In this document: positions 1 to 45,733 of the stretch, one piece after another
How positions within the stretch are numbered: the first letter of the stretch is position 1
How the letters are laid out: every line of letters starts with the position of its first letter
Origin: a virus
IMG/VR virus record: IMGVR_UViG_3300010885_029022
Coordinates: 1-45,733 of that record
Strand: one strand, 5' to 3'
Length of the DNA stretch: 45,733 bases
Translations under genes and position numbers: made by a program
Notes under the pieces: model-generated
Databases searched by the model: none
The model's input: only the letters and a program-made list of their open reading frames with translations
Told to the model about the DNA's origin: nothing

Positions 1-56
1 CCGTAAAAAAGCCCCGAGGGGACTTCTCCAAAAAACTTTTTATGATCGGAGCCTTT

Positions 57-452
57 ATGAAAAAGCTTTTAGTTGCTTTTACGCTTCTACTAAGTGTCAC
101 GTGGCAACCGACGCCAGTCGTAGCCACTCATGCGATAGGGTCATGCCCGGAATACGAATCACTGTTAGTGACGTTTGCGCCAAAAGGCGGATGGGATGTT
201 CGTCGCATGAGTGGTTACATGTACCGAGAGTCAAGGTGTAATCCAAAAGTATTAAGTAAGACCGCTGACTCTGGTCTCTTACAGATTAATCAAATCAACT
301 TACCATATCTTTCAAAGCTTCTGCACACTAAAGTCACACGAACCATGCTAACAAACCCAAGTTTGAATATTTGGGCTTCGGCTAGGCTTTGTGAGTATGC
401 GGTTAAAGCTTGGAAAAACTGTTACCAACCGTGGAAACCGCAATCAAAGTGA
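57..452 (+). CDS. Secreted lysozyme-like / lytic transglycosylase-like protein
   Basis: A 131-residue exported protein, probably cutting peptidoglycan. Residues 1-23 read as a signal peptide: basic MKK, hydrophobic core, then a PVVA cleavage-like site. The mature part has YRESRCNP at 56-63, whose Glu58 would be the general acid of an SLT or lysozyme-like fold, followed by GLLQIN (73-78) and an NPSLNIWASARL helix typical of that fold. An upstream in-frame ATG at 42 exists, but GGAG at 48-51 sits five bases before the ATG at 57, and starting there puts the signal peptide at the N terminus. The length is short for a complete transglycosylase. It could be a lysis enzyme or a virion-associated lysin. 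The fold is inferred from motifs only. Confidence 0.72.
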   Translation: MKKLLVAFTLLLSVTWQPTPVVATHAIGSCPEYESLLVTFAPKGGWDVRRMSGYMYRESRCNPKVLSKTADSGLLQINQINLPYLSKLLHTKVTRTMLTNPSLNIWASARLCEYAVKAWKNCYQPWKPQSK

Positions 453-745
453 ACGAAGAAGACCACAACGTTTTTATACCATTTGTAAATGTACAAAGCG
501 TTGGTGGTAAATTCGACGATGCTTCTTTTAGCGCAGGTTACGAGATAGGGTTACTAGACTTTAGACTTTTTCAAGCTTCCGTTATTTTCTCGGTAAGCCT
601 TTTAATCACCATTCAAAAAGATAACGAAAGTCAAGCTGATTTAATGGCAATGAAACACGGCTATGTTATTTCTCACAAAGCTTTAGATGATTCAGGAACG
701 CAACTTAATTGTGTATTCACAAGATCGCGAGACCTTGAATCCTAA
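449..745 (+). CDS. Unknown 98-residue phage protein
   Basis: I do not recognise this protein. It has one hydrophobic segment in the middle (LFQASVIFSVSLLITI) and an otherwise polar, mixed composition. The GTG at 449 overlaps the TGA stop of the lysozyme-like gene in a GTGA arrangement that suggests translational coupling. An in-frame ATG at 410 is also possible but would overlap the upstream gene by 43 bases and has no clear ribosome binding site. With a secreted muralytic enzyme immediately upstream, a lysis-related role is conceivable, but nothing in the residues shows it. Confidence 0.6.
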   Translation: MNEEDHNVFIPFVNVQSVGGKFDDASFSAGYEIGLLDFRLFQASVIFSVSLLITIQKDNESQADLMAMKHGYVISHKALDDSGTQLNCVFTRSRDLES

Positions 746-760
746 CCAACTAGGAGTACC

Positions 761-1039
761 ATGAGTGATTTTAAAAAACAGCAAGATGAAAAAGAAAGAA
801 CACGAACTGCCAGTGGTGGAAAGTGCCAGTTTTGTGTGCAAGTCTTAGCCCTTCCCCCTAAAAAGATTAAAGATCTTTACGACGCATTTTTAGACAAAGC
901 AATTGATCAAGCAACCATTTATAGAGTTTTAACTGAGTGGGGCATCCTCACAAGTAAAACTACTATCAATCTCCATCATAATGGATCTAAAGGGTACGCT
1001 AGTCACTTACTTGCTATTAAGAAAGCGGCAGGTGCCTAA
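761..1039 (+). CDS. Small putative DNA-binding protein (HTH-like)
   Basis: A 92-residue basic protein with a Lys/Arg-rich N terminus, a CQFC pair at residues 22-25, and predicted helices through DLYDAFLDKAIDQATIYRVL followed by a WGI turn and a polar C terminus (HHNGSKGYASHLL). The layout resembles a compact helix-turn-helix protein, and I recall similar small proteins in actinobacteriophages, but I cannot name the family. The stop overlaps the start of the phosphoesterase gene (TAATG), so the two are likely translated together. A small-terminase role is less likely because a better candidate lies at 5527. Confidence 0.75.
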   Translation: MSDFKKQQDEKERTRTASGGKCQFCVQVLALPPKKIKDLYDAFLDKAIDQATIYRVLTEWGILTSKTTINLHHNGSKGYASHLLAIKKAAGA

Positions 1040-2163
1040 TGGTGGTTAAAAAAAAACCAGAGACGCAGTTTCATATTGCGCAAGAAGAATCCAATACAAA
1101 GCTAGAGCAACTTAATAACGAGAAGCTTCGGCATGAGCTTGGTACTGTAAACCACAATCTTGCAGTTCGAACACAACAAGTAGAAGAGTTAGAACGAGCG
1201 CTAAAGATTTTTGATCGGGTTTCTAAATTTAACCCGAACCCAGGGTGGCTTGTTAAAGAACCGCCAAGCGCTTCTAAAAAACATCACGGCACATGGACTG
1301 TAATGTTAAGTGACCTGCATCTAGATGAGGTTGTCAACTTTGATGAAGTCATGGGTATGAATAAACTCAATCGCGAAATTTCAAGTATGCGATTAGCTAA
1401 AATCTTTAACGGCATTGTTAAGATTGCAGATGATTGGCATAGTGGAATCACAGTTGATGGTCTTGTTATGCAATGGGGTGGTGACTTATTTGCTGGAGTA
1501 ATTCACGACGAGTTGCGCCGTACAAACGAAGCACCAATTCTTGACACACTTGACTATTGGGTTGACCACATGGTTCAAGGCGTTGAGATGATGGCAGAGC
1601 ACTTTGGTAAAGTCTATATTCCGGTGGTTGTTGGGAACCATGGACGCTACGATCGAAAACCTCTTGCAAAACTTCGTGCTCGTGAGAACTACGAATGGTA
1701 TTTTGCAAAGACTGTTGCTCGAGTTATTGCTGAGCGCAAGATCAAGAACGTTGACTTCCATATTTCTGATAGTGCAGACCTAGTCTATATGACTTACGGC
1801 TATCGTAAGATGCTAACTCATGGCGATCAAGCTCGAGGTGGTTCTGGTTGGGGCGGAGTTATGTCACCGATCATGAGGCTTGACGACAAAAAGCAAAAGC
1901 GTCAGAGTGCCGTTGGTCTTCCTTATGACTACATTGATATTGGTCACTGGCATCAGCTAACTTGGATGCCTCGCGGTATGATCAATGGTTGTATGTCAGG
2001 CTACGATGAGTATGCGTTCCTTAACAACTTTGGTTTTGAAGAGCCACAGCAAGGAATGTATTTGATGACACCAGAACATGGGCGCACGTTTACCGCACCC
2101 ATATTTTGTCAAGACCCAATCCTTGAAGGTTGGGGACTACAAAAACCAAACAGTATAAAATAG
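1039..2163 (+). CDS. Calcineurin-like metallophosphoesterase
   Basis: A 374-residue protein with the full motif set of the calcineurin-like (Mre11/SbcD-type) superfamily: SDLHLDE with Asp92 and His94, GGD at 147-149, GNH at 199-201, HGD at 261-263 and GHWH at 302-305. These residues normally bind two metal ions and hydrolyse phosphodiesters or phosphomonoesters. Residues 15-60 are charged and heptad-like, probably a coiled coil, giving an N-terminal extension not needed for catalysis. The start overlaps the stop of the upstream small gene. Proteins of this layout are known in phages, where the substrate (DNA, nucleotide or protein) is usually unknown. The fold call is strong; the substrate is not determined. 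Confidence 0.92.
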   Translation: MVVKKKPETQFHIAQEESNTKLEQLNNEKLRHELGTVNHNLAVRTQQVEELERALKIFDRVSKFNPNPGWLVKEPPSASKKHHGTWTVMLSDLHLDEVVNFDEVMGMNKLNREISSMRLAKIFNGIVKIADDWHSGITVDGLVMQWGGDLFAGVIHDELRRTNEAPILDTLDYWVDHMVQGVEMMAEHFGKVYIPVVVGNHGRYDRKPLAKLRARENYEWYFAKTVARVIAERKIKNVDFHISDSADLVYMTYGYRKMLTHGDQARGGSGWGGVMSPIMRLDDKKQKRQSAVGLPYDYIDIGHWHQLTWMPRGMINGCMSGYDEYAFLNNFGFEEPQQGMYLMTPEHGRTFTAPIFCQDPILEGWGLQKPNSIK

Positions 2164-2181
2164 CTACATGAAAGGACGCTT

Positions 2182-2499
2182 ATGAGCAACGTCATTGTTT
2201 ACAAGAACCGAACCAATATTCTTGCTGTCAATCTTGGCATTGACGTCTCTGGTGACACAATCACTAGTCAAATTAGGGAAGCTGCAAATTCAACTTCACC
2301 TCTTATTGCATCATGGGTAGTCTCTTTTAAAACTAACGGTATTGATGGTAAGCTTATTCTTACTTTAGATAACTCAATTACGGCCACAATTATCCCTAAA
2401 AAAGGCTACATGGACATGAAAAGAATTAGTGGCGGTGAGCCATTGCCAGTCTTTGATGCGCCCATTCAAGTTATATTTAAAGACACGGTAACTACATGA
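2182..2499 (+). CDS. Conserved virion/baseplate-like protein
   Basis: A 105-residue, beta-rich protein with the stretches SGDTITSQIREAA, ASWVVSF, GKLILTLD and GGEPLPVFD. I recall this pattern from small proteins at the head of tail-fibre or baseplate clusters in siphoviruses of Gram-positive hosts, where it may attach appendages. AAAGGA precedes the ATG, and its stop overlaps the next gene by four bases (ATGA). The downstream genes look like appendage proteins, which supports a structural role. Exact function is unknown. Confidence 0.72.
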   Translation: MSNVIVYKNRTNILAVNLGIDVSGDTITSQIREAANSTSPLIASWVVSFKTNGIDGKLILTLDNSITATIIPKKGYMDMKRISGGEPLPVFDAPIQVIFKDTVTT

Positions 2500-2852
2500 G
2501 CACAGTAGACATACTATCTCAAACGCAAGTTATAACGGTTGTTTCTCCAACGCAAACTATTACAGTTAATCCGTTGACAGCATCAACTATCGTAGTTGGC
2601 CCAACGGAACCGTCAGTAACTATAGTAAATGCAGGCCCAGTTGGACCCGCTGGTTCTGGGACGGGGTACAACCATACTCAAACTTCTGCTTTAACAACTT
2701 GGACTATCAATCACAATCTTGGCTATGCGCCATCGGTTCAAGCTTTTACTACTGGATCATTAGAAGTATACGGAGAAGTCCAACATATTTCTAATAATCA
2801 AACATTGATTTACTTTAACGCTGCTATATCGGGCTCAGCTCGTCTCATTTAA
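2496..2852 (+). CDS. Small appendage / tail-fibre-like protein
   Basis: A 118-residue protein, rich in Thr, Val and Ser, with no charged core. The first half is a repetitive beta stretch (TQVITVV, TQTITVN, TIVVG, VTIVNAG). A short GPVGPAGSG collagen-like linker follows, then a compact domain with WTINHNLGYAPSVQAF. That WxxxHNLGYxP signature also appears, in variant form, in the following gene (YAISHNLGTLDVQV), so the two share a C-terminal module. Start ATGA overlaps the upstream stop. It is probably a virion appendage; receptor or partner is unknown. Confidence 0.72.
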   Translation: MSTVDILSQTQVITVVSPTQTITVNPLTASTIVVGPTEPSVTIVNAGPVGPAGSGTGYNHTQTSALTTWTINHNLGYAPSVQAFTTGSLEVYGEVQHISNNQTLIYFNAAISGSARLI

Positions 2853-2861
2853 GGACCAACC

Positions 2862-3653
2862 ATGGCAATTCTGTTCAACCGTGACATTGATTTAAACAGT
2901 GTCTCTAAAATTACAAACTCGCCATCACCCTCTGCTTCTGGTGATGTAGCTAACAAAGCCTATGTTGATAGCGCAATTGAGGGTTTATCTTGGAAAGATA
3001 GCGTTCGTGTTGGCTCTATAACTAACATTAACTTGACCTCCCCCGGTGCATCTATTGATGGTATAACTATGGTAGTTAATGATCGTTTTCTTGCAAAAGA
3101 TCAAACGCTTCCGGCGGAGAATGGTATCTATATCTTCAACGGCTCAACAACTACCTCTACTCGCGCTGCTGATATGTCCGTTGCAGCTGAAGTTGAGCAG
3201 GCAATTACTACCGTTGAAGAAGGCACAAATGCTGGAGCAACGTTCAGGCAGACCGCAGTAAACGTAACGCTTGATACTACGGCGCTTGCGTGGACTAGTT
3301 TTGGCACAGCAGCACCAGCAGCAAGTCCGACTACCTCGGGTATTGCTGCGATTGCTACTCAAGCACAAACTGATGCTGGTACTGACGACCTTCGCATTGT
3401 TACACCTTTAAAGTTAGCTACATATTCTAATCGCGCAAAGCGATACTCGGCCAACTTTGGCGACGGTTCAGCAACAAGCTACGCAATTTCGCATAACCTT
3501 GGGACATTAGACGTTCAAGTTTATATTCGTGAGGTTGGCGGGTCAAAAAGGCAAGTTTTAGCTGAGATTCAGCACACAGATACAAACACTGTGACTATCT
3601 TAACTCAGAGCGCACCCGCTTCAGCCGCGTATCGAGTAACAGTAGTGGCATAA
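2862..3653 (+). CDS. Tail-fibre-like appendage protein
   Basis: A 263-residue protein with the N-terminal pattern 'fxrdIdlnsvsKItN...ASGDVANKAYVDSAIEGL', which is common in phage tail-fibre proteins. The middle (about 50-150) has GIYIFNGSTTTSTRAADM and a domain similar to ones that end tail fibres. The C terminus (about 195-263) contains YAISHNLGTLDVQVYIRE, related to the C-terminal module of the upstream gene. It ends with a TAATG overlap to the next gene. Assignment as a receptor-binding or fibre component is inferred from these repeats and the cluster, not from a catalytic or binding motif. Confidence 0.8.
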   Translation: MAILFNRDIDLNSVSKITNSPSPSASGDVANKAYVDSAIEGLSWKDSVRVGSITNINLTSPGASIDGITMVVNDRFLAKDQTLPAENGIYIFNGSTTTSTRAADMSVAAEVEQAITTVEEGTNAGATFRQTAVNVTLDTTALAWTSFGTAAPAASPTTSGIAAIATQAQTDAGTDDLRIVTPLKLATYSNRAKRYSANFGDGSATSYAISHNLGTLDVQVYIREVGGSKRQVLAEIQHTDTNTVTILTQSAPASAAYRVTVVA

Positions 3654-4696
3654 TGGGTACGCCTTACGTTGGCCCAACCCCTAGTGCTACTACGGATATT
3701 GTAAACAAAGCTTACGCAGACAGTTTAAGTGGCGGTGGTGCCACTACTATTAGCGCAGTAGTAAAACTAGATAGCAAAGATCAAGCAACTATAGCTAATG
3801 CTAATGTTACTGCTAATTCTAATATTGTAGTAACTCCTGGTAATTGTTTAAATACAGATGAAAATTCATATGATATGGATCCTATAGTCTGGTCTGTAGT
3901 TTCAAAAACAGCGGGATCGTTTGTTGTTAATGCGCAACACGTAGAGCCATACCATCAATTTAATGGGAAATTTTCAATTAACTATACAATTAATACAAAA
4001 AGTGCGATATCAGTTCCAACACTTACAGGATTTGCTTACACAGATGTAGGTACTCCAACTGGAAAATCTATAACACTAAAACCATCGCATACTTCTACGG
4101 CATTTGGCGGGTTTACAACTCGTCCTAACGGTGGCGATTTCTTAGTTTTAGTTATATACTCAATTGATGCGTCCCCAACGTATGTTCAGCCATCAGGATT
4201 TGTTGGTTGGACTCCATATGATACTGGTAACCTTGGTAACGTAGGAATTATAGACGTCTACACTAGAGTTGCTGGCGGTTCAACTGGCTCACCAACAACT
4301 GACACTTCATATGTATTAAACTCAGATTTGGCCAACTGGGAAGGTTTTATTAATTGTTTTGCATTCACTGGAGCAACAGCAATTGATGCTTATGGAACTG
4401 CGCCAAGCAGTGGGTTAAAGCCAACGACGCCGAGTATTACAACTACAACCGCATATACTACTGTTATAACTGGTTTATTTGAATCAGTAACACCAACTTC
4501 AATTAAACAAACTCACGGCACTACAGCAAGATCTATTTTGTCGTTTGGCGCAACTGAATCTCTTTCTAGTTATGCGTATATAACAGCAACGGAAGACAGA
4601 TTCACAGCTGGCGCAACTGGAACTAGAACCTTTACTTTAACAACAGACAGTGCTACTTCTCCATCAACAGATGGATTTGCAATTGCAGTTAAATAA
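3653..4696 (+). CDS. Appendage protein, lectin-like beta-rich region
   Basis: A 347-residue protein starting with TDIVNKAYADSL, the same N-terminal signature as the upstream fibre gene (DVANKAYVDS). Residues 120-347 are Thr/Ser/Gly-rich and beta-like, with GGDFLVLVIYS, a WEGFINCFAFTGATAIDA stretch and FTAGATGTRTFTLTT near the end, the kind of jelly-roll found in adhesins and fibre tips. It starts inside the upstream stop (TAATG). Likely part of a host-binding appendage. No enzymatic motif is visible. Confidence 0.78.
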   Translation: MGTPYVGPTPSATTDIVNKAYADSLSGGGATTISAVVKLDSKDQATIANANVTANSNIVVTPGNCLNTDENSYDMDPIVWSVVSKTAGSFVVNAQHVEPYHQFNGKFSINYTINTKSAISVPTLTGFAYTDVGTPTGKSITLKPSHTSTAFGGFTTRPNGGDFLVLVIYSIDASPTYVQPSGFVGWTPYDTGNLGNVGIIDVYTRVAGGSTGSPTTDTSYVLNSDLANWEGFINCFAFTGATAIDAYGTAPSSGLKPTTPSITTTTAYTTVITGLFESVTPTSIKQTHGTTARSILSFGATESLSSYAYITATEDRFTAGATGTRTFTLTTDSATSPSTDGFAIAVK

Positions 4697-4723
4697 TACA
4701 ACACTTAAAGATAGGAGTAGCTA

Positions 4724-5509
4724 ATGGCTATTTTGTATGACGCGCAAGGTAACGAACAAACCATCAATGAAGATATTCTTGGTGGTATTGTTCAATTAGA
4801 AACAAGGTCAAGGGTTGGGTCACTTAGCGCATTAAACTCTGAAGTACTAACCACTGTTAATGGGCAGCAAACTTTAACCGCTGATTTACGATCCGGTGCG
4901 TTTAGCGGAACAATTGTTGTTGAAGGTACTATTGATGGTACAAACTATTGGGGTATTCCTTTTGCACTTGATCAATCACAAAACTATCAAGCGTCATTAA
5001 TTGTAAGCGGCGCAACAAGTTGGATTATTAAAGCAAACGTAGGTGGTTATGCATTAGTTAGAATTCGTTGCTCGGCATTTACTTCAGGTACAATGAGCGT
5101 TGCGGCTCGAGTTGGGGTAGCAGACATGAAATCTAGTCTTATGCAGCCACACCCAACTTTGCTTTTTGTTACTGCTCAATCAACGGCAAACGCAGCGGTA
5201 ACAGCAACTCTTCCAGCACCAACCGGAAACATGTTTCACTACATTACACACATTAATATTAGCAGAAGCGCTACTGCAGCATTAACTGGTAGCGCAACGC
5301 TTAACTACACTACGACAAATCTTCCGGGCAGTTTAACTTGGACGGCTGGCAACGCAATGGCTACAGGCGGTACAGCAATTGATGTGGCAATTGACTTTAC
5401 ATATCCACTTAAATCAACTACAGCAACTACAGCAACAACTATTGTAGCTGCTGCAGCTGGCGCAGCAGTGTTAACTCGTATCAACGTTGGATATTACCTT
5501 GGGTTCTAA
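4724..5509 (+). CDS. Virion structural / appendage protein
   Basis: A 261-residue beta-rich protein. The N-terminal half carries GAFSGTIVVEGTIDGTNYW and ALVRIRCSAFTSGTMSVAARV, a pattern I know from phage head-fibre or tail-tip proteins. The C-terminal half (about 145-261) is Ala/Thr-rich, with a repeated TTATTATT stretch followed by IVAAAAGAAVLTRINVGYYLGF. It has an AGGAG site ahead of its ATG. It is last in the appendage group, directly before the packaging genes. Specific role unknown. Confidence 0.75.
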   Translation: MAILYDAQGNEQTINEDILGGIVQLETRSRVGSLSALNSEVLTTVNGQQTLTADLRSGAFSGTIVVEGTIDGTNYWGIPFALDQSQNYQASLIVSGATSWIIKANVGGYALVRIRCSAFTSGTMSVAARVGVADMKSSLMQPHPTLLFVTAQSTANAAVTATLPAPTGNMFHYITHINISRSATAALTGSATLNYTTTNLPGSLTWTAGNAMATGGTAIDVAIDFTYPLKSTTATTATTIVAAAAGAAVLTRINVGYYLGF

Positions 5510-5526
5510 ACTTTAAAGGAGTAAAA

Positions 5527-5871
5527 GTGGCAGTACGTCGAACCAGTAATGCAAGTCAAGAGAGAAAAATACGTCCTGCAACTACTCCCGAAGGTAGAGA
5601 GAATCAGCTTATTTCACAAGCAATTAACTTGGCTGAGCGGCAACTTTCAGAAGGAACCGCATCAGCGCAAGTTATTAGCTATTATTTAAAACTTGGCTCA
5701 AGTCGCGAACGTTTAGAACAAGAACGGCTTGCACGCGAAAATGAATTGCTAAGAGTTCGTGCAGAAGCTATGGAATCAACCAAAGAAGTTCAGCAGCTGT
5801 ACCAAGAAGCACTTAATGCAATGCGTTCGTACGCAGGACAAAATCCAATTGAATACGATGATGATATTTAA
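5527..5871 (+). CDS. Putative terminase small subunit
   Basis: A 114-residue, highly charged helical protein: TTPEGRENQLISQAINLAE, then SAQVISYYLKLGSSRERLEQERL, then a long helix to QLYQEALNAM. I recognise this family from many tailed phages, where it lies just ahead of an HNH nuclease and the terminase large subunit and is often annotated as small terminase. The start is GTG with AAAGGAG at 5516-5522. The end overlaps the HNH gene by 11 bases. It would bind the packaging initiation site and feed DNA to the large subunit at 7977. No classical HTH is obvious, so the role rests on family and position. Confidence 0.75.
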   Translation: MAVRRTSNASQERKIRPATTPEGRENQLISQAINLAERQLSEGTASAQVISYYLKLGSSRERLEQERLARENELLRVRAEAMESTKEVQQLYQEALNAMRSYAGQNPIEYDDDI

Positions 5872-6271
5872 AACGTATTCGGAGATGAAAAAATTTGAAA
5901 CTTTTGAAGAGCGTTATGAATATTTAAAGCTCGGAGGAAGTGTTGGCGCGACAACGTTTGGGTTTGATAGATACATAAATCAAGCATTTTACGCATCAAC
6001 AGAATGGAAAAGTGCCAGACGCCAAGTGATAGCTAGAGATAGAGGCTGTGACTTAGGCATATCTGGTTATGAAATTTTTAAAGGTCTTTTAGTCCATCAC
6101 ATAAACCCGATGGATGCAGATGATGTAATACAGTTTGATGACTGGATATTAAACCCAGAGTATCTTATAACTACATCATCTAGAACTCATAATGCAATTC
6201 ATTATGGAGATAGCTCGCTACTAGCAAAACCATTTGTGCCTAGAAATTCTGGTGACACTAAACTTTGGTGA
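5861..6271 (+). CDS. HNH endonuclease (packaging-associated)
   Basis: A 136-residue HNH-family protein. The N terminus (FETFEERYEYLKLGGSVG, then TFGFDRYINQAFY) and the core with RDRGCDLGI, LLVHHINP and SSRTHNAIHYGD match a common phage HNH family encoded beside terminase. The His pair in VHHINP and the later Asn/His are the expected ββα-metal residues. I chose the ATG at 5861, overlapping the small terminase stop, because family members begin about ten residues before FETFEERY; the ATG at 5885 abuts a GGAG with no spacing. In HK97-type phages such HNH proteins work with terminase during genome cutting, which is the likely role here. Confidence 0.9.
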   Translation: MIFKTYSEMKKFETFEERYEYLKLGGSVGATTFGFDRYINQAFYASTEWKSARRQVIARDRGCDLGISGYEIFKGLLVHHINPMDADDVIQFDDWILNPEYLITTSSRTHNAIHYGDSSLLAKPFVPRNSGDTKLW

Positions 6272-6282
6272 AAGGAAGTAAC

Positions 6283-7128
6283 ATGGCAGAAACACTATAC
6301 CCAATTAATTACGGAACTCGTATGGTAACATTTGATATTCTACGGAGCACATTTGCGCCACACATGCATCCCGAAGCAGCTCGTCGTGCATTTAATTTCA
6401 TCCTGAGTCAAGGCGGAAAGTTTGGTATTGGTAGCGGGTATCGTGCGCCAGGTGCGCAACCAAACAACAAGCCAGGTTTTGCTCCTCCAGGAAAATCGTT
6501 CCACGAAGGGCAAAAATTTCCGTCGGGTCTTTACTATGTAGCTTTAGACATGGTCGTCGTTAACCCAGGACGGGCACATCGTGCTCCAGTTTGGGCGGAA
6601 GTCCCAGCTAAAAGGTCTGCTGAAGCTAAAGCTTATGGCGTGCATTTTAATGTACCAACAGAACCGTGGCATATGCAGCCAATTGAACTGGATGGCTATG
6701 CGACTTGGGTTGCTAATGGTAGACAAGATTTAGTTCCTAACTATCCTATCAAAGGCGTTGAGCAAGTACCTCCGGTTATTGCACCGCCACCTATCCTTCA
6801 GGAGAATGAAATGAAAGTTGTAAGTCCAGCCATTCGAGTTGTTGATACTCGAGTTAATGACAAACCACTTGTTGCAAATGAAATTAGAGATTTTGCAGTC
6901 ATGTATGGTGGCACAGAAGCTATGTTAAACATCACAGTTGTGCCAATCGACCCAACTGGGTTTATTCGCGTATGGCCTCGCAATGCTGCGGCGCCTGCTA
7001 CATCAAATGTAAACTGGGCTATGGCCACAGTATCAAACCTTGCCTATACAGGAACAGATGGTGGATGGATTAAGCTGCAAGCTAGCAGTCGATGCCATGT
7101 TATTATTGACCTGCAAGGCGCAAGTTAA
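6283..7128 (+). CDS. Endolysin: M15 peptidase with actinobacterial wall-type domain
   Basis: A 281-residue lysin. Residues 1-150 are a VanY-like M15 metallopeptidase: GSGYR at 50-54, SFHEGQ with His74, ALDM with Asp89, and EPWH with Glu127 and His130, the usual zinc and catalytic residues of D-Ala-D-Ala-type peptidases. A Pro-rich linker (about 165-185) leads to a beta domain with RVVDTR, LNITVV, PATSNVNW and HVIIDLQG, which I know from secreted actinobacterial enzymes and take as a wall-targeting module. The ATG at 6283 follows AAAGGAAG; an upstream in-frame start at 6265 would overlap the HNH gene. There is no signal peptide, so release would need a holin. Its place between packaging genes is unusual. 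Confidence 0.88.
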   Translation: MAETLYPINYGTRMVTFDILRSTFAPHMHPEAARRAFNFILSQGGKFGIGSGYRAPGAQPNNKPGFAPPGKSFHEGQKFPSGLYYVALDMVVVNPGRAHRAPVWAEVPAKRSAEAKAYGVHFNVPTEPWHMQPIELDGYATWVANGRQDLVPNYPIKGVEQVPPVIAPPPILQENEMKVVSPAIRVVDTRVNDKPLVANEIRDFAVMYGGTEAMLNITVVPIDPTGFIRVWPRNAAAPATSNVNWAMATVSNLAYTGTDGGWIKLQASSRCHVIIDLQGAS

Positions 7129-7155
7129 CAATCAAATCCTAAGGAGGAATACCAG

Positions 7156-7524
7156 ATGGAAACAAGCATTTTAACTAGTACCAAGAAGATCCTGGGTATT
7201 TCTTCAGATTATCTAGCATTTGACTTGGATATTATTACTCATATCAACGCAACCTTTGCAACTCTTAGGCAACTTGGAGTTGGCCCAACGGTTGGGTTCA
7301 TGATTGAGGATGAGACTTTAGCATGGGAAGATTATATTCAATTAAATGACCCAATGTTGAACATGTGTAAAACTTATGTATTTCTTAAAGTTCGATATTT
7401 GTTTGACCCACCAACTACGCCATATCACGTAACAGCGGTTAAAGAACAAATAGCCGAATACGAGTGGCGACTTAACGAGTTTAGAGAGGAAGTTACTCCA
7501 TGGACAACACCAACATTGATATAA
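7156..7524 (+). CDS. Head-tail connector (gp6-like adaptor)
   Basis: A 122-residue helical protein of the phage gp6-like connector type: ILTSTKKILGI at the N terminus, HINATFATLRQLGVGP, then KTYVFLKVRYLFDPP, and a C-terminal helix that ends EYEWRLNEFRE. These are strongly conserved in siphovirus head-tail adaptors that sit under the portal. It precedes a motif protein and the large terminase instead of following the portal and capsid, so the order is shifted compared with many phages. Its 3' end overlaps the next start by 25 bases. Start ATG follows AAGGAGG at 7140-7146. Confidence 0.85.
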   Translation: METSILTSTKKILGISSDYLAFDLDIITHINATFATLRQLGVGPTVGFMIEDETLAWEDYIQLNDPMLNMCKTYVFLKVRYLFDPPTTPYHVTAVKEQIAEYEWRLNEFREEVTPWTTPTLI

Positions 7525-7952
7525 CAAAAGAGGAAGTCGATAACTTCCTAGAACATCACGGCGTTAAAGGTCAACGGTGGGGCGTTCGAAACGATGGCGG
7601 CTCTGGTAAATTCACAGGATCTACAGACAAGGCACCTAAAGCAAAAAGCTCAAGCGGTAAACATAACGCAGGTTCAAACGGTGGGATAACAAGGTATCGT
7701 AGCAAGCCAAAAATGCTTACTGATGCTGAGCTTAACGCGCGAATCAAAAGGCTTGAAACCGAAAAGAAGTATTCAGAACTTAATAAACGACAAGTTTCAG
7801 CTGGGCGCAAACATGTAAACGAAGTACTTGTTAGCATTGGTAAAGGTAGTGCGGTTAAACTTGGCACTGCTGGTGTGCTATTAGTAGGCAAGAAAGCAAT
7901 TACAAAAACGTTTCCGATAGCCACAAAAGATGGATTTTCAACTAAACTTTAA
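7500..7952 (+). CDS. HG-K-G-x-x-WGV motif protein 1
   Basis: A 150-residue basic protein with the short motif HGVKGQRWGVR at residues 20-30, which recurs in many phage head-region proteins, where its function is not established. After the motif the chain is Gly/Ser/Lys-rich and probably disordered to about 65, followed by a basic helix and a hydrophobic C-terminal stretch (SAVKLGTAGVLLVG). The start lies inside the end of the connector gene. A second protein with the same motif is encoded at 10166, on the other side of the large terminase. A capsid-interior or virion-incorporated protein is plausible, but I cannot show it. Confidence 0.8.
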   Translation: MDNTNIDITKEEVDNFLEHHGVKGQRWGVRNDGGSGKFTGSTDKAPKAKSSSGKHNAGSNGGITRYRSKPKMLTDAELNARIKRLETEKKYSELNKRQVSAGRKHVNEVLVSIGKGSAVKLGTAGVLLVGKKAITKTFPIATKDGFSTKL

Positions 7953-7976
7953 ATCTAGTAAAAATGGAGGCGTAGC

Positions 7977-9722
7977 ATGACTTTATCAAACACTGAAACG
8001 CCTCGTTATTATTTTGATTTTAGGCAAAAAGTTCTTGCTGGAGAAATTCCAGTAAATCGAGAAGTTTCTTTAGAGATGAATCGAATAGATGAATTGATCG
8101 CAAACCCTAATATTTACTATGATGAAATGGTGGTTGAAGGGTTTATTAAGTACTGTGAGAAAGAGCTAACGTTAACCGACGGTAGCGATTTACACTTACT
8201 TGATTCCTTTAAACTTTGGGGCGAACAACTTTTAGGTTGGTACTACTTTGTTGAGCGTAGTGTCTACACGCCTGGCCCAGAAGGTCAGCGTGGATCTTAC
8301 GTTAAAAAGATGGTAAAAATGCGTCTAACCAAAAAGCAGTATCTTATTGTTGCTCGTGGTTCAGCAAAATCAATGTATGCCATGTGCGTACAAAGTTACT
8401 TTTTAAACGTTGATACTGCAACAACTCATCAAATTACAACCGCACCAACTATGAAGCAAGCCGACGAAGTTATGTCGCCGTTTAGAACTGCAATCACAAG
8501 AGCTAGAGGCCCTTTATTTAAGTTTCTAACTGAAGGGTCTATTCAGAACACTACTGGCTCTCGAGCAGACAGAGTTAAATTAGTTTCAACTAAAAAGGGC
8601 GTTGAGAATCTTCTTACTGGCTCTTTACTTGAAGTCAGACCAATGGCTATAAATAAACTACAAGGCCTTCGTCCTAAAATTTCTACAATTGACGAATGGC
8701 TGTCTGGCGATATTCGAGAAGATGTTGTTGGTGCAATTGAGCAAGGTGCATCTAAACTAGATGACTACATTATTGTTGCAATTAGTTCAGAAGGAACTAT
8801 ACGAAATGGCTCTGGCGACACAATCAAAATGGAACTTGCCACAATTCTTAAAGGCGACTACCAAGCACCGCATATTTCAATCTGGCATTATAAGCTTGAT
8901 GACATAGAGGAAGTTGGTAAACCGGAAACGTGGCTTAAAGCTAATCCAAACCTAGGACAAACAGTAACGTATGATGTATATCACTTGGATGTCGAAAGAG
9001 CTGAAAAAGCACCTGCAGCGCGAAATGATATTTTGGCAAAACGGTTTGGCATTCCGATGGAAGGCTACACATATTTCTTCACGTACGAAGAGACAATTCC
9101 GCATCGGGAAAGAGAGTTTTGGGGAATGCCTTGCGCTTTAGGCGCAGACCTTTCTCAAGGCGATGACTTCTGTGCGTTTACACTTATGTTCCCTCTTTCT
9201 AATGGGTCATTTGGCGTTAAGACAAGAAGCTATATTTCGTCGCTAACATTGATGCAACTTCCAGCAGCAATGCGAATGAAATACGAGACGTTTATTGCTG
9301 AAGATAGTTTGCATATTCTTGACGGAACTGTTCTTGATATGATGCAAGTTTATGACGACGTCGAAGCGTTTATTCAAAGAAACGAGTATGACGTTAGATG
9401 CTTTGGGTTTGATCCGTATAATGCTAAAGAGTTTGTCACTCGGTGGGAAGCTGAGAATGGACCATACGGTATTGAAAAAGTAATTCAAGGGGCAAAGACC
9501 GAATCTGTCCCTCTTGGCGAATTAAAAATTATGAGCGAACAAAGAATGCTTATATTTGATCAAGACCTCATGGCTTTTGCTATGGGCAATGCTGTTACAC
9601 TTGAAGATACTAACGGTAACCGTAAACTTTTCAAGAAACGTAAAGATGAAAAAATTGACAACGTATCTGCATTAATGGATGCGTACGTCGCGTACAAAGC
9701 AAACAAAGACGCGTTTGAATAA
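7977..9722 (+). CDS. terL: Terminase large subunit
   Basis: A 581-residue DNA-packaging motor with an N-terminal ATPase and C-terminal RNase H-like nuclease. Walker A is VARGSAKS around 125-132, a variant with Ala before the Lys as in some other terminases. Walker B is STIDE at 236-240. Nuclease acidic residues are plausible at Asp391 (GADLSQG), Asp479 (FGFDP) and Asp561 or Asp568 (DNVSALMDA). The length fits the family. GGAGG at 7966-7970 precedes the ATG. It would pump DNA through the portal encoded at 10547, aided by the small subunit and HNH protein upstream. Confidence 0.96.
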   Translation: MTLSNTETPRYYFDFRQKVLAGEIPVNREVSLEMNRIDELIANPNIYYDEMVVEGFIKYCEKELTLTDGSDLHLLDSFKLWGEQLLGWYYFVERSVYTPGPEGQRGSYVKKMVKMRLTKKQYLIVARGSAKSMYAMCVQSYFLNVDTATTHQITTAPTMKQADEVMSPFRTAITRARGPLFKFLTEGSIQNTTGSRADRVKLVSTKKGVENLLTGSLLEVRPMAINKLQGLRPKISTIDEWLSGDIREDVVGAIEQGASKLDDYIIVAISSEGTIRNGSGDTIKMELATILKGDYQAPHISIWHYKLDDIEEVGKPETWLKANPNLGQTVTYDVYHLDVERAEKAPAARNDILAKRFGIPMEGYTYFFTYEETIPHREREFWGMPCALGADLSQGDDFCAFTLMFPLSNGSFGVKTRSYISSLTLMQLPAAMRMKYETFIAEDSLHILDGTVLDMMQVYDDVEAFIQRNEYDVRCFGFDPYNAKEFVTRWEAENGPYGIEKVIQGAKTESVPLGELKIMSEQRMLIFDQDLMAFAMGNAVTLEDTNGNRKLFKKRKDEKIDNVSALMDAYVAYKANKDAFE

Positions 9723-9746
9723 CGCAATACCCGAAAGGATAAAATC

Positions 9747-10139
9747 ATGGCTAACAAAATTACCAAGCAAGTTATGGTAGTCGGAGGACAGTCAAAGATG
9801 AATGCCGGTCTTATGACCGAAGAAGTGGCATTCTTTAGCGCGAGTGGAGCGTCAGTCGTCCCGGGCGTTTTGCCTGTGACAGCTACTGCCGCATTAATCA
9901 GCACTGTTGCTAAAACTACAACTACCCCAGAGCCAGCCGCTGGCACTGTGCTTGCAATAACGTTTACGCAGGGTAATAGCGCAGCATCGCCAACACTTGC
10001 ATTTAACGGCGGAACTGCTCGTAGCATCTATGTTGGTGGCGCAGCTTCGACTGCTGCTAAAGCTACGTTTGCTGCAAATGGCGTTGGGTTTTTCTATTTT
10101 GATGGCACTATCCTGCATCAGTTTGGTAGCTATACCTGA
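9747..10139 (+). CDS. Putative head fibre / decoration protein
   Basis: A 130-residue, Ala/Thr/Gly-rich beta protein. The C-terminal half (VLAITFTQGNSAASPTLAFNGG, then ANGVGFFYFDGTILHQFGSY) resembles modules that end phage fibres and head decorations. The N-terminal part is compact and contains VMVVGGQSKMNAGL. It lies between the large terminase and a small motif protein, so a head decoration or fibre is more likely than a tail part. AAAGGA precedes the start. No catalytic residues are visible. Role inferred from composition and position. Confidence 0.7.
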   Translation: MANKITKQVMVVGGQSKMNAGLMTEEVAFFSASGASVVPGVLPVTATAALISTVAKTTTTPEPAAGTVLAITFTQGNSAASPTLAFNGGTARSIYVGGAASTAAKATFAANGVGFFYFDGTILHQFGSYT

Positions 10140-10165
10140 GTTTTGTTTCTTTAAAAGGAGAAGCT

Positions 10166-10525
10166 ATGAATTCGGATGAGCTTAAAAGTTATTTGGAAGA
10201 AGTTGGATTAGACAACAATCAAGTTGAAAATTGCCTAGCACATTTTGGAAAAAAAGGAATGCGCTGGGGAGTAACGTCTAGTAAAAACTCAATGACAAAA
10301 ACTGCTAGAAAACAAGAAGTCTTTAAAGAGTTTAGAAAAAATCAAAACTTTGTTAGGCGGGTTACTTCTGGGTCTACTGCTATTCTAGCTTATAATCTTG
10401 CACGTGCAATTAAATTAAACAAAAAACAAAGCGCTGCGCTTGCCGTATCTACAGCTGGAATTACTAATAGTACTTTACGACTTGTTGGTAGTCATAGATT
10501 GTCTGAATTTTCGTCTAACTACTAA
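10166..10525 (+). CDS. HG-K-G-x-x-WGV motif protein 2
   Basis: A 119-residue basic protein with HFGKKGMRWGV at residues 26-36, a variant of the motif in the protein at 7500. The N terminus is acidic and helical; the rest is Lys-rich with a hydrophobic stretch (STAILAYNLARAI, then SAALAVSTAGI). The two motif proteins differ outside this segment, so the motif seems to be the shared functional part. It precedes the portal gene with a strong ribosome binding site between them. Family known from phages, function unknown. Confidence 0.78.
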   Translation: MNSDELKSYLEEVGLDNNQVENCLAHFGKKGMRWGVTSSKNSMTKTARKQEVFKEFRKNQNFVRRVTSGSTAILAYNLARAIKLNKKQSAALAVSTAGITNSTLRLVGSHRLSEFSSNY

Positions 10526-10546
10526 AAATAGAAAGGAGGTAATACT

Positions 10547-11758
10547 TTGCCGATCATAACACGCGTTAAACAAGCATTAAATGCATTTATTTCATACGAA
10601 CAAAATCCGCCAGACCAATACATAAACATTGGGCCAAGCAGCAACATTCGTCCAGATAAAACACGTTTGATGATTTACAATGATCGTTCTCTGATCTCCT
10701 CTATTTATACCAGACTAAGCATTGACGTTGCTGGAATCAACATTCGTCATATCAATCTTGATGAGGAAGATCGTTATGCGTCTGAATCGAATAGTAGCCT
10801 TAACGATTGTTTAACGTTTCAACCCAATATAGACCAAGGCCCTAGAGCTTTTCGTCAAGATGTGGCTTTAACTCTTTTTGATAAAGGGGTTGCTGCAATT
10901 GTTGCCGTAGAAACAAACAAAGATCCAACTTTATTTTCAGATTATGATGTCCTACAACTTCGTGTTGGGCAGATTACCCAATGGTATCCTAGACATGTAA
11001 AAGTTAGCATCTACAATGAACAAACTGGTAAACGCCAAGAAATTGTTTTGGAAAAAAAATTTGTTGCTATCATAGAGAATCCACTATATGCGGTAATGAA
11101 CGAACCAAACTCAACGCTGCAAAGACTTATTAGAAAACTAGCTTTGCTAGACTCGGGTGACGAAGCCGCTGGGTCTGGTAAACTTGACTTGATTATTCAA
11201 CTTCCTTATGTAATTAAGTCTGAAGCTAGAATGCAACAAGCAGAAAAGCGTAGACAGGACATTGAATTTCAACTTCGTGGTAGCCAATACGGCATTGCTT
11301 ACACCGATGGCACTGAAAAGATAACACAACTAAATAGACCAGCCGAAAATAATCTTCTTAAACAAATTGAGTATTTAACCAATCAGTTGTTTGCTCAATT
11401 GGGTCTTACCCCAGAAGTTATGAATGGAACAGCAGACGAAAAGTTTATGGTTGCGTACTTTAATCGTACTGTTCAACCAATCCTTGACGCAATAGTTGAA
11501 GCAGAACAACGGGCGTTTCTTGGCCTTAATAGGTTTAAGAGCCGACAAAGGATTATGTATTTCCGGGACCCATTCAAGTTGGTTGCCGTCTCTGATCTTG
11601 CTGAAATTGCTGATAAATTTACACGCAATGAAATTTTATCTAGCAATGAGATTCGCGGCATAATAGGGTTTAAACCTCATGCCGATCCAAAAGCAAATCA
11701 ACTTATAAATAGTAACATGCCACAACCAACAATAGATCCAACTTTAGCACCACAATAA
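10547..11758 (+). CDS. Portal protein
   Basis: A 403-residue portal protein forming the dodecameric DNA channel at one capsid vertex. Diagnostic segments are SIYTRLSIDVAGINI near residue 58, DVALTLFDKGVAAIV (about 105-120), the long helix around YLTNQLFAQLGLTPEVMNG, and FNRTVQPILDAIVEAEQRAF. The start codon is TTG at 10547, chosen because an ideal AAAGGAGGT lies at 10532-10540 with six bases of spacing. It precedes the protease-capsid gene, as expected for a head operon. No nuclease or MuF-like extension is present. Confidence 0.93.
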   Translation: MPIITRVKQALNAFISYEQNPPDQYINIGPSSNIRPDKTRLMIYNDRSLISSIYTRLSIDVAGINIRHINLDEEDRYASESNSSLNDCLTFQPNIDQGPRAFRQDVALTLFDKGVAAIVAVETNKDPTLFSDYDVLQLRVGQITQWYPRHVKVSIYNEQTGKRQEIVLEKKFVAIIENPLYAVMNEPNSTLQRLIRKLALLDSGDEAAGSGKLDLIIQLPYVIKSEARMQQAEKRRQDIEFQLRGSQYGIAYTDGTEKITQLNRPAENNLLKQIEYLTNQLFAQLGLTPEVMNGTADEKFMVAYFNRTVQPILDAIVEAEQRAFLGLNRFKSRQRIMYFRDPFKLVAVSDLAEIADKFTRNEILSSNEIRGIIGFKPHADPKANQLINSNMPQPTIDPTLAPQ

Positions 11759-11780
11759 CTTATGAAAGGAAGTAGTCAAA

Positions 11781-13757
11781 ATGGAAGCAGATTTTAGCGG
11801 ATACGCAACAAAAGCGGGTTTAAAGTGCACCGATGGGCGCACAATTATGCCAGATGCTTTTAAGCATCAAGATAAAATTACAGTTCCACTTGTTTGGCAG
11901 CATGGGCATAACACCCCAGAGAATGTTCTTGGACACGCTGTGTTAGAGAACCGAACCGATGGCGTATATACGTATTGTTACTTTAACGATACAGCGTCAG
12001 CAGCTCATGCCAAAGGTCTAGTTAAGCATCGCGATATTAACGCGTTGTCTATTTGGGCTAATCAGTTAATTGAACGAGGAGGCCGCGTTTTACACGGTAT
12101 GATTCGTGAAGTTAGCTTAGTACTTTCGGGCGCAAACCCCGGAGCTCTCATTGATACTGTTAACATTAGCCATGGCGCCGATGGAGAAACCGTTCTTGAA
12201 GATGAGGCAATTATTTATACTGGTCTCGAACTCGAGCTCCAACATGCAGATAACACTAACAAAGGTGATACTACTATGGCAGATACCGCAGCATCAAATG
12301 ATCCAACCGTAAAAGAAGTTTATGAGGCAATGGATCCAATCCAAAAAGATGTTGTTGCATACATGATTGCAACGGCCCTTGAAGAAGCACAGCCGGCAAT
12401 GGCGCAAAGCGCTTTTGATACTACCGAAATTACAAATACCCTCAACGAAATTAAGGATGGAATTGCAATGTCCCACAATGTCTTCGACCAGACTCCTGGC
12501 AACAACGATGTGACCATCAGTCACTCAGATGTTCAGGCTATCTTTGCCGATGCCAAAAAGCGCGGCTCATTTGCAGAAGCAATGAGCGACTATGCGCTTG
12601 CTCACAACATCACCAACGTTGATGCGTTATTCCCTGATGCCAAGAACCTTCTTGGTATGCCGGAGTGGAATAAGCGTCGCACCGAGTGGGTTACTAACTT
12701 GTTGAACAGCACCACCAAGTCGCCTTTCAACCGCATCAAGACCTTGTCAGCCGATCTTACTTTTGATCAGGCTCGCGCAAAGGGCTACGTTAAGGGTACG
12801 CTTAAACGAGAAGAGTTCTTCTCAATTGGTAAGCGCATCACAACCCCATCGACGGTCTACAAGAAGCAGAAGCTTGACCGTGATGATATGATTGACATCA
12901 CTGATTTTGATGTGGTTTCTTGGCTTAAGGCAGAGATGCGCATCATGCTTGATGAGGAAATTGCACGTGCAACTCTGATTGGTGACGGCCGTGATTCCGG
13001 AGACACCGACAAGATCAGCGAGACCAACATTCGCCCAATTGCAACCGACCACGAACTGTTTCAGACAACCTTGTACGTCAACATTGATGACGCCGCATCG
13101 TCGATGTCAGAAGTTTCGGACACCATCATTGCTGGTCGTCGTTTCTACAAGGGAACCGGGCTGCCAACTATGTTCACAACCGAGACCTATATCACTAAGT
13201 GGCTCACTCTTCGTGACACCACTGGTCGTCGTTTGTATCAGAACCTTGCCGACCTTGCTGCTGAACTTCGCGTTTCGGATATTGTCGGCGTTGAGGCGAT
13301 GGAAGATGTTGCAGACTTGGTTGCTGTTATTGTGAACCCAGTTGACTACACCCATGGTGCAACTGCCGGTGGTGAAGTTAATATGTTTGAAAACTTTGAC
13401 ATCGACTACAACCAGCAGAAGTACCTCATTGAGACTCGTCTTTGTGGCGCGCTTACCAAGTTGAAGTCGGCTTTGGTCATTCGCAAGAGCGCGTTGACTA
13501 TTGTTGTTGCGACTAAGCCGTCATATAACAGTTCAACTTGGATTGTTACCCTTCCAACTGTAACTGGCGTTCAGTACAAGTTGGCAAACTACGATTCAGT
13601 TACAGGCATTTACACGGCCACTGGCAACGCTCTTACTGGCGCTCAGTCTGCAATTTCGCCCAGCGGCACTACGGTATATTACATTGCTGAGCCATCAAGT
13701 GGCAGCTATATTTTGTCGTCAACCGCGCAAGATGCCTGGGGTTTCACTCGGCCTTAG
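11781..13757 (+). CDS. Prohead protease - major capsid protein fusion
   Basis: One 658-residue chain joins two head functions. Residues 1-135 are an S78-type prohead protease: WQHGH with His41/His43, ALSIW with Ser90, and Glu110 in IREVSLVLSGANPG. Residues about 166-280 are Ala/Asp/Glu-rich, likely a delta or scaffold-like segment. Residues about 285-585 are an HK97-fold capsid protein (KSPFNRIKTLSADLT, EEIARATLIGDGR, FENFDIDYNQQKYLIETR). The end (about 590-658) looks like an Ig-like beta domain exposed on the shell. An in-frame ATG at 12276 with AAAGG upstream could make the capsid part alone. From about 12470 the codons become clearly richer in G/C at third positions than in neighbours, as expected for an abundant product. 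Confidence 0.93.
   Translation: MEADFSGYATKAGLKCTDGRTIMPDAFKHQDKITVPLVWQHGHNTPENVLGHAVLENRTDGVYTYCYFNDTASAAHAKGLVKHRDINALSIWANQLIERGGRVLHGMIREVSLVLSGANPGALIDTVNISHGADGETVLEDEAIIYTGLELELQHADNTNKGDTTMADTAASNDPTVKEVYEAMDPIQKDVVAYMIATALEEAQPAMAQSAFDTTEITNTLNEIKDGIAMSHNVFDQTPGNNDVTISHSDVQAIFADAKKRGSFAEAMSDYALAHNITNVDALFPDAKNLLGMPEWNKRRTEWVTNLLNSTTKSPFNRIKTLSADLTFDQARAKGYVKGTLKREEFFSIGKRITTPSTVYKKQKLDRDDMIDITDFDVVSWLKAEMRIMLDEEIARATLIGDGRDSGDTDKISETNIRPIATDHELFQTTLYVNIDDAASSMSEVSDTIIAGRRFYKGTGLPTMFTTETYITKWLTLRDTTGRRLYQNLADLAAELRVSDIVGVEAMEDVADLVAVIVNPVDYTHGATAGGEVNMFENFDIDYNQQKYLIETRLCGALTKLKSALVIRKSALTIVVATKPSYNSSTWIVTLPTVTGVQYKLANYDSVTGIYTATGNALTGAQSAISPSGTTVYYIAEPSSGSYILSSTAQDAWGFTRP
12261..12278 (+). 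promoter_or_regulatory. Internal ribosome binding site inside the protease-capsid gene
   Basis: AAAGG at 12261-12265 lies ten bases before an in-frame ATG at 12276 (codon 166), exactly between the protease domain and the scaffold/capsid segment. Initiation here would give a 493-residue capsid protein without the protease. The product would begin MADTAASND, a typical N terminus. The spacing is slightly long, so the site is plausible rather than strong. Confidence 0.45.
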
Positions 13758-13774
13758 TCCTTTAAGGAGTTAAG

Positions 13775-14113
13775 ATGGCACGATTTTACGGTGTAGTAGG
13801 CTATGCCGAAACTGTAGAAAGTCCAGCTGACTCGGGAATTTGGAAAGACGTCATCACAGAGTATTCATATTATGGCGACGTCGTCCGAAATACTAGAAAG
13901 TTAGACAGTTCTGATAAATTGAATTACGACATATCTGTCGGTAATTCGATCAGTATTGTTCAGGACCAGTATGCCATCAAACACTTTTTTAAGATTAGGT
14001 ATATTAGGTGGGAGGGGGCTCTTTGGACTGTGACAGATGTTGAAGTCCAGAGCCCTCGCCTTATTCTACGCTTAGGGAGTGTTTATAATGGCCCAACGCC
14101 TACAGCTCCATAG
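13775..14113 (+). CDS. Head closure-type neck protein
   Basis: A 112-residue beta-rich protein with FYGVVGYAETVES, a YGDVVRNTRKL segment, ISVGNSISIVQDQYA, and FFKIRYIRWEGALWTVTDVEVQSPRL. I know this conserved pattern from small genes placed right after the capsid gene in siphoviruses, where they form the head-tail interface or head closure. Its 3' end overlaps the next gene by 26 bases. AAGGAG precedes the start. Assignment is by family recall and position. Confidence 0.82.
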   Translation: MARFYGVVGYAETVESPADSGIWKDVITEYSYYGDVVRNTRKLDSSDKLNYDISVGNSISIVQDQYAIKHFFKIRYIRWEGALWTVTDVEVQSPRLILRLGSVYNGPTPTAP

Positions 14114-14393
14114 CATTCTCAAAACAATTTTGGGAAGCACAAATGTTTATTTTCAGCCGCCAACATCGCTACAAATGCAATACCCTGCGATTGTATATCA
14201 CAGGGATAATGATAAAATAGCGCATGCTAACGGTAAGCCGTACAACCGAAGAATTAGGTATAAAGTAACTGTTATAGATAGAGATCCCGATAGTTTAATA
14301 CCTTGGGCAATTTCTTTGTTACCGCTATGTAAATTTGATAGGGCGTATACGGCAGATCAACTCAATCACGATGTTTTCAACATTTTCTTTTAA
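14088..14393 (+). CDS. Tail terminator / tail completion protein
   Basis: A 101-residue protein with NVYFQPP, MQYPAIVYHRD, RRIRYKVTVIDRDPDSLI and a C-terminal LNHDVFNIFF. This fits the siphovirus tail terminator family that caps the tail tube and joins it to the neck. I chose the ATG at 14088, with GGGAG upstream, over an in-frame start at 14079. It overlaps the head closure gene and lies just before the major tail protein, as expected. Confidence 0.82.
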   Translation: MAQRLQLHSILKTILGSTNVYFQPPTSLQMQYPAIVYHRDNDKIAHANGKPYNRRIRYKVTVIDRDPDSLIPWAISLLPLCKFDRAYTADQLNHDVFNIFF

Positions 14394-14405
14394 GGAGAAA
14401 TCACA

Positions 14406-15305
14406 ATGACAGCTCTCATTTGGGATACCGTCGGCTCACGTTTCTACGAAACTGGTGTCGATAAGGGCGTCCTTTACGTTCCAGACGCCGTAACTGGCGT
14501 GTATGACACTGGATATGCTTGGAATGGTCTTACGGCCATCACCGAATCGCCAACTGGCGCAGACGCAAACGCAATGTATGCAGATAACCTTAAGTACCTT
14601 AACTTGTACTCGCTTGAAACGTTTGGTGCGACGGTTGAAGCCTATACTTACCCTGAACAGTGGAATCAGTTTGATGGTTTGGCATTACCTAAAACTGGCG
14701 TAACAGTTGGTCAGCAGCCTCGTAAAATGTTTGGTCTTAGCTACCAGACTCACGTTGGCAATGACGTGAATGACGATCTTGGATACAAGATTCACCTCAT
14801 GTATGGCTGCAAAGCTAGTCCTTCAGAAAAGGCATATGCAACAATCAACGATTCGCCATCACCAATCACATTTAGCTGGTCAATCAACACGACGCCAGTT
14901 GCTTCAACTGGTCGAAAGGCAACATCGTTGCTTACTATTGACTCGACTAAGGTCTCAAGCGCAAACCTTGCTGCACTTGAGCTTATATTGTACGGTGGCG
15001 TTGGCGCTAACCCTAGACTTCCATTGCCTGACGAAGTAATTGGTTTGTTTGATGTAACTCTGCAAACAGTTACCGCAACACAGCTACAGACCGCGGCGCC
15101 AACATTTAATGGCACCACCGGCGCAATTACTATTACAACTCTTGCTGGAGTTATTTGGACCAACGCAGTTACTGGTGCAATTGTTACCGCAGGTTCGCCA
15201 CCAGCAAACGTTGCGTCAGGAGCAACTACCGTTGTTCGTGCTACGGCAGCAACTGGCTACACAATTGCTCCATTGGCTCAGACCACTTGGTCATTTAGCC
15301 GCTAA
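14406..15305 (+). CDS. Major tail protein, with C-terminal surface domain
   Basis: A 299-residue tail tube protein. The tube domain (1-220) has MTALIWDTVGSRFYETGVDKGVLY, FGATVEAYTYPEQW, KMFGLSYQTHVGNDV, LGYKIHLMYGC and an IDSTKV motif. After about 222 comes a Thr/Ala-rich Ig-like beta region that probably projects from the tube. Third-position G/C is higher than in neighbouring genes, as in the capsid, consistent with high expression. A second, paralogous tube protein is encoded at 15889, separated only by a tail assembly gene. AAGGAG precedes the start. Confidence 0.9.
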   Translation: MTALIWDTVGSRFYETGVDKGVLYVPDAVTGVYDTGYAWNGLTAITESPTGADANAMYADNLKYLNLYSLETFGATVEAYTYPEQWNQFDGLALPKTGVTVGQQPRKMFGLSYQTHVGNDVNDDLGYKIHLMYGCKASPSEKAYATINDSPSPITFSWSINTTPVASTGRKATSLLTIDSTKVSSANLAALELILYGGVGANPRLPLPDEVIGLFDVTLQTVTATQLQTAAPTFNGTTGAITITTLAGVIWTNAVTGAIVTAGSPPANVASGATTVVRATAATGYTIAPLAQTTWSFSR

Positions 15306-15327
15306 TTTAGATAAGGGAGACCAAAGA

Positions 15328-15879
15328 ATGATAACTATTACTATACTTGGCGAAGAACTTTGGGATGAAAGCACCGAAACGTTTCTAAACGACAAAAGCG
15401 GTGAAATAGTCTTGCAGTTTGAGCATTCTTTGGTCTCCCTGTCAAAATGGGAGTCAAAATTTGAGAAAGCGTTCTTGGGTAAAGAAACCAAAACGACCGA
15501 TGAGGTTATTGGATACATTGAGGCAATGCTATTGACGCCTAACATTCCGCTAAATGTCCTCACTAGACTTACTCAAGCGCACATTTCTGAGATTAACGCA
15601 TACATTGACTCTAAACAATCAGCAACAACTTTTGGAGAAATGCCAAGACAACAACGTGGCCGAGGCGAAACAATTACGTCGGAATTAATTTACTATTGGA
15701 TGGTTGCTTTTCAAATTCCATTTGAATGTGAGCATTGGCACTTAAACAGATTATTTGCTTTAGTTAGAATTTGCAATGTTAAGAATTCTAAACCAGATAA
15801 AGTTTCTAAGCATGAAGCCGCGCAAAGAAACAGAGAACTCAATGAGCAACGTAAAGCACAATTCGGAACTACAGGATAG
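15328..15879 (+). CDS. Tail assembly chaperone-like protein
   Basis: A 183-residue protein of a conserved tail-region family: ELWDESTETF, LQFEHSLVSLSKWESKFEKAFL, NAYIDSKQSATTF, TSELIYYWMVAFQIPFECEHWHLNRLFALVRICN, and a Lys/Arg-rich C terminus with SKHEAAQRNRELN. I know it from many Gram-positive phages and prophages beside major tail genes, where an assembly role is assumed. The start at 15328 follows AAGGGAGACC. No slippery frameshift site leading to a second frame was evident, unlike classic two-frame tail chaperones. It sits between the two major tail protein genes. Confidence 0.8.
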   Translation: MITITILGEELWDESTETFLNDKSGEIVLQFEHSLVSLSKWESKFEKAFLGKETKTTDEVIGYIEAMLLTPNIPLNVLTRLTQAHISEINAYIDSKQSATTFGEMPRQQRGRGETITSELIYYWMVAFQIPFECEHWHLNRLFALVRICNVKNSKPDKVSKHEAAQRNRELNEQRKAQFGTTG

Positions 15880-15888
15880 GAGGTTCAA

Positions 15889-16689
15889 ATGACAGCATTA
15901 GTTTGGGATTCAGTTGGATCTCGATTCTTCGAAGCGGGCGTAGATCGCGGGGTTTTATACAGCTATTCGTTGTTTAATAGCCGGGGAGTCCCTTGGAATG
16001 GCCTTACCTCGGTTACAGAAAAAACACAAAGTCCAGATGTTTCATCATTGTATTTTAATGGAAGAAAGCACTTTGATTTCATCGGCCCTGAGGAGTTCTC
16101 AGCAACAATCAAAGCGTTTACTTACCCCGATGAGTTTTTAGAACTTAATGGCATTGCCATTACACCAAACGGAGTGCAAATTGCCGGCCAACAAAGAAAG
16201 CCATTTGGATTAAGCTTTAGAACTATCAAAGGAAACGACGTTTCCGATGCAAGCCTAGGTTACAAAATACATGTTTTGTATGACCTAATTGCAACACCAA
16301 GCGATATAGATCACTCATCAATTAGCGATAGTTTTGATCCAATTGAGTTTGAATGGTCAGTCACGTCTAGGCCTCAGAGACCAGATGGCTACAAACCAGT
16401 ATCGCATGTTATTATTGACTCCACAAAAGTTGACGCCGCTGTATTAGCGCAGGTAGAATCACTTTTGTATGGGAACTCAACAAATGCGTCGCGACTACCT
16501 CCTATTTCAGAACTTCTTGGGCTTATTTCTGTCGGCTATACAATTACTATTGTCGATAATCTTGATGGTACTTGGACAGCAACAGGTCCAGATAACCTTA
16601 TTACATTTACAGACGCAACTACTTTCCAAATTAATGGAATTAATTCGGTTGTTATTGACGCAAATACTTATCAAATTTCATCGACTTAG
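15889..16689 (+). CDS. Second, paralogous major tail protein
   Basis: A 266-residue paralogue of the protein at 14406. Both start MTAL-WD-VGSRF-E-GVD-GVLY and share WNGLT, KAFTYPDEF/EAYTYPEQW, FGLS, a GYKIH motif and IDSTKV. The C-terminal extension is different: residues 222-266 carry YTITIVDNLDGTWTATG, a short beta domain unlike the Thr/Ala-rich tail of the first copy. Two tube-type proteins in one phage suggest either a mixed tube or different positions along the tail. Strong GGAGG precedes the ATG. Confidence 0.85.
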   Translation: MTALVWDSVGSRFFEAGVDRGVLYSYSLFNSRGVPWNGLTSVTEKTQSPDVSSLYFNGRKHFDFIGPEEFSATIKAFTYPDEFLELNGIAITPNGVQIAGQQRKPFGLSFRTIKGNDVSDASLGYKIHVLYDLIATPSDIDHSSISDSFDPIEFEWSVTSRPQRPDGYKPVSHVIIDSTKVDAAVLAQVESLLYGNSTNASRLPPISELLGLISVGYTITIVDNLDGTWTATGPDNLITFTDATTFQINGINSVVIDANTYQISST

Positions 16690-16704
16690 AGCTAGGAGAA
16701 ACAA

Positions 16705-18939
16705 ATGGCTACAGTCACAGGGCTTACTGCCGCAAGAACGCTTGCTATAGAAAATGCATCCATTGTCAATGGAGCAGTTGTGTCAGGCAGGCTTATTCTT
16801 ACAAAAAAAGATGGGACTACTGTTGACGCAGGCCCAGTAACTGGAAGTGCTGGCGCTGCAGCTAGCATAACTATTGGTTCAACTACAGTTGGAACAGTGA
16901 GTAACGCTGCATCAGTCACTAATGTTGGAACTGCATCTGCTGCTGTTTTAAATTTTGTTATTCCTCCTGGCGCTACTGGCGCTACTGGGCCGGCTGGGCC
17001 GGCTGGGCCGGCTGGAACTGGAACTGGTACTGGTACTGGCACTGGCACTTCATTTTTAGAATCGCAATTCCCAGTAACTTTAGGAGTTGCACTTTCGGAT
17101 GAAAGTTCAATAATTACAACAGGTACAAAAGCTAAATTTAGAGCACCATTTTCTTTTACGCTAACTGGCGTTAGAATTAGTGCATCAGTAGCTGATGCAA
17201 CAAATATCGTAACTGTTGATGTATTAAATGGCGCATCTACTACTATATTTACAACAAAACCAACTTTAGATGCTACTGAAAAAACATCACTTACCGCTGC
17301 AACCCCGCACACGTTATTGATTACTAGCGTCTCCGACGACGAAGAACTTACATTTAACGCAACAGTTACTGGAACATCATCAGCACTGCGTGGGTTAAAA
17401 GTTTGGTTGTTAGGTTATCGAGTTGTACAATCAATTGCTGGCGCAGCTCCATCGCAAGTACTTATAGCTTCGGCTACGGCAAAAGTTCTATCTGTAGATT
17501 TAGCATGGCTTGTCCCCGTTGCTGGTGGCGGAAACATTACAAGCTATTTGATAGAATACAAACTTAGTTCTGCGTCAACATTCACTTCGATTAGCACTAC
17601 AGCACTTGCGTATACAATAACTGGTTTAACACCTTCTGTCCCATATCAATTTAAAGTTAGCGCAATAAATGCTGGTGGTACAGGCACCGCGTCAACAGTG
17701 CAAACTGTAACACCAAACCCTGTGTCAGTTCCTTCTGCACCAACAATTTCATCTTCTACTATTAATAGTGGAACATCTATAACTTTAAATTGGACTGCAC
17801 CAGCATCAAATGGTAGTAATATTCAAACTTATTTTGTTGAATGGGGATCTACTGCAATTTCGCCATTTTCATACACTGGTTCTGCTACAGTAGCAATTCC
17901 AAACTTATCGTACACAATAACTGCGTTGTCTCCGTCAACAACATATCAATTTAAAGTATCAGCAACAAACGGTATTGGCACAGGCCCAAGTTCTGCAGCA
18001 ACAACCGCATCTACTTGGTCTATACCTGGCGTTCCAACGGCAGGAACAACTCCTACAGCAATATCAGGTCAAGTAACTATTAACTGGGTTGCGCCAGTAT
18101 TAAATGGTGGAACGTCAGTAACTGCGTACTTAGTTAGTTATCGACCAACCGCAAGTACAGGAGCATTTACGTCAGTTGTCATTAGTGCGCCAACAGCGCA
18201 AGCCGTAATTAGTGGGTTAACAAACAATACGCCATATGATTTTCGTGTTTACGCACGAAACATAGTCGGTGACTCCGCAACATTCCTATTAGTGCAAGCT
18301 ACTCCTACAACTGGTGGAGGAACATATACTATTACCCCAACTGCAGGTAATACAAAATATTTAGCAACGCCAGGTGGTCAAACTGCAACAGTATCTAGAG
18401 CTGGCACAAGTGCAACTGTCCAGTCTTCTTCATCTAAGGTTGGTTGGGAACAACAAACAGGTAACGCAAATGGTTACGTTGCCTACGAAGCGTTTATTGA
18501 CTTCCCACTTTCGGTTAGCGGAACTACTGTTAATAGCGTAACATTATCTGGCATTATAGTTGATAGTGGTTTATATGCGCAAAGCGCCAACTCAATATCA
18601 GTGGAGTTATTTGCTTACGCGTATGGTACTACTGTGGAAGCAGCAGACTGGGCTGGGTCAACGCAACTCACTGCATTGGGTAGTACAGCGCTTGCTTCGT
18701 TGCCCATAGATCAGACAACAGACCCAACTACTAATCTACCTGTATATTTTGATTTATCTGGAACAGCAGGTAGTAACTTAAAAGCTGCAGTTGCAGCTAA
18801 TCTTGGCGGCAACCTTCGTCTTATTGCGGTTACTAATAAATTGCGGCAAAACACTCCCCCAGCTGCAACTGGATTTCCTAGCGAAACTGTACAATTTGCT
18901 CTATCAGCATGGACTTTAACTGTAACTATGGGGGCCTAA
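16705..18939 (+). CDS. Minor tail protein with collagen-like linker and three Fn3 domains
   Basis: A 744-residue surface protein. Order: N-terminal beta region (1-85), a collagen-like and Gly-Thr linker (PPGATGATGPAG, then six GT units, 88-113), a beta domain (about 115-235) with a hydrophobic core (TGVRISASV, LRGLKVWLLGY), three fibronectin type III domains (about 242-335, 340-437, 440-538; each has the W..P, SY.IEY-type and Y.F.V.A.N signatures), and a C-terminal domain (about 540-744) with WEQQTGNANGYVAYEAF. Fn3 domains in tail proteins usually aid weak binding to cell surfaces. The linker is coded by tandem repeats. It ends with a TAATG overlap to the kelch-like gene. Confidence 0.88.
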   Translation: MATVTGLTAARTLAIENASIVNGAVVSGRLILTKKDGTTVDAGPVTGSAGAAASITIGSTTVGTVSNAASVTNVGTASAAVLNFVIPPGATGATGPAGPAGPAGTGTGTGTGTGTSFLESQFPVTLGVALSDESSIITTGTKAKFRAPFSFTLTGVRISASVADATNIVTVDVLNGASTTIFTTKPTLDATEKTSLTAATPHTLLITSVSDDEELTFNATVTGTSSALRGLKVWLLGYRVVQSIAGAAPSQVLIASATAKVLSVDLAWLVPVAGGGNITSYLIEYKLSSASTFTSISTTALAYTITGLTPSVPYQFKVSAINAGGTGTASTVQTVTPNPVSVPSAPTISSSTINSGTSITLNWTAPASNGSNIQTYFVEWGSTAISPFSYTGSATVAIPNLSYTITALSPSTTYQFKVSATNGIGTGPSSAATTASTWSIPGVPTAGTTPTAISGQVTINWVAPVLNGGTSVTAYLVSYRPTASTGAFTSVVISAPTAQAVISGLTNNTPYDFRVYARNIVGDSATFLLVQATPTTGGGTYTITPTAGNTKYLATPGGQTATVSRAGTSATVQSSSSKVGWEQQTGNANGYVAYEAFIDFPLSVSGTTVNSVTLSGIIVDSGLYAQSANSISVELFAYAYGTTVEAADWAGSTQLTALGSTALASLPIDQTTDPTTNLPVYFDLSGTAGSNLKAAVAANLGGNLRLIAVTNKLRQNTPPAATGFPSETVQFALSAWTLTVTMGA
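16987..17049 (+). repeat. In-frame tandem repeats coding the collagen-like and Gly-Thr linker
   Basis: Three perfect 9-base units (GGGCCGGCT, 16987-17013) are followed by six 6-base units (17014-17049): GGAACT twice, GGTACT twice, GGCACT twice. They code GPA repeats and then six Gly-Thr pairs. Perfect units suggest recent slippage and length variation between relatives; the paired third-base change (A,A,T,T,C,C) suggests duplication of two-unit blocks. Both unit lengths keep the frame. Confidence 0.9.
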
Positions 18940-20810
18940 TGCCATTTGGAACTTATAAAACTCATAGCGCATCAGTTGCTGCATTAGGTGGTTTTGATTT
19001 TGTGCAACTACTACCGACAGGATCGGTAATGGCTTGCGTTGAAAGTCAAACGTGGATTTTAGATCCAGATGTTGCCGGAGGATATAATCATTCAAATTGG
19101 CGACGCACAACAGATATATTGTATAGCGCAAAGTACGGCACGGTTAGTGTACTAAATGATGGTCGAATAATTGTGCATCCAGGAGAATTTGGGTATGCGG
19201 CATATTATGGCCAAAGTCAAATTTTTGACCCAGTAAATGAAACCTGGAGCGCAATTAATAGACAAATATCTTGGCATAGCTCTACAAATATTACGGATGA
19301 TGGAAAAATTTTGGCAACGCAAAGTGGTACAAATGGAACACTTACTCCAGAAAATGGGGATATTTATAATAGTGTTAATTATACATCGCTTGCTTGGTCG
19401 GCTTCAGAATCACAATTAATAGCACTTCCTGATGGACGATTTGTTAATTTTGTAGGCGGCGGTGTAGTTGGATCTGGAACAGTATTGCAAACTATTGCAA
19501 CAACGAATACTAGTGAAAACGTAGCCGCAGGATCATTTAATGGCACTAATAGCGTAGTTTCAACTGATTTTACACAAACACTACTTAACTTTAGAGACAA
19601 TCATTCTAATGTTGGTCAATGGACGTCATTTGGCGCAGTTGGTTATGAAATTGGCCCAGGTGGTTGGATGCCAAAAATGGGTCAGGTTGTGTTAGTTGGA
19701 GGACAAGGTTGGATATTTGCATATGACCCAGCTACGTCCACTTTAACTAAACGAGGAATTCTGGGTATAGATGCAGTGTCGTCACAACCAACGTCAGTAT
19801 CTATGAAACTTGGCACTGTTACTAGCGCAAATAATGGTAAAAGCGCCACACAGATAGAAACAGCATCTACATTTGAGTGGTCAACAGTAGGCGCGCAATT
19901 AGGTACTATAAACCAAGCAACAGCTCTAAATAACGCTACTGTTAAAAAAGTATATATTAAAATACTAGCCAGCACTGCTAATCCATCTTTTATTGCGCTT
20001 GATTATACACAAGCTTCAGCAAATGCTACAACTCAAATTTTAACGCTAACCGGCGTTACCAGACAAACTACGCAAGGTAATGTTAGTTCTGCCACAGCAA
20101 CTGGCGATGAAGTATGCTGGGGAAGACCATCATATATTGTACAAGATGGGCCGGGTACGTTTCTTCCAAATGGTGATCTAATGGTTGGCGGGCAAGTTGA
20201 ACAAACAGCATCAAACAATAATTTTGGTGGAACTTTAGTATGGCTAAAATGGAACTCAGACTCGGGAATGGCAGCGCCTATAGTTAATGATATTTCAGCG
20301 AATCCTGGTTGTCCAACGTATCCATGCCAAATATTTAATTTACCTGACGGAACTGTATTTGTTAAACAACCAAATAGCAGTGGTAACGGACATGTTATTT
20401 ACACACCAACTACAGCTGAAGCGACACCATTCTCCGGATCACAACCAGTAATTACTGACTTCCCTTTAGCAGTAGAACGTAAACAAACATGCAGGCTATT
20501 TGGCACTCAATTAAACGGGCTACATGAAGGCGGCATGTACGGAGATGATGGTTCGCCGCGATCTAACTTTCCAATTGTTAGGTTTAAAAACGCAGCTAAT
20601 GGTAATGTTTATACATGTCGAACTTATAATTACACTTATCGTGGAATTGGTGTTGGACGAGCATCACAAGCAACCGTACAAATACCGGCTACAGTCCCTG
20701 ATGGATTGTATCAGATGACAGTTGTTGCCGGAGGTGTAACTTCAGCTACACGGGATGTAATAGTTAGATCTGGAACAGGCGATAGTATCTTTATAAACTC
20801 ATATAGATAG
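18939..20810 (+). CDS. Kelch-like / galactose-oxidase-like minor tail protein
   Basis: A 623-residue protein with repeated beta-propeller-type blades: 'lptGsvmac...twilDP', 'vlnDGRIIVHPGE...qIFDPvnetW', 'LPDGRFVNFVGGG', 'fLPNGDLMVGGQ', 'NLPDGTVFVKQP'. The C-terminal 130 residues, with YGDDGSPRSNFPIVRF, YTCRTYNY and VPDGLYQMTVVA, match the Ig-like domain that ends bacterial galactose-oxidase-like kelch proteins. I do not see the full set of copper ligands (Tyr-Cys, Tyr, two His), so binding is more likely than oxidation. It starts in the stop of the Fn3 gene, so the two are probably made together. Likely receptor-binding or baseplate decoration. Confidence 0.82.
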   Translation: MPFGTYKTHSASVAALGGFDFVQLLPTGSVMACVESQTWILDPDVAGGYNHSNWRRTTDILYSAKYGTVSVLNDGRIIVHPGEFGYAAYYGQSQIFDPVNETWSAINRQISWHSSTNITDDGKILATQSGTNGTLTPENGDIYNSVNYTSLAWSASESQLIALPDGRFVNFVGGGVVGSGTVLQTIATTNTSENVAAGSFNGTNSVVSTDFTQTLLNFRDNHSNVGQWTSFGAVGYEIGPGGWMPKMGQVVLVGGQGWIFAYDPATSTLTKRGILGIDAVSSQPTSVSMKLGTVTSANNGKSATQIETASTFEWSTVGAQLGTINQATALNNATVKKVYIKILASTANPSFIALDYTQASANATTQILTLTGVTRQTTQGNVSSATATGDEVCWGRPSYIVQDGPGTFLPNGDLMVGGQVEQTASNNNFGGTLVWLKWNSDSGMAAPIVNDISANPGCPTYPCQIFNLPDGTVFVKQPNSSGNGHVIYTPTTAEATPFSGSQPVITDFPLAVERKQTCRLFGTQLNGLHEGGMYGDDGSPRSNFPIVRFKNAANGNVYTCRTYNYTYRGIGVGRASQATVQIPATVPDGLYQMTVVAGGVTSATRDVIVRSGTGDSIFINSYR

Positions 20811-20820
20811 GATAGTACAA

Positions 20821-21021
20821 ATGGACTTTGGAGATGTAACTTTAAAACGAGCAGAATATGATCAAATGCTTGCAGACATTGCTCAACTATTTGATTGTCA
20901 CAAAATAATTAGATCGTTTGGTGTGTTATTTAATAATCCAACTGAGCAGGATTGGATTGAAGTAACTCATAACTATCAGCATTGGATTCGCGACGATTGG
21001 GCGCGGGTCAAATTTTTATAA
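20821..21021 (+). CDS. Small unknown tail-region protein
   Basis: A 66-residue protein, acidic at the N terminus and Trp-rich at the end (DWIEVTHNYQHWIRDDWARV). It lies between the kelch-like gene and the tail completion gene, with GGATAG-type spacing ahead of the ATG. I do not recognise the family. The position among tail genes suggests a minor structural or assembly part. No membrane segment or metal motif is present. Confidence 0.65.
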   Translation: MDFGDVTLKRAEYDQMLADIAQLFDCHKIIRSFGVLFNNPTEQDWIEVTHNYQHWIRDDWARVKFL

Positions 21022-21039
21022 CAAACAAAAGGAGTTGTC

Positions 21040-21417
21040 ATGATCGAAGTTACTTCTAGTGGCAACTTCAAAAAAACCGAACAGTTTCTATACGGAATGC
21101 GCAAAGGCGATGTATTTGATATTTTAGAAACTTACGGTCAACAAGGCGTTGACGCATTAATGTTAGCAACACCCGTCGATAGCGGCTTAACTGCGCAATC
21201 CTGGTCATATGAGGTTCTTAGAAAAAATGGTAAATACCAAATTATTTGGCATAACAGTAATTTAGAATCTGGTATACCAGTAGCAATTCTTATTCAGTAT
21301 GGGCATGCAACCGGCACTGGTGGGTGGGTTGAAGGATACGATTATATTAACCCAGCAATAAAACCACTGTTTGATAAAATCGCTTACGACGTTTGGGAGA
21401 TGGTGCAACATGCCTAG
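21040..21417 (+). CDS. HK97 gp10-like neck / tail completion protein
   Basis: A 125-residue protein with the signatures ATPVDSGLTAQSWSYEV, IIWHNSN, PVAILIQYGHATGTGGWV, DYINPAIKPLFDKIA and a final VWEMV helix. This is the HK97 gp10-like family that joins neck and tail. In many phages it sits between head closure and tail terminator; here it lies immediately before the tape measure, so it has moved in gene order. AAAGGAG precedes the start. Its stop overlaps the tape measure start by eight bases. Confidence 0.87.
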   Translation: MIEVTSSGNFKKTEQFLYGMRKGDVFDILETYGQQGVDALMLATPVDSGLTAQSWSYEVLRKNGKYQIIWHNSNLESGIPVAILIQYGHATGTGGWVEGYDYINPAIKPLFDKIAYDVWEMVQHA

Positions 21418-24400
21418 TACTGAAGATAGAATTGTATCTATGCAATTCGATAATCGTTCGTTTGAAGCAAATATTCAACAAACGATTAGTAGTTTAGAAG
21501 CATTAAAAAAGAACTTAAATTTCTCGGGTTCTGAAAAAGGTCTTGATAGTTTGGCTAAGTCGGTAAACGGCTTTGACATGTCTACTATTGGGTCATCGGT
21601 AGATGCAATAGCTGCAAAATTTACAGCGCTTGGTGTTATTGGCGTAAGTGCGTTAGCCAGTATCACTAACAAAGCAGTTGAGGCTGGATTAAGCCTTGCA
21701 AAGAGTTTGTCAATTGGACCTTTAGTTGCAGGTTTTCAAGAATATGAAACTAATATTCAGTCGGTTCAAACGATTCTTGCTAATACAAAAAGTCAAGGAA
21801 CAAATCTTCAGGACGTAACTGCTGCTCTTGACGAACTAAATACATATTCTGATCAAACCATTTACAACTTCGGTGAAATGGCTAAAAACGTTGCTACCTT
21901 TACCGCGGCAGGCGTTGACCTTGACACAGCTGTGTCTTCAATTAAAGGTATTGCAAACATTGCGGCTCTCTCCGGTGCTGGTGCTGAAAAAGCAGCAATG
22001 GCAATGTATCAGCTTTCGCAAGCAATTGCAACTGGAACGGTTCGTCTTATTGACTGGAACTCAGTACAGAATGCTGGCATCGGTGGCGAAGTATTTCAAC
22101 AGGTTTTATTTGAAGCCGGTAAAGCAGTAGGCACCATTGCAAACTTACCGGTTAACGAGACGTTTGCGGGTTGGAAAAAATCGGTTGAGGGTTTTCGAAA
22201 CAGTTTAGGCAAAGCGCAAGACGTTGAAGACCCAGCGGTTAAGCTTGCTAATTCTATGGCAGAAGCTGCAAAAGTAGTTAGTGATGCCGAAAAAGATATT
22301 ATTGATACCACTGAAAAATCTGGCCAAAGAGTCATTGACGCCAAACAACGCGTTGCTGATTCAATCACAAATGGCGCAGAGGACATCGCTAAAGCTGAAG
22401 AGCGCCAAAGAAGAACAATTGAGGACAGTGCTAAGGCAATTTCTAATTCGTTTCAAAATGTTATTAATGCACGAAAGCGACTTGATGATGCATTAAAACC
22501 AGCAAGTACAGACGAGCTTACTGCTGCCGAAGACAGGCTCACAAGCGCAAAACTTGATCAATTAGATCTTGCTAACGCAACAGAAAAAGCTAACATAGCG
22601 CAAAACCAAGGACTTTATCGGGAAACCCAAGCTCGCATTAAACTTGCCGCGGCAATGAAGTCTGGTAATCCAGCAGATCAAAGTGCAGCTTATTATGACC
22701 TACAACAAGCTCAATTTGCCGTAGCTGATAATGTTGACGCTATAACTAGAGCTGAGATTAGACAACGAAGCGTAGCTCGCGATGTGACGGCTGCGCAAGA
22801 AAGTCTTACCGCCATTCAAAACAAAGGTACGGATTCCGATTTAAAGGTAGCTAGTGCTAAAGATAATTTGTTGTCAGCCGAGGAACGTTATGCAAGAGAT
22901 ATTGAAGATTCTGCAACACGTCAAAAAGAGGCTGCTGATTCTCTAGCTTCAGCTAAAGAAAATTCAGCTCGCCGTCAATCAGACGCAATTAAGAATCTTG
23001 CTGCGGTTGAAGAAGATAGAGTTTCGGCAATTGAGCGCGTACAAGAACGGTTAGGTATAGCTCACGAAAAATCAGCTAAAATTATATCTGATGCTGCGGA
23101 TACTAATTCGACTGCTTGGTTGACCTCAAAAGTTTTAACTACAGCTCTTTCTGCATTAACTGGAGACATGACTAAAGCAGACTTATTGGCAATGAAGTTT
23201 ACTGACGATCAAGCAAATTATTTGCTTGCGGTGGGTAAACTTGCTAAAGAGTCGGCTACAGAGGTTAAAACTATAACTCAGCTCTTTGGCGTAGTTAAAG
23301 AAGCAATTGGTTCTGGGTGGTCCGCATCTTTTAGGTCTCTCTTTGGTAACATTGAGCAAGCCAAAACGTTGTATAAGGACTGGGGCAAGAAAATTGGCGA
23401 CGTTGTCGAAAAGTCTTCAGAAGCTAGAAACAAAATTCTTGGTGACTGGGCCGCATTGGGCGGACGTCAAAGGCTTATTGAAGCAATAACCAATTTGTTT
23501 CGTGACTTTGGTCTCGTTATGAAACCAATTAAAGAAGCGTTCCGAGACATCTTTCCAAGGAAGACTGGCGCAGAGCTTAACGCTTTGACTGAAAAGTTTC
23601 TTCAATTCACAAAACGAATTGCTATAACTAACGAAACTGCAGCTAAAATAAAAACAATCTTTAAAGGTGTGTTCTCTGCGTTCTCGATTGTAGGGAATGT
23701 AGTTAAGAATGTTACGCGTTTGTTTTGGTCTCTTACTTCTATTATTGGTGGAGCTGCTGGCGGAATACTCATTGGTGTCATTACTAAGATTGCAAATGGA
23801 CTCATTGCTTTAAATGGTAAACTAGTTAAAGGTAACGGTTTAGATAACTTCTTTGACAAGATTATTAATAAAGGTAATAGATTCAAAGAAATCCTATTCA
23901 CGGCAATGATGGCATTTAAATCTGCCTTTGGCGGTAAAACATTTGATGTTGCTGCTGGCGGTCTTGCTACAGTTAACTCAATAGCAGTCAAAATGGGAGC
24001 ACTTTTTAGCAAAATTGGGCCTGTTCTAAGTTCAGTCAAAGATAGTGTCGTTAATGGTTTTGGTGCTCTTGTTGATTTTCTAGCTCCGCTAAAACAAGTG
24101 TTCCCACTCATTGGGAATGCGATTATGTTTGCTGGTAGTGCTTTAGTAGACTTTGCTACTTCTGCCGCAGGGTTTGTTGCTGACGCTGGATCTGGGTTCC
24201 TTGGTATTCTAAAAGGTATATGGAACGCGCTATCTAACTTAGGCTCTGTTGTTGGCGGAATAGTTTCTTCTGCTTTTGGTAAAATCAAAAACATCTTATT
24301 TGGAACTTCTGAAAGCGCCACTAAATTGTCTAAAGCAATTGGCGTTAAAGGCTCCGGCGAAGGAGTTACTGGTGCAGCTGAGAACGCTGGTGGTATAGGC

Positions 24401-27400
24401 GAAAAGCTTATTGGTATCTGGGATGGTGTAAAGCGCACATTTGATAAAGTTAAAGACGGATTAGTATCAGCTGGCAATGCTATCAAAGATGCATTTAGCT
24501 CACTTTGGGAAGCAGTCCAAGCAACATTTGACCAAGTGTCATGGGGTAAAGTTGCGGCAGTTGGTGGCGGTTTATTGTTCGCCAATCTTCTTGGAACTAT
24601 TAAACAATTTCTTAATGGTGGTCTTGCCGGATTGTTTTTAGGTGGCGATTTAGTAAAGTCCATTCAAAGGATCTTTCACGGCTTAACTGATGTACTTAGT
24701 TCTTTACAGCAAGCAATCAAAGCTCAAGCAATCATGAACATTGCTAAAGCACTAGCTTTATTGACTGTCTCAATTGTTGTGTTATCAATGATTGATGGTG
24801 ATAAACTACTTAAATCAATGATTGTTGTTGGCGTTGGCCTTGGTCTATTTATGTCGGCAATGTACAGCCTTGAGCAGATGGCAAATGATACTAATGGTCC
24901 AAAGACTGCAGGTTCGGTTGTTGCACTTAGTGTGGCAATTGGCGTTCTTGCTGGGGCTATGGTACTCTTGTCTTTGTCTCTTGTAGCTATGTCATTCTTA
25001 AACCCAATAGAACTAGCTGCTGGTTTATTTGCAATGGATCGAATGCTTAAAATGATTATAGAGAGCATGAACGCGCTTGCAAAAGTTGATATGAAAACTG
25101 TGCTTAAAGCTTCGATTGGCTTATGGGCCATATCTAGAGCAATCAGAGGTATGGCTAAAGCTGTCGTTATGATGGCCGAAATTGATTTCTGGAAAATGAT
25201 ACAAGGTCTTGGCGGACTTATAGTTGTTGTTAAAACATTGATATTTATGATCGATAATCTACCAAAGGGAAGCGACGATAAAATTAAAGGCATGTTTGTG
25301 CTAGGCGTCGCGCTTAGACTTATAGCTGGAGCAGTTGAAAACCTTGGTAGCATGGACTTAGGTAAAATGATTCAAGGTCTAATAGGCCTAGCCGCTATTT
25401 TGGAAATGATGGCATTTACATTTATTCTTCTTGACAAAGTGGACTTAAAAGGCATTGCGGAATCTTTAATTGCATTTGGTATTAGCATAGTGCTTCTTAG
25501 CGGAGCTTTAATTGGCATTGCCATAGCTATAGCAATCATATCCTTACTGTCCTGGGAATCATTGCTTAAAGCAATAGGGTCATTAGTCATATTGTTGCCA
25601 CTACTTGCTATTGCAATGGCTGTAATGAATGGTAACCAAATGGGTGCTTTGGCAATGATTCTAGCAGCTGGTGCTATTGTTATTCTTGCTATTGCGCTAG
25701 AAAAAATTGGCAACCTTTCATGGGGAGACATATTTAAGGGCCTTGGCGCAGCTGCATTGTTCCTTGGCGGCCTTGTTGCAGCAGCACTTCTTATTGAGCC
25801 AGCACTTCCGGCATTATTTGCACTTGGCGTTGCGCTTTCTCTTATTGGTTTGGCAGTATATTTGTTTGGGTCTGGCGTAAATAATTTAGCCGAAGGCGTG
25901 GCAATTATGTCAAAGGCAGGAACAAAAGGCATTCAAGTATTTAAAGACTTGCTTAAAATGGCCATTACTGCTATTCCAGAGTTTGTTGCTGCCTTGGCCA
26001 ATAGTTTCATTGAGCTAGCTACAGGCATTCTTAAGGCTGCACCAGCAATAATTAGTGCTGCAATTAAAGTTCTTACTCTGTTGTTTGATGCTATACTTAC
26101 GCTTCTTCCAAAAATTGTGGAGGTTGGTGGTAAGCTATTTGACGCACTACTAACGTTTATTCTTAAAAAAGCTCCAGACTTAATTCAAGCCGGCATTGCA
26201 TTAATTTTGAATTTGCTACAAGGCATACGCGACAATATTCCTGAGGTAGTTAAGACTGTTGTTGAAATCATTGTGGCAATGCAAAAAGCATTAACTGATC
26301 ATATTGAGGTATTAGTTGATTCTGGTATTGAGTTACTTAATAAGCTTCTTGAAGGATTTACTAAGGGCTTTGAGGCAATAAAAGACGCGGCATTAGCATT
26401 CGCAACGACTCTTATTCAAGCTATAATTGACATAATTCGTACTGAAGGTGAGTTAGTTAAGGGTATTATTGTTGCCTTAGTTGATGTCTATGTTGGTTTG
26501 ACTCAAACCATAGCTGAGCAAGCAATTCGAATTGTTGAAGTTTTAATTAGCGCTTTAGTGGCTGGAATTAAGGCATTTAGTCAAGGCTTTGTTGCCGTGG
26601 TTAAGGCAATTGCGCAAGGTATAATTGACGGCGTGACTACTGTAACTAGTGAATTTGCAAGAGTAGTTGTTGCTATATTTGGCGCAATTCTTGGTGCAGA
26701 GCAAGAGATTATAGATGGCACTGGTCAATTTGTCCTTTCATTTTTGAGCGCAATAACTACTGCTATTAACACATATGGACCAGAATTTGCATCGGCTGGA
26801 GGAGAGCTTGTAGCAGCAATCTTAAAGAACGCGGTTACCTCTCCTTTAGACGCGGGCAAAGCTTTACTTAATGGGCTTACCGGCTGGTTCAGCGACGACA
26901 AAAAGCCTAAAGAAATAGGAGCTACAGTAGGTGCTAATGTTGCTACAGGTTTAGTAAAAGGCCTTGATAAAAATGCGCCAAAGGTCGCAGCCGCAGGCGG
27001 AAGAATGGGTGAGGCGGCTATCAATGGAGCTAATACAACACTAAAAGTTAACTCTCCATCTAGAGTATTTATGCAAATAGGTGGATATTTAGCTGCCGGC
27101 TTAGCTTTAGGTATGGACAACGACTCAAGTGCTCAAACTAGCGGCGCAGCATTAGGCGATAGAGTAACTACAGCCATGCAGAACACGTTAGGTAATATGG
27201 CGGACGCCTTTACAGGTATCGCTGAAATTAACCCAACTATAGCTCCAGTTTTGGATCTTAGTAGTGTTGAACAACAAGCTGGCAGACTTAATGATATTCT
27301 TTCAGCCCAAACACTTGATGCGTCTATCTCAGCAGGGCAAGCCTCATCGTTGTCATTAGCAACTACAACGCAATTAGCCTCAGCTACACAATCAAAGAGT

Positions 27401-27520
27401 GGTGTACGTAACATCACATTTGAGCAAATAATCAACGCTCCAACTGCATTGTCCAACGCAGATATTTATCGTCAAACTCGTTCACAAATTCAATTAGCCA
27501 AAGAGGAGTTACTTGTGTAA
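21410..27520 (+). CDS. Tape measure protein
   Basis: A 2036-residue protein, by far the longest gene, which sets tail length. The N terminus (MPSTEDRIVSMQFDNRSFE, then a conserved tape-measure domain to about 250 with FGEMAKNVATFTAAGVD and LIDWNSVQNAGI) is followed by a long charged helical region (about 270-560, many DAKQRVADS-type repeats) and many hydrophobic segments between about 750 and 1850 that may insert in the membrane during DNA entry. The C terminus is Ala/Thr-rich. I took the ATG at 21410, eight bases before the upstream stop. By the usual 0.15 nm per residue rule the tail would be roughly 300 nm. Confidence 0.95.
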   Translation: MPSTEDRIVSMQFDNRSFEANIQQTISSLEALKKNLNFSGSEKGLDSLAKSVNGFDMSTIGSSVDAIAAKFTALGVIGVSALASITNKAVEAGLSLAKSLSIGPLVAGFQEYETNIQSVQTILANTKSQGTNLQDVTAALDELNTYSDQTIYNFGEMAKNVATFTAAGVDLDTAVSSIKGIANIAALSGAGAEKAAMAMYQLSQAIATGTVRLIDWNSVQNAGIGGEVFQQVLFEAGKAVGTIANLPVNETFAGWKKSVEGFRNSLGKAQDVEDPAVKLANSMAEAAKVVSDAEKDIIDTTEKSGQRVIDAKQRVADSITNGAEDIAKAEERQRRTIEDSAKAISNSFQNVINARKRLDDALKPASTDELTAAEDRLTSAKLDQLDLANATEKANIAQNQGLYRETQARIKLAAAMKSGNPADQSAAYYDLQQAQFAVADNVDAITRAEIRQRSVARDVTAAQESLTAIQNKGTDSDLKVASAKDNLLSAEERYARDIEDSATRQKEAADSLASAKENSARRQSDAIKNLAAVEEDRVSAIERVQERLGIAHEKSAKIISDAADTNSTAWLTSKVLTTALSALTGDMTKADLLAMKFTDDQANYLLAVGKLAKESATEVKTITQLFGVVKEAIGSGWSASFRSLFGNIEQAKTLYKDWGKKIGDVVEKSSEARNKILGDWAALGGRQRLIEAITNLFRDFGLVMKPIKEAFRDIFPRKTGAELNALTEKFLQFTKRIAITNETAAKIKTIFKGVFSAFSIVGNVVKNVTRLFWSLTSIIGGAAGGILIGVITKIANGLIALNGKLVKGNGLDNFFDKIINKGNRFKEILFTAMMAFKSAFGGKTFDVAAGGLATVNSIAVKMGALFSKIGPVLSSVKDSVVNGFGALVDFLAPLKQVFPLIGNAIMFAGSALVDFATSAAGFVADAGSGFLGILKGIWNALSNLGSVVGGIVSSAFGKIKNILFGTSESATKLSKAIGVKGSGEGVTGAAENAGGIGEKLIGIWDGVKRTFDKVKDGLVSAGNAIKDAFSSLWEAVQATFDQVSWGKVAAVGGGLLFANLLGTIKQFLNGGLAGLFLGGDLVKSIQRIFHGLTDVLSSLQQAIKAQAIMNIAKALALLTVSIVVLSMIDGDKLLKSMIVVGVGLGLFMSAMYSLEQMANDTNGPKTAGSVVALSVAIGVLAGAMVLLSLSLVAMSFLNPIELAAGLFAMDRMLKMIIESMNALAKVDMKTVLKASIGLWAISRAIRGMAKAVVMMAEIDFWKMIQGLGGLIVVVKTLIFMIDNLPKGSDDKIKGMFVLGVALRLIAGAVENLGSMDLGKMIQGLIGLAAILEMMAFTFILLDKVDLKGIAESLIAFGISIVLLSGALIGIAIAIAIISLLSWESLLKAIGSLVILLPLLAIAMAVMNGNQMGALAMILAAGAIVILAIALEKIGNLSWGDIFKGLGAAALFLGGLVAAALLIEPALPALFALGVALSLIGLAVYLFGSGVNNLAEGVAIMSKAGTKGIQVFKDLLKMAITAIPEFVAALANSFIELATGILKAAPAIISAAIKVLTLLFDAILTLLPKIVEVGGKLFDALLTFILKKAPDLIQAGIALILNLLQGIRDNIPEVVKTVVEIIVAMQKALTDHIEVLVDSGIELLNKLLEGFTKGFEAIKDAALAFATTLIQAIIDIIRTEGELVKGIIVALVDVYVGLTQTIAEQAIRIVEVLISALVAGIKAFSQGFVAVVKAIAQGIIDGVTTVTSEFARVVVAIFGAILGAEQEIIDGTGQFVLSFLSAITTAINTYGPEFASAGGELVAAILKNAVTSPLDAGKALLNGLTGWFSDDKKPKEIGATVGANVATGLVKGLDKNAPKVAAAGGRMGEAAINGANTTLKVNSPSRVFMQIGGYLAAGLALGMDNDSSAQTSGAALGDRVTTAMQNTLGNMADAFTGIAEINPTIAPVLDLSSVEQQAGRLNDILSAQTLDASISAGQASSLSLATTTQLASATQSKSGVRNITFEQIINAPTALSNADIYRQTRSQIQLAKEELLV

Positions 27521-28383
27521 TGGATATTTCATCAATAGTACTAAGTAAAGATATTGCCGGTGGCTCAGCAACTTTGTGTACGTTGTCTTTAGACAATACT
27601 TCATATTCAGACCCCTACATTATTCGTAATATTACGGGGCTGGATATTGACGAAATCACGCCAAGGCTTTATGGAACAGGTGCCGTTAGTGGAACTAAGT
27701 TCTTTAACATGCGACAAAAGCCTCGCAGTATTGCAATTAGGATTATATTAAATCCAAATTTTGCAACCTTACAAACGCATGCCATGTTAAGAGATGAGTT
27801 ATATAAAGCTATCAGCTCAGATCGAGGCAGCAAGATTAATCTAAGTTTTATGTCTAAATTTGGCCCTGAGCTTGCAATGATTGAAGGGTTTATAACAAAG
27901 TTTGAATCGGACGTAAACACTTTAACGCCCGAAGTTCAGCTCACAATAACTTGTGAATACCCATATTTCAGAAAACGGTATAGAACTTCAGCTACAACCG
28001 GGTTAAGCACGACGGCACCTGTAATAATTGATAACTCCTCTACAGCGCCACATGGCTTTAGAATGATGCTTACGTTTACATCAACTGTGCTTAGTTTAAC
28101 CCCTTCATTTAAAATTCAAAATTCGTCAAACGCTGATTGGAAATTTGAGATATTAGGATTTGGGTTTGCAAATGCCGATCAGTTGTATTTCTCAAGCGAG
28201 GACGACAACAAATATTTGTACGTTATGCGAAGTGGGGTGACTACCAATCTTATGGGGTACTTAACTGCAAACTCACAATGGCCTATTATATTTCCAGGGA
28301 CAAACGCATTTTCTATAAGTGGTACTGGTTCTTTATTTACATACAGTTTGCTAGATTACTACGAAACATTCTGGGGTCTTTAA
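27520..28383 (+). CDS. Distal tail protein (Dit-like)
   Basis: A 287-residue protein directly after the tape measure, where siphoviruses encode Dit. Signatures are YIIRNITGLDIDEITPRLYG, FFNMRQKPRSIAIRI, MLRDELYKAISSDRGSKINL, LTPEVQLTITCEYPYF, and a C-terminal carbohydrate-module-like half (about 165-287) with WPIIFPGTNAFSISG. It would form the hub ring between tube and baseplate. The start overlaps the tape measure stop (TAATG). Confidence 0.87.
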   Translation: MDISSIVLSKDIAGGSATLCTLSLDNTSYSDPYIIRNITGLDIDEITPRLYGTGAVSGTKFFNMRQKPRSIAIRIILNPNFATLQTHAMLRDELYKAISSDRGSKINLSFMSKFGPELAMIEGFITKFESDVNTLTPEVQLTITCEYPYFRKRYRTSATTGLSTTAPVIIDNSSTAPHGFRMMLTFTSTVLSLTPSFKIQNSSNADWKFEILGFGFANADQLYFSSEDDNKYLYVMRSGVTTNLMGYLTANSQWPIIFPGTNAFSISGTGSLFTYSLLDYYETFWGL

Positions 28384-28384
28384 C

Positions 28385-29575
28385 ATGGATATTTTGACAA
28401 TAAACCCAAATGACTACACGGATTGTGACGTTGTAAATGATATTCTAAAGGTTAAGTGGGTTGAGCGTTATAGGGAGCCTGGTGAGTTTTCTATAACAGC
28501 ATATCCATCTGATGCTATACGAACTCGGCTTGCACTAGGTACGCTCATAACGCATCTAGAAACTCAAGATATTATGATGGTAGAAGACCATGAGATTAAT
28601 GAGTCTGGCGATGCCGAACCGGTTATGGTTATAACAGGCAGAAGCTTAACTGCATTTCTTGAGAATCGAATTGCTTCGCCTAATAATTTATCGTTAGTTA
28701 CTTGGTCGGTTGGCCCATTGTCACCAGGCGTAGTAGGCTATATAGATACTCCAAACGTTTATAATTTTACAGCTGACACAACAGTTAATATTACTAAACG
28801 ATTAATAAAAGATCACATAGGCAACTACTCTACCGGCGCAACGTCGGGCCTTGTAAGTGCCAGAGATGCTCTTCCACGCGTCGAGGTAACTTCTACATTT
28901 GTAGGCACTGATCCAGTTGGAGCTATAGGAACTGATCCATCAAAAGACTTAGTAGTTTCACGTGGACCATTGTTACCTGAGGTATTAAAATTATTAGAGC
29001 GTATGGACGCTGGACTTAAGATATTACGCCCTATTCCATCTGCGTCCGGTGCATCAGCCATTGCGATTACTTTTCAAATACATAAAGGTATCGACAACAG
29101 CGAAACTGCTATATTTAGCAACGAGTTTGGAGATTTAGAGGGAACTCGATATTTTTGGACTAATCGAAATTACAAAACTAGCGCATTTGTTGCCTCAGAT
29201 TATTACCGAGTAGTTATGCGGCCATCGACAGGGACTGGCGGATTTAATGAACGAGTTATGTATGTTGATGCATCTGACGCAATTCCAAAAGAAAGCATAA
29301 GAGAAGACGTAGCTTCGGCAGGTCAAGTAACCTCGTTTGAGAATATTTTAACACGTCGTGGTGACGAGGCTTTAGCCGCGGCTAAACTTGAGCAATATTT
29401 AGAAACCAGCATTACGCCAAACAGCAGACTTAAATACCGTAAAGACTATAACATTGGCGACCTTGTTTATATTCGTGGTAACTACGGCGTTTCGACTAAG
29501 ATGCGCGTTGTAGAATACGCAGAGTTTGAGGATGAAACTGGTGAATCGGGAGTTCCAACAGTTAAAGCTATTTAA
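28385..29575 (+). CDS. Tail tip / baseplate hub protein (ReqiPepy6 Gp37-like)
   Basis: A 396-residue protein of the siphovirus Gp37-like family. Diagnostic stretches: VVNDILKVKWVERYREPGEFSI, LALGTLITH, DIMMVEDHEI, VMVITGRSLTAFLENRI, DAGLKILRPI, and near the end YRKDYNIGDLVYIRGNYG and AEFEDETGE. These proteins form the hub or tail-associated part at the tail tip, next to Dit. It begins one base after the upstream stop. No separate peptidase domain is visible. Confidence 0.88.
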   Translation: MDILTINPNDYTDCDVVNDILKVKWVERYREPGEFSITAYPSDAIRTRLALGTLITHLETQDIMMVEDHEINESGDAEPVMVITGRSLTAFLENRIASPNNLSLVTWSVGPLSPGVVGYIDTPNVYNFTADTTVNITKRLIKDHIGNYSTGATSGLVSARDALPRVEVTSTFVGTDPVGAIGTDPSKDLVVSRGPLLPEVLKLLERMDAGLKILRPIPSASGASAIAITFQIHKGIDNSETAIFSNEFGDLEGTRYFWTNRNYKTSAFVASDYYRVVMRPSTGTGGFNERVMYVDASDAIPKESIREDVASAGQVTSFENILTRRGDEALAAAKLEQYLETSITPNSRLKYRKDYNIGDLVYIRGNYGVSTKMRVVEYAEFEDETGESGVPTVKAI

Positions 29576-29598
29576 GCACGATACATTGAAAGGAAACC

Positions 29599-29949
29599 AT
29601 GAACAAAAAACACCCAAAAGATTGGTCTAAAATTACTCCAGAAACGACTCAAGCTTGGGGTTTAGCAATGTACCCGATTATTGTGCTGGTGCTTGCAGTG
29701 TTTATGGTGGTAACAAGACGTCCAATAACAACAGACATAAGTGGTTTGTTTTTAGGCCTAACTGTAGCTGGGTCACTACAAGCTGCAGTAAAACGAAAGG
29801 CGGCCAGCAGTGCTGACTCTAACAATAATGATCGCCCTGATGATGACGTTCGTCATTCTCGCAATTCGGAATTGGAGGGCAGTGATCGGCGCAGGTCCAG
29901 TAATTTTGATAGTGGGTCTGATTACCGTATTTGCTTACATTTCAGTTAA
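29599..29949 (+). CDS. Small membrane protein, possible holin component
   Basis: A 116-residue protein with two hydrophobic stretches (AMYPIIVLVLAVFMVV at about 28-43 and ISGLFLGLTVAGSL at about 53-66) and a long polar, Ser/Asp/Arg-rich C terminus (from about 75). AAAGGA precedes the ATG. It sits between the tail tip gene and another membrane protein. Its last 140 bases also code for the start of the next gene in another frame. Two short spans and a charged tail fit a holin-like topology, but this cannot be proven here. Confidence 0.7.
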   Translation: MNKKHPKDWSKITPETTQAWGLAMYPIIVLVLAVFMVVTRRPITTDISGLFLGLTVAGSLQAAVKRKAASSADSNNNDRPDDDVRHSRNSELEGSDRRRSSNFDSGSDYRICLHFS

Positions 29950-30184
29950 GTGGGCGTCATATTATGACGACCTTCGAGATTGGAAGTCATGTAAAGAACG
30001 AGTTGCGATAGCAAACGAAGTTATCAAATTTAATGAAATCCTTGTTGATATTATAGAAACCGAACACCCAACTAAAAGTGACAAAGCTAAAGAACTTGAC
30101 GATGCAATTCAGGCAATAAGGAATCTACAAAACGATTGTAAAAAACAGCCTACCTTTTTGACTAGTTTCAATTCAAATTTCTAA
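29810..30184 (+). CDS. Small membrane protein with coiled-coil-like C terminus, overlapping gene
   Basis: A 124-residue protein from a GTG at 29810 with AAAGG nine bases upstream. Two hydrophobic stretches (LTLTIMIALMMTFVILAI at about 2-19, VILIVGLITVFAYISV at about 31-46) precede a charged helical region (SCKERVAIANEVIKFNEI to LDDAIQAIRNLQNDC). The first 140 bases overlap the C-terminal code of the upstream membrane protein in another frame, which is exceptional in this window. Both frames remain plausible: one gives a polar tail, the other two membrane spans. Placement with other membrane genes suggests lysis or membrane function. Confidence 0.65.
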   Translation: MLTLTIMIALMMTFVILAIRNWRAVIGAGPVILIVGLITVFAYISVKWASYYDDLRDWKSCKERVAIANEVIKFNEILVDIIETEHPTKSDKAKELDDAIQAIRNLQNDCKKQPTFLTSFNSNF

Positions 30185-30195
30185 TAGGAGAGATA

Positions 30196-30570
30196 ATGAG
30201 CAATACAGACTCAACCACACCAATTTTTAAATTTAATGATAAAACCTACAACTTTCTAAAGTTTCTAGCTTTAGTTGGGCTACCAACCGTTGCATCCGCA
30301 TATTTTACTCTTGCTGGTCAGCTTAATTTAGCTAATCCAGAAAAGGTTGTTGGTATTCTTACTGTAATTACAACTCTTCTTGGCGTAATGCTTGGTGTGT
30401 CTACAAAGCAGTTCCATAAGTCTGGAGCTGCGTTTGATGGCGCAATTAGCATCACAGAAGGCGCTGATGGGTCTAAGTTATATTCGTTGGATCTTTACGG
30501 AGACCCAAGTACGCTTGATAGTAAGCAGATTGTAAGCTTTAAAGTAGGCAATTCAAATACGCAAGTATAA
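30196..30570 (+). CDS. Putative holin / membrane protein
   Basis: A 124-residue protein with two hydrophobic segments (FLALVGLPTVASAYFTLAG at about 24-42, VVGILTVITTLLGVMLGVS at about 50-68) and a soluble C-terminal half with DGAISITEGADGSKLYSLDLYGDP. I know this arrangement from actinobacteriophage proteins annotated as holins. It lies after the tail genes, next to other membrane genes, which fits. The endolysin that would use it is far upstream at 6283. AGGAG precedes the ATG. Holin call is by family recall and topology. Confidence 0.78.
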   Translation: MSNTDSTTPIFKFNDKTYNFLKFLALVGLPTVASAYFTLAGQLNLANPEKVVGILTVITTLLGVMLGVSTKQFHKSGAAFDGAISITEGADGSKLYSLDLYGDPSTLDSKQIVSFKVGNSNTQV

Positions 30571-30583
30571 CAACTGCTATAAT
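30560..30583 (+). promoter_or_regulatory. Repeated phage promoter, copy 1
   Basis: A 24-base block: CGCA, then AT-A-ACAA in the spacer, then CTATAAT with TATAAT at 30578-30583 and an upstream TG (TGCTATAAT). The block overlaps the end of the holin-like gene. The expected start site is near 30590, giving a leader of about 18 bases before the ATG at 30608. No TTGACA-like -35 is visible; the conserved part is the spacer itself. Confidence 0.75.
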
Positions 30584-30607
30584 GAACACCTACTGAGAGG
30601 ACTTATA

Positions 30608-30895
30608 ATGAGACTACCAAACAAGAAGGATAAAAACCCAAAGCTAACACTAGCCAAGGACAAGCTCATGGACGAACTGTCCAATTACGACCCACAAGAT
30701 AAGGAATATCAAGCAATTCTCGTAAGCCTGAAAGCCCTCACTGAACTCGAATCGCAACCGCGACGAGGTAAAGTTGATGCTAACACGCTTGCGCTAGTTA
30801 TCGGTAACCTTCTCGGAATCATTGTAATTGTCGCATACGAACAAAAGCACGTCTTTGCCAGTAAAGCTTCAGGTTTCCTCCTAAAAGCCAAGTAA
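30608..30895 (+). CDS. Small membrane protein, first promoter cassette
   Basis: A 95-residue protein: a Lys-rich, soluble N terminus (to about 57) and a C-terminal hydrophobic span (TLALVIGNLLGIIVIVAYEQ at about 59-78) ended by basic residues (KHVFASKASGFLLKAK). I know this type from actinobacteriophages, without a known function. It has its own promoter 25 bases upstream (copy 1) and a very strong terminator 29 bases after the stop, so it is expressed as a single-gene unit. Many codons end in C or G, suggesting high expression. Confidence 0.82.
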   Translation: MRLPNKKDKNPKLTLAKDKLMDELSNYDPQDKEYQAILVSLKALTELESQPRRGKVDANTLALVIGNLLGIIVIVAYEQKHVFASKASGFLLKAK

Positions 30896-30923
30896 CTCAA
30901 CACAGCACTAAAGTAGCATTAGC

Positions 30924-30971
30924 ATATAACCCCTAGATATCACAACGATATTTAGGGGTTATATGTTTTTT
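30924..30971 (+). terminator. Strong intrinsic terminator ending the late operon
   Basis: An 18-bp stem with one G-T pair: the arm ATATAACCCCTA-G-ATATC, loop ACAAC, and the returning arm GATAT-T-TAGGGGTTATAT (30924-30964), then G and six T (30966-30971). The stem is the longest inverted repeat noticed in the window. It separates the structural/lysis genes and the first cassette from the region to the right. The other strand has no T-tract, so it acts rightward. Confidence 0.93.
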
Positions 30972-31028
30972 AACAAGTGCTATAAAAAATTCTAAAAAAT
31001 TCCCCGAAGTAAAAATTTGAAATTAAGT

Positions 31029-31052
31029 CGCAGGAATTACAACTCCTATAAT
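31029..31052 (+). promoter_or_regulatory. Repeated phage promoter, copy 2
   Basis: Same 24-base block as copy 1: CGCA, AATT-ACAA spacer, CTATAAT with TATAAT at 31047-31052, followed by GAGAAG. Upstream DNA is AT-rich. No coding region begins nearby; the next 70 bases form hairpins ending in a T-tract, so it seems to drive a short RNA. A weaker look-alike (ACAAGTG-C-TATAAA at 30974-30986) lies just upstream. Confidence 0.75.
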
Positions 31053-31122
31053 GAGAAGCAGACATCCTCACTGTCTGGCAACCCTTGCAAAAGAAAAAGC
31101 CAAACTTCTCCTATTTTTTTTT
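31053..31122 (+). ncRNA. Candidate small structured RNA 1
   Basis: Between promoter copy 2 and a T-tract (31114-31122) lies a compact fold with no open reading frame of note. Hairpin CAGACA (31059-31064) with TGTCTG (31072-31077) abuts hairpin GCAA (31078-31081) with TTGC (31085-31088); an A-rich strand follows (31089-31104), then CTTCTC (31105-31110), which is complementary to GAGAAG at 31053-31058. The expected start is about 31058-31060, so that closing stem may not be transcribed. The T-tract directly abuts promoter copy 3. Function unknown: an sRNA, or an attenuated leader. Confidence 0.45.
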
Positions 31123-31146
31123 CGCAGGAATTACAAGGCCTATAAT
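31123..31146 (+). promoter_or_regulatory. Repeated phage promoter, copy 3
   Basis: The 24-base block again: CGCA, AATT-ACAA, GGCC, TATAAT at 31141-31146, followed by GAGAAG as in copy 2. It begins at the first base after the T-tract of the upstream RNA unit, so the two units are directly joined. It drives the second structured RNA, and perhaps by read-through the protein genes from 31291. Confidence 0.75.
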
Positions 31147-31152
31147 GAGAAG

Positions 31153-31265
31153 TAAGATAAGACACGAACGTGTAGGTGAAAGACCTACCTATCTGGTGCA
31201 GAAGCTAAGCTGCTAAATTACAATTTTCGTTGGATTGTAAACCCTAGACATCTCATATTTTTTTT
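31153..31265 (+). ncRNA. Candidate small structured RNA 2
   Basis: About 113 bases from the expected start to a T-tract (31258-31265). AGATA (31155-31159) pairs with TATCT (31190-31194) and closes two hairpins: ACAC/GTGT (31162-31173) and AGGT-GAAAG-ACCT (31074 offset: 31174-31186, extendable to GTAGGT/ACCTAC). Then GCAG/CTGC (31198-31213) and a 7-bp hairpin TTACAAT/ATTGTAA (31218-31240). TCTCAT just before the T-tract can pair with ATGAGA at 31145-31150, but that lies at the promoter. It is not a tRNA. It could be an sRNA or a regulatory leader for the gene at 31291. Confidence 0.45.
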
Positions 31266-31290
31266 CACCAACTATTAAGGAGATTACATA

Positions 31291-31410
31291 ATGACACGAT
31301 CAAGGCGTTACGGACTTATACACTTTATATTTGATGTTGTGCTCACCGGTCTTACTGGTGGAATCTGGCTTATTTGGGTTCTTATTCGTGAGTTTCAAAT
31401 GAGGCGGTAA
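31291..31410 (+). CDS. Small membrane protein (39 residues)
   Basis: A 39-residue protein: a short basic N terminus (TRSRRYG), one hydrophobic span with FDVVLTGLTGGIWLIWVLIRE, and a basic end (QMRR). I recall this FD-x(4)-T-GG-WL-IW-x-RE pattern from small membrane proteins of actinobacteriophages; no function is known to me. A strong AAGGAG (31276-31281) precedes the ATG. It is the first protein gene after the two RNA units and its stop overlaps the next start by one base. Confidence 0.8.
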   Translation: MTRSRRYGLIHFIFDVVLTGLTGGIWLIWVLIREFQMRR

Positions 31411-31565
31411 TGAAGAAAGCTTACGTTAAACTTAAAGGTTTTATTATTTTAGTTGTACTTGTGCCACCACTTTTAATCATTTACTCAATGGTTCAAACCT
31501 GGACTAAGATAACGACAAGAAAAAAAGACAAATATTGGAAGACGCCATATAAAGAATGGGAGTAG
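31410..31565 (+). CDS. Small membrane protein (51 residues)
   Basis: A 51-residue protein starting in the stop of the previous gene (TAATG). One hydrophobic span (FIILVVLVPPLLIIYSMV, about 11-28) is followed by a basic, polar C terminus with several Trp and Lys (TRKKDKYWKTPYKEW). I do not recognise it. With the 39-residue protein upstream and the two-span protein downstream it forms a run of three membrane genes with almost no spacing. Confidence 0.75.
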   Translation: MKKAYVKLKGFIILVVLVPPLLIIYSMVQTWTKITTRKKDKYWKTPYKEWE

Positions 31566-31566
31566 C

Positions 31567-32307
31567 ATGAACGCTATTGTCGATATTTTTAACAAAGCAG
31601 AACGACTAGTTCAACATAACTCGTCATCAATTTTAACGGCGTTTGGTATCTCTGGTACAATAGGTACTGCATATTTAACAGGTAAAGCTTCGTTTAAAGC
31701 CGCTCATATTATTCAAGAAGAAGAGCGGTTAACAACAAAAAAAGTAGATCCTAAAGATGCAGTAAAGAAAGTGTGGAAACTTTATATTCCAGCTGGGGTA
31801 TCCGGCGTTGCCACAATTGCTTGTATTGTTGGAGTGTCTAAAATCGGTTCGCGACGGACAGCAGCTATCACAGCTGCATATTCTTTAAGCGAAAAGGCAT
31901 TTACCGAATACAAATCCAAAGTTGTAGAAACTCTCGGAGAAAAGAAAGAGAAGAAAATTCGAGATGAAGTATATGAAACTAAAATGTCAAATAATCCTCC
32001 TTCAAGCTCAGGTATTGTATTGGCGGGTACGGGCGACGTACTCTGCTGCGAGACTTGGACAGGACGATATTTTAACAGCGATATGGAAACCATCCGAAAA
32101 GCTGTAAATGTTATTAACGCCAAACTTAATAGAGAAATGGAAGCAACACTAAGCGACTTCTACTATCTAATTGGCATACCAACAACATCGTCGTCATCAT
32201 ATTCTGGGTGGAACTCAGATAAACTTATGGACTTAGATTTTTCCACCCTACTTCATGACGGACGGCCTTGTTTAGCATTCGAATACAATTACGTTAAGAT
32301 TTTGTGA
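31567..32307 (+). CDS. Two-span membrane protein (DUF6353-like)
   Basis: A 246-residue protein with two hydrophobic spans (about 22-40, ILTAFGISGTIGTAYLTG; about 72-90, LYIPAGVSGVATIACIVGV) separated by a charged helix, then GSRRTAAITAAYSLSEKAF and a cytoplasmic-looking domain. I believe this is the DUF6353 family of phage membrane proteins. A paralogue lies at 34449 (LYTPAVVLGTLSIAALTG, RRNTALTAAYATLSAAY). The C terminus has DFYYLIGIP...GW, a module also found in the proteins at 33644 and 34449. Function unknown; a membrane-anchored assembly is possible. Confidence 0.85.
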   Translation: MNAIVDIFNKAERLVQHNSSSILTAFGISGTIGTAYLTGKASFKAAHIIQEEERLTTKKVDPKDAVKKVWKLYIPAGVSGVATIACIVGVSKIGSRRTAAITAAYSLSEKAFTEYKSKVVETLGEKKEKKIRDEVYETKMSNNPPSSSGIVLAGTGDVLCCETWTGRYFNSDMETIRKAVNVINAKLNREMEATLSDFYYLIGIPTTSSSSYSGWNSDKLMDLDFSTLLHDGRPCLAFEYNYVKIL

Positions 32308-32334
32308 TTAATAACCAATTGAAAGAAGGATACC

Positions 32335-32508
32335 ATGGAAGAAATTACAGAAATTGTAGAAACAGTTAACCCAGGCGTTGACTACCGTAAAGGCCTCATT
32401 ATTGCTGGCGTTATCGTTGTTGGTGCATTGAGTGCTAAAGGCATTGTTAGCTTTTTAGCACGCCGAAAGGCTGTTGACGAAGGCATTAATACAACTGAGG
32501 CGTCTTGA
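32335..32508 (+). CDS. Small single-span membrane protein (57 residues)
   Basis: A 57-residue protein: acidic N terminus (EEITEIVETVNPGVDYRKG), one hydrophobic span (LIIAGVIVVGALSAKGIVSFL, about 21-41) and a short basic/polar end. AAAGAAGGA lies at 32321-32329. Its stop overlaps the TTG start of the next gene. The family is not known to me. It continues the membrane-protein cluster. Confidence 0.75.
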   Translation: MEEITEIVETVNPGVDYRKGLIIAGVIVVGALSAKGIVSFLARRKAVDEGINTTEAS

Positions 32509-32840
32509 ACCAGCAGGAATTTGAAAAGATATTTCGAGATCAAGTAGCACTTTGCGAAGCGACTCTACTTCGAAAGGGCTCCGAGTATGCAAAAGATGCT
32601 GACCGTCTACATAATTTTAAAATAGCGGCAGCGTTACAAGGAGAAAACACCAGCCAAGCGCTTGGTGGTATGCTTGCTAAGCATATTGTGTCAATTTATG
32701 ATGTTATTCAATCAAATCAACCAGTAACTCTTGACTATTGGAATGAAAAGATTGGCGACGCAATGAATTACTTATTTCTGCTCAAAGCAGTTATAATTGA
32801 AGAATCATCTACTTATATATCAACAAACAACAAAGGATAA
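32505..32840 (+). CDS. Small all-helical phage protein (DUF1599/Nmad1-like)
   Basis: A 111-residue protein with LLRKGSEYAKDADRLHNFKIAA, LGGMLAKHIVSIYDVI and WNEKIGDAMNYLFLLKAV. This resembles a phage family called nucleotide modification associated domain 1 (DUF1599), distantly like MazG-type helical proteins. If right, it would act on nucleotides or their pools. The TTG at 32505 overlaps the previous stop and follows GAGG. Identity is by recalled pattern and the metal-binding set is incomplete in view, so the function is tentative. Confidence 0.72.
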   Translation: MNQQEFEKIFRDQVALCEATLLRKGSEYAKDADRLHNFKIAAALQGENTSQALGGMLAKHIVSIYDVIQSNQPVTLDYWNEKIGDAMNYLFLLKAVIIEESSTYISTNNKG

Positions 32841-32843
32841 ATC

Positions 32844-33281
32844 ATGCTCAAGCGAACAATCAAGTACGAAGATTTCAATGGCGTAGACGTTGTTGAAGAC
32901 TTCTATTTTAATCTTTCAAAATCAGAGCTTATTGAGATGGAAGCCGAATACGAAGGTGGGCTTTCGGAAACTTTGAACCGGATCATTGAGGCAAAAGACA
33001 ACAAGACCCTTATTGCTGAATTCAAGAAGCTGGTTCTTAACTCGTACGGACAGAAATCTATTGACGGTAAGCGTTTCATGAAGTCAGATAGTTTGCGCGA
33101 GGAGTTCTCACAGACTCCAGCGTATGACGTTTTGTTTATGGAGCTTGCGTCAAATGAAGGCGCAGCTGGTGAATTTATTAACGGCATCATGCCTAAAGAT
33201 ATGGCTATTGCTACAAATCAACCCGCTACCGCAGCTACTGCACCTCAGCTCCCACCACCACCAACAACTGTTGATATTTAA
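32844..33281 (+). CDS. Conserved phage protein, possible assembly chaperone-like
   Basis: A 145-residue protein with FYFNLSKSELIEMEAEYEGG, a KLVLNSYGQKSIDGKRFMKS segment, LREEFSQTPAYDVLFMELAS and EFINGIMP, then a Pro/Ala-rich tail. The pattern is strongly conserved in phages of Gram-positive hosts; some annotate it as tail assembly chaperone, but I am not certain. It lies far from the tail genes. AAAGGA precedes its ATG. Codons here end in C/G more often than in neighbours, so it may be abundant. Confidence 0.82.
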   Translation: MLKRTIKYEDFNGVDVVEDFYFNLSKSELIEMEAEYEGGLSETLNRIIEAKDNKTLIAEFKKLVLNSYGQKSIDGKRFMKSDSLREEFSQTPAYDVLFMELASNEGAAGEFINGIMPKDMAIATNQPATAATAPQLPPPPTTVDI

Positions 33282-33284
33282 TAT

Positions 33285-33308
33285 CGCAAGTATAACAAGG
33301 CCTATAAT
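33285..33308 (+). promoter_or_regulatory. Repeated phage promoter, copy 4
   Basis: The 24-base block begins two bases after the previous stop codon: CGCA, TATA-ACAA, GGCC, TATAAT at 33303-33308. The next ATG is at 33333, the same 25-base distance from the -10 box as in copy 1. AT-rich DNA precedes it. It drives a single small gene. Confidence 0.75.
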
Positions 33309-33332
33309 GATAACCACTATTGAAAGGCAGAA

Positions 33333-33578
33333 ATGAAACTCGATACTTTTAAACTGGCCAGCGCTTTTGTCGTCGGTTCAGGTGTTGGCAAAATCACATC
33401 CACAATAATTAATAACAATGTTATTCCGCAGACGAACCTCCAAAAGGTTCTAGTCGCTGCGGGAAAATTTGGCATTAGTGTTGCGGCAAGTGCGATTGTT
33501 GTTAAGCACACTGACGCCTATATTGACGAATGCGCTGCCATGTACAAATCGTTCAAGCCAATTCTTACCAAGAAGTAA
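33333..33578 (+). CDS. Small membrane protein, second promoter cassette
   Basis: An 81-residue protein with two short, weak hydrophobic stretches (KLASAFVVGSGVGKI at about 7-21, VLVAAGKFGISVAASAIVV at about 39-57), both Gly/Ala-rich as in helices that pack together, and a basic C terminus (KSFKPILTKK). Flanked by promoter copy 4 upstream and a terminator at 33604-33629 downstream, so it is expressed alone. C/G-ending codons are frequent. AAAGGC precedes the ATG. I do not know the family. Confidence 0.8.
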   Translation: MKLDTFKLASAFVVGSGVGKITSTIINNNVIPQTNLQKVLVAAGKFGISVAASAIVVKHTDAYIDECAAMYKSFKPILTKK

Positions 33579-33603
33579 ATAATCAACAATCAAACAGAGT
33601 TAC

Positions 33604-33629
33604 AGTCCCAACCGGGGCTTTAACTTTTT
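33604..33629 (+). terminator. Intrinsic terminator of second cassette
   Basis: AGTCCC, loop AACC, GGGGCT (33604-33619; six pairs with one T-G), followed by TTAAC and five T (33625-33629). It lies 26 bases after the stop of the 81-residue gene and just ahead of the ribosome binding site of the next gene. The T-tract is interrupted, so termination may be partial. Confidence 0.62.
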
Positions 33630-33643
33630 CTCAAAGGATGTAT

Positions 33644-34291
33644 ATGGACGCATTTCCTAGTAATAGCAATAGAGCACAAGAAGGTAAAAAGTCAAAAACT
33701 CCAATTGAAAAGAAGATTGAAAAGGTCACTACCGGTGAGGTCATTAAGCGCAAAAAGTCAATCGGCGAACGATTTAAAGCTGTGTTTTTAGGTGGTGATT
33801 TGAAAAGTGTTGCCAAGTATGTTACTGGTGACGTCCTTTTGCCGGCCCTTAAAAATATGGCCGTAGACACGATTGAGCAAGGCGCTAAGCGAGCTATATA
33901 TGGTGATTCAATAGCGGGGCGCCGTCGAAGTGCTCCATCTGATATGAACCGACCACGCATATCCTACAACTCGCCAATAGACCGTGGGTATGGTCCTCGT
34001 CAAGGGACAATGCTTCCACACCAGCCCCCGTATTACAATCAACCGCGTCGAGCACAAAATATTGGTGATATTATTCTTTCTTCTCGTACTGAAGCAGAAG
34101 TTGTGCTTGAGCGAATGAAAGATATTCTTGATCAGTATGACGCAGTATCAATTGCAGATTTGTACGAGCTTGTTGGCTTGCCTAGTTCGCATGTAGATCA
34201 TACATGGGGCTGGCAAAACCTAGGTTTTACAGCAATCCGTCAAATCCGCGAAGGTTATGTTATTGATTTACCACCAGCAGAAGCCCTCTAA
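33644..34291 (+). CDS. Conserved phage protein with C-terminal DLYELVGL module
   Basis: A 215-residue protein. The first 60 residues are very basic (GKKSKTPIEKKIEKV to GERFKAVFLGGD), a middle part (KYVTGDVLLPALKNMAVDTIEQGAKRAIYG) is helical, then an Arg/Pro/Tyr-rich region to about 140, and a C-terminal domain with AVSIADLYELVGL, HTWGWQNLG and REGYVIDLPPAEAL. I recognise that domain from phages, without a function. The ATG at 33644 has AAAGG spaced correctly; upstream in-frame starts run through the terminator. The YxLVGL...GW pattern also occurs in the proteins at 31567 and 34449. Confidence 0.83.
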   Translation: MDAFPSNSNRAQEGKKSKTPIEKKIEKVTTGEVIKRKKSIGERFKAVFLGGDLKSVAKYVTGDVLLPALKNMAVDTIEQGAKRAIYGDSIAGRRRSAPSDMNRPRISYNSPIDRGYGPRQGTMLPHQPPYYNQPRRAQNIGDIILSSRTEAEVVLERMKDILDQYDAVSIADLYELVGLPSSHVDHTWGWQNLGFTAIRQIREGYVIDLPPAEAL

Positions 34292-34302
34292 TAGGAGATA
34301 TA

Positions 34303-34440
34303 ATGGGAACACAAGTGATGCGTAATACTATTAAAAAACTTGGTAGACCTGGATCGGACTGGCATGACAAAGTTGACAAAATGCCAGATAACAAAGTAAC
34401 AGCAATTTACCTTCGCCTTAAGGCTAACGGAAAACTCTAG
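34303..34440 (+). CDS. Unknown 45-residue basic protein
   Basis: A 45-residue protein, basic at the N terminus (MRNTIKKLGRPG), with WHDKVDKMP and TAIYLRLKANGKL at the end. GGAG precedes the ATG at 34303. The TATAAT-like bases overlapping this start are part of the ribosome binding region, not a promoter. I do not recognise it. It fills the gap between two conserved genes with normal spacing and is probably real. Confidence 0.7.
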   Translation: MGTQVMRNTIKKLGRPGSDWHDKVDKMPDNKVTAIYLRLKANGKL

Positions 34441-34448
34441 GAGTAAAC

Positions 34449-35306
34449 ATGAAATTTATACCAGAATCAATCACGCGAACAATCGGTCGTCAAATGATTA
34501 GCGTACAAAAGAACAGCCCACATATTTTGTTTGCAGCTGGCATTGTTGGTATCGTTGGCAGCACGGTGCTTGCTTCTCGAGCAACTCTTAAATTGAGCGC
34601 AGTTCTTGACGAAGCCGAGCACGAAATCACCGGCGTTAAGACCGAACTGAAGCACCGTAAGGGTCAATACCAAAAAGACTTAGCGTACGTCTACACAAAG
34701 AATACAATGGAAATTGTTAAATTGTATACGCCTGCTGTGGTCCTTGGTACGCTCTCAATCGCCGCTCTTACCGGATCGCATATTCAGTTGACGCGACGTA
34801 ATACGGCTCTTACAGCGGCTTACGCGACCCTCTCAGCGGCTTATGACAACTACCGTGATCGAGTTCGTAAAGAAGTTGGCGAAGAACGAGAGATGCATTT
34901 GTACCACAGCGCCACATTGGAAAAGATGATGGTTGCTGGTAAAAACGAAGAGGTTATGGTTGTAGACCCAAATACTTGGTCTCCTTACGCCCGACTCTTC
35001 GACGAGACATCAATTCAATACCACAAGAACGCGGAGTTAAACAAGCTGTTTATATTGGCTCAGCAAAACTACCTAAACGATTTGCTGCGTGCTCGTGGGC
35101 ATGTGTTTCTCAACGAGGCGTATGACGCACTTGGTTTAGAGCGTTCTACTGCCGGTGCAGTTGTCGGTTGGGTAATTGATGTGACCGGTGACAACTATAT
35201 TGACTTTGGTCTTTACAACAAGCAAAGTGCGCGGTTTACAAATGGTATTGAACGATGCGTTGTTCTTGACTTTAATGTTGACGGCGTTATATTTGATAAA
35301 CTTTAA
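34449..35306 (+). CDS. Two-span membrane protein (DUF6353-like), paralogue
   Basis: A 285-residue protein related to the one at 31567: hydrophobic spans at about 27-43 (LFAAGIVGIVGSTVLAS) and 92-110 (YTPAVVLGTLSIAALTG), a charged helix between, RRNTALTAAYATLSAAYDNYRDRV, then a soluble domain. The soluble end has VFLNEAYDALGLERSTAGAVVGW (219-241, shown here in parts) and IDFGLYNK, a module shared with the proteins at 31567 and 33644. It has an AGGAG site. Many C/G-ending codons suggest strong expression. Function unknown. Confidence 0.87.
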   Translation: MKFIPESITRTIGRQMISVQKNSPHILFAAGIVGIVGSTVLASRATLKLSAVLDEAEHEITGVKTELKHRKGQYQKDLAYVYTKNTMEIVKLYTPAVVLGTLSIAALTGSHIQLTRRNTALTAAYATLSAAYDNYRDRVRKEVGEEREMHLYHSATLEKMMVAGKNEEVMVVDPNTWSPYARLFDETSIQYHKNAELNKLFILAQQNYLNDLLRARGHVFLNEAYDALGLERSTAGAVVGWVIDVTGDNYIDFGLYNKQSARFTNGIERCVVLDFNVDGVIFDKL

Positions 35307-35323
35307 CCTACAAAGGAGAAGTA

Positions 35324-35965
35324 ATGAATTCTAGTATTTCGAATCTCCTCGCAAAAAAGTACGCTGTCCCCACACTTTGTGGGGCGGCGGTTCTTGCGAC
35401 TGGATTTACAGCAGTTTATATTTCACGTCAAATCCGCAATAAAAATGTAATTGTTGTGCCAGCAGAGGAGGTTACAATGCAAGACAGTTTTACTATTGAT
35501 CCTCAAGATCTGGAAATGCTTGTACCAATTGAAGGTTTGACAGAAGAAATTGATAATACGCCCGAAAGCGTAAACGTTTTTATGTCCGAAAGCGATGACT
35601 ATTGGGATTACGAGCATGAGCTTTCAATTCGTGATCCAGAATCCCCGTACGTTATTCATGCAGATGAGTACATAAATGATGAAATGGGTTTTCGTCAAAG
35701 CACAGTAACCTACTATGCTGGCGATGATATCATGGCAGATATGAGCGATACTCCAGTTTACAATTGGAATGCTATCATGGGTCCCTTAGAATGGGGGCAC
35801 GGCTCAAAGGATAAAAACGTTGTGTACATTCGCAACGAAAGATTGCGCAAGGAGTGGGAAGTCCTGCTCCACAGTGGCTCGTATGAGATTGAGGTAGCTG
35901 GTTTCCAAATGGAAAAAACATCTGGCGAACTTCAACACTCACTTCGGAAGTTTAGAGACGACTGA
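35324..35965 (+). CDS. Single-span membrane protein with conserved acidic domain
   Basis: A 213-residue protein: one N-terminal hydrophobic span (VPTLCGAAVLATGFTAVYIS, about 15-34) with a short basic tail outside it, then an acidic linker to about 95, then a conserved domain with YVIHADEYINDEMGF, VTYYAGDDIMADMSDTPV, PLEWGHGSKDKNVVYIRN and LQHSLRKFR. I know that domain from phage proteins of unknown role. AAAGGAG precedes the ATG, and the stop overlaps the next gene. It belongs with the membrane cluster. Confidence 0.85.
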   Translation: MNSSISNLLAKKYAVPTLCGAAVLATGFTAVYISRQIRNKNVIVVPAEEVTMQDSFTIDPQDLEMLVPIEGLTEEIDNTPESVNVFMSESDDYWDYEHELSIRDPESPYVIHADEYINDEMGFRQSTVTYYAGDDIMADMSDTPVYNWNAIMGPLEWGHGSKDKNVVYIRNERLRKEWEVLLHSGSYEIEVAGFQMEKTSGELQHSLRKFRDD

Positions 35966-36498
35966 TGCTAAACGAGCCAATTGAAGAAGTATATTTCAAC
36001 TGGCTCTATTTTAAAGTTGCCTACGAAATTAATCCAACGCCATCTTTGACGTTCTATACGTTATTGCGAGATTTGCACTCTACAGAATTTGTATGGCTGC
36101 TATCTGGTGATGATAATAGAGCTCAAGATGGGTTGGATATTCGTAGGGAATTCCTTAGAGAATCGTTTCTTGGTCAAGATTCACATTGGATGAACATTGG
36201 CTGTTCTGTTCTTGAGATGTTAATTTCATTATCACGAAAAGCTGAATTTGAAACGGAACTTACTGCTCGACAATGGTTTTGGATATTTATGACAAATCTT
36301 GAATTGTCTGAATTATCCGATGCAGAGTCAAACATATCGGGCAGAGTCAGTGAGATACTAGATGCATTTGTTTGGAGAACCTATCAACCCAATGGAGTTG
36401 GTGGTGCGTTTCCATTAAAACATCCAAGAGACGATCAACGACAAGTAGAAATTTGGTATCAATTCTACGCGTATCTTAATGAGAACGACATATTCTGA
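35965..36498 (+). CDS. Conserved phage protein, possibly replication-linked
   Basis: A 177-residue protein with YFNWLYFKV, TEFVWLLSGDDNRAQDG, GCSVLEMLISLSRKAEF, WFWIFMTNLEL, FVWRTYQPNGVGGAFPL and VEIWYQFYAYLNEN. It is unusually rich in Trp and Tyr. I recall this family beside replication genes in many phages, without an assigned role. It starts in the previous stop (TGATG) and ends ten bases before the replicase, so it may act with it. No catalytic motif is visible. Confidence 0.82.
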   Translation: MLNEPIEEVYFNWLYFKVAYEINPTPSLTFYTLLRDLHSTEFVWLLSGDDNRAQDGLDIRREFLRESFLGQDSHWMNIGCSVLEMLISLSRKAEFETELTARQWFWIFMTNLELSELSDAESNISGRVSEILDAFVWRTYQPNGVGGAFPLKHPRDDQRQVEIWYQFYAYLNENDIF

Positions 36499-36509
36499 AA
36501 GGGGGATAT

Positions 36510-39500
36510 TTGGACTTTTATCAGATTAGCCAAACAGAACCAAAGCAAGGTACGCCAAAGTGGTTCCCCGATTGGACTGTCGGGAGATCAAAAGATCTTA
36601 TGGTGCGTGGGCGATCGTTCTACGCAGTATGGGATGAACACAATGGTCTTTGGTCTACAGACGAGTATGATATTCAACGATTAGTTGATGAAGACTTGCA
36701 TCGGTATGCCAAAGAACAAGCGTCTAAGCAAAATGGCGTAAATTTCCCAGTAATGAATCTTAAATCATTTAATACTAGAATCTGGAGCACATTCCGTGCG
36801 TTTATGCTTAACATCAGTGACAATAGTCACCCTCTAGATGAAAAGCTTATATTTGCTAATACTGAAGTTAAGAAGACTGACTACGCAAGTCGTCGGCTGC
36901 CTTACGCATTAGAATCTGGGACGACCAACGCATGGGACGAACTCATGAATGTTCTATATTCTGATGATGAGTTAGCAAAAATTGAATGGGCAATAGGCGC
37001 GGTTGTTTCTGGAGACTCTAAAAAGATTCAGAAATTCCTTGTCTTTTATGGACCAGCTGGAAGTGGTAAGTCAACAGTACTAAACATTATTCAAGACATG
37101 TTTACGGGCTATGTTGCCACGTTTGATGCTAAAGCTCTTGGTAGCAGCAATAACGCATTTGCCACTGAGGTATTTAGGCATAACCCACTTGTTGCAATTC
37201 AACATGACGGTGACTTGTCTAAGATTGACGATAATACAAAACTAAACTCAATCATATCTCACGAAGAAATGACCATGAACGAAAAGTACAAACCGAGTTA
37301 CACTTCTCGAGTTAACGCTTTCTTATTTATGGGCACAAACCAACCAGTAAAAATCTCTGATGCCAAAAGCGGTATTATTCGACGCCTGATTGACGTGCAT
37401 CCAAGCGGTGCTAAAGTCGAGCCAGAACGATACAACGCTTTAATGCAGCAGATTGACTTTGAGCTAGGCGCAATTGCCTACAAGTGTCTAAAGCGTTATC
37501 AGGCAATGGGTAAAAACCACTACAACTCATATCGGCCGCTTGAGATGATGCTACAGACGGACGTGTTTTATAACTTCATTGAAGCATATTTTGACATGTT
37601 TAAAAAGCAGGATGGCGCATCACTCAAACAAGCTTATGAGTTGTATAAAGAGTATTGCTTAGATACTGGCATTGATAGGCTATTACCTCAATACAAGTTT
37701 CGTGAGGAACTACGTAATTACTTTGAATATTTTCACGACAAGATTGAGTTGGAGGGAATTATGGTTAGAAGCTACTACCAAGGCTTTAAAGATCTTACAC
37801 CACCGACGCCATTTAAGCCTCATGAATCATATTTGATTGAGTTTGGCGAACACACGTCAGTGTTTGATACTTTATGTGCTAACCAACCAGCACAGTATGG
37901 TAAAGAAAGTGGCTACCCTGGCAGGAAATGGGAGAGTGTTACCACAACTCTCTCAGATCTCGATACGGCAAAGCTTCATTTTGTAAAGGTACCAGAGAAT
38001 CATATTATCATTGACTTTGATTTAGTTGATGAGAATGGCGATAAAGACTTACTTCAAAATGTACGGGCTGCTTCATTGTGGCCACCAACATATTCTGAAT
38101 TGAGTAAAAGCGGTTCGGGCGTGCATTTACATTATTTCTTTACGGGCAATGTGCATGAGCTAGCAAATGTCTATGATGTCGGCATTGAGGTTAAAACACT
38201 TCTTGGCGACAGCTCATTACGTCGAAAGCTAACGCAGTGTAACACACTTGATATTTCTACAATAAGTAGCGGACTACCTAAGAAGGACAAACCTGTGCTT
38301 GATAATAGAACAATACAAAGCGAAAAGGGTTTACGCGATCTAATCGAACGGAACCTTAAAAAAGATATTCATCCAGGCACTAAGCCGTCAATTGACTTCA
38401 TTCACAAGATTTTAGAAGATGCGTATGCTGAGGACTTGCGTTATGACGTTCGAGATTTGCGACCTCGTATTTTAGCATTTGCTCTTGGAAGCAACAACCA
38501 ATCTACGGCATGTCTTAAGATCGTTCAAAAGATGCGGTTTGTGAGCGAGTCAGCGTTAGAGTTTCTCTACACAAATCTTTTAGTAGAGCAAGGCAACGAT
38601 AAAGAAGAACTACCTCTTGTTTTCTATGACGTAGAGGTATATCCTAACTTGTTTATTGTGTGCTGGAAATACGAAGACAAGCCAGAAGTTGTTCGGATGA
38701 TCAACCCAACCTCTCAAGAAATTGAGAAGTTATTTGCTTTGAAGCTTGTGGGCTTTAACAATCGAAGGTACGACAATCATATTCTCTACGCTCGCTTTCT
38801 TGGCGAGTCGTTAGAGGACCTGTACAACCGGTCACAAAAGATAATTAGCACAAACGAAGGTGGCTTGTTTGGTGAAGCGTACAACCTTTCTTACGCGGAT
38901 ATTTACGACTTTAGCTCAAAGAAGCAAGGTCTTAAAAAGTTTGAGATTGAGTTGGGTATTCATCACATGGAAATGGACTTGCCTTGGGATGAGCCAGTTG
39001 CCGAAGAGCTTTGGCCTTTGGTTGTTGACTATTGTGTTAACGACGTAGTTGCAACAGAGGCCGTGTTCAAAGACAGGAAGCAAGACTTCGTTGCTAGGTC
39101 TATCTTGGCTGAATTGTCTGGCTTGTCGGTTAACCACACAACACAGCAGCATACCGCTAAAATTATATTTGGCGCTGAAAAGTACCCTCAAAAGAGTTTC
39201 GTATACACCGATCTTAGTGCCATATTTAAGGGCTACAAGTTTGATGGACGCGAATCAACTTACCGAGGAGAAGTTGTTGGCGAAGGTGGGTATGTATATT
39301 CTGAGCCAGGTATCTATGAGAATGTAGCTCTACTTGACGTAGCAAGTATGCATCCAACATCAATTGAGGAACTTAACCTCTTTGGGCCATATACCAAAAA
39401 CTTTTCGGAACTTAAAGAAGCGCGTTTGGCAATTAAGCATAAGCAATACGAAAAGGCAGCCGGTTTGCTTGGCGGTAAACTTGCTAAGTTTCTTGATGGC

Positions 39501-40262
39501 GACAACAAGAATGCCGAAGGCCTTTCGTATGCTCTTAAGATTGTTATTAACATTGTCTATGGCCTTACCAGTGCCAAATTCAGTAACGCCTTCCGAGATA
39601 ACCGAAACGTAGATAACATCGTTGCAAAACGAGGTGCCTTATTCATGATAGACCTTAAGGACGAAGTCCAGAAACTAGGTTTTACAGTTGCGCACATTAA
39701 GACTGACTCAATCAAAATCCCAGATGCAACGCCAGAGATCATTGCGTTTGTCACAGAATTTGGCAAACGTTACGGTTATGACTTTGAGCATGAGGGAACG
39801 TATGATAAATTTTGTCTGGTTAACGATGCGGTATATATTGCAAGGGAAAAAGGTTCCTGGAACGCTGTCGGGGCACAATTTCAACACCCATATGTATTTA
39901 AGAAGTTGTTCACAGGTGAACCGGTTACATTCGACGACTTGTGCGAGACCAAAAGCGTCACACAAGGCGCTATGTACCTCGATTTCTCAAACCAACAAGT
40001 GGATATTGACCTTAAGGAGCTAGTGCATGTTGGCAGGACTGGAAGCTTTATTCCGGTTATATCTGCTGGAGCTACACTTTGGCGTATCAAAGACGGTAAG
40101 AAATATGCTGTCACGGGCACAAAGGGTTACCAGTGGGTTGAGCGAGAGATGGCGTTTGCACGTGAAGACTTGGATGTGGATTATTCGTACTTTGAAAATC
40201 TTAAAACGGCAGCGTTTGAAGCAGTAGATTTTTACGGAGTATTTGAGAAATTTGTCGAGTAG
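36510..40262 (+). CDS. Helicase-primase-polymerase fusion (SF3 + AEP + family B DNA polymerase)
   Basis: A 1250-residue replication protein with three parts. SF3/D5-type helicase (about 150-300): Walker A GPAGSGKST at 181-189, Walker B-like AIQHDGD (229-235), motif C FMGTNQP (273-279), and the Arg pair IIRRL (289-293). Primase-like AEP domain (about 470-600): IIIDFDL with Asp502 and Asp504, SGSGVHLH with His539, and Glu560. Family B polymerase: exonuclease YDVEV (Asp707, Glu709), GFNNRRYDN (748-756), YCVND (Asp845); polymerase motif A LLDVASMHP (941-949), motif B LKIVINIVYG (1009-1018), motif C IKTDS (Asp1066, with Lys in place of the first Asp). TTG start after AGGGGG. I know the parts from separate genes; this three-way joining is unusual. 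Confidence 0.92.
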   Translation: MDFYQISQTEPKQGTPKWFPDWTVGRSKDLMVRGRSFYAVWDEHNGLWSTDEYDIQRLVDEDLHRYAKEQASKQNGVNFPVMNLKSFNTRIWSTFRAFMLNISDNSHPLDEKLIFANTEVKKTDYASRRLPYALESGTTNAWDELMNVLYSDDELAKIEWAIGAVVSGDSKKIQKFLVFYGPAGSGKSTVLNIIQDMFTGYVATFDAKALGSSNNAFATEVFRHNPLVAIQHDGDLSKIDDNTKLNSIISHEEMTMNEKYKPSYTSRVNAFLFMGTNQPVKISDAKSGIIRRLIDVHPSGAKVEPERYNALMQQIDFELGAIAYKCLKRYQAMGKNHYNSYRPLEMMLQTDVFYNFIEAYFDMFKKQDGASLKQAYELYKEYCLDTGIDRLLPQYKFREELRNYFEYFHDKIELEGIMVRSYYQGFKDLTPPTPFKPHESYLIEFGEHTSVFDTLCANQPAQYGKESGYPGRKWESVTTTLSDLDTAKLHFVKVPENHIIIDFDLVDENGDKDLLQNVRAASLWPPTYSELSKSGSGVHLHYFFTGNVHELANVYDVGIEVKTLLGDSSLRRKLTQCNTLDISTISSGLPKKDKPVLDNRTIQSEKGLRDLIERNLKKDIHPGTKPSIDFIHKILEDAYAEDLRYDVRDLRPRILAFALGSNNQSTACLKIVQKMRFVSESALEFLYTNLLVEQGNDKEELPLVFYDVEVYPNLFIVCWKYEDKPEVVRMINPTSQEIEKLFALKLVGFNNRRYDNHILYARFLGESLEDLYNRSQKIISTNEGGLFGEAYNLSYADIYDFSSKKQGLKKFEIELGIHHMEMDLPWDEPVAEELWPLVVDYCVNDVVATEAVFKDRKQDFVARSILAELSGLSVNHTTQQHTAKIIFGAEKYPQKSFVYTDLSAIFKGYKFDGRESTYRGEVVGEGGYVYSEPGIYENVALLDVASMHPTSIEELNLFGPYTKNFSELKEARLAIKHKQYEKAAGLLGGKLAKFLDGDNKNAEGLSYALKIVINIVYGLTSAKFSNAFRDNRNVDNIVAKRGALFMIDLKDEVQKLGFTVAHIKTDSIKIPDATPEIIAFVTEFGKRYGYDFEHEGTYDKFCLVNDAVYIAREKGSWNAVGAQFQHPYVFKKLFTGEPVTFDDLCETKSVTQGAMYLDFSNQQVDIDLKELVHVGRTGSFIPVISAGATLWRIKDGKKYAVTGTKGYQWVEREMAFAREDLDVDYSYFENLKTAAFEAVDFYGVFEKFVE

Positions 40263-40285
40263 TCCTCATATTTAAAAGGAGAAAC

Positions 40286-40582
40286 ATGAAATACCCTATC
40301 GTTTACGTTGTATGGAAGGACCATGCTGAAGCTAATACTCAAGCTTGGGCTGACCACGACAAGCTAGGCTCGAACAAACTTGTTGACGCTGTAACGATAG
40401 GGTTTCTTGTTTACGAAAACGAGGAAGCTATCCAAGTGGCTACAACGTTTATTGACGAGTACGGGATTGTTGGCCGGCCCGATATTATTGCAAAGGCTTT
40501 AATTATTTACCGAACAGAACTGGACGTAAAAGAATGGGTTCCAGTAAAAAAACAAACTAGAAGGAAACTTAATGAGAGATAA
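40286..40582 (+). CDS. Unknown 98-residue protein
   Basis: A 98-residue protein: an N-terminal beta strand (YPIVYVVWKDH), then a helical part (TQAWADHDKLGSNKLVDAV), a short strand (TIGFLVYE), and a basic C terminus (KKQTRRKLNER). AAAAGGAG precedes the ATG. The fold could be a small alpha/beta unit. I do not recognise the family. It lies between the replicase and the single-strand binding protein, so a replication link is possible. The end overlaps the next start. Confidence 0.7.
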   Translation: MKYPIVYVVWKDHAEANTQAWADHDKLGSNKLVDAVTIGFLVYENEEAIQVATTFIDEYGIVGRPDIIAKALIIYRTELDVKEWVPVKKQTRRKLNER

Positions 40583-40745
40583 TCAATACCGACTTCTTCC
40601 AGAAAAAGGTGGAGTTTCTATTTTGTGTACCTCATGTGCTAGGTTATTGGATGAAAAGCCAACTAACCGAGCAGAAGTTATATTTGAATACATCACTTTC
40701 CATGAACTTTTAAATCATACAATTAAGGAGAATAATAATGGCTGA
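40572..40745 (+). CDS. Small unknown protein (57 residues)
   Basis: A 57-residue protein with one CTSC pair at residues 19-22, and a Glu-rich middle. The start overlaps the previous gene by 11 bases; the end overlaps the single-strand binding gene by eight bases. One CxxC pair alone is not enough for a zinc site, though two copies could share one. AAGGAA precedes the ATG. Unknown function. Confidence 0.62.
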   Translation: MRDNQYRLLPEKGGVSILCTSCARLLDEKPTNRAEVIFEYITFHELLNHTIKENNNG

Positions 40746-41199
40746 CGATCGAACGACAGTAACAATTGAGAACGCGCAACTCGTGTTCAAGAATTTCGCT
40801 GGGGCGGAGGGGCAGTATAACGCTGCTGGAGACCGAGAGTTCTCGGTTATCCTAGACCCAGAGAATGCTACTCTTATGGAGAAGGCTGGATGGAACGTAA
40901 AGTACCTGAAGGCTCGTGAGGAAGGCGATTCGCCGACTCCATATTTGCCAGTTAAGGTAAGCTTCAAAGTGCGGCCTCCAACGGTAGTTGTGATTACGTC
41001 AAGTGCTCGCACTCGATTGGACGAGAACTCTGTTGAGACGCTTGACTGGGCAGAAATTGAAAAGGCTGATCTTATTGTTACGCCATACGCTTGGACCGTT
41101 GGCGCAAAGAGCGGCATTAAAGCATATTTGAAGTCTTTGTACGTAACGGTTGTCGAAGACGAACTTGAGCTTAAGTACGCACAAAGGGAGGAAGTGTGA
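40738..41199 (+). CDS. Phage single-stranded DNA-binding protein
   Basis: A 153-residue protein of a known phage ssDNA-binding family. Signatures: VTIENAQLVFKNFAGAEGQYN, GDREFSVIL, AGWNVKYLKAREEGD, LPVKVSFKVRPP, TLDWAEIEKADLIVTPYAW and SGIKAYLKSLYVTVVEDELELKY. It protects unwound DNA during replication and fits its place after the replicase. Codons are G/C-richer than in neighbours, in line with the high copy number such proteins need. AAGGAG precedes the ATG, and its stop overlaps the next start. Confidence 0.9.
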   Translation: MADDRTTVTIENAQLVFKNFAGAEGQYNAAGDREFSVILDPENATLMEKAGWNVKYLKAREEGDSPTPYLPVKVSFKVRPPTVVVITSSARTRLDENSVETLDWAEIEKADLIVTPYAWTVGAKSGIKAYLKSLYVTVVEDELELKYAQREEV

Positions 41200-41279
41200 T
41201 GGGTAATATTGTAGCAGGTTTTGTTGTAACGCTTGTTAGCGTGATATTTGGATATAGCATGGGGAGGCACTCCTCATGA
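41199..41279 (+). CDS. Tiny membrane peptide (26 residues)
   Basis: A 26-residue reading frame: MGNIVAGFVVTLVSVIFGY then a short basic end. It has one membrane-length hydrophobic stretch. It is joined to both neighbours by overlaps (TGATG at its start, TCATGA at its end), with GGGAGG at 41186-41191 before the ATG. The overlaps and ribosome binding site favour a real gene despite its size. Function unknown. Confidence 0.6.
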   Translation: MGNIVAGFVVTLVSVIFGYSMGRHSS

Positions 41280-41638
41280 ACACTCTCGTATCTCATGCAC
41301 AAACAGAGCTGATCTTGATGCACGAAGACCCAATGACTATCTCTGGATATTTGGATGTGGTTCAGGCATGGTCAGACATGGGTGATTGGTCAAATGAAAG
41401 TATGCTTGAAATTCTTGTTAAGCTGCTTGAGTGGAAGAACTTAACGCCACTTACTAACAGCCCAAACGAATGGCTGCCAATGCCTATGGCATCAGGTCAA
41501 GATAGCATGCTTTGGCAAAGTGCTCGTAACGTTGAAGCATTTTCAACGGATGGTGGCGTAACATATTACTTGTTGGAGGAACGAGATCAAGATCCAAGCT
41601 CGTTCCATATTTCAGAAAAGGTTAATCCAATTGGCTGA
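41276..41638 (+). CDS. Unknown 120-residue soluble protein
   Basis: A 120-residue acidic protein. It has a run of helices (ISGYLDVVQAWSDMG, NESMLEILVKLLEWKNL) followed by NEWLPMPMASGQDSMLWQSARNVEAFSTDGGVTYYLLEERDQ, a probable small beta domain. The first 60 residues are helical and Trp-rich. I do not recognise it. It is translationally coupled at both ends by short overlaps and is probably an accessory early protein. Confidence 0.72.
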   Translation: MNTLVSHAQTELILMHEDPMTISGYLDVVQAWSDMGDWSNESMLEILVKLLEWKNLTPLTNSPNEWLPMPMASGQDSMLWQSARNVEAFSTDGGVTYYLLEERDQDPSSFHISEKVNPIG

Positions 41639-41927
41639 AACTAACCAAACAATCGCTTGCCGTAGAGTAGTGGATTTCTTTAACGACTTTCGCAACGACG
41701 GCGTAGCAGAAATGACACTAGACGACGTCTATATTTTGTTTTATACTAAGCTTTTAAATAGTTGGAAAGCGCTTGTCACGACAACTGTTGGCGATGAGAT
41801 ATATTACCAAATTACATACAATGGCGAAACCGAAGAAACATATTTGGACGTCTTTACCAAAGCGTATAACTTTTGTATCACTAAAGAATCCGCTGACGAC
41901 TCACACCCATCCCTATTTGATATTTAG
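41631..41927 (+). CDS. Conserved small phage protein (DUF6275-like)
   Basis: A 98-residue protein with CRRVVDFFNDFRND, LDDVYILFYTKLLNSWKALVTT, EIYYQITYNGETEETYLDVFTKAYN. This matches a family I know as DUF6275 from phages of Gram-positive hosts, with no assigned function. The start is TTG at 41631, inside the end of the previous gene, with AAAAGG upstream. The family recall is good; biological role is open. Confidence 0.78.
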   Translation: MAETNQTIACRRVVDFFNDFRNDGVAEMTLDDVYILFYTKLLNSWKALVTTTVGDEIYYQITYNGETEETYLDVFTKAYNFCITKESADDSHPSLFDI

Positions 41928-41939
41928 CAAGGAGTAACA

Positions 41940-42164
41940 ATGGTTGCCAAACGAATTCATAAATACGAGGGCTGGGTTGTAGTAGAGCCAGATCGAAGCA
42001 CCGAAACAAGAGGCGCTCGTATTGCTAATCCTTGGCTACACAGACCTAGTAACTTTAAGGCTTTCTGTGTTTGTGCAAGAGAAATGTTACAGACAACCCC
42101 ACAGGATGTTTATAACGGCGTACAACCGCGTTGTCCTAAGTGCCCACCAGTAAAGGATATTTAA
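41940..42164 (+). CDS. Small protein with possible zinc-binding cysteines
   Basis: A 74-residue protein with FCVC (Cys43, Cys45) and CPKC (Cys65, Cys68), spaced so that they could hold one zinc ion, and a basic N terminus (KRIHKYEGW). AAGGAG precedes the ATG. The stop overlaps a possible start of the next gene (TAATG). A small nucleic-acid or protein binding role is plausible, but I do not know the family. Confidence 0.72.
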   Translation: MVAKRIHKYEGWVVVEPDRSTETRGARIANPWLHRPSNFKAFCVCAREMLQTTPQDVYNGVQPRCPKCPPVKDI

Positions 42165-42613
42165 TGGAGACTTACGAATTGGTGCCTTGGCCTAATAAAC
42201 CAGGTATTAAACCAAGCCAGGAACCTTCTAATAATTTCAGTCAAACCCCAAAAACTTTGGGTAATCTAACAATAAATTCAATTAACAAAGGAAACACCAT
42301 GAACCCAGTTATCAATTTTACAAGTTTTGTTCGGCGACCATTCGTGGTTGAAGCTGTACAAATCACCGAGGAAAACATTGACGACCTTGCTGTAATGCTC
42401 GGCGAGATCAAGATTAAGGATGATGAAAAGCATATCCTCTTGGACCGTCGAATTGTGCCAAACATCAAGCGTGCGTTCATTGGTTGGTGGGTTACCAAGC
42501 TTGACGATAACCTTCGTTGTTATTCGCCAAAGGTATTTGAAAAGGAATTTACTATTCAGGACGACAACTGGACGACATATTTTGACCAGCCTGTTGGCCC
42601 AGAAGACATCTAA
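42164..42613 (+). CDS. Conserved phage protein, two possible starts
   Basis: Two in-frame starts both have good ribosome binding sites: ATG at 42164 (AGGA at 42154-42157, TAATG overlap with the previous stop; 149 residues) and ATG at 42299 (AAAGGA at about 42288-42293; 104 residues). The conserved part, RRPFVVEAVQITEENIDDL to WWVTKL and KEFTIQDD, lies wholly after the second start. The first 45 residues are polar and Pro/Asn-rich with low complexity. I know the conserved part from actinobacteriophages, function unknown. Possibly both forms are made. Confidence 0.75.
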   Translation: METYELVPWPNKPGIKPSQEPSNNFSQTPKTLGNLTINSINKGNTMNPVINFTSFVRRPFVVEAVQITEENIDDLAVMLGEIKIKDDEKHILLDRRIVPNIKRAFIGWWVTKLDDNLRCYSPKVFEKEFTIQDDNWTTYFDQPVGPEDI

Positions 42614-42769
42614 ATAAATTTTTGACACCTGAACAAGTGTATAAACTGTTCCCCTTTTATACCGGTGCTGTCCTACATATGGGATCCCCCTTCGTCCTGT
42701 TAAGGGCGACAGTTAAATGACGTGCGACTACGTACAGCCGGCAATTCCACATAGCACAAGGAGATAAGT
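42614..42769. other. 156-base intergenic region with possible promoter and hairpin
   Basis: This gap holds no convincing gene. TTTGACA at 42621-42627 and ACAAGTG-TATAAA ending at 42645 resemble a promoter, but the spacing between the hexamers is only about 12 bases. ACAAGTG plus TATAAA also resembles the degenerate block at 30974-30986. Downstream, CTGTC (42669 region) and GACAG (about 42707) can enclose a CCCTT/AAGGG stem around a nine-base loop. It may be a leader for the gene at 42770. Evidence is weak. Confidence 0.35.
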
Positions 42770-43144
42770 ATGGTAATTGTAGACATAGACCAAACGTTGC
42801 TATATGGCACATCTGGTATTAAAAAAGTGATAGACTATGTAAATAGTTTAGCTGCAACTAAGAAAATTGTCATTGTGACTGGGCGACCGGAATCTCAGCG
42901 AAAAGTTACAGAAGCTGCGTTGTCAAATAATGGCGTTAAATACAATCGGTTGATTATGAATCCTGGCTCAACCGCAACCTCAATCAAATACAAAACTGAG
43001 ACCGCAAAAGCTTTGCTTAAAACTGGCTCCGTTTATTTGGCTATAGATGATAACGTTAATGCACGACAAGCTTATCAAAGTCTTGGTATTCGTACAGTAA
43101 ATCCTAAATCTATGCAATACTCTCTTGGAAAGAAGCCCGCTTAA
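42770..43144 (+). CDS. HAD-family phosphatase-like protein
   Basis: A 124-residue HAD-superfamily protein: motif I DIDQT (Asp5, Asp7), motif II VTGR (36-39), and motif IV DDN (93-95). A Lys of the usual motif III lies between. There is no large cap domain, so it is a minimal HAD that probably acts on a large substrate such as a nucleic-acid end or a phosphoprotein. Polynucleotide 3'-phosphatase is one option. GGAG precedes the ATG. A deoxyribonucleotidase-type HAD follows one gene later. Confidence 0.83.
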   Translation: MVIVDIDQTLLYGTSGIKKVIDYVNSLAATKKIVIVTGRPESQRKVTEAALSNNGVKYNRLIMNPGSTATSIKYKTETAKALLKTGSVYLAIDDNVNARQAYQSLGIRTVNPKSMQYSLGKKPA

Positions 43145-43257
43145 TGGATATTATAGCAGATCTGTGTTTTATATTTGTGTATTGGGTAATGCGCACGTGG
43201 AAAAAGATTTTTGGCCCGCATGATGAAACACCAACAAAGGAAGTACGAACTAAATGA
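43144..43257 (+). CDS. Small membrane-associated protein (37 residues)
   Basis: A 37-residue protein with an N-terminal hydrophobic stretch (IIADLCFIFVYWVM, about 3-16) and a basic C terminus (RTWKKIFGP then KEVRTK). It is joined to both neighbours by overlaps (TAATG, ATGA), which favours a real gene. The hydrophobic part is short for a full membrane span. Function unknown. Confidence 0.6.
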   Translation: MDIIADLCFIFVYWVMRTWKKIFGPHDETPTKEVRTK

Positions 43258-43826
43258 ATACCGATCCACCAAAGCCGCTGCTTCTTCTTGATATGGACGG
43301 CCCTCTGGCAAACTTTGACAAAGCTTTATATGCCGTGTGTCAGCACTTAGGCATTGAGCTTAATATCAAAGGACTTAGCGACCCTAACCGTAAATACTAC
43401 ATGACTGATAACATGGTGCACGATCACGAAAAATTGATGATCCGTGACCTGTTAGACACAAGTCATTTCTTCCAGTATATTCCAGTAACCGACGGCGCCA
43501 TTGAAGGCGTTAAAGAGCTTATGGAATACTTTGACGTTTGGGTTTGCACAAAGCCTCTAGACGCAAATCAGTTTTGTCGAGACGATAAAATGTGGTGGAT
43601 AAGAGAGTATTTCCCAGCGCTTTCCTCCAAAGTGATCATGGCACCAAAAAAGTCATTGATATTTGGCCAAACGTTATTAGACGATGCGCCTGATCTTGAT
43701 TGTATTGACCGTGCATTGTGGAGACCAGTTGTGTTCTCCGATCAATTCAATGGACCAGGCAGTCAGTGGGCGCATCTACCACATTGGAGTTGGGGCGACT
43801 CAATTGATAATTTACGAAGGAGCTAA
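43254..43826 (+). CDS. 5'(3')-deoxyribonucleotidase (NT5C-like HAD)
   Basis: A 190-residue protein of the NT5C family: LLLDMDGPLANFDKAL (Asp13, Asp15), VWVCTKPL with the motif II Thr, a Lys in VIMAPKKSLIFG, and LLDDAPD (motif IV). These enzymes remove 5' phosphates from deoxyribonucleoside monophosphates and so tune dNTP pools. In phages they are seen with other nucleotide genes; here a second HAD protein and a DUF1599-like protein are nearby. It starts with an ATGA overlap on the small membrane gene. The family assignment is good; substrate preference is open. Confidence 0.88.
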   Translation: MNTDPPKPLLLLDMDGPLANFDKALYAVCQHLGIELNIKGLSDPNRKYYMTDNMVHDHEKLMIRDLLDTSHFFQYIPVTDGAIEGVKELMEYFDVWVCTKPLDANQFCRDDKMWWIREYFPALSSKVIMAPKKSLIFGQTLLDDAPDLDCIDRALWRPVVFSDQFNGPGSQWAHLPHWSWGDSIDNLRRS

Positions 43827-43830
43827 AGAC

Positions 43831-44052
43831 ATGAAACCAGAAGATAAAGGACCAGTAGATTTCGTTACGCCAATGTGCATTTGGTGTCATAAAACAGCTA
43901 TCGTTAAAGTACCACACTCAGCATATTTAATGTGGCTAGATGGCGAGATGGCGCAATACGCGTTTAAAGACATGTCTGCAGATGATAGGGAGCTGCTCAT
44001 TAGTGGCACCCATCCAAAATGCTGGGATCTAATCATGGCGGCAGAAGCTTAA
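43831..44052 (+). CDS. Small protein with CIWC motif
   Basis: A 73-residue protein with CIWC (Cys16, Cys19) followed by ahydrophobic-acidic helix and SGTHPKCWD near the end, where a further Cys and His could complete a zinc site. I know the CxxC...SGxHPxCW pattern from small actinobacteriophage proteins. The ATG at 43831 follows GGAG (43819-43822); a long upstream in-frame extension would run through the previous gene. Function unknown, possibly nucleic-acid binding. Confidence 0.8.
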   Translation: MKPEDKGPVDFVTPMCIWCHKTAIVKVPHSAYLMWLDGEMAQYAFKDMSADDRELLISGTHPKCWDLIMAAEA

Positions 44053-44059
44053 CCGGTTT

Positions 44060-44132
44060 TCCTCTATAGCTCAGTTGGTAGAGCATCGGACTTTTAATCC
44101 GTGGGTCGCAGGTTCGAAACCTGCTGGAGGAA
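44060..44132 (+). tRNA. tRNA-Lys (anticodon UUU)
   Basis: A 73-base cloverleaf. Acceptor TCCTCTA (44060-44066) pairs with TGGAGGA (44125-44131) with one G-T pair; D arm GCTCAGTTGGTAGAGC; anticodon loop CTTTTAA with TTT; T arm GCAGGTTCGAAACCTGC. CCA is not encoded. It reads AAA/AAG. Confidence 0.96.
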
Positions 44133-44143
44133 CGCAATACTTA

Positions 44144-44227
44144 GCCCAGGTGGCGGAATGGCAGACGCAGAGGACTTAAACTCCTCCGTTCGTAATGGAC
44201 GTACGGGTTCGAATCCCGTCCCGGGCA
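44144..44227 (+). tRNA. tRNA-Leu (anticodon UAA)
   Basis: An 84-base tRNA with a long variable arm, as expected for leucine. Acceptor GCCCAGG (44144-44150) pairs with CCCGGGC (44220-44226) with one A-C mismatch; anticodon loop CTTAAAC with TAA; T arm ACGGGTTCGAATCCCGT. CCA is not encoded. It reads UUA, a codon common in the window's genes. Confidence 0.95.
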
Positions 44228-44254
44228 CTCACCAACAATAAAGGAGATATTCAA

Positions 44255-44464
44255 ATGGGTAAACATAAAATTAAACTAGAGCCATGGCAACAGCCAATAA
44301 TCTTCAAGGATCCGCGTTATACAACGCTTACTAAAGCCGAGCATACAGAGTTGACTAAGGATATTGAGCACCCAGTTACGTGGCCAAATAGAAAAGGCCG
44401 CAGCACTACTACCAAGGCAATTGATAATATGTATAGTGGAAAAGCAAACGACGGACTTCAGTAG
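44255..44464 (+). CDS. Unknown 69-residue basic protein
   Basis: A 69-residue basic protein, Lys-rich at the N terminus (MGKHKIKLEPWQQP), with polar residues throughout and no membrane span. AAAGGAG at 44240-44246 fixes the start at 44255; longer in-frame versions would run into the tRNA-Leu gene. I do not recognise it. Confidence 0.68.
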   Translation: MGKHKIKLEPWQQPIIFKDPRYTTLTKAEHTELTKDIEHPVTWPNRKGRSTTTKAIDNMYSGKANDGLQ

Positions 44465-44471
44465 GAGAATC

Positions 44472-44834
44472 ATGGAACCAGAACCAGAAGTTGAGATCAC
44501 AAAAGAGATGCTCAAAGACATGCGCAGCAAAGACCGAGAAAAGAAGCGCGAAAGCTTTTTGAATAACCGCGCCTTGCGAGGTAACCCTGGCGTGCCTAAG
44601 TCAAACGGTATTGATGCGCATTGGATTCTGTTGCACGGGCCTGAAAAGCCACCAACACGAGTCTCAATAATGCCCATCAATCTTAAGAAGGCTAGCGACG
44701 GTAATGAAGCGCGGATATTTGCTGCGGAGGCTAAGCGTAATCGCCGAAATGACAAGCGACTTGCCGCAAACCGAAATAGCCTTATTGGTAAGATAGATTT
44801 GGGTAATATATTTAAACAAGAAGAAAGCGCATGA
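44472..44834 (+). CDS. Unknown highly charged 120-residue protein
   Basis: A 120-residue protein, extremely charged at the N terminus (EPEPEVEITKEMLKDMRSKD, then REKKRESF) and with a basic C-terminal stretch (AAEAKRNRRNDKRLAANRN). Both ends are probably helical and could bind nucleic acid or act as a linker. AGGAG precedes the ATG at 44472. The end overlaps the next gene by four bases (ATGA). Family unknown to me. Confidence 0.7.
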   Translation: MEPEPEVEITKEMLKDMRSKDREKKRESFLNNRALRGNPGVPKSNGIDAHWILLHGPEKPPTRVSIMPINLKKASDGNEARIFAAEAKRNRRNDKRLAANRNSLIGKIDLGNIFKQEESA

Positions 44835-45061
44835 AATTCATAACAGTTGACACTAGCAATCAAACCAGGATTGCAAATCAGTATAACATTGACGTTGATG
44901 ATATTGCTGAGTTGTTACCACTTGGTTATATTTTATTATCTGACTTTAATGGAGAGATGCACCCGTATGAGGGCGTGATTACTAAAGCACATTTTGCTAC
45001 GTTATTCGATGTAGGGGCGGAGTTAAAGAATGGATATTTTGAAGCATTACCAAAAGGATAG
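44831..45061 (+). CDS. Unknown 76-residue protein
   Basis: A 76-residue acidic protein with FITVDTSNQTRIA, a helix (DVDDIAELL), then LGYILLSDFNGEMHPYEGVITKAHFATLF. It begins in the previous stop (ATGA). Its last 32 bases overlap the start of a small membrane peptide in another frame. The family is not known to me. Confidence 0.7.
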   Translation: MKFITVDTSNQTRIANQYNIDVDDIAELLPLGYILLSDFNGEMHPYEGVITKAHFATLFDVGAELKNGYFEALPKG

Positions 45062-45134
45062 GCATCCAATTCACATCATAGCTCCTTACACAATGGCATT
45101 ATTGTGTTTGACTTTGTTTATAGGTCTGCGGTAA
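45030..45134 (+). CDS. Candidate small membrane protein (34 residues)
   Basis: A 34-residue reading frame in a gap that would otherwise lack a gene: MDILKHYQKDRHPIH, then IIAPYTMALLCLTLFIGLR, a membrane-length hydrophobic stretch with a basic N-terminal side. GGAG at 45019-45022 lies seven bases before the ATG. The stop (45132-45134) comes two bases before promoter copy 5. A hairpin at 45088-45107 falls inside it. The combination supports a real gene, but size limits certainty. Confidence 0.58.
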   Translation: MDILKHYQKDRHPIHIIAPYTMALLCLTLFIGLR

Positions 45135-45135
45135 T

Positions 45136-45159
45136 CGCAAAAATTACAAGGCCTATAAT
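45136..45159 (+). promoter_or_regulatory. Repeated phage promoter, copy 5
   Basis: The fifth 24-base block: CGCA, AATT-ACAA, GGCC, TATAAT at 45154-45159. Two bases after the previous stop, as in copy 4. The ATG of the next gene is at 45187, 28 bases from the -10 box. It drives a single small membrane gene with its own terminator. Confidence 0.75.
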
Positions 45160-45186
45160 AGAACCATCTATTCAAGGAGAACCGTT

Positions 45187-45384
45187 ATGAACCCATCAAC
45201 CAAACTTCTCGATAAGGCTGTCAGTGACCTGACGCTTCGTGATTCACTCAAGATCAACCTCGGTGTTGTGGCAGCATTTGTCGCAATCCCAGTTGCAATC
45301 GGAGTGGGCGCAAGCATCAAGTCAAAGATCAGCACCATCAAGAACAACCGCAAAATGAAGAATACCGAAACAACTGAAAAGTAA
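45187..45384 (+). CDS. Small membrane protein, third promoter cassette
   Basis: A 65-residue protein with a charged N terminus (SDLTLRDSLKIN), one hydrophobic span (LGVVAAFVAIPVAIGVGASI, about 25-44) and a strongly basic, polar end (KSKISTIKNNRKMKN). Flanked by promoter copy 5 and a terminator at 45393-45433, so it forms a single-gene unit. Codons end in C or G far more often than in neighbours (ATC, AAG, AAC), which suggests high expression. AAGGAG precedes the ATG. Family unknown. Confidence 0.8.
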   Translation: MNPSTKLLDKAVSDLTLRDSLKINLGVVAAFVAIPVAIGVGASIKSKISTIKNNRKMKNTETTEK

Positions 45385-45392
45385 TTCAACAA

Positions 45393-45433
45393 AAAGCCAG
45401 AAAGCCCACAAGGCCTATGGTTTTCTTTTTTTT
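45393..45433 (+). terminator. Intrinsic terminator of third cassette
   Basis: AAAGCC (45393-45398) pairs with GGTTTT (45419-45424, one G-T pair), enclosing a GCC-CACAA-GGC inner stem; a T-rich tract follows (45421-45433, eight T in a row at 45426-45433). It lies nine bases after the stop of the 65-residue gene. Confidence 0.72.
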
Positions 45434-45462
45434 CCACCATAAATTTAATTAAAGGAGACAAA

Positions 45463-45733
45463 ATGAACGACATCGAACTACCACCCCAACAGCCACACAA
45501 CTCAACAGCGTGTACCTGCTTGTTCTGCTGGAGCGAAAACCGACAACTACGCTTCGAGATCTACGCCGCCTACAAAGCTCGCGAAGCCGCCTACGCCGCC
45601 TGGGCCGCCGAGATTGAGCGCATCAACAAAGGAGTACCCGCAATGACAAGAGATGAAGCAATCGAAGCCACTAACGCCAAATGGGGCGCTGCCTACGACG
45701 CCGCCGTTAATACCTACGACGCCGCCCACGCAA
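45463..45733 (+). CDS. Truncated Ala-rich protein at window edge
   Basis: The frame is open from the ATG at 45463 to the right edge, 90 codons, so the gene is cut. The N terminus has CTCLFC (Cys17, Cys19, Cys22). The rest is dominated by Ala/Tyr/Trp blocks such as YAAYKAREAAYAAWAAE and AAYDAAVNTYDAAHA, the beginning of a degenerate repeat array. GCC and TAC codons are frequent, so it is much richer in G/C than the surrounding AT-rich genes. AAAGGAG precedes the ATG. I recall Ala/Tyr repeat proteins in phages and actinobacteria, without a clear role. Confidence 0.75.
   Translation, partial: MNDIELPPQQPHNSTACTCLFCWSENRQLRFEIYAAYKAREAAYAAWAAEIERINKGVPAMTRDEAIEATNAKWGAAYDAAVNTYDAAHA

Follow-up and report, generated by a model that had tools for sequence, protein, structure and literature searches.

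T7-type promoters are short and of high information content, with a TATA melting element just ahead of +1 and a purine-rich, GAGA-like start. The middle promoters of phage T4 (MotA/AsiA) are read by the host RNA polymerase at the normal start distance and combine TATAAT with a replacement element for the -35 box. Two-barrel RNA polymerases, virion and non-virion, are known from the Thermus phage P23-45, whose promoter motifs are AT-rich and GC-rich (PMC10770324). YonO of SPbeta is a single-chain DNA-dependent polymerase for one late operon; the paper describing it did not settle which promoter sequence it uses (PMC5467207). Here we describe a repeated block in a viral record (IMGVR_UViG_3300010885_029022, positions 1 to 45,733; hereafter the window) and in related phages. 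With a probability of about 80%, we read these blocks as the promoters of the phages' own single-chain two-barrel (QDE-1/YonO-like) RNA polymerase, with transcription starting right after TATAAT.

The window carries five + strand copies of the block, with starts at 30560, 31029, 31123, 33285 and 45136 (Table 1). An exact-position check agreed with the initial annotation that the copies are identical at 17 of 24 positions and that TATAAT is intact in all of them. The exact pattern matches five times in the 45.7-kb window, and with up to three mismatches six matches were found against 0.11 ± 0.31 expected from shuffles. A weight-matrix scan, proposed in the same annotation, gave scores of 34-38 for the five copies and 13 for the runner-up in the window. 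The degenerate relatives suspected at 30974 and 42633 did not appear within the 25 top-scoring window sites. The predicted targets of the five blocks are three very small genes and two structured small RNAs, in the region from the tail genes to the right end. The arrangement at block 1 recurs in the phages GirlPower, Secretariat, RosaAsantewaa and Giantsbane, where the block starts ~47-50 nt upstream of the ortholog of the 95-aa gene.

Table 1. Coordinates of the blocks, their predicted products and neighbouring features in the window.
Feature	Position	Strand	Sequence	Remarks
Promoter block 1	30559..30587	+	ACGCAAGTATAACAACTGCTATAATGAAC	predicted RNA start ~30584
95-aa gene	30608-30895			block 1 target; phrog_5818
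Intrinsic terminator, strong	30922..30966	+		20-pair stem, then T-run; between block 1 gene and block 2
Promoter block 2	31028..31056	+	TCGCAGGAATTACAACTCCTATAATGAGA	no downstream ORF; predicted to drive a short RNA
Small RNA 1 (predicted)	31053..31122	+		driven by block 2
Promoter block 3	31122..31150	+	TCGCAGGAATTACAAGGCCTATAATGAGA	adjoins T-run of small RNA 1; predicted to drive small RNA 2
Small RNA 2 (predicted, structured)	31147..31265	+		ends in T8; driven by block 3
Promoter block 4	33284..33312	+	TCGCAAGTATAACAAGGCCTATAATGATA	predicted RNA start ~33309
81-aa gene	33333-33578			block 4 target
DNA primase/polymerase	36510..40262	+		phrog_4210
Promoter block 5	45135..45163	+	TCGCAAAAATTACAAGGCCTATAATAGAA	predicted RNA start ~45160
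65-aa gene	45187-45384			block 5 target

The 24-base block is real, but the conserved stretch is longer: 74 viral-contig sites, from which the boundaries were derived, extend it by a T in front and GARA behind to 29 nt (TCGCA-RR-AATTACA-NNNN-CTATAAT-GARA). Conservation sits in what would be the spacer and not in the -35 region, as first noted. A self-complementary, compensated core bound by a dimeric protein had also been suggested; positions 7 and 10 lack such co-variation across 473 sites, where T7-A10 occurs 5 times against 14 expected, and the palindromic dimer site was rejected. Conservation in related phages was borne out in 221 named phages of Streptomyces, Arthrobacter, Gordonia, Rhodococcus and Curtobacterium (92 records from Arthrobacter, 55 from Gordonia and 50 from Streptomyces), and the block is also present in hundreds of viral contigs. 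We found no published description of the motif in the open-access papers searched.

Strong host promoters, read by the host sigma factor alone and conserved for strength like the early promoters of SPO1 or T4, would account for the -10 hexamer TATAAT in 5/5 blocks and for the position of the blocks before small genes, just past terminators. Such an origin is very improbable given the ~34 bits of information conserved at selected block sites and the near absence of the motif from host genomes, where a scan of 84,980 genomes (257 Gb) returned seven matches, four of which fall in genomes that carry the polymerase described below as well. As the initial annotation had stated, a -35 hexamer is absent: the sigma-70 consensus scan found none at the five blocks and called none of them. 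The site profile from viral contigs likewise contains no extended -10 TG.

The context of the block supports its role as a promoter. Of 470 sites, 345 are followed by a Shine-Dalgarno sequence and an ORF (median 27 nt), and 245 have a T-run (T4+) no more than 40 nt upstream, compared with 78 in a control interval. These terminator-like runs and downstream genes argue against an operator (a repressor site, e.g. a stoperator) or an RNA-processing element (a cleavage site in longer transcripts). The repeated, intergenic and singly oriented blocks would suit either role, and the terminal RNA pairing described below could mark processed ends, but we give the two together hardly any weight.

Block-bearing records encode a protein of ~880 residues (phrog_4291) with the RNA-polymerase motif ADFDGD, flanking N- and C-terminal HTH domains and a QDE-1-like fold. 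GADFDGD is invariant in sets of 6 and 54 homologues. The AlphaFold model (pLDDT 81) matched QDE-1 (Foldseek E 2.4e-10; Z 16.8, rmsd 4.3, 379 residues) as well as the phage polymerases of P23-45 (gp64) and P74-26 (gp62; Z 12.6 for these), and on this modelling the relatives of the window phage possess a two-barrel polymerase with the DxDGD catalytic motif. The family occurs in ~250 named phage records, including 95 from Arthrobacter, 55 from Gordonia and 54 from Streptomyces, with Rhodococcus and Lactococcus among the further hosts.

The motif is restricted to genomes with this polymerase. Of 50 contigs whose blocks look like promoters, 37 encode the protein, and so do 16/16 of those measuring 50 kb or more; the 13 that lack it are all fragments below 50 kb. 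It is found in 0/17 contigs whose block matches were judged from context to be likely chance. In the reverse test, blocks were present in 16/16 polymerase-bearing contigs, on one strand only in each, and the reversed pattern gave no matches in these contigs. As a negative control, 38 matches to a pattern with a spacer one base shorter (ACA and CTATAAT 3 rather than 4 bases apart) were used, and none came with the polymerase, compared with 21/50 at the right spacing. Block and polymerase belong to one phage lineage, and co-occurrence alone cannot single the polymerase out among its core genes. The polymerase gene is absent from the window contig, which appears to end before it; in close relatives it is almost the final gene on the right arm. 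The window was placed in the polymerase-carrying group because it encodes the DNA primase/polymerase phrog_4210, and the window phage itself presumably has the polymerase.

The first bases of the block-driven small RNAs pair with their 3' ends. In small RNA 1, GAGAAG at the 5' end (31053-31058) pairs with CTTCTC (~31105-31110), which is followed by T9 (31114-31122). Helices of 6 bp or more that join the RNA start to the 3' end were sought at 115 block sites that have a T-run close by. They began at offsets -1, 0, +1 and +2 after TATAAT in 17, 23, 18 and 15 cases (permuted means 5.0, 8.7, 3.4 and 2.1) and were down to background from offset +7. In addition, a canonical Shine-Dalgarno sequence begins at +1 to +5 after TATAAT in 14 genes, which would lose it if the RNA started at +7. 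These two independent signs point to a start directly after TATAAT, where almost all of the 473 sites have a G or A. Since small RNA 2 of the window has a mismatch in its terminal stem and some end-pairing stems reach into TATAAT, the predicted start is fixed only within a few bases. The hexamer had initially been taken for a normal -10 box with RNA starting 6-8 bases on, as for sigma-70; this indirect, sequence-based evidence speaks against that distance.

The predicted start also weighs against the host RNA polymerase and its main sigma factor reading TATAAT as a -10 box while a MotA-like phage activator recognises CGCA and ATTACA instead of a -35 box, a scheme suited to blocks that lack a -35, carry the exact sigma-70 -10 consensus and continue into GARA, which resembles a favourable discriminator. 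The hexamer is followed at once by the predicted RNA 5' ends and by the Shine-Dalgarno sites, where that scheme would put the RNA start 6-8 bases on. Moreover, two phages of the same host species, Lactococcus lactis, differ in the hexamer: P078 (TTTTACATACCCTATAATGA) has TATAAT, whereas 1706 (CACATGTTTTACATAYACTATAGTAGA) has TATAGT in all nine block copies, and their polymerases are 49% identical. No other likely transcription factor was recognised among the right-arm proteins common to the compared phages; of the right-arm ORFs that are conserved across five or more of nine genomes, the polymerase alone had a recognisable HTH, several core proteins having no known domain. We therefore consider an activator unlikely. 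A phage-encoded reader, as the initial annotation had envisaged, is likely, but a complete phage RNA polymerase is a better candidate than the activator, repressor or modified host sigma complex named there.

For transcription by the phage polymerase, +1 would be the purine (G or A) that follows TATAAT directly, placing TCGCA at -25 to -21, ATTACA at -17 to -12, CTATAAT at -7 to -1 and GARA at +1 to +4, with the promoter elements about one helical turn apart. The HTHs of the polymerase may bind the two upstream elements and TATAAT may serve as the melting element, like TATA in T7 promoters, so that transcription would begin directly downstream of it. The identity of TATAAT with the host -10 consensus is treated in this model as convergence. 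We infer that the polymerase itself binds the block, and the timing of block transcription is put forward in the same sense. It is conceivable, though less likely than not, that virions carry the polymerase and inject it and that the blocks are immediate-early promoters, which it transcribes without host polymerase. Phages of actinobacteria and Firmicutes would then have their own equivalent of the virion polymerases of crAss-like phages and P23-45, using a defined three-element promoter whose +1 comes immediately behind TATAAT.

Like T7-type promoters, the block is short and information-rich, with a TATA element abutting the predicted +1 and a purine-rich, GAGA-like start, but its polymerase is two-barrel and unrelated to the T7 right-hand fold. 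With T4 middle promoters it shares TATAAT without a -35 box and a replacement element upstream, but not the start, predicted here directly after TATAAT. P23-45 is similar in its single-chain two-barrel polymerase and in a conserved motif ahead of early genes, found only in relatives encoding the polymerase. Unlike in P23-45, where starts were mapped, those of the block are predicted; motif and hosts differ, and the polymerase belongs to a different family, carries HTH domains of its own and is not fused to the tape measure. The polymerase is single-chain and of the QDE-1/YonO kind, but in contrast to YonO with its one late operon, the block phages have many promoters for short genes, and their motif is defined. 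The block is a candidate promoter for YonO-type polymerases (left open in PMC5467207), sharp enough to be tested with one purified protein and one oligonucleotide in a well-populated family with culturable hosts. If correct, this reading would provide an orthogonal transcription system for actinobacteria and account for the expression of the numerous very small genes and small RNAs of these phages. It also warns that a perfect TATAAT need not mean a sigma-factor box.

The small RNAs matched no Rfam family. Pairing of mRNAs that begin with GAGACCCC to their own 3' ends was also considered and dropped; these mRNAs have ordinary local terminators. RNAalifold recovered one hairpin only from the small-RNA alignment, because variable-length inserts misalign the terminal stem. 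The family of small RNA 2 is common to other phages of the group and has the core GACACGAANGYGUAGGUGAAANNCCUACC.

The five 24-base blocks reported for the window by the initial annotation were all found exactly as described, and they cannot be due to chance. Three lie upstream of small genes and two within the gap 30896-31291, each preceding a predicted short RNA that ends in a T-run. The observation is confirmed, and more strongly than first claimed. The pattern matched 82 stretches in IMG/VR, most with a T-run or terminator immediately 5′ and a Shine-Dalgarno sequence and start codon immediately 3′. Their profile, built without sites judged likely to be chance, reads T-CGCA-RR-A-AT-T-ACAA-NNN-C-TATAAT-GARA, with conservation beginning abruptly at the first T; as had been noted, it contains no -35 box. 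Conservation in related phages is borne out by 221 named phage records matching a 38-base consensus, most of them at several places. In complete genomes, the sites fall together on a single strand, in the region of small genes that separates the tail/lysis genes from the primase; the stretches scanned had none ahead of the structural operon. The first of the small genes past the lysis region is conserved, and its block starts a nearly constant 47-50 nt 5′ of it in the relatives GirlPower, Secretariat, RosaAsantewaa and Giantsbane and in the window.

The window is a linear 45.7-kb IMG/VR virus record of 42% GC in which the + strand carries all major genes. Its terminase shares 82% identity with that of Streptomyces phage RosaAsantewaa, its capsid-protease fusion ~52% with Streptomyces phages, and its primase/polymerase up to 63% with Gordonia phages. 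The group also includes Rhodococcus phage Pepy6, with Lactococcus phages P078 and 1706 as more distant members. The small-gene region of the window contains a tail assembly chaperone homologue, far removed from the tape measure gene. Two DUF6353 family genes are also present, and their homologues in relatives occupy the same region.

Coordinates of blocks and associated features in the window and in viral contigs of the comparison set (L-numbers)
Feature	Record	Position	Remark
Blocks	window	30560, 31029, 31123, 33285, 45136	+ strand
Small genes downstream of blocks	window	30608, 33333, 45187	
Small RNA family	window	31147-31265	
Small RNA family	L089	30186, 30336	
Small RNA family	L093	14322	
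Small RNA family	L024, L031, L222, L224, L267, L295, L317, L327, L367		
Block directly 5′ of tRNA-like sequence	L095	19851	
Block directly 5′ of tRNA-like sequence	L077	9906	reverse
Block directly 5′ of tRNA-like sequence	L093	14173	
90-aa protein gene	L091	42276-42548	
tRNA genes	window	44060-44228	Lys (TTT), Leu (TAA); near right end
Tail assembly chaperone homologue	window	32844-33281	PF23803
DUF6353 genes	window	31567-32307, 34449-35306	

Transcription starts were analyzed using 473 non-redundant sites, 115 of which have a T-run 40-160 nt downstream. At these 115 sites, complementarity between the bases immediately 5′ of the T-run and those immediately 3′ of TATAAT greatly exceeded that obtained by permuting the 3′ arms among sites. 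Helices of 6 bp or longer began at offsets 0, +1 and +2, counted from directly after TATAAT, in 23, 18 and 15 sites (8.7, 3.4 and 2.1 permuted), with background levels from +7 onward; among sites starting with GAGA, 8 had helices of at least 8 bp (2.3 permuted). The stems show compensated variation (e.g. GAGAAG/CTTCTC, GAGAGG/CCTCTC, AGAAAGAAC/GTTCTTTC, GAGAAGACACTCCTG/CAGGAGTGTCTTCTC). Independently of pairing, a Shine-Dalgarno sequence (e.g. AGGAGGTG) starts at +1 to +5 past TATAAT in 14 sites, leaving out a fifteenth listed site, which is a tRNA. With TATAAT as a -10 element and RNA starting 6-8 bases further on, as initially suggested, these terminal stems and Shine-Dalgarno sequences would be cut from the RNA. 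A start right after TATAAT leaves no TANNNT at -12 to -7, the place required by sigma, which makes the host holoenzyme a poor candidate. Some stems reach into TATAAT, so this start may be wrong by a few bases.

Phages of the group share a family of predicted structured small RNAs (roughly 85-125 nt) without a match in Rfam. Base pairing joins their 5′ GAGA(A/G)G to the 3′ end just ahead of the T-run. They also contain a covarying hairpin, located in a GACACGAANGYGUAGGUGAAANNCCUACC core, and another hairpin whose loop is UUUUCGUUGGA. Some blocks stand immediately 5′ of tRNA-like sequences, and at two of these (L095 and L077) pairing of leader and trailer ahead of the T-run gives the same geometry.

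Block-carrying phages encode a protein of ~880 aa (phrog_4291) with HTH-like segments at both ends and an invariant GADFDGD motif; its database entries are named 'RNA-dependent RNA polymerase' or 'HTH DNA-binding protein'. The AlphaFold model of this protein matches QDE-1 and the P23-45/P74-26 phage polymerases. Co-occurrence was examined in both directions. The polymerase is encoded by 37 of the 50 contigs with promoter-like blocks (16/16 of those of at least 50 kb) and by 0/17 contigs previously set aside as chance matches. Blocks were present in all 16 polymerase-bearing contigs tested, in which the reversed pattern gave no matches. In host genomes, a pattern specifying 19 bases matched seven times in 257 Gb, and four of the seven genomes encode the polymerase. 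The spacing is exact: the 38 viral-contig matches with one base less between ACA and CTATAAT included no polymerase-encoding contig, whereas correct spacing gave 76 matches, with the polymerase in 21 of 50 contigs. Within a single phage lineage, co-occurrence alone does not prove that the polymerase reads the block. No other transcription factor was recognized among the conserved right-arm genes (helicase, nucleases, ssDNA-binding protein, DNA polymerase, membrane proteins and a 90-aa protein adjoining the polymerase), several of which have no known domain. The 90-aa protein, of an unclassified family, is encoded directly 3′ of the polymerase gene in several phages (42-67% identity) and is a possible polymerase partner.

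Phages P078 and 1706 provide a natural test of specificity: they share the host Lactococcus lactis, and their polymerases are 49% identical. The P078 block is TTTTACATACCCTATAATGA and that of 1706 is CACATGTTTTACATAYACTATAGTAGA, with TATAGT in 9/9 copies; the hexamer goes with the phage, not with the host. Further phage-specific variants occur in Arthrobacter phage Michelle and Microbacterium phage Damascus.

The initial interpretation as a promoter is retained as a candidate, but a modified host promoter with an unnamed binder is replaced by a candidate promoter of the phage-encoded two-barrel RNA polymerase, an unusually testable proposal. The analysis establishes sequence, conservation, position, co-occurrence, the predicted polymerase fold, and pairing and Shine-Dalgarno geometry; the mechanism that follows is proposed. 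TCGCA (about -23), ATTACA (about -14) and TATAAT (about -4) would be one helical turn apart, presenting the same face to the polymerase. Its HTHs could bind TCGCA and ATTACA, TATAAT may serve as the melting element, and +1 would be the purine after it. GenBank notes describe Pepy6 gp106 as 'similar to Lactococcus phage 1706_gp75, structural protein' and the Poco6 protein as 'structural protein', hinting that the polymerase is carried in the virion, in which case the blocks would be immediate-early promoters.

Follow-up and report, generated by a model that had tools for sequence, protein, structure and literature searches.

The small membrane-protein cassettes of this virus belong to a far wider pattern, a phage promoter sequence present in hundreds of copies. 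A contiguous element of about 30 bp, CGCANNNATNACAANNCCTATAAT, occurs five times in the window (the whole stretch of DNA analysed here, a 45,733-bp virus record from IMG/VR with 42% GC), in each case on the + strand. In our assessment, it is probably the promoter for an RNA polymerase that the phage itself encodes, a single-chain two-barrel enzyme (YonO/QDE-1-like) represented by phrog_4291. Three of the copies precede single-gene membrane-protein units and two precede non-coding RNAs (Table 1). The first-pass annotation had correctly placed the three units (elements at 30560, 33285 and 45136) and their promoter copies; the total is five, the copies at 31029 and 31123 being those in front of the non-coding RNAs. 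From shuffled sequence, 0.01 matches to the pattern would be expected in the window. With a weight matrix built from other phages only, the window being left out, the five copies score 23.6–43.1 bits, whereas nothing else on the two strands exceeds 2.3 bits.

Table 1. Promoter copies, genes, terminators and non-coding RNAs of the cassette region (window coordinates)
Feature	Position	Strand	Basis
Promoter element copy 1 (CGCAAGTATAACAACTGCTATAATGAAC)	30560..30587	+	pattern and weight-matrix search
Cassette 1 gene, 95 aa, phrog_5818 family	30608..30895	+	profile match 2.8e-20
Cassette 1 terminator, strong intrinsic, 21-bp stem, T-run	30921..30967	+	-30 kcal/mol, z -10.3
Promoter element copy 2	31029..31056	+	pattern search, 0 mismatches
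Non-coding RNA 1	31053..31120	+	5' GAGAAG pairs with CTTCTC before T-run
Promoter element copy 3	31123..31150	+	pattern search, 0 mismatches
Non-coding RNA 2, conserved structured family, ~108 nt	31147..31254	+	covariance model, 108.4 bits
Promoter element copy 4	33285..33312	+	pattern search, 0 mismatches
Cassette 2 gene, 81 aa, phrog_7539 family	33333..33578	+	profile search
Cassette 2 terminator, moderate	33598..33629	+	-12.8 kcal/mol, z -4.7
Promoter element copy 5 (TATAATAGAA variant)	45136..45163	+	pattern search, 0 mismatches
Cassette 3 gene, 65 aa, one membrane segment, no family	45187..45384	+	
Cassette 3 terminator-like stem, weak, long T-run	45393..45433	+	-10.1 kcal/mol, z -1.7

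The element can be written in short form as T-CGCA-N-RAAWT-ACA-N-G-S-CC-TATAAT-GAGA, and the consensus of 130 sites is T-CGCA-N-R-A-A/T-T-T-ACA-N-G-S-C-C-TATAAT-GAGA-CCCC. The TATAAT is nearly invariant and matches the -10 box of sigma-70/sigmaA promoters. Among these 130 sites, there is almost no information 5' of the T that precedes CGCA, whereas 3' of TATAAT clear information continues into GAGACC, i.e., the element runs into the transcript. A -35 box (TTGACA 16–18 bp upstream) is absent in all 130 sites, and a standard sigma-70 scan of the region found promoters no more frequently than in shuffled sequences and missed the element altogether. That TATAAT equals the bacterial -10 consensus speaks against a phage polymerase and for a strong extended -10 promoter of host sigmaA (sigma-70), with flanks conserved incidentally or because they improve its strength; this is the published reading for the Gordonia phages Vardy and Conley (PMC9671010, PMC10868162), and the host polymerase is available in every host. 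We nevertheless consider this explanation rather unlikely, given the conservation of GAGACC beyond TATAAT and the combination of a missing -35 box with a spacer that is fixed and conserved, a mode of recognition not known for sigma. The lack of the -35 box also means that a promoter in the sigma-70 sense is not what is seen in the sequence.

The RNAs encoded behind the element bear on the position of the transcription start. No ORF was called behind 106 of the 633 distinct element sites, and many of the ORF-less RNAs begin with GAGAAG, GAAAGA or GAGAACC right after TATAAT, with the complement preceding the 3' T-run, for example, GAGAACCTAGTATCTG...CAGATACTAGGTTCTC-ATTTT (L239). All offsets from 0 to 4 after TATAAT pair with the terminator arm in 15 of 44 RNAs, compared with a mean of 8.1 and a maximum of 14 when the 3' arms were swapped among sites (500 trials); the test is of modest size, its register was set from the inner bases only, and offsets 0–1, which are nearly invariant and pair without covarying, were not counted as evidence alone. 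Because the pairing reaches the first base after TATAAT, it points to that base as the transcription start, instead of a position 6–8 nt further on as for sigma-70. A sigma-70 start would leave the pairing bases, such as GAGAAG, untranscribed, although they pair with the terminator arm, which is a further argument against the host promoter. A start directly after TATAAT also misfits a host holoenzyme assisted by an activator or sigma-like factor of the phage, with contacts to TCGCA and ACA. Such an arrangement would explain both the long conserved spacer and the -10-like box, and phage-encoded sigma factors have been reported in other actinobacteriophages (PMC7302621); however, phrog_4291 was identified here and a factor of this kind was not, and we regard this possibility as quite improbable.

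Both non-coding RNAs of the window lack an Rfam family; matches to the Rfam family Plastid-ycf2 were antisense to tRNAs and were discarded. In non-coding RNA 2, compensatory changes are found at 16 of the 22 predicted pairs, and the 5' end pairs with its own terminator arm. The covariance model of this RNA yields 17 matches, most of them the sequences used to build it. An ORF for a membrane-like protein of 39 aa (31291–31410, +) lies directly 3' of non-coding RNA 2, and similar short ORFs seem to come after the RNA in two other loci (L083 and L245). Elsewhere, promoter-driven RNAs of ~60 nt resemble truncated tRNAs (L115:2103 and L125:1974), the former with a T-arm-like GGTTCGAATCC.

The element recurs, always on one strand, in phages of Rhodococcus, Gordonia, Streptomyces, Arthrobacter, Microbacterium, Curtobacterium and Lactococcus. 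The relationship of these phages to the window is apparent from the DNA primase/polymerase (36510–40262), which is ~62% identical to those of Gordonia phages and 61.5% identical to that of Rhodococcus phage ReqiPepy6, with Arthrobacter, Streptomyces, Curtobacterium, Microbacterium and Lactococcus phages more distant. ReqiPepy6, which has an ACACAC variant, carries 16 copies of the element and Gordonia phage Conley 11, mostly in the middle of the genome. The generic pattern is present, on the + strand only, in 17 of the 18 named phages that share the DNA polymerase, and the reversed pattern has no match in the same 18; the remaining one, Lactococcus phage P092, has an element with TTTA replacing CGCA. 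With the weight matrix, 176 sites on the + strand and none on the - strand were found in the fetched regions of 20 phages (threshold 13 bits), and 297 and none, respectively, in 80 IMG/VR loci (threshold 20 bits), two sets that partly overlap because IMG/VR includes some of the same isolates. Two observations argue against a host sigma promoter: the phages that share the element infect hosts that range from Lactococcus to Streptomyces, and its strict form is nowhere present as a promoter in 84,980 genomes of bacteria and archaea (257 Gb).

The search of these genomes gave two matches. One is in a 4.1-kb contig of an Acidobacteria bin (L143), where holin-like and cassette-1-like ORFs come before the element, and which is apparently a phage fragment. 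The other (L144, 3424–3451, -) is a CRISPR-array spacer of Streptomyces sp. NRRL F-5122, TCGCAAGAATTACACGGCCTATAATGAGACT, which sits between copies of GTTTCTATGCCCTGCGGGC...GGAAC and matches the promoter consensus, indicating that the host targets the element itself. Several features of individual genomes may be added here. In P092, the TTTA-type element drives tRNA genes (L139:1582–2080), and in the window, the genes for tRNA-Lys(TTT) and tRNA-Leu(TAA) at 44060–44228 have no promoter element just upstream. Arthrobacter phage Paella (L113) has 29 copies of the pattern in its genome, more than 20 of which form tandem single-gene cassettes within ~8 kb. The window further contains two members of phrog_2152, at 31567–32307 (also DUF6353) and 34449–35306, which are probable paralogs.

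The phrog_4291 gene is associated with the element. The family, to which ReqiPepy6 gp106 and Conley gp89 belong (annotated as 'RNA-dependent RNA polymerase'), is present in all 18 named phages that carry the DNA polymerase over most of its length, a set that includes the partial record contig89, whereas Listeria phage P35 and Enterococcus phage phiSHEF4 have neither phrog_4291 nor the element. Of the 68 IMG/VR records retrieved with the pattern alone, 37 encode phrog_4291, compared with none of the 22 retrieved with the reversed pattern, and the fraction is 15 of 17 for pattern records of at least 40 kb in which bases outside the pattern also fit. The window record (45.7 kb) has no phrog_4291 gene; it is probably a fragment, and we infer the presence of the polymerase in this phage from relatives such as the closest long one (L167, 57.9 kb, 75% polymerase identity), which does encode it. 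In 17 of 31 loci, a copy of the element, mostly TATAATAGAA and often with a hairpin and T-run within ~40 nt, lies 894–1019 nt upstream of the polymerase gene (e.g., L191:6392, L194:15725 and L197:15127); it may provide feedback on the polymerase operon or produce a ~40-nt RNA of some other use. Co-inheritance within one clade that shares its replication genes would also explain the association of the element with the polymerase, without recognition of one by the other.

The phrog_4291 family has an invariant SGADFDGD, the metal-binding motif of two-barrel polymerases with its catalytic DFDGD. A search of the PDB with a sequence profile made from the polymerase alignment returned no polymerase, so that a fold search was needed. 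In a fold search with the AlphaFold2 model (mean pLDDT 80.8), QDE-1 structures are the best matches (E 4e-9 to 5e-7), followed by the largest subunits of cellular polymerases; the global TM-scores are low, about 0.3, so that the match is one of the fold core. Judged by this model, phrog_4291 is a single-chain two-barrel RNA polymerase of the QDE-1 fold. The record of ReqiPepy6 notes that the polymerase protein is similar to gp75 of Lactococcus phage 1706, a structural protein; if this likeness holds, the polymerase may be carried in the virion. A search of the literature on phage 1706 proteomics and on the letters of the motif gave nothing useful.

The products of the promoters are typically small. 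The 521 promoter-first ORFs have a median length of 74 aa and start at a median of 26 nt after TATAAT, in agreement with the distances of 25, 25 and 28 nt in cassettes 1, 2 and 3, which are as previously noted. The proteins of these cassettes were said to be small and membrane-spanning, and each indeed has a hydrophobic segment (best 19-residue Kyte-Doolittle means of 2.2, 2.1 and 2.2). The membrane-protein enrichment extends to the whole group: a membrane-like segment, called by a hydropathy threshold and not by a trained predictor, is found in 62% of 502 small promoter-first ORFs and in 31% of 1606 other small ORFs of the same loci (Fisher p 3e-35, a statistic in which related phages are not independent). 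Other proposed traits of the cassettes are retained in part. The terminator of cassette 1 is very strong, as had been claimed, whereas that of cassette 2 is moderate and that of cassette 3 weak, and the preference for C/G-ending codons is seen relative to nine other genes (GC3 0.29–0.43), the absolute values being just 0.45, 0.46 and 0.55 for cassettes 1, 2 and 3.

The units are also kept in relatives. Cassette 1 is the first promoter unit in most phages, and its promoter is found within 150 nt upstream in 66 of 69 distinct relatives, the other three having lower-scoring sequences of the same form; the cassette 1 protein and the promoter are thus conserved as a unit. For cassette 2, which has relatives in the same place in ReqiPepy6 (gp066) and Conley (gp55), both also behind the promoter, the corresponding count is 59 of 69. 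A terminator-like hairpin follows within 160 nt in 31 of 69 relatives of cassette 1 and 37 of 69 of cassette 2, compared with 15 of 400 random windows. Hence the description of closed promoter-gene-terminator units is borne out, and relatives do not lack them. The cassette 1 protein, the promoter of which overlaps the 3' end of the holin gene, matches the phrog_5818 profile over residues 5–95 and has a helical-looking N-terminal part and a single membrane segment followed by a conserved E and SK(A); tblastn against phages found nothing for this protein, although the PHROG profile matched, because it is too divergent for a pairwise search. Given that it adjoins the holin and is conserved across the group, a first guess is that this protein is a predicted membrane-anchored factor in the control of lysis or the envelope. 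The cassette 3 protein has no relatives at the blastp threshold.

Superinfection exclusion or takeover of the cell envelope, as suggested in the first-pass annotation, is a possible, putative role of the cassette proteins. A stronger version of this idea is that the unit is mainly such a system, with the promoter only its switch, a proposal that concerns the function of the products and does not exclude any of the promoter readings. It accords with the conservation of cassette 1 across hosts and with membrane proteins being twice as frequent among promoter-first small ORFs as among other small ORFs. However, the same promoters drive tRNAs, non-coding RNAs and soluble proteins, 223 of the 274 protein clusters are singletons, and a Pfam search with the three cassette proteins found no match, including none to an exclusion family; we therefore deem the proposal unlikely. 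The view that membrane peptides define the system is not supported either, the common factor of the units being, in all likelihood, the phage's own RNA polymerase.

We propose that the phrog_4291 polymerase would read the contiguous ~30-bp block from TCGCA to GAGA and would start at, or at most 1 base from, the G after TATAAT; the TATAAT, by adjoining the start site, would then not be a sigma-70 -10 box. The transcription unit driven by each copy would be short, in many cases with a terminator of its own, and would encode a single small protein, usually a membrane protein, or else a tRNA or a structured non-coding RNA. In this way, the cassettes might provide RNAs and small proteins directed to the envelope without any need for host sigma factors, and, should the virion carry the polymerase, probably at an early stage of infection. 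In its broadest form, to which we give somewhat better than even credence, the hypothesis is that YonO/QDE-1-like single-chain polymerases, in hundreds of phages that infect Actinomycetota and Firmicutes, read a class of promoters in which TATAAT directly adjoins the start, and that these private promoters serve dozens of small membrane proteins, tRNAs and novel structured non-coding RNAs.

The analysis provides a precise ~30-bp candidate promoter and a predicted start site for a YonO-related polymerase, and recognition is testable in vitro, given that candidate promoter-polymerase pairs occur in cultured phages of Gordonia, Streptomyces, Arthrobacter and Lactococcus. If true, the proposal would define an orthogonal promoter-polymerase pair, account for the large number of insulated genes for small membrane proteins in these phages, and correct the published sigma-70 assignment. 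The system is not wholly undescribed, as had been suggested, since the motif, terminators and membrane genes were already noted for Gordonia phage Vardy (PMC9671010). As far as the literature searched is concerned, what is new is the range of hosts whose phages carry the element, its link to phrog_4291, the proposed start site, the non-coding RNAs, the CRISPR spacer and the finding that cassettes 1 and 2 are conserved.

Among the closest known counterparts is the 50-bp intergenic motif of the Gordonia cluster DJ phages Vardy and Conley, reported in five copies per genome and called a sigma-70 promoter (PMC9671010, PMC10868162). Like the element, this motif is intergenic, contains TATAAT, and is located in the middle genome region along with terminators and many genes for membrane or signal-sequence proteins. 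The published motif, however, is confined to five copies and one cluster, whereas 11 copies were recovered here in Conley, and the publications connect it neither with an RNA polymerase gene, non-coding RNAs or tRNAs nor with phages that infect other hosts, and do not place a start immediately behind TATAAT.

Single-chain two-barrel phage polymerases with their own promoter motifs are also found in Thermus phage P23-45, which has a virion and a non-virion two-barrel RNA polymerase, each with a specific promoter motif; relatives that lack the virion polymerase also lack its motif (PMC10770324). The P23-45 motifs differ in sequence from the element and are supported by ChIP-seq and TSS mapping, whereas the pairing proposed here is inferred. 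YonO of Bacillus phage SPbeta is a single-chain DNA-dependent RNA polymerase of ~100 kDa with a two-barrel core, which transcribes the late genes as one operon from a mapped start upstream of a non-coding RNA and yonK, the promoter sequence being stated as undetermined (PMC5467207). Transcription of late genes as one operon differs from the short units described here, and the SPbeta stretch that holds yonO, including the region upstream of yonK, gave no good full match to the matrix. The best core match upstream of yonK, AGAAGGCTTATAATGGG, scored 14.5 bits; no connection with the start site mapped for YonO could be established, and it was not retained.

In general form, the element is reminiscent of T7-type promoters, which are likewise contiguous, abut the start site and extend a few bases into the transcript. 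The polymerases themselves, however, differ: the T7 enzyme has an unrelated fold, whereas the phrog_4291 polymerase is predicted to be QDE-1-like.

Follow-up and report, generated by a model that had tools for sequence, protein, structure and literature searches.

A stretch of phage DNA at positions 31028-31122 looks like a gene for a short structured RNA, one of about 100 similar non-coding units in related phages that share a promoter block not found described before and appear to be transcribed by an unusual phage-encoded RNA polymerase. The window analyzed is the 45,733-nucleotide uncultivated virus record IMGVR_UViG_3300010885_029022, an incomplete contig with capsid, tail, and replication genes. 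The unit, designated unit 1, is real as a promoter-RNA-terminator design and is a fast-evolving member of a new RNA class, while its product is inferred from sequence alone and its role can only be guessed at by analogy. The features of unit 1, of the adjacent unit 2, and of the other copies of the promoter block are as follows.

31028-31056, + strand: promoter block of unit 1 (TCGCAGGAATTACAACTCCTATAATGAGA)
31051-31053, + strand: inferred transcription start of unit 1, with A31051 favored
31053-31058, + strand: 5′ strand of the closing stem P1, GAGAAG
31059-31077, + strand: hairpin P2, CAGACA-UCCUCAC-UGUCUG
31078-31088, + strand: hairpin P3, GCAA-CCC-UUGC
31089-31104, + strand: A-rich single-stranded linker
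31105-31110, + strand: 3′ strand of P1, CUUCUC, which is the 3′ arm of the terminator stem
31114-31122, + strand: U-tract of unit 1 (nine T), whose last base is also the first base of the next promoter block
31122-31150, + strand: promoter block of unit 2
31145-31257, + strand: unit 2, a conserved RNA of the same design with a tRNA T-arm-like hairpin
30559-30587, + strand: same promoter block before a small ORF (30608-30895)
33284-33312, + strand: same promoter block before a small ORF (33333-33578)
45135-45163, + strand: same promoter block before a small ORF (45187-45384)

The original prediction described a promoter block followed by two adjoining hairpins, no reading frame, a nine-T tract, and a complementarity between the end of the unit and the GAGAAG that follows the -10 box; this observation is confirmed, and its coordinates are correct. 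The P2 arms (31059-31064/31072-31077) enclose a 7-nt loop, the P3 arms lie at 31078-31081/31085-31088, the two hairpins are flush, and GAGAAG directly after TATAAT pairs with CTTCTC over 6 bp. The only ORFs that cross the unit start with TTG and lack an SD (31017-31145 and 31085-31216). The minimum-energy fold alone is weak, with a z-score of -1.7 for 31051-31119 (13 of 200 shuffles were as good) and of -2.3 in a second calculation. Its significance therefore stems from the promoter and from the recurrence of the architecture in relatives.

The sequence GCAGGAATTACAANNCCTATAATGAG occurs exactly twice in the window (31030 and 31124), with none expected on the basis of 100 shuffles. A matrix built from 819 copies outside the window, with the consensus TCGCAAGAATTACANGGCCTATAATGAGA, identifies five sites in the window, all on the + strand (30559, 31028, 31122, 33284, and 45135), with scores of 24.6-42.8 bits (42.7 bits for unit 1), while the next best position on either strand scores 0.9. 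The sites at 30559, 33284, and 45135, which carry the block in weaker form, precede an SD and a start codon. The block is not a canonical -35/-10 promoter because the conserved part is TCGCA....TTACA.....TATAATGAGA at fixed spacing, with no -35 hexamer. It is found in Arthrobacter phage Giantsbane, Gordonia Tanisvirus phages, and many IMG/VR phages. The same spacing holds in Streptomyces phages Rima and HotFries, Arthrobacter phages Mudcat and Gordon, and Gordonia phage Crocheter, as well as in Lactococcus phage P078 as TTTTACATACCCTATAATGARAGG, with a variant in Curtobacterium phage JoyLin (TCGCAGGAATTACAGGGCCTTTAATAGACC).

The block tracks a phage-encoded polymerase. Giantsbane gp93 and Tanis gp92 belong to phrog_4291, a family named RNA-dependent RNA polymerase, and share an invariant ADFDGD motif, the catalytic signature of double-psi-beta-barrel RNA polymerases. 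A tblastn search finds this gene in 250 phage records, and in public phage records it is annotated variously as an HTH protein, excise, RNA-dependent RNA polymerase, or hypothetical (e.g., 26663-29398 of L011 and its relatives; L-numbers denote the individual loci fetched for comparison). The Streptomyces, Gordonia, Arthrobacter, and Lactococcus phages with the same block and spacing carry it. Records selected only for promoter or RNA motifs encode it in 22 of 33 cases, including all 14 of at least 39 kb other than the window. In a second set, of which seven records were chosen by a neighboring protein and the rest by promoter, 21 of 22 related records carry the gene, compared with 0 of 21 unrelated control contigs, which also have no promoter site. 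The window itself lacks the gene, which is explained only by its incompleteness and by its nearest relatives, L210 and L211, which have the gene and seven promoter sites each. Co-occurrence can also reflect common descent, but the conservation of the block in phages of Actinobacteria and Lactococcus argues for a phage-encoded reader. A profile search of solved structures with the polymerase returned only weak matches, one of them to the DFDGD region of a phage beta′ subunit at an E-value of 1.2. A search for a T7-type polymerase in five records found none, although the control search was empty as well and the result is thus weak.

Transcription probably starts inside TATAATG, at A or T (31051-31052 in unit 1), and not at 31058-31060 as originally assumed. 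Of 824 distinct sites in the fetched loci, 604 are followed by an SD and a start codon, while 104 of the other 220, including unit 1, are followed by a U-tract and a stem of at least 5 bp between the first bases after TATA and the bases before that tract. For 151 promoters without an SD, the 6-mer at index 6 of TATAATGAGA finds its own complement before a U-tract in 29 cases, compared with 4.4 when another unit's sequence is swapped in, and the counts at indices 0-2 are 0, 0, and 1. In 99 units, the T at index 5 faces A in 61, whereas the T at index 2 faces A in 4. The stems, up to 18 bp in length, vary in sequence together with their complements, for example GAGAAGACACTC/GAGTGTCTTCTC, GAGACCAC/GTGGTCTC, and GAAGAAGC/GCTTCTTC. 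In unit 1, the only partner for the strand before the U-tract is GAGAAG itself, and no other hairpin lies next to the tract. The simplest reading is that the closing stem is part of the RNA and also serves as the terminator stem. Because the units were chosen for having a closing stem, their low folding energies are partly built in.

Unit 2 (31122-31265, promoter block included) belongs to a conserved RNA family that is absent from Rfam, is found in dozens of related phages, and is characterized by a tRNA T-arm-like hairpin, with a true TTCGAAT loop in L172 and L183. In an alignment of 21 sequences, 19 of 27 pairs show compensatory double changes, and the covariance model identifies unit 2 at 115.8 bits (E 1e-33) as well as distant members in other loci. 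Sixty-seven fetched loci carry units of the class (1-5 per locus), 26 of them two or more. Nine variable units contain internal direct repeats of 10 nt or more. Two or three hairpins with the same loop sequence, as in protein-binding RNA arrays, occur in L324 near 3310 (three ACCCGAUAAGGGAGA hairpins), L319 near 4695, L050, L139, L172, L174, L171, and L177. Other units are tRNA-like, with D- and T-arms but no usable anticodon (8935-9016 of L204, where the anticodon arm reads CCGC-GCAA-GCGG, L304 near 6224, and L201 near 19007), and are not called as tRNAs by ARAGORN.

In contrast, the interior of unit 1 has no homologues, as exact and BLAST searches returned chance hits only, and the nearest relatives have unit 2 but no unit 1. 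Preservation of hairpin pairing in relatives, which had been set beforehand as a test, thus fails for the interior of unit 1 but is strongly supported for unit 2. Unit 1 scores only 8.1 bits with the unit 2 model and is not a significant member of that family. Rfam searches at gathering and permissive thresholds returned nothing relevant; the only matches were two ordinary tRNA genes elsewhere in the window (44060-44132 and 44144-44227), and the best weak match in the region fell far below its threshold.

The favored explanation, held with fair confidence, is that unit 1 is a gene for a short non-coding RNA. In this view, the single-chain phrog_4291 polymerase of the phage recognizes the ~30-bp block and starts at about position 31051, and the first bases of the RNA pair with CUUCUC just before the U-tract, such that one helix both forms the terminator and ties the two ends together. 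The product would be a ~63-70-nt three-way junction of P1, P2, and P3 with an A-rich single-stranded arm. The architecture, the recurrence of the promoter, and the co-occurrence with the polymerase rest on computational evidence, whereas recognition of the block by that polymerase, the exact start, and expression are inferred. By analogy with the other units, several of which carry two or three hairpins with the same loop, the RNA may act in trans as a fast-evolving structured RNA that binds a host protein or RNA in host takeover or counter-defense, but this role remains a guess and is tentative. The original interpretation of a dedicated non-coding product is partly supported: a unit with its own promoter and terminator and a closing stem repeated in the next unit are borne out, while the suggestion that the stem might act only at the DNA level is revised in favor of a probable start inside TATAATG.

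Among the alternatives, the one that survives best, although unlikely, is that unit 1 is a shrunken and possibly decaying tandem copy of unit 2, generated by duplication followed by deletion of the T-arm and P4, with no separate function. The two adjacent units have near-identical promoters, tandem copies of the unit 2 RNA occur elsewhere (L006, L036, and L150), the 3′ ends 31095-31121 and 31239-31265 are 78% alike, and the covariance model aligns both ends and P2 of unit 1, with 7 of 300 interior shuffles reaching the best alignment score. However, 8.1 bits is not significant for the whole window (the default scan did not report it), 22 of 300 shuffles reach the mean score, and other, longer variable units score as well or better. 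The nearest relatives have no second copy, and the intact promoter block of unit 1 argues against decay. Such a paralogue is possible but unproven.

A host sigma-70-type promoter that starts at 31058-31060 is less likely still. TATAAT is a perfect -10 hexamer, and bacterial RNA polymerase starts 5-9 nt downstream, in which case the GAGAAG pairing would not be in the RNA and would act, if at all, in DNA. However, there is no conserved -35 box, and the conserved element runs from TCGCA to GAGA at fixed spacing in phages of very different hosts. In addition, terminal-stem pairing starts at TATAATG and falls off downstream, and from 31059 no hairpin adjoins the U-tract. Also doubtful is a cis element, in which a promoter and immediate terminator insulate or pace transcription into unit 2 and the downstream genes and the RNA is a by-product. 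Promoter, terminator, and next promoter are indeed packed without gaps (94-bp spacing), but many units in other phages contain long, elaborate interiors, some with repeated hairpins of the same loop, which insulation does not need. Equally doubtful is a base-pairing sRNA that blocks ribosome sites with its C-rich loops (UCCUCAC and CCC), like Gram-positive C-rich sRNAs, because, although the UCCUC loop resembles an anti-Shine-Dalgarno, predicted duplexes with 25 start regions of the window were no better than shuffles (73 of 100 as good) and revealed no target there.

A broader reading, which is possible but less likely than not, is that a widespread phage lineage uses its own single-chain, multisubunit-related RNA polymerase to produce a rapidly diversifying arsenal of small end-sealed RNAs, some tRNA-like without an anticodon and some with tandem identical hairpins, that act on host or defense proteins, with unit 1 as one such RNA and the block as the first defined promoter of this polymerase family. 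If true, this would supply a concrete promoter for a family of phage RNA polymerases related to cellular multisubunit enzymes and would point to about 100 unannotated structured phage RNAs as a likely source of host-takeover or counter-defense molecules. Phage small RNAs and phage polymerase promoters are both known, while their combination here was not found described in literature searches for this promoter or these RNAs, although these covered few subscription journals and do not prove novelty.

Of the known systems, actinobacterial 6C RNA likewise has two hairpins with C-rich loops in an actinobacterial setting, but the loops of unit 1 are not C6, it has no Rfam match, and it has an end-to-end stem and a phage promoter. 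The promoters of T7-like single-subunit RNA polymerases are also contiguous, with conserved bases that run into the transcript (TATA/GGGAGA versus TATA/ATGAGA). YonO of SP-beta, the nearest studied enzyme, is a single-chain phage RNA polymerase with a DxDGD-type active site, whose mapped start lies upstream of yonK and of an unannotated non-coding RNA and whose promoter sequence was reported as undetermined (PMC5467207). It belongs to a different PHROG (8308 versus 4291), and a profile comparison revealed no significant similarity. The yonK-yonN gap contains TTGAAATTACATACCCTCGTAAAATAAG, which shares TTACATACCC with the Lactococcus P078 block and lies in a stretch present in 24 SP-beta-like phage records; in SPBc2 (L209), the gap holds AAATTACATACCCTCGTAAAATAAG at about 60140-60160 on the minus strand, a possible YonO promoter. 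This is a lead only, as no base-exact coordinate was found in papers to place the published start (2225998) on the motif, and the genome collection held no exact match to the SP-beta promoter. The virion and non-virion RNA polymerases of Thermus phage P23-45 have AT-rich and GC-rich motifs, with no terminal-stem non-coding units found reported, and show, by 5′-end sequencing, that two-barrel phage polymerases have their own promoter motifs (PMC10770324).

Follow-up and report, generated by a model that had tools for sequence, protein, structure and literature searches.

A covarying, previously uncatalogued small-RNA family behind a recurrent promoter of phages that encode two-barrel RNA polymerases

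The viral DNA analysed here (the window, 45,733 nucleotides, positions 1 to 45,733 of IMG/VR record IMGVR_UViG_3300010885_029022) carries on its plus strand two candidate small-RNA units that directly abut each other, followed by a short operon. The first unit, RNA1 (31028-31122), is composed of its own promoter (31028-31058), an RNA of about 31051-31113 with the closing helix GAGAAG/CTTCTC and a nine-T tract (31114-31122); no close relative of it was found among the other promoter units. The second unit, RNA2, has its promoter TCGCAGGAATTACAAGGCCTATAATGAGAAG at 31122-31152 (PSSM match of 43.5 bits, with 0 matches in a reversed control over 725 kb), an RNA body at 31145-31256 and a U-tract of eight T's at 31258-31265. 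An earlier note on this DNA, made from the letters only, had the promoter of RNA2 start one base past the T-tract of RNA1, and the 30-mer CGCAGGAATTACAAGGCCTATAATGAGAAG indeed lies at 31123-31152, the last T of the tract (31122) also supplying the consensus with its first T. The operon (31291-32307, also plus strand) comprises a 39-aa hydrophobic ORF (31291-31410), a 51-aa ORF (31410-31565) and the gene of a DUF6353 protein (31567-32307). A further DUF6353 protein is encoded in the window at 34449-35306 (PF19880, E-values 3e-74 and 2e-71 for the two), and tRNA-Lys(UUU) and tRNA-Leu(UAA) genes are located at 44060-44228.

RNA2 is closed by helix P1 (ATGAGA/TCTCAT), whose 5' strand at 31147-31153 pairs with 31248-31254 with one A-A mismatch and is extended by A31145 and T31146 pairing with A31255 and T31256. 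The 5' end is predicted within TATAAT, at about A31145, and the predicted first transcribed bases (31145-31153) pair with 31248-31256, directly 5' of the U-tract. With its leading AUGAGA... paired to the stretch in front of the U-tract, the RNA as a whole would make up its own terminator stem, P1 being that stem in a layout common to the family. Inside P1, helix P2 (AGATA at 31155-31159 with 31190-31194) encloses hairpins P3 (ACAC-GAAC-GUGU, 31162-31173), a near-invariant core in which pairing support is weak and A.C is common at one pair, and P4 (AGGU..ACCU, 31174-31186). Helix P7 (GGU 31195-31197 with ACC 31241-31243) encloses P6 (GCAG..CUGC, 31198-31213), which is missing from some members, and the 7-bp hairpin P5 (31218-31240, strands 31218-31224 and 31234-31240), the loop of which, UUUUMGWUGG (31224-31233), is the most conserved loop of the family. 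All parts that the earlier note had placed in RNA2 (promoter, paired ends, a multi-branch fold with the AGATA/TATCT helix around two hairpins, the 7-bp hairpin and the eight T's) were recovered at their coordinates, and arms P6 and P7 are additional to them. The single-sequence fold of the window's RNA2 is modestly better than that of shuffles (z of -2.2), so the case for the RNA rests on comparison. A coding role was considered and rejected: in the window, a frame of 23 codons starts from the AUG of TATAATGAGA, but it is not conserved, the corresponding frames being unrelated and 4-36 codons long.

Comparative sequence analysis identifies RNA2 as a real, conserved and previously uncatalogued family of folded non-coding RNAs that is carried by numerous phages of soil bacteria, with about 36 homologous units in Gordonia, Arthrobacter and Rhodococcus phages and in IMG/VR contigs. 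A blastn search with the RNA2 region retrieved Gordonia phages and one Arthrobacter phage, and relaxing the limit brought in many phages of Gordonia, Arthrobacter and Rhodococcus; further members came from scans of IMG/VR with either motif, core or loop, on its own and from a search among promoter-bearing loci, whereas a scan of genome contigs gave one chance match, in apparent GC-rich coding sequence. A covariance model (R1) trained on 14 members, the window and 13 others, recovers 29 with E-values from 1e-27 to 6e-5; the window, itself a training-set member, matches it at 31148-31254 with 116 bits (E 1.8e-25), showing the covarying P1-P7 fold and the UUUUMGWUGG loop. No Rfam 15 family matched RNA2 above its gathering threshold (best chance matches at E 0.1-5), and no paper describing this RNA or its promoter was found in a literature search, a 2017 Arthrobacter paper mentioning only arrays of small membrane genes.

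In the covariance-model alignment of 29 members, 95.2% of the pair cells are standard pairs and 27 of the 32 pairs have changed on both sides; double-change cells number 179, against 46 in shuffles, and slid controls pair at 30-44%. As this alignment is fitted to the structure, the count was repeated for four helices on a plain, sequence-only MAFFT alignment, in which 94.4% of cells are paired (26-42% in slid controls) and 14 of 17 pairs are double-changed. Double-sided changes affect 6/6 counted pairs of P1, 5/5 of P2, 3/3 of P4, 6/7 of P5 and 4/4 of P6, and the UA pair of P7 becomes CG in L108 and L076 (loci of relatives are given as L numbers); covariation thus supports P1, P2, P4, P5, P6 and P7, P3 being nearly invariant. 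In promoter-proximal members, the bases right after TATAAT (GAGA...) pair with those right before the U-tract. The pairing of P1 is also kept where its 5' strand lies away from the promoter (L073, L076, L080, L082), and in Fazel, Pepy6, LilHuddy and Caterpillar this displaced strand has a different sequence to which the 3' strand is still complementary. Because the 3' strand follows the altered 5' strand away from the promoter, P1 is a property of the RNA. A shorter RNA, type B, is present in Arthrobacter AU phages, often in tandem, with the same promoter, P1, P2, P4 and the loop UUMGWUG. The best matches of a second model, R2, in these phages coincide exactly with the type B units, but at E-values of 0.006-0.2, which makes kinship to RNA2 likely while falling short of proof.

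The promoter of RNA2 is repeated in the window. A second copy of the 30-mer lies at 31029-31058, and not one of 100 shuffles gives even a single copy; of the copies counted by the earlier note, those at 31029 and 31123 hold, whereas its "copy 1" at 30559 is weak and degenerate (24.6 bits versus 43). Further copies were found at 33284 and 45135, preceding small ORFs (81 aa at 33333 and 65 aa at 45187), a position that this promoter usually takes in relatives as well. A 36-column matrix, scanned over 725 kb and a reversed control, yielded 348 sites, and 0 in the control. Within each genome the sites all share a strand, which is the coding one wherever that is known. The consensus reads TCGCArraWTTACAnGsCCTATAATGAGA, or in a looser form TCGCArraWTTACAnnnCCTATAATGAGA. 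Across the 348 sites there is no -35 conservation, a conserved block fills what would be the spacer and the spacing is fixed, from which we conclude that this is not an ordinary sigma-70 promoter. Among strictly filtered units, the 3' base adjoining the closing helix is A in 23 of 32 non-T cases, as compared to 14 of 56 ordinary terminators (p = 4e-5), and this excess suggests that the transcript starts no later than the A of TATA|ATGAGA.

This promoter marks a group of phages that encode a single-chain, two-barrel RNA polymerase of the QDE-1/YonO type. The last large gene of the relatives (883-911 aa) falls in phrog_4291, 'RNA-dependent RNA polymerase', and its product has an invariant GADFDGD and a C-terminal HTH. 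An AlphaFold model of one relative's protein (pLDDT 82.6) matched QDE-1 with a Foldseek E-value of 5e-10 and a Z of about 16-17 over about 360 residues (rmsd 4.0-4.4), and also matched gp64 of Thermus phage P23-45; the modelled protein combines the two-barrel fold with the DFDGD catalytic loop of the QDE-1/YonO type. PF05183 was detected in 12 of 16 members, the best E-value of 0.0014 being below Pfam's cut-off, and phmmer and hmmsearch comparisons with PDB sequences returned only HTH-like or helical-repeat matches. The gene is present in 250 of 50,697 phage records (about 0.5%). By contrast with 0/6 control contigs, it occurs in all 21 contigs of at least 41.9 kb that had been found by the promoter alone, and in 26 of 32 when those of at least 34 kb are counted, one more having only a weak 84-residue match. 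Conversely, all 16 polymerase-found contigs tested carry the promoter (83 sites versus 0 in the reversed control). As the window, a 45.7-kb fragment, stops short of the expected position of the polymerase gene, the polymerase of its own phage is deduced from relatives.

We infer from these sequence patterns that the two-barrel polymerase uses this promoter, although shared ancestry alone could produce the co-occurrence. A T7-like polymerase was discarded as the user: the layout of the promoter is T7-like, but no T7-type polymerase was found and the polymerase is two-barrel. It is also conceivable, if unlikely, that a host RNA polymerase of the sigma-70 type reads the promoter with TATAAT as its -10 element and is assisted by an activator that the phage supplies and that binds TCGCA..TTACA; the phage polymerase would then be incidental. 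TATAAT is a perfect -10 hexamer, and GC-rich hosts often use -10-driven promoters; such a reading has nevertheless to face the filled spacer, invariant spacing and missing -35 described above, the conservation of GAGA right after TATAAT, the 3' A excess by which the closing helix would extend into TATAAT, and the tie of the promoter to the polymerase gene.

Conservation, covariation and the context of the promoter lend strong support to the earlier note's view of RNA2 as a small RNA of its own that is terminated and is made from a promoter present in several copies. The paired regulators, decoys or anti-defence RNAs put forward in that note would be possible roles for it. We lean, with little more than even confidence, towards a free-standing accessory non-coding RNA of about 112 nt plus a U-tail that works in trans, its probable role being that of a structured decoy. 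In this scheme, TCGCA..TTACA..CTATAATGAGA would be the start signal of the phage polymerase, and the first base of the RNA would fall within TATA or directly behind it; the first bases of the RNA would pair with the last ones ahead of the U-tract, P1 serving both as terminator stem and as lock of the fold; and the released, closed RNA, with P2-P4, P6, P7 and an exposed P5 loop UUUUMGWUGG, would accumulate and, we conjecture, serve as a ligand or decoy for a host factor, probably one of defence or RNA processing. An accessory role is indicated by the absence of RNA2 from all 25 polymerase-phage contigs chosen regardless of RNA2 (0/25, in a scan that had no internal positive control).

The chief competitor, less probable in our estimation, is a cis-acting leader, with RNA2 as a conditional terminator, riboswitch-like or an attenuator, that controls the DUF6353 membrane-gene operon. 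When RNA2 folds, possibly with the aid of a ligand, P1 would close and transcription would halt, and otherwise polymerase would read through into 31291. A DUF6353 gene does lie downstream of RNA2 in all 33 loci with enough sequence, the next ORF usually begins 25-50 nt past the U-tract, 20 of the 36 members have no promoter between RNA2 and the gene that follows, and junction and loops, which are conserved, resemble an aptamer. Against this, the other 16 of 36 have another promoter between RNA2 and the next gene, within about 110 nt, DUF6353 is 2.3-4.3 kb away in Gordonia DJ phages, every tandem copy of RNA2 has a promoter of its own, the first gene downstream is not always the same one, and the same places are taken by many unrelated P1-closed RNAs on the same promoter, 47 of which were left by strict filtering. 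Together with the patchy distribution of RNA2, the second promoters, the distant DUF6353 genes and these other RNAs favour the trans-acting RNA over the leader, if not by a wide margin.

Two further explanations carry less weight. RNA2 might act on the machinery of the phage rather than the host, for instance as a polymerase regulator or as a packaging RNA like the phi29 pRNA, a phage RNA of about 120 nt with paired ends and a junction that is, to our knowledge, confined to phi29-like podoviruses. Similar size and paired ends, and a promoter shared with phage genes, speak for such a role, which we nonetheless hold to be improbable: patchiness among polymerase-bearing phages would be unexpected for an essential core component, the terminase large subunit is of the ordinary kind, the helices differ from those of pRNA, and no kissing-loop complementarity was seen on inspection of the loop sequences by eye. 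More improbable still is a degenerate tRNA or tRNA-like relic. In two diverged relatives of RNA2, those of Sporto (L069:6641-6790) and L183:12395, P4 is a canonical, textbook T-arm of a tRNA (GCAGGUUCAAAUCCUGC), a hint that part of RNA2 derives from a tRNA, and neighbouring units in relatives are tRNA-like; yet there is no anticodon arm, the loop of P4 is not conserved, and strong selection acts on a different fold. Neither ARAGORN nor RF00005 makes a tRNA call at the unit, which likewise has no Rfam match, in keeping with the earlier note's remark that it does not fit a tRNA.

Among known systems, YonO of SPbeta is likewise a single-chain two-barrel phage RNA polymerase, and the start of its late operon includes an unannotated non-coding RNA; its promoter was reported as unknown in 2017, and it differs in having one start, a long operon and no described family of structured RNAs (PMC5467207). 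The two-barrel polymerases gp64 and gp96 of Thermus phage P23-45 have mapped promoter motifs, which differ in being described, in the parts of that report consulted, as GC-rich and AT-rich, with no TCGCA..TTACA..TATAATGAGA motif or RNA family appearing there (PMC10770324). Racr RNA anti-CRISPRs are small phage RNAs that likewise act as decoys of host defence and so provide a precedent, but of a different kind, as they mimic CRISPR repeats and RNA2 has no such repeat (PMC10651486).

The present data add an uncatalogued, strongly covarying RNA family that is present in cultured phages, and supply a concrete candidate promoter for one branch of the two-barrel single-chain RNA polymerases; both RNA2 and the candidate start signal are now open to testing. 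As a tentative broader reading, possible rather than probable, phages with QDE-1/YonO-type polymerases may run a dedicated non-coding RNA programme. P1-closed RNAs of dozens of unrelated kinds, among them arrays of tandem hairpins and tRNA mimics that lack an anticodon loop, would be produced in large amounts from promoters belonging to the polymerase and act as molecular decoys or sponges. RNA2, the most widespread of them, would be a riboswitch-like sponge that captures a host factor or a signal of defence. If these RNAs are decoys, phages would be using RNA on a large scale, besides proteins, against host factors.

Several other RNAs from the same promoter were observed. Those at L076:5199-5284, L228:2379-2459, L094:6005-6082 and L073:6061-6135 are tRNA-like, with the anticodon loop seemingly replaced by a tetraloop (UCGUCA-GCAA-UGACGA; CCGC-ACAA-GCGG), and are possibly tRNA mimics; the one in L228 matches RF00005 with 37 bits. 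P1-closed RNAs in which two or three hairpins of the type GUGnAAAAG...CACAC stand in tandem were found at L072:10567, L162:8800, L190:9058 and L238:1395, and further tandem-hairpin RNAs, which look like sponge RNAs as do the former, at L150:11823, L084:13785, L183:12744, L198:5417, L240:2904 and L119:4440.

Follow-up and report, generated by a model that had tools for sequence, protein, structure and literature searches.

Can the helicase, the primase and the DNA polymerase of a phage reside in one and the same protein chain, and would such a chain be new? This is the question raised by a long gene at 36510-40262 (+) of the window, that is, the entire 45,733-base IMG/VR virus record analysed here, which carries terminase, portal, head-maturation protease, major tail protein, minor tail protein, and holin genes and therefore represents a tailed phage. 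Our results indicate that the gene almost certainly encodes a multifunctional phage replicase of the HelPrimPolB family (PHROG 4210; 1250 aa, TTG start), an assignment that draws directly on the intact frame, the folds predicted for its helicase and AEP regions, the conservation of catalytic residues, and full-length homology to a purified protein, GP55. The helicase-primase-polymerase arrangement itself is already known, widespread, and named, and has a characterised member.

The frame comprises 1250 uninterrupted codons (0 internal stops when translated), as a sequence-only reading of the locus had described it, and a strong Shine-Dalgarno-like stretch, GAAAGGGGG, can be read at 36497-36505 (+), just 5' of the TTG start. 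Residue 1 is also where the homologous match begins in nearly all complete relatives in the alignment, and PHROG 4210 (annotated as DNA polymerase) spans residues 1-1250 with a score of 1934 bits, well beyond what chance would produce. A frame or assembly artefact was considered and discarded: the full-length frame is continuous in nearly all of 80 IMG/VR loci, with the few partial matches located mostly at contig ends. With dozens of independent contigs all showing it unbroken, an artefact is unlikely.

As to novelty, the name HelPrimPolB was introduced by Kazlauskas et al. 2020 for a polymerase with an N-terminal fusion of SF3 helicase and PrimPol and with a divergent motif C (PMC7544198), the group having first been described, as cited there, in a 2016 analysis (Kazlauskas 2016, gkw322). 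Further, Zhang et al. 2025 purified and assayed a homologue, GP55 of Lactococcus phage 1706, which they termed a "four-in-one replicase": it shows UTP/dTTP-dependent helicase, RNA primase, polymerase, and 3'-5' exonuclease activities, dimerises via its helicase domain, and has >1000 homologues (PMC12205980). The novelty that the sequence-only reading had implied is thus lost. The window replicase is 39.8% identical to GP55 over 97% of its length, and all seven mapped GP55 residues (K189, D509, D712, E714, D949, Y655, and F667) are conserved, as K187, D504, D707, E709, D943, Y645, and F657, respectively. The two proteins share the order of SF3 helicase, PriS-like AEP, alpha-helical domain, and PolB with exonuclease, as well as a KTDS motif C; they differ in length (1317 aa for GP55 vs. 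1250 aa here), in the Walker B stretch, which is divergent in GP55, and in the phages that carry them. Around GP55, tblastn found no counterpart of the upstream DUF6353, PHROG 4695, and PHROG 4678 genes. Compared to the HelPrimPolB group as a whole, the window replicase has the same domain order in one chain (SF3 helicase, then PrimPol/AEP, then family B polymerase), a PolB part with divergent motif C, and full-length homology with the catalytic residues kept; we found no feature that sets it apart.

Nor is the three-domain order unique in the databases, a search that the earlier reading had proposed: among deposited genomes, 318 phage records match the replicase, the match covering at least 80% of its length in 252, and many are annotated as "DNA primase/polymerase". 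Gordonia phage Artorias gp62 and Rhodococcus phage ReqiPepy6 gp072, both from phages of actinobacterial hosts, share 62-63% identity with it over the full length and have the same architecture; they carry this annotation as well, without mention of a helicase-AEP split, and both COG3378 and PolB are noted in the ReqiPepy6 record. An apparent splitting of the replicase in Bingvirus (CricKo, Miek, and Bing, each matched in two pieces by tblastn) was examined and rejected, because CricKo has an intact gene and its additional fragment belongs to a short ATPase paralogue encoded separately. Such short separate ATPases, ~25-27% identical to the SF3 core (window residues 141-342), occur at L081:5974-6471 (CricKo gene 55) and L044:2897-3679, and both phages also have an intact replicase.

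The N-terminal part, residues 1-430 (36510-37799, +), is an SF3 helicase module according to its predicted fold and motifs. These include Walker A (GPAGSGKST, residues 181-189, with K187), an acidic Walker B region (D233/D235), and arginine-finger candidates (R291/R292), and Pfam places PF19263 (SF3-type DUF5906) at residues 179-292 above the cut-off (E 5.7e-12). The AlphaFold2 model of residues 1-440 (m4aef42551532; pLDDT 86, 64 sequences) matches, over nearly its whole length, the SaPI5 primase-helicase (VIA Z 21.8), poxvirus D5 and ASFV PrimPol (both ~18), and the C-terminal region of NrS-1 (~17), and its fold also matches E1 and Rep40. The NrS-1, D5, and SaPI5 proteins, which provide the closest solved folds for the SF3 and AEP modules, likewise combine AEP and SF3 helicase in one chain; however, their AEP precedes the SF3 part and they have no family B polymerase, whereas SF3 precedes AEP in the window replicase.

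The middle region has, in its predicted structure, an AEP fold, with an AEP (PriS-like) primase catalytic domain at residues ~447-595 (37848-38294, +). Structure prediction was the check by which the sequence-only reading had been prepared to see its primase assignment fall, and the assignment withstood it: the model of residues 430-700 (me409d05074a0; pLDDT 91.6, 67 sequences) finds its best solved match in the NrS-1 phage primase-polymerase (Foldseek E 5e-6; VIA Z 9.6 over 142 residues), followed by the pRN1 and CAPP prim-pols and eukaryotic PriS, and the superfamily motifs are present as DxD (D502/D504), SxxxxxxH (S532..H539), and a third acidic residue (E560). Behind it, between AEP and PolB as in GP55, the model shows five helices of an alpha-helical domain (aHD equivalent) at residues ~600-695 (38307-38594, +), in which Y645 and F657 occupy the positions of GP55 Y655 and F667. 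Fold search returned no convincing solved relative of this domain, and the middling matches to generic helical repeats are not claimed as kinship. The earlier description of a three-in-one protein thus stands for its three domains, which folds, profiles, and conservation bear out, but had missed this fourth segment. It could be argued that the AEP-like fold of the middle region serves only as a structural linker, with priming left to a host primase or another phage primase, since its sequence profile found no solved AEP and no Pfam AEP model matched the replicase. The same result had raised doubt about the AEP identity itself, which we dropped, as the fold search found what the sequence profiles had missed. 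The high-confidence match to NrS-1 PrimPol and the conservation of DxD, SxxxxxxH, and the glutamate all speak against a linker, and priming by GP55 requires both its PriS-like domain (D509A is the primase-deficient mutant) and its helical domain, where mutations of Y655 and F667 abolish primer synthesis (PMC12205980). We therefore consider a mere linker very improbable.

A similar question arises for the C-terminal part, residues ~701-1248 (38610-40253, +), which from its motifs and profile matches is a family B DNA polymerase with 3'-5' exonuclease. The motifs follow one another in the order of the family, i.e., Exo I-III (ExoI D707/E709; ExoIII Y841/D845), motif A (D943), motif B (K1010/N1014/Y1017/G1018), and motif C (residues 1064-1067, K1064-T-D1066-S), with lysine replacing the first aspartate of motif C. 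This part matches phrog_1252 (E 4.9e-45), and a profile search with residues 692-1248 retrieved E. coli Pol II (E 4.7e-8) as well as DNA polymerase alpha; the Pfam DNA_pol_B match is below the gathering score. The family B assignment accordingly combines the motifs, the matches to PHROG and to polymerase profiles, and the homology to GP55; the predicted folds cover the helicase and AEP parts. Because the alignment pairs K1064 with the first motif C Asp of E. coli Pol II, a position at which other family B enzymes also have Asp, the domain could be suspected of being inactive or a specialised translesion enzyme. Yet KTDS, which the sequence-only reading had correctly noted in place of DTDS, is no peculiarity of the window replicase: it is invariant or nearly so (at least 98%) in 79 family members and is also found in GP55, an efficient polymerase (PMC12205980). 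In addition, the protein retains D943 of motif A and D1066, the second aspartate of motif C, and primer-independent PolBs that have no first motif C Asp are highly active (PMC7544198). Since KTDS is so widely kept, including in an active polymerase, the alignments identify it as a family-wide trait and not a mark of inactivity; we rejected it as a sign of inactivation and regard an inactive or translesion-type domain as extremely improbable.

Conservation extends over the whole HelPrimPolB-type replicase. An alignment of 79 full-length proteins revealed 218 near-invariant positions distributed over all domains, with Walker A K187, AEP D504, ExoI D707 and E709, and motif A D943 identical in 79/79, and D502, H539, E560, Y841/D845, K1010/N1014/Y1017/G1018, and K1064/T1065/D1066/S1067 in at least 98%. 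The positions previously given for Walker A (181-189), D502/D504, H539, ExoI (D707/E709), and KTDS (1064-1067) all proved accurate. Further, all three parts of the protein are under purifying selection because, in comparisons with the nearest relatives, dN is 0.13-0.26 in each part while dS is saturated or >2.

By homology to GP55, the SF3 module would open the duplex and provide strand displacement, the AEP domain together with the helical domain behind it would make a short RNA primer, the family B polymerase would extend this primer into DNA, and the replicase's own 3'-5' exonuclease would proofread. We infer from this analogy that the window replicase has each of the helicase, primase, polymerase, and exonuclease activities, and it would presumably work as a dimer. 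Its helicase may share the preference of GP55 for UTP/dTTP, but as GP55 diverges in the Walker B region, the two need not agree in this respect. With unwinding, priming, extension, and proofreading united in one polypeptide, such a protein amounts to a minimal replisome that can serve biochemistry and the amplification of DNA, as was already demonstrated with GP55 in 2025 (PMC12205980). To this, the window adds one well-supported HelPrimPolB relative as well as a set of genes that accompany the replicase in most relatives.

Specifically, a putative phage ssDNA-binding/single-strand annealing protein is encoded downstream at 40738-41199 (+; PF24083, E 2.5e-61; PHROG 4787, E 2.6e-61), and a gene of this kind follows the replicase in 77 of 83 related loci. 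Upstream are a PHROG 4678 gene at 35965-36498 (+; E 5.3e-58), found in 76/83 loci at a median distance of 130 bases, and a DUF6353 (PHROG 2152) gene at 34449-35306 (+; E 1.7e-71), found in 66/83; all these counts are lower bounds, as some loci are short. The ssDNA-binding protein is a likely replication partner and, by analogy, would assist the replicase, and all three families are natural candidates for accessory factors because they accompany the replicase in most relatives. No further helicase or primase gene was found by Pfam/PHROG scans among ~40 ORFs of the window, in agreement with the earlier reading. That the replicase and the ssDNA-binding protein alone form the complete phage fork in vivo, without host helicase, primase, or polymerase, is conceivable but rather doubtful; the de novo synthesis known for GP55 was observed on M13 DNA in vitro rather than in an infected cell (PMC12205980).

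Finally, a few other genes of the window deserve mention. DUF6353 (PHROG 2152) is present in two copies, 31567-32307 and 34449-35306, ~2 kb apart and both upstream of the replicase. A homologue of Tad3, a type I Thoeris inhibitor, at 41276-41638 (PF25185, E 4.4e-19) is, based on this match, likely an anti-defence gene; PADLOC gave no match to it, and it is present in only 2 of the 83 related loci. A HAD/PNKP-like phosphatase (42770-43144) adjoins a 5' deoxyribonucleotidase NT5C-like protein (43254-43826), both pointing to nucleotide metabolism, and an exonuclease-family protein is encoded at the left end (1039-2163; PHROG 284, E 2.6e-43), far from the replicase. Near the right end of the record, at 44060-44228, there are two adjoining tRNA genes, Lys (ttt) and Leu (taa).
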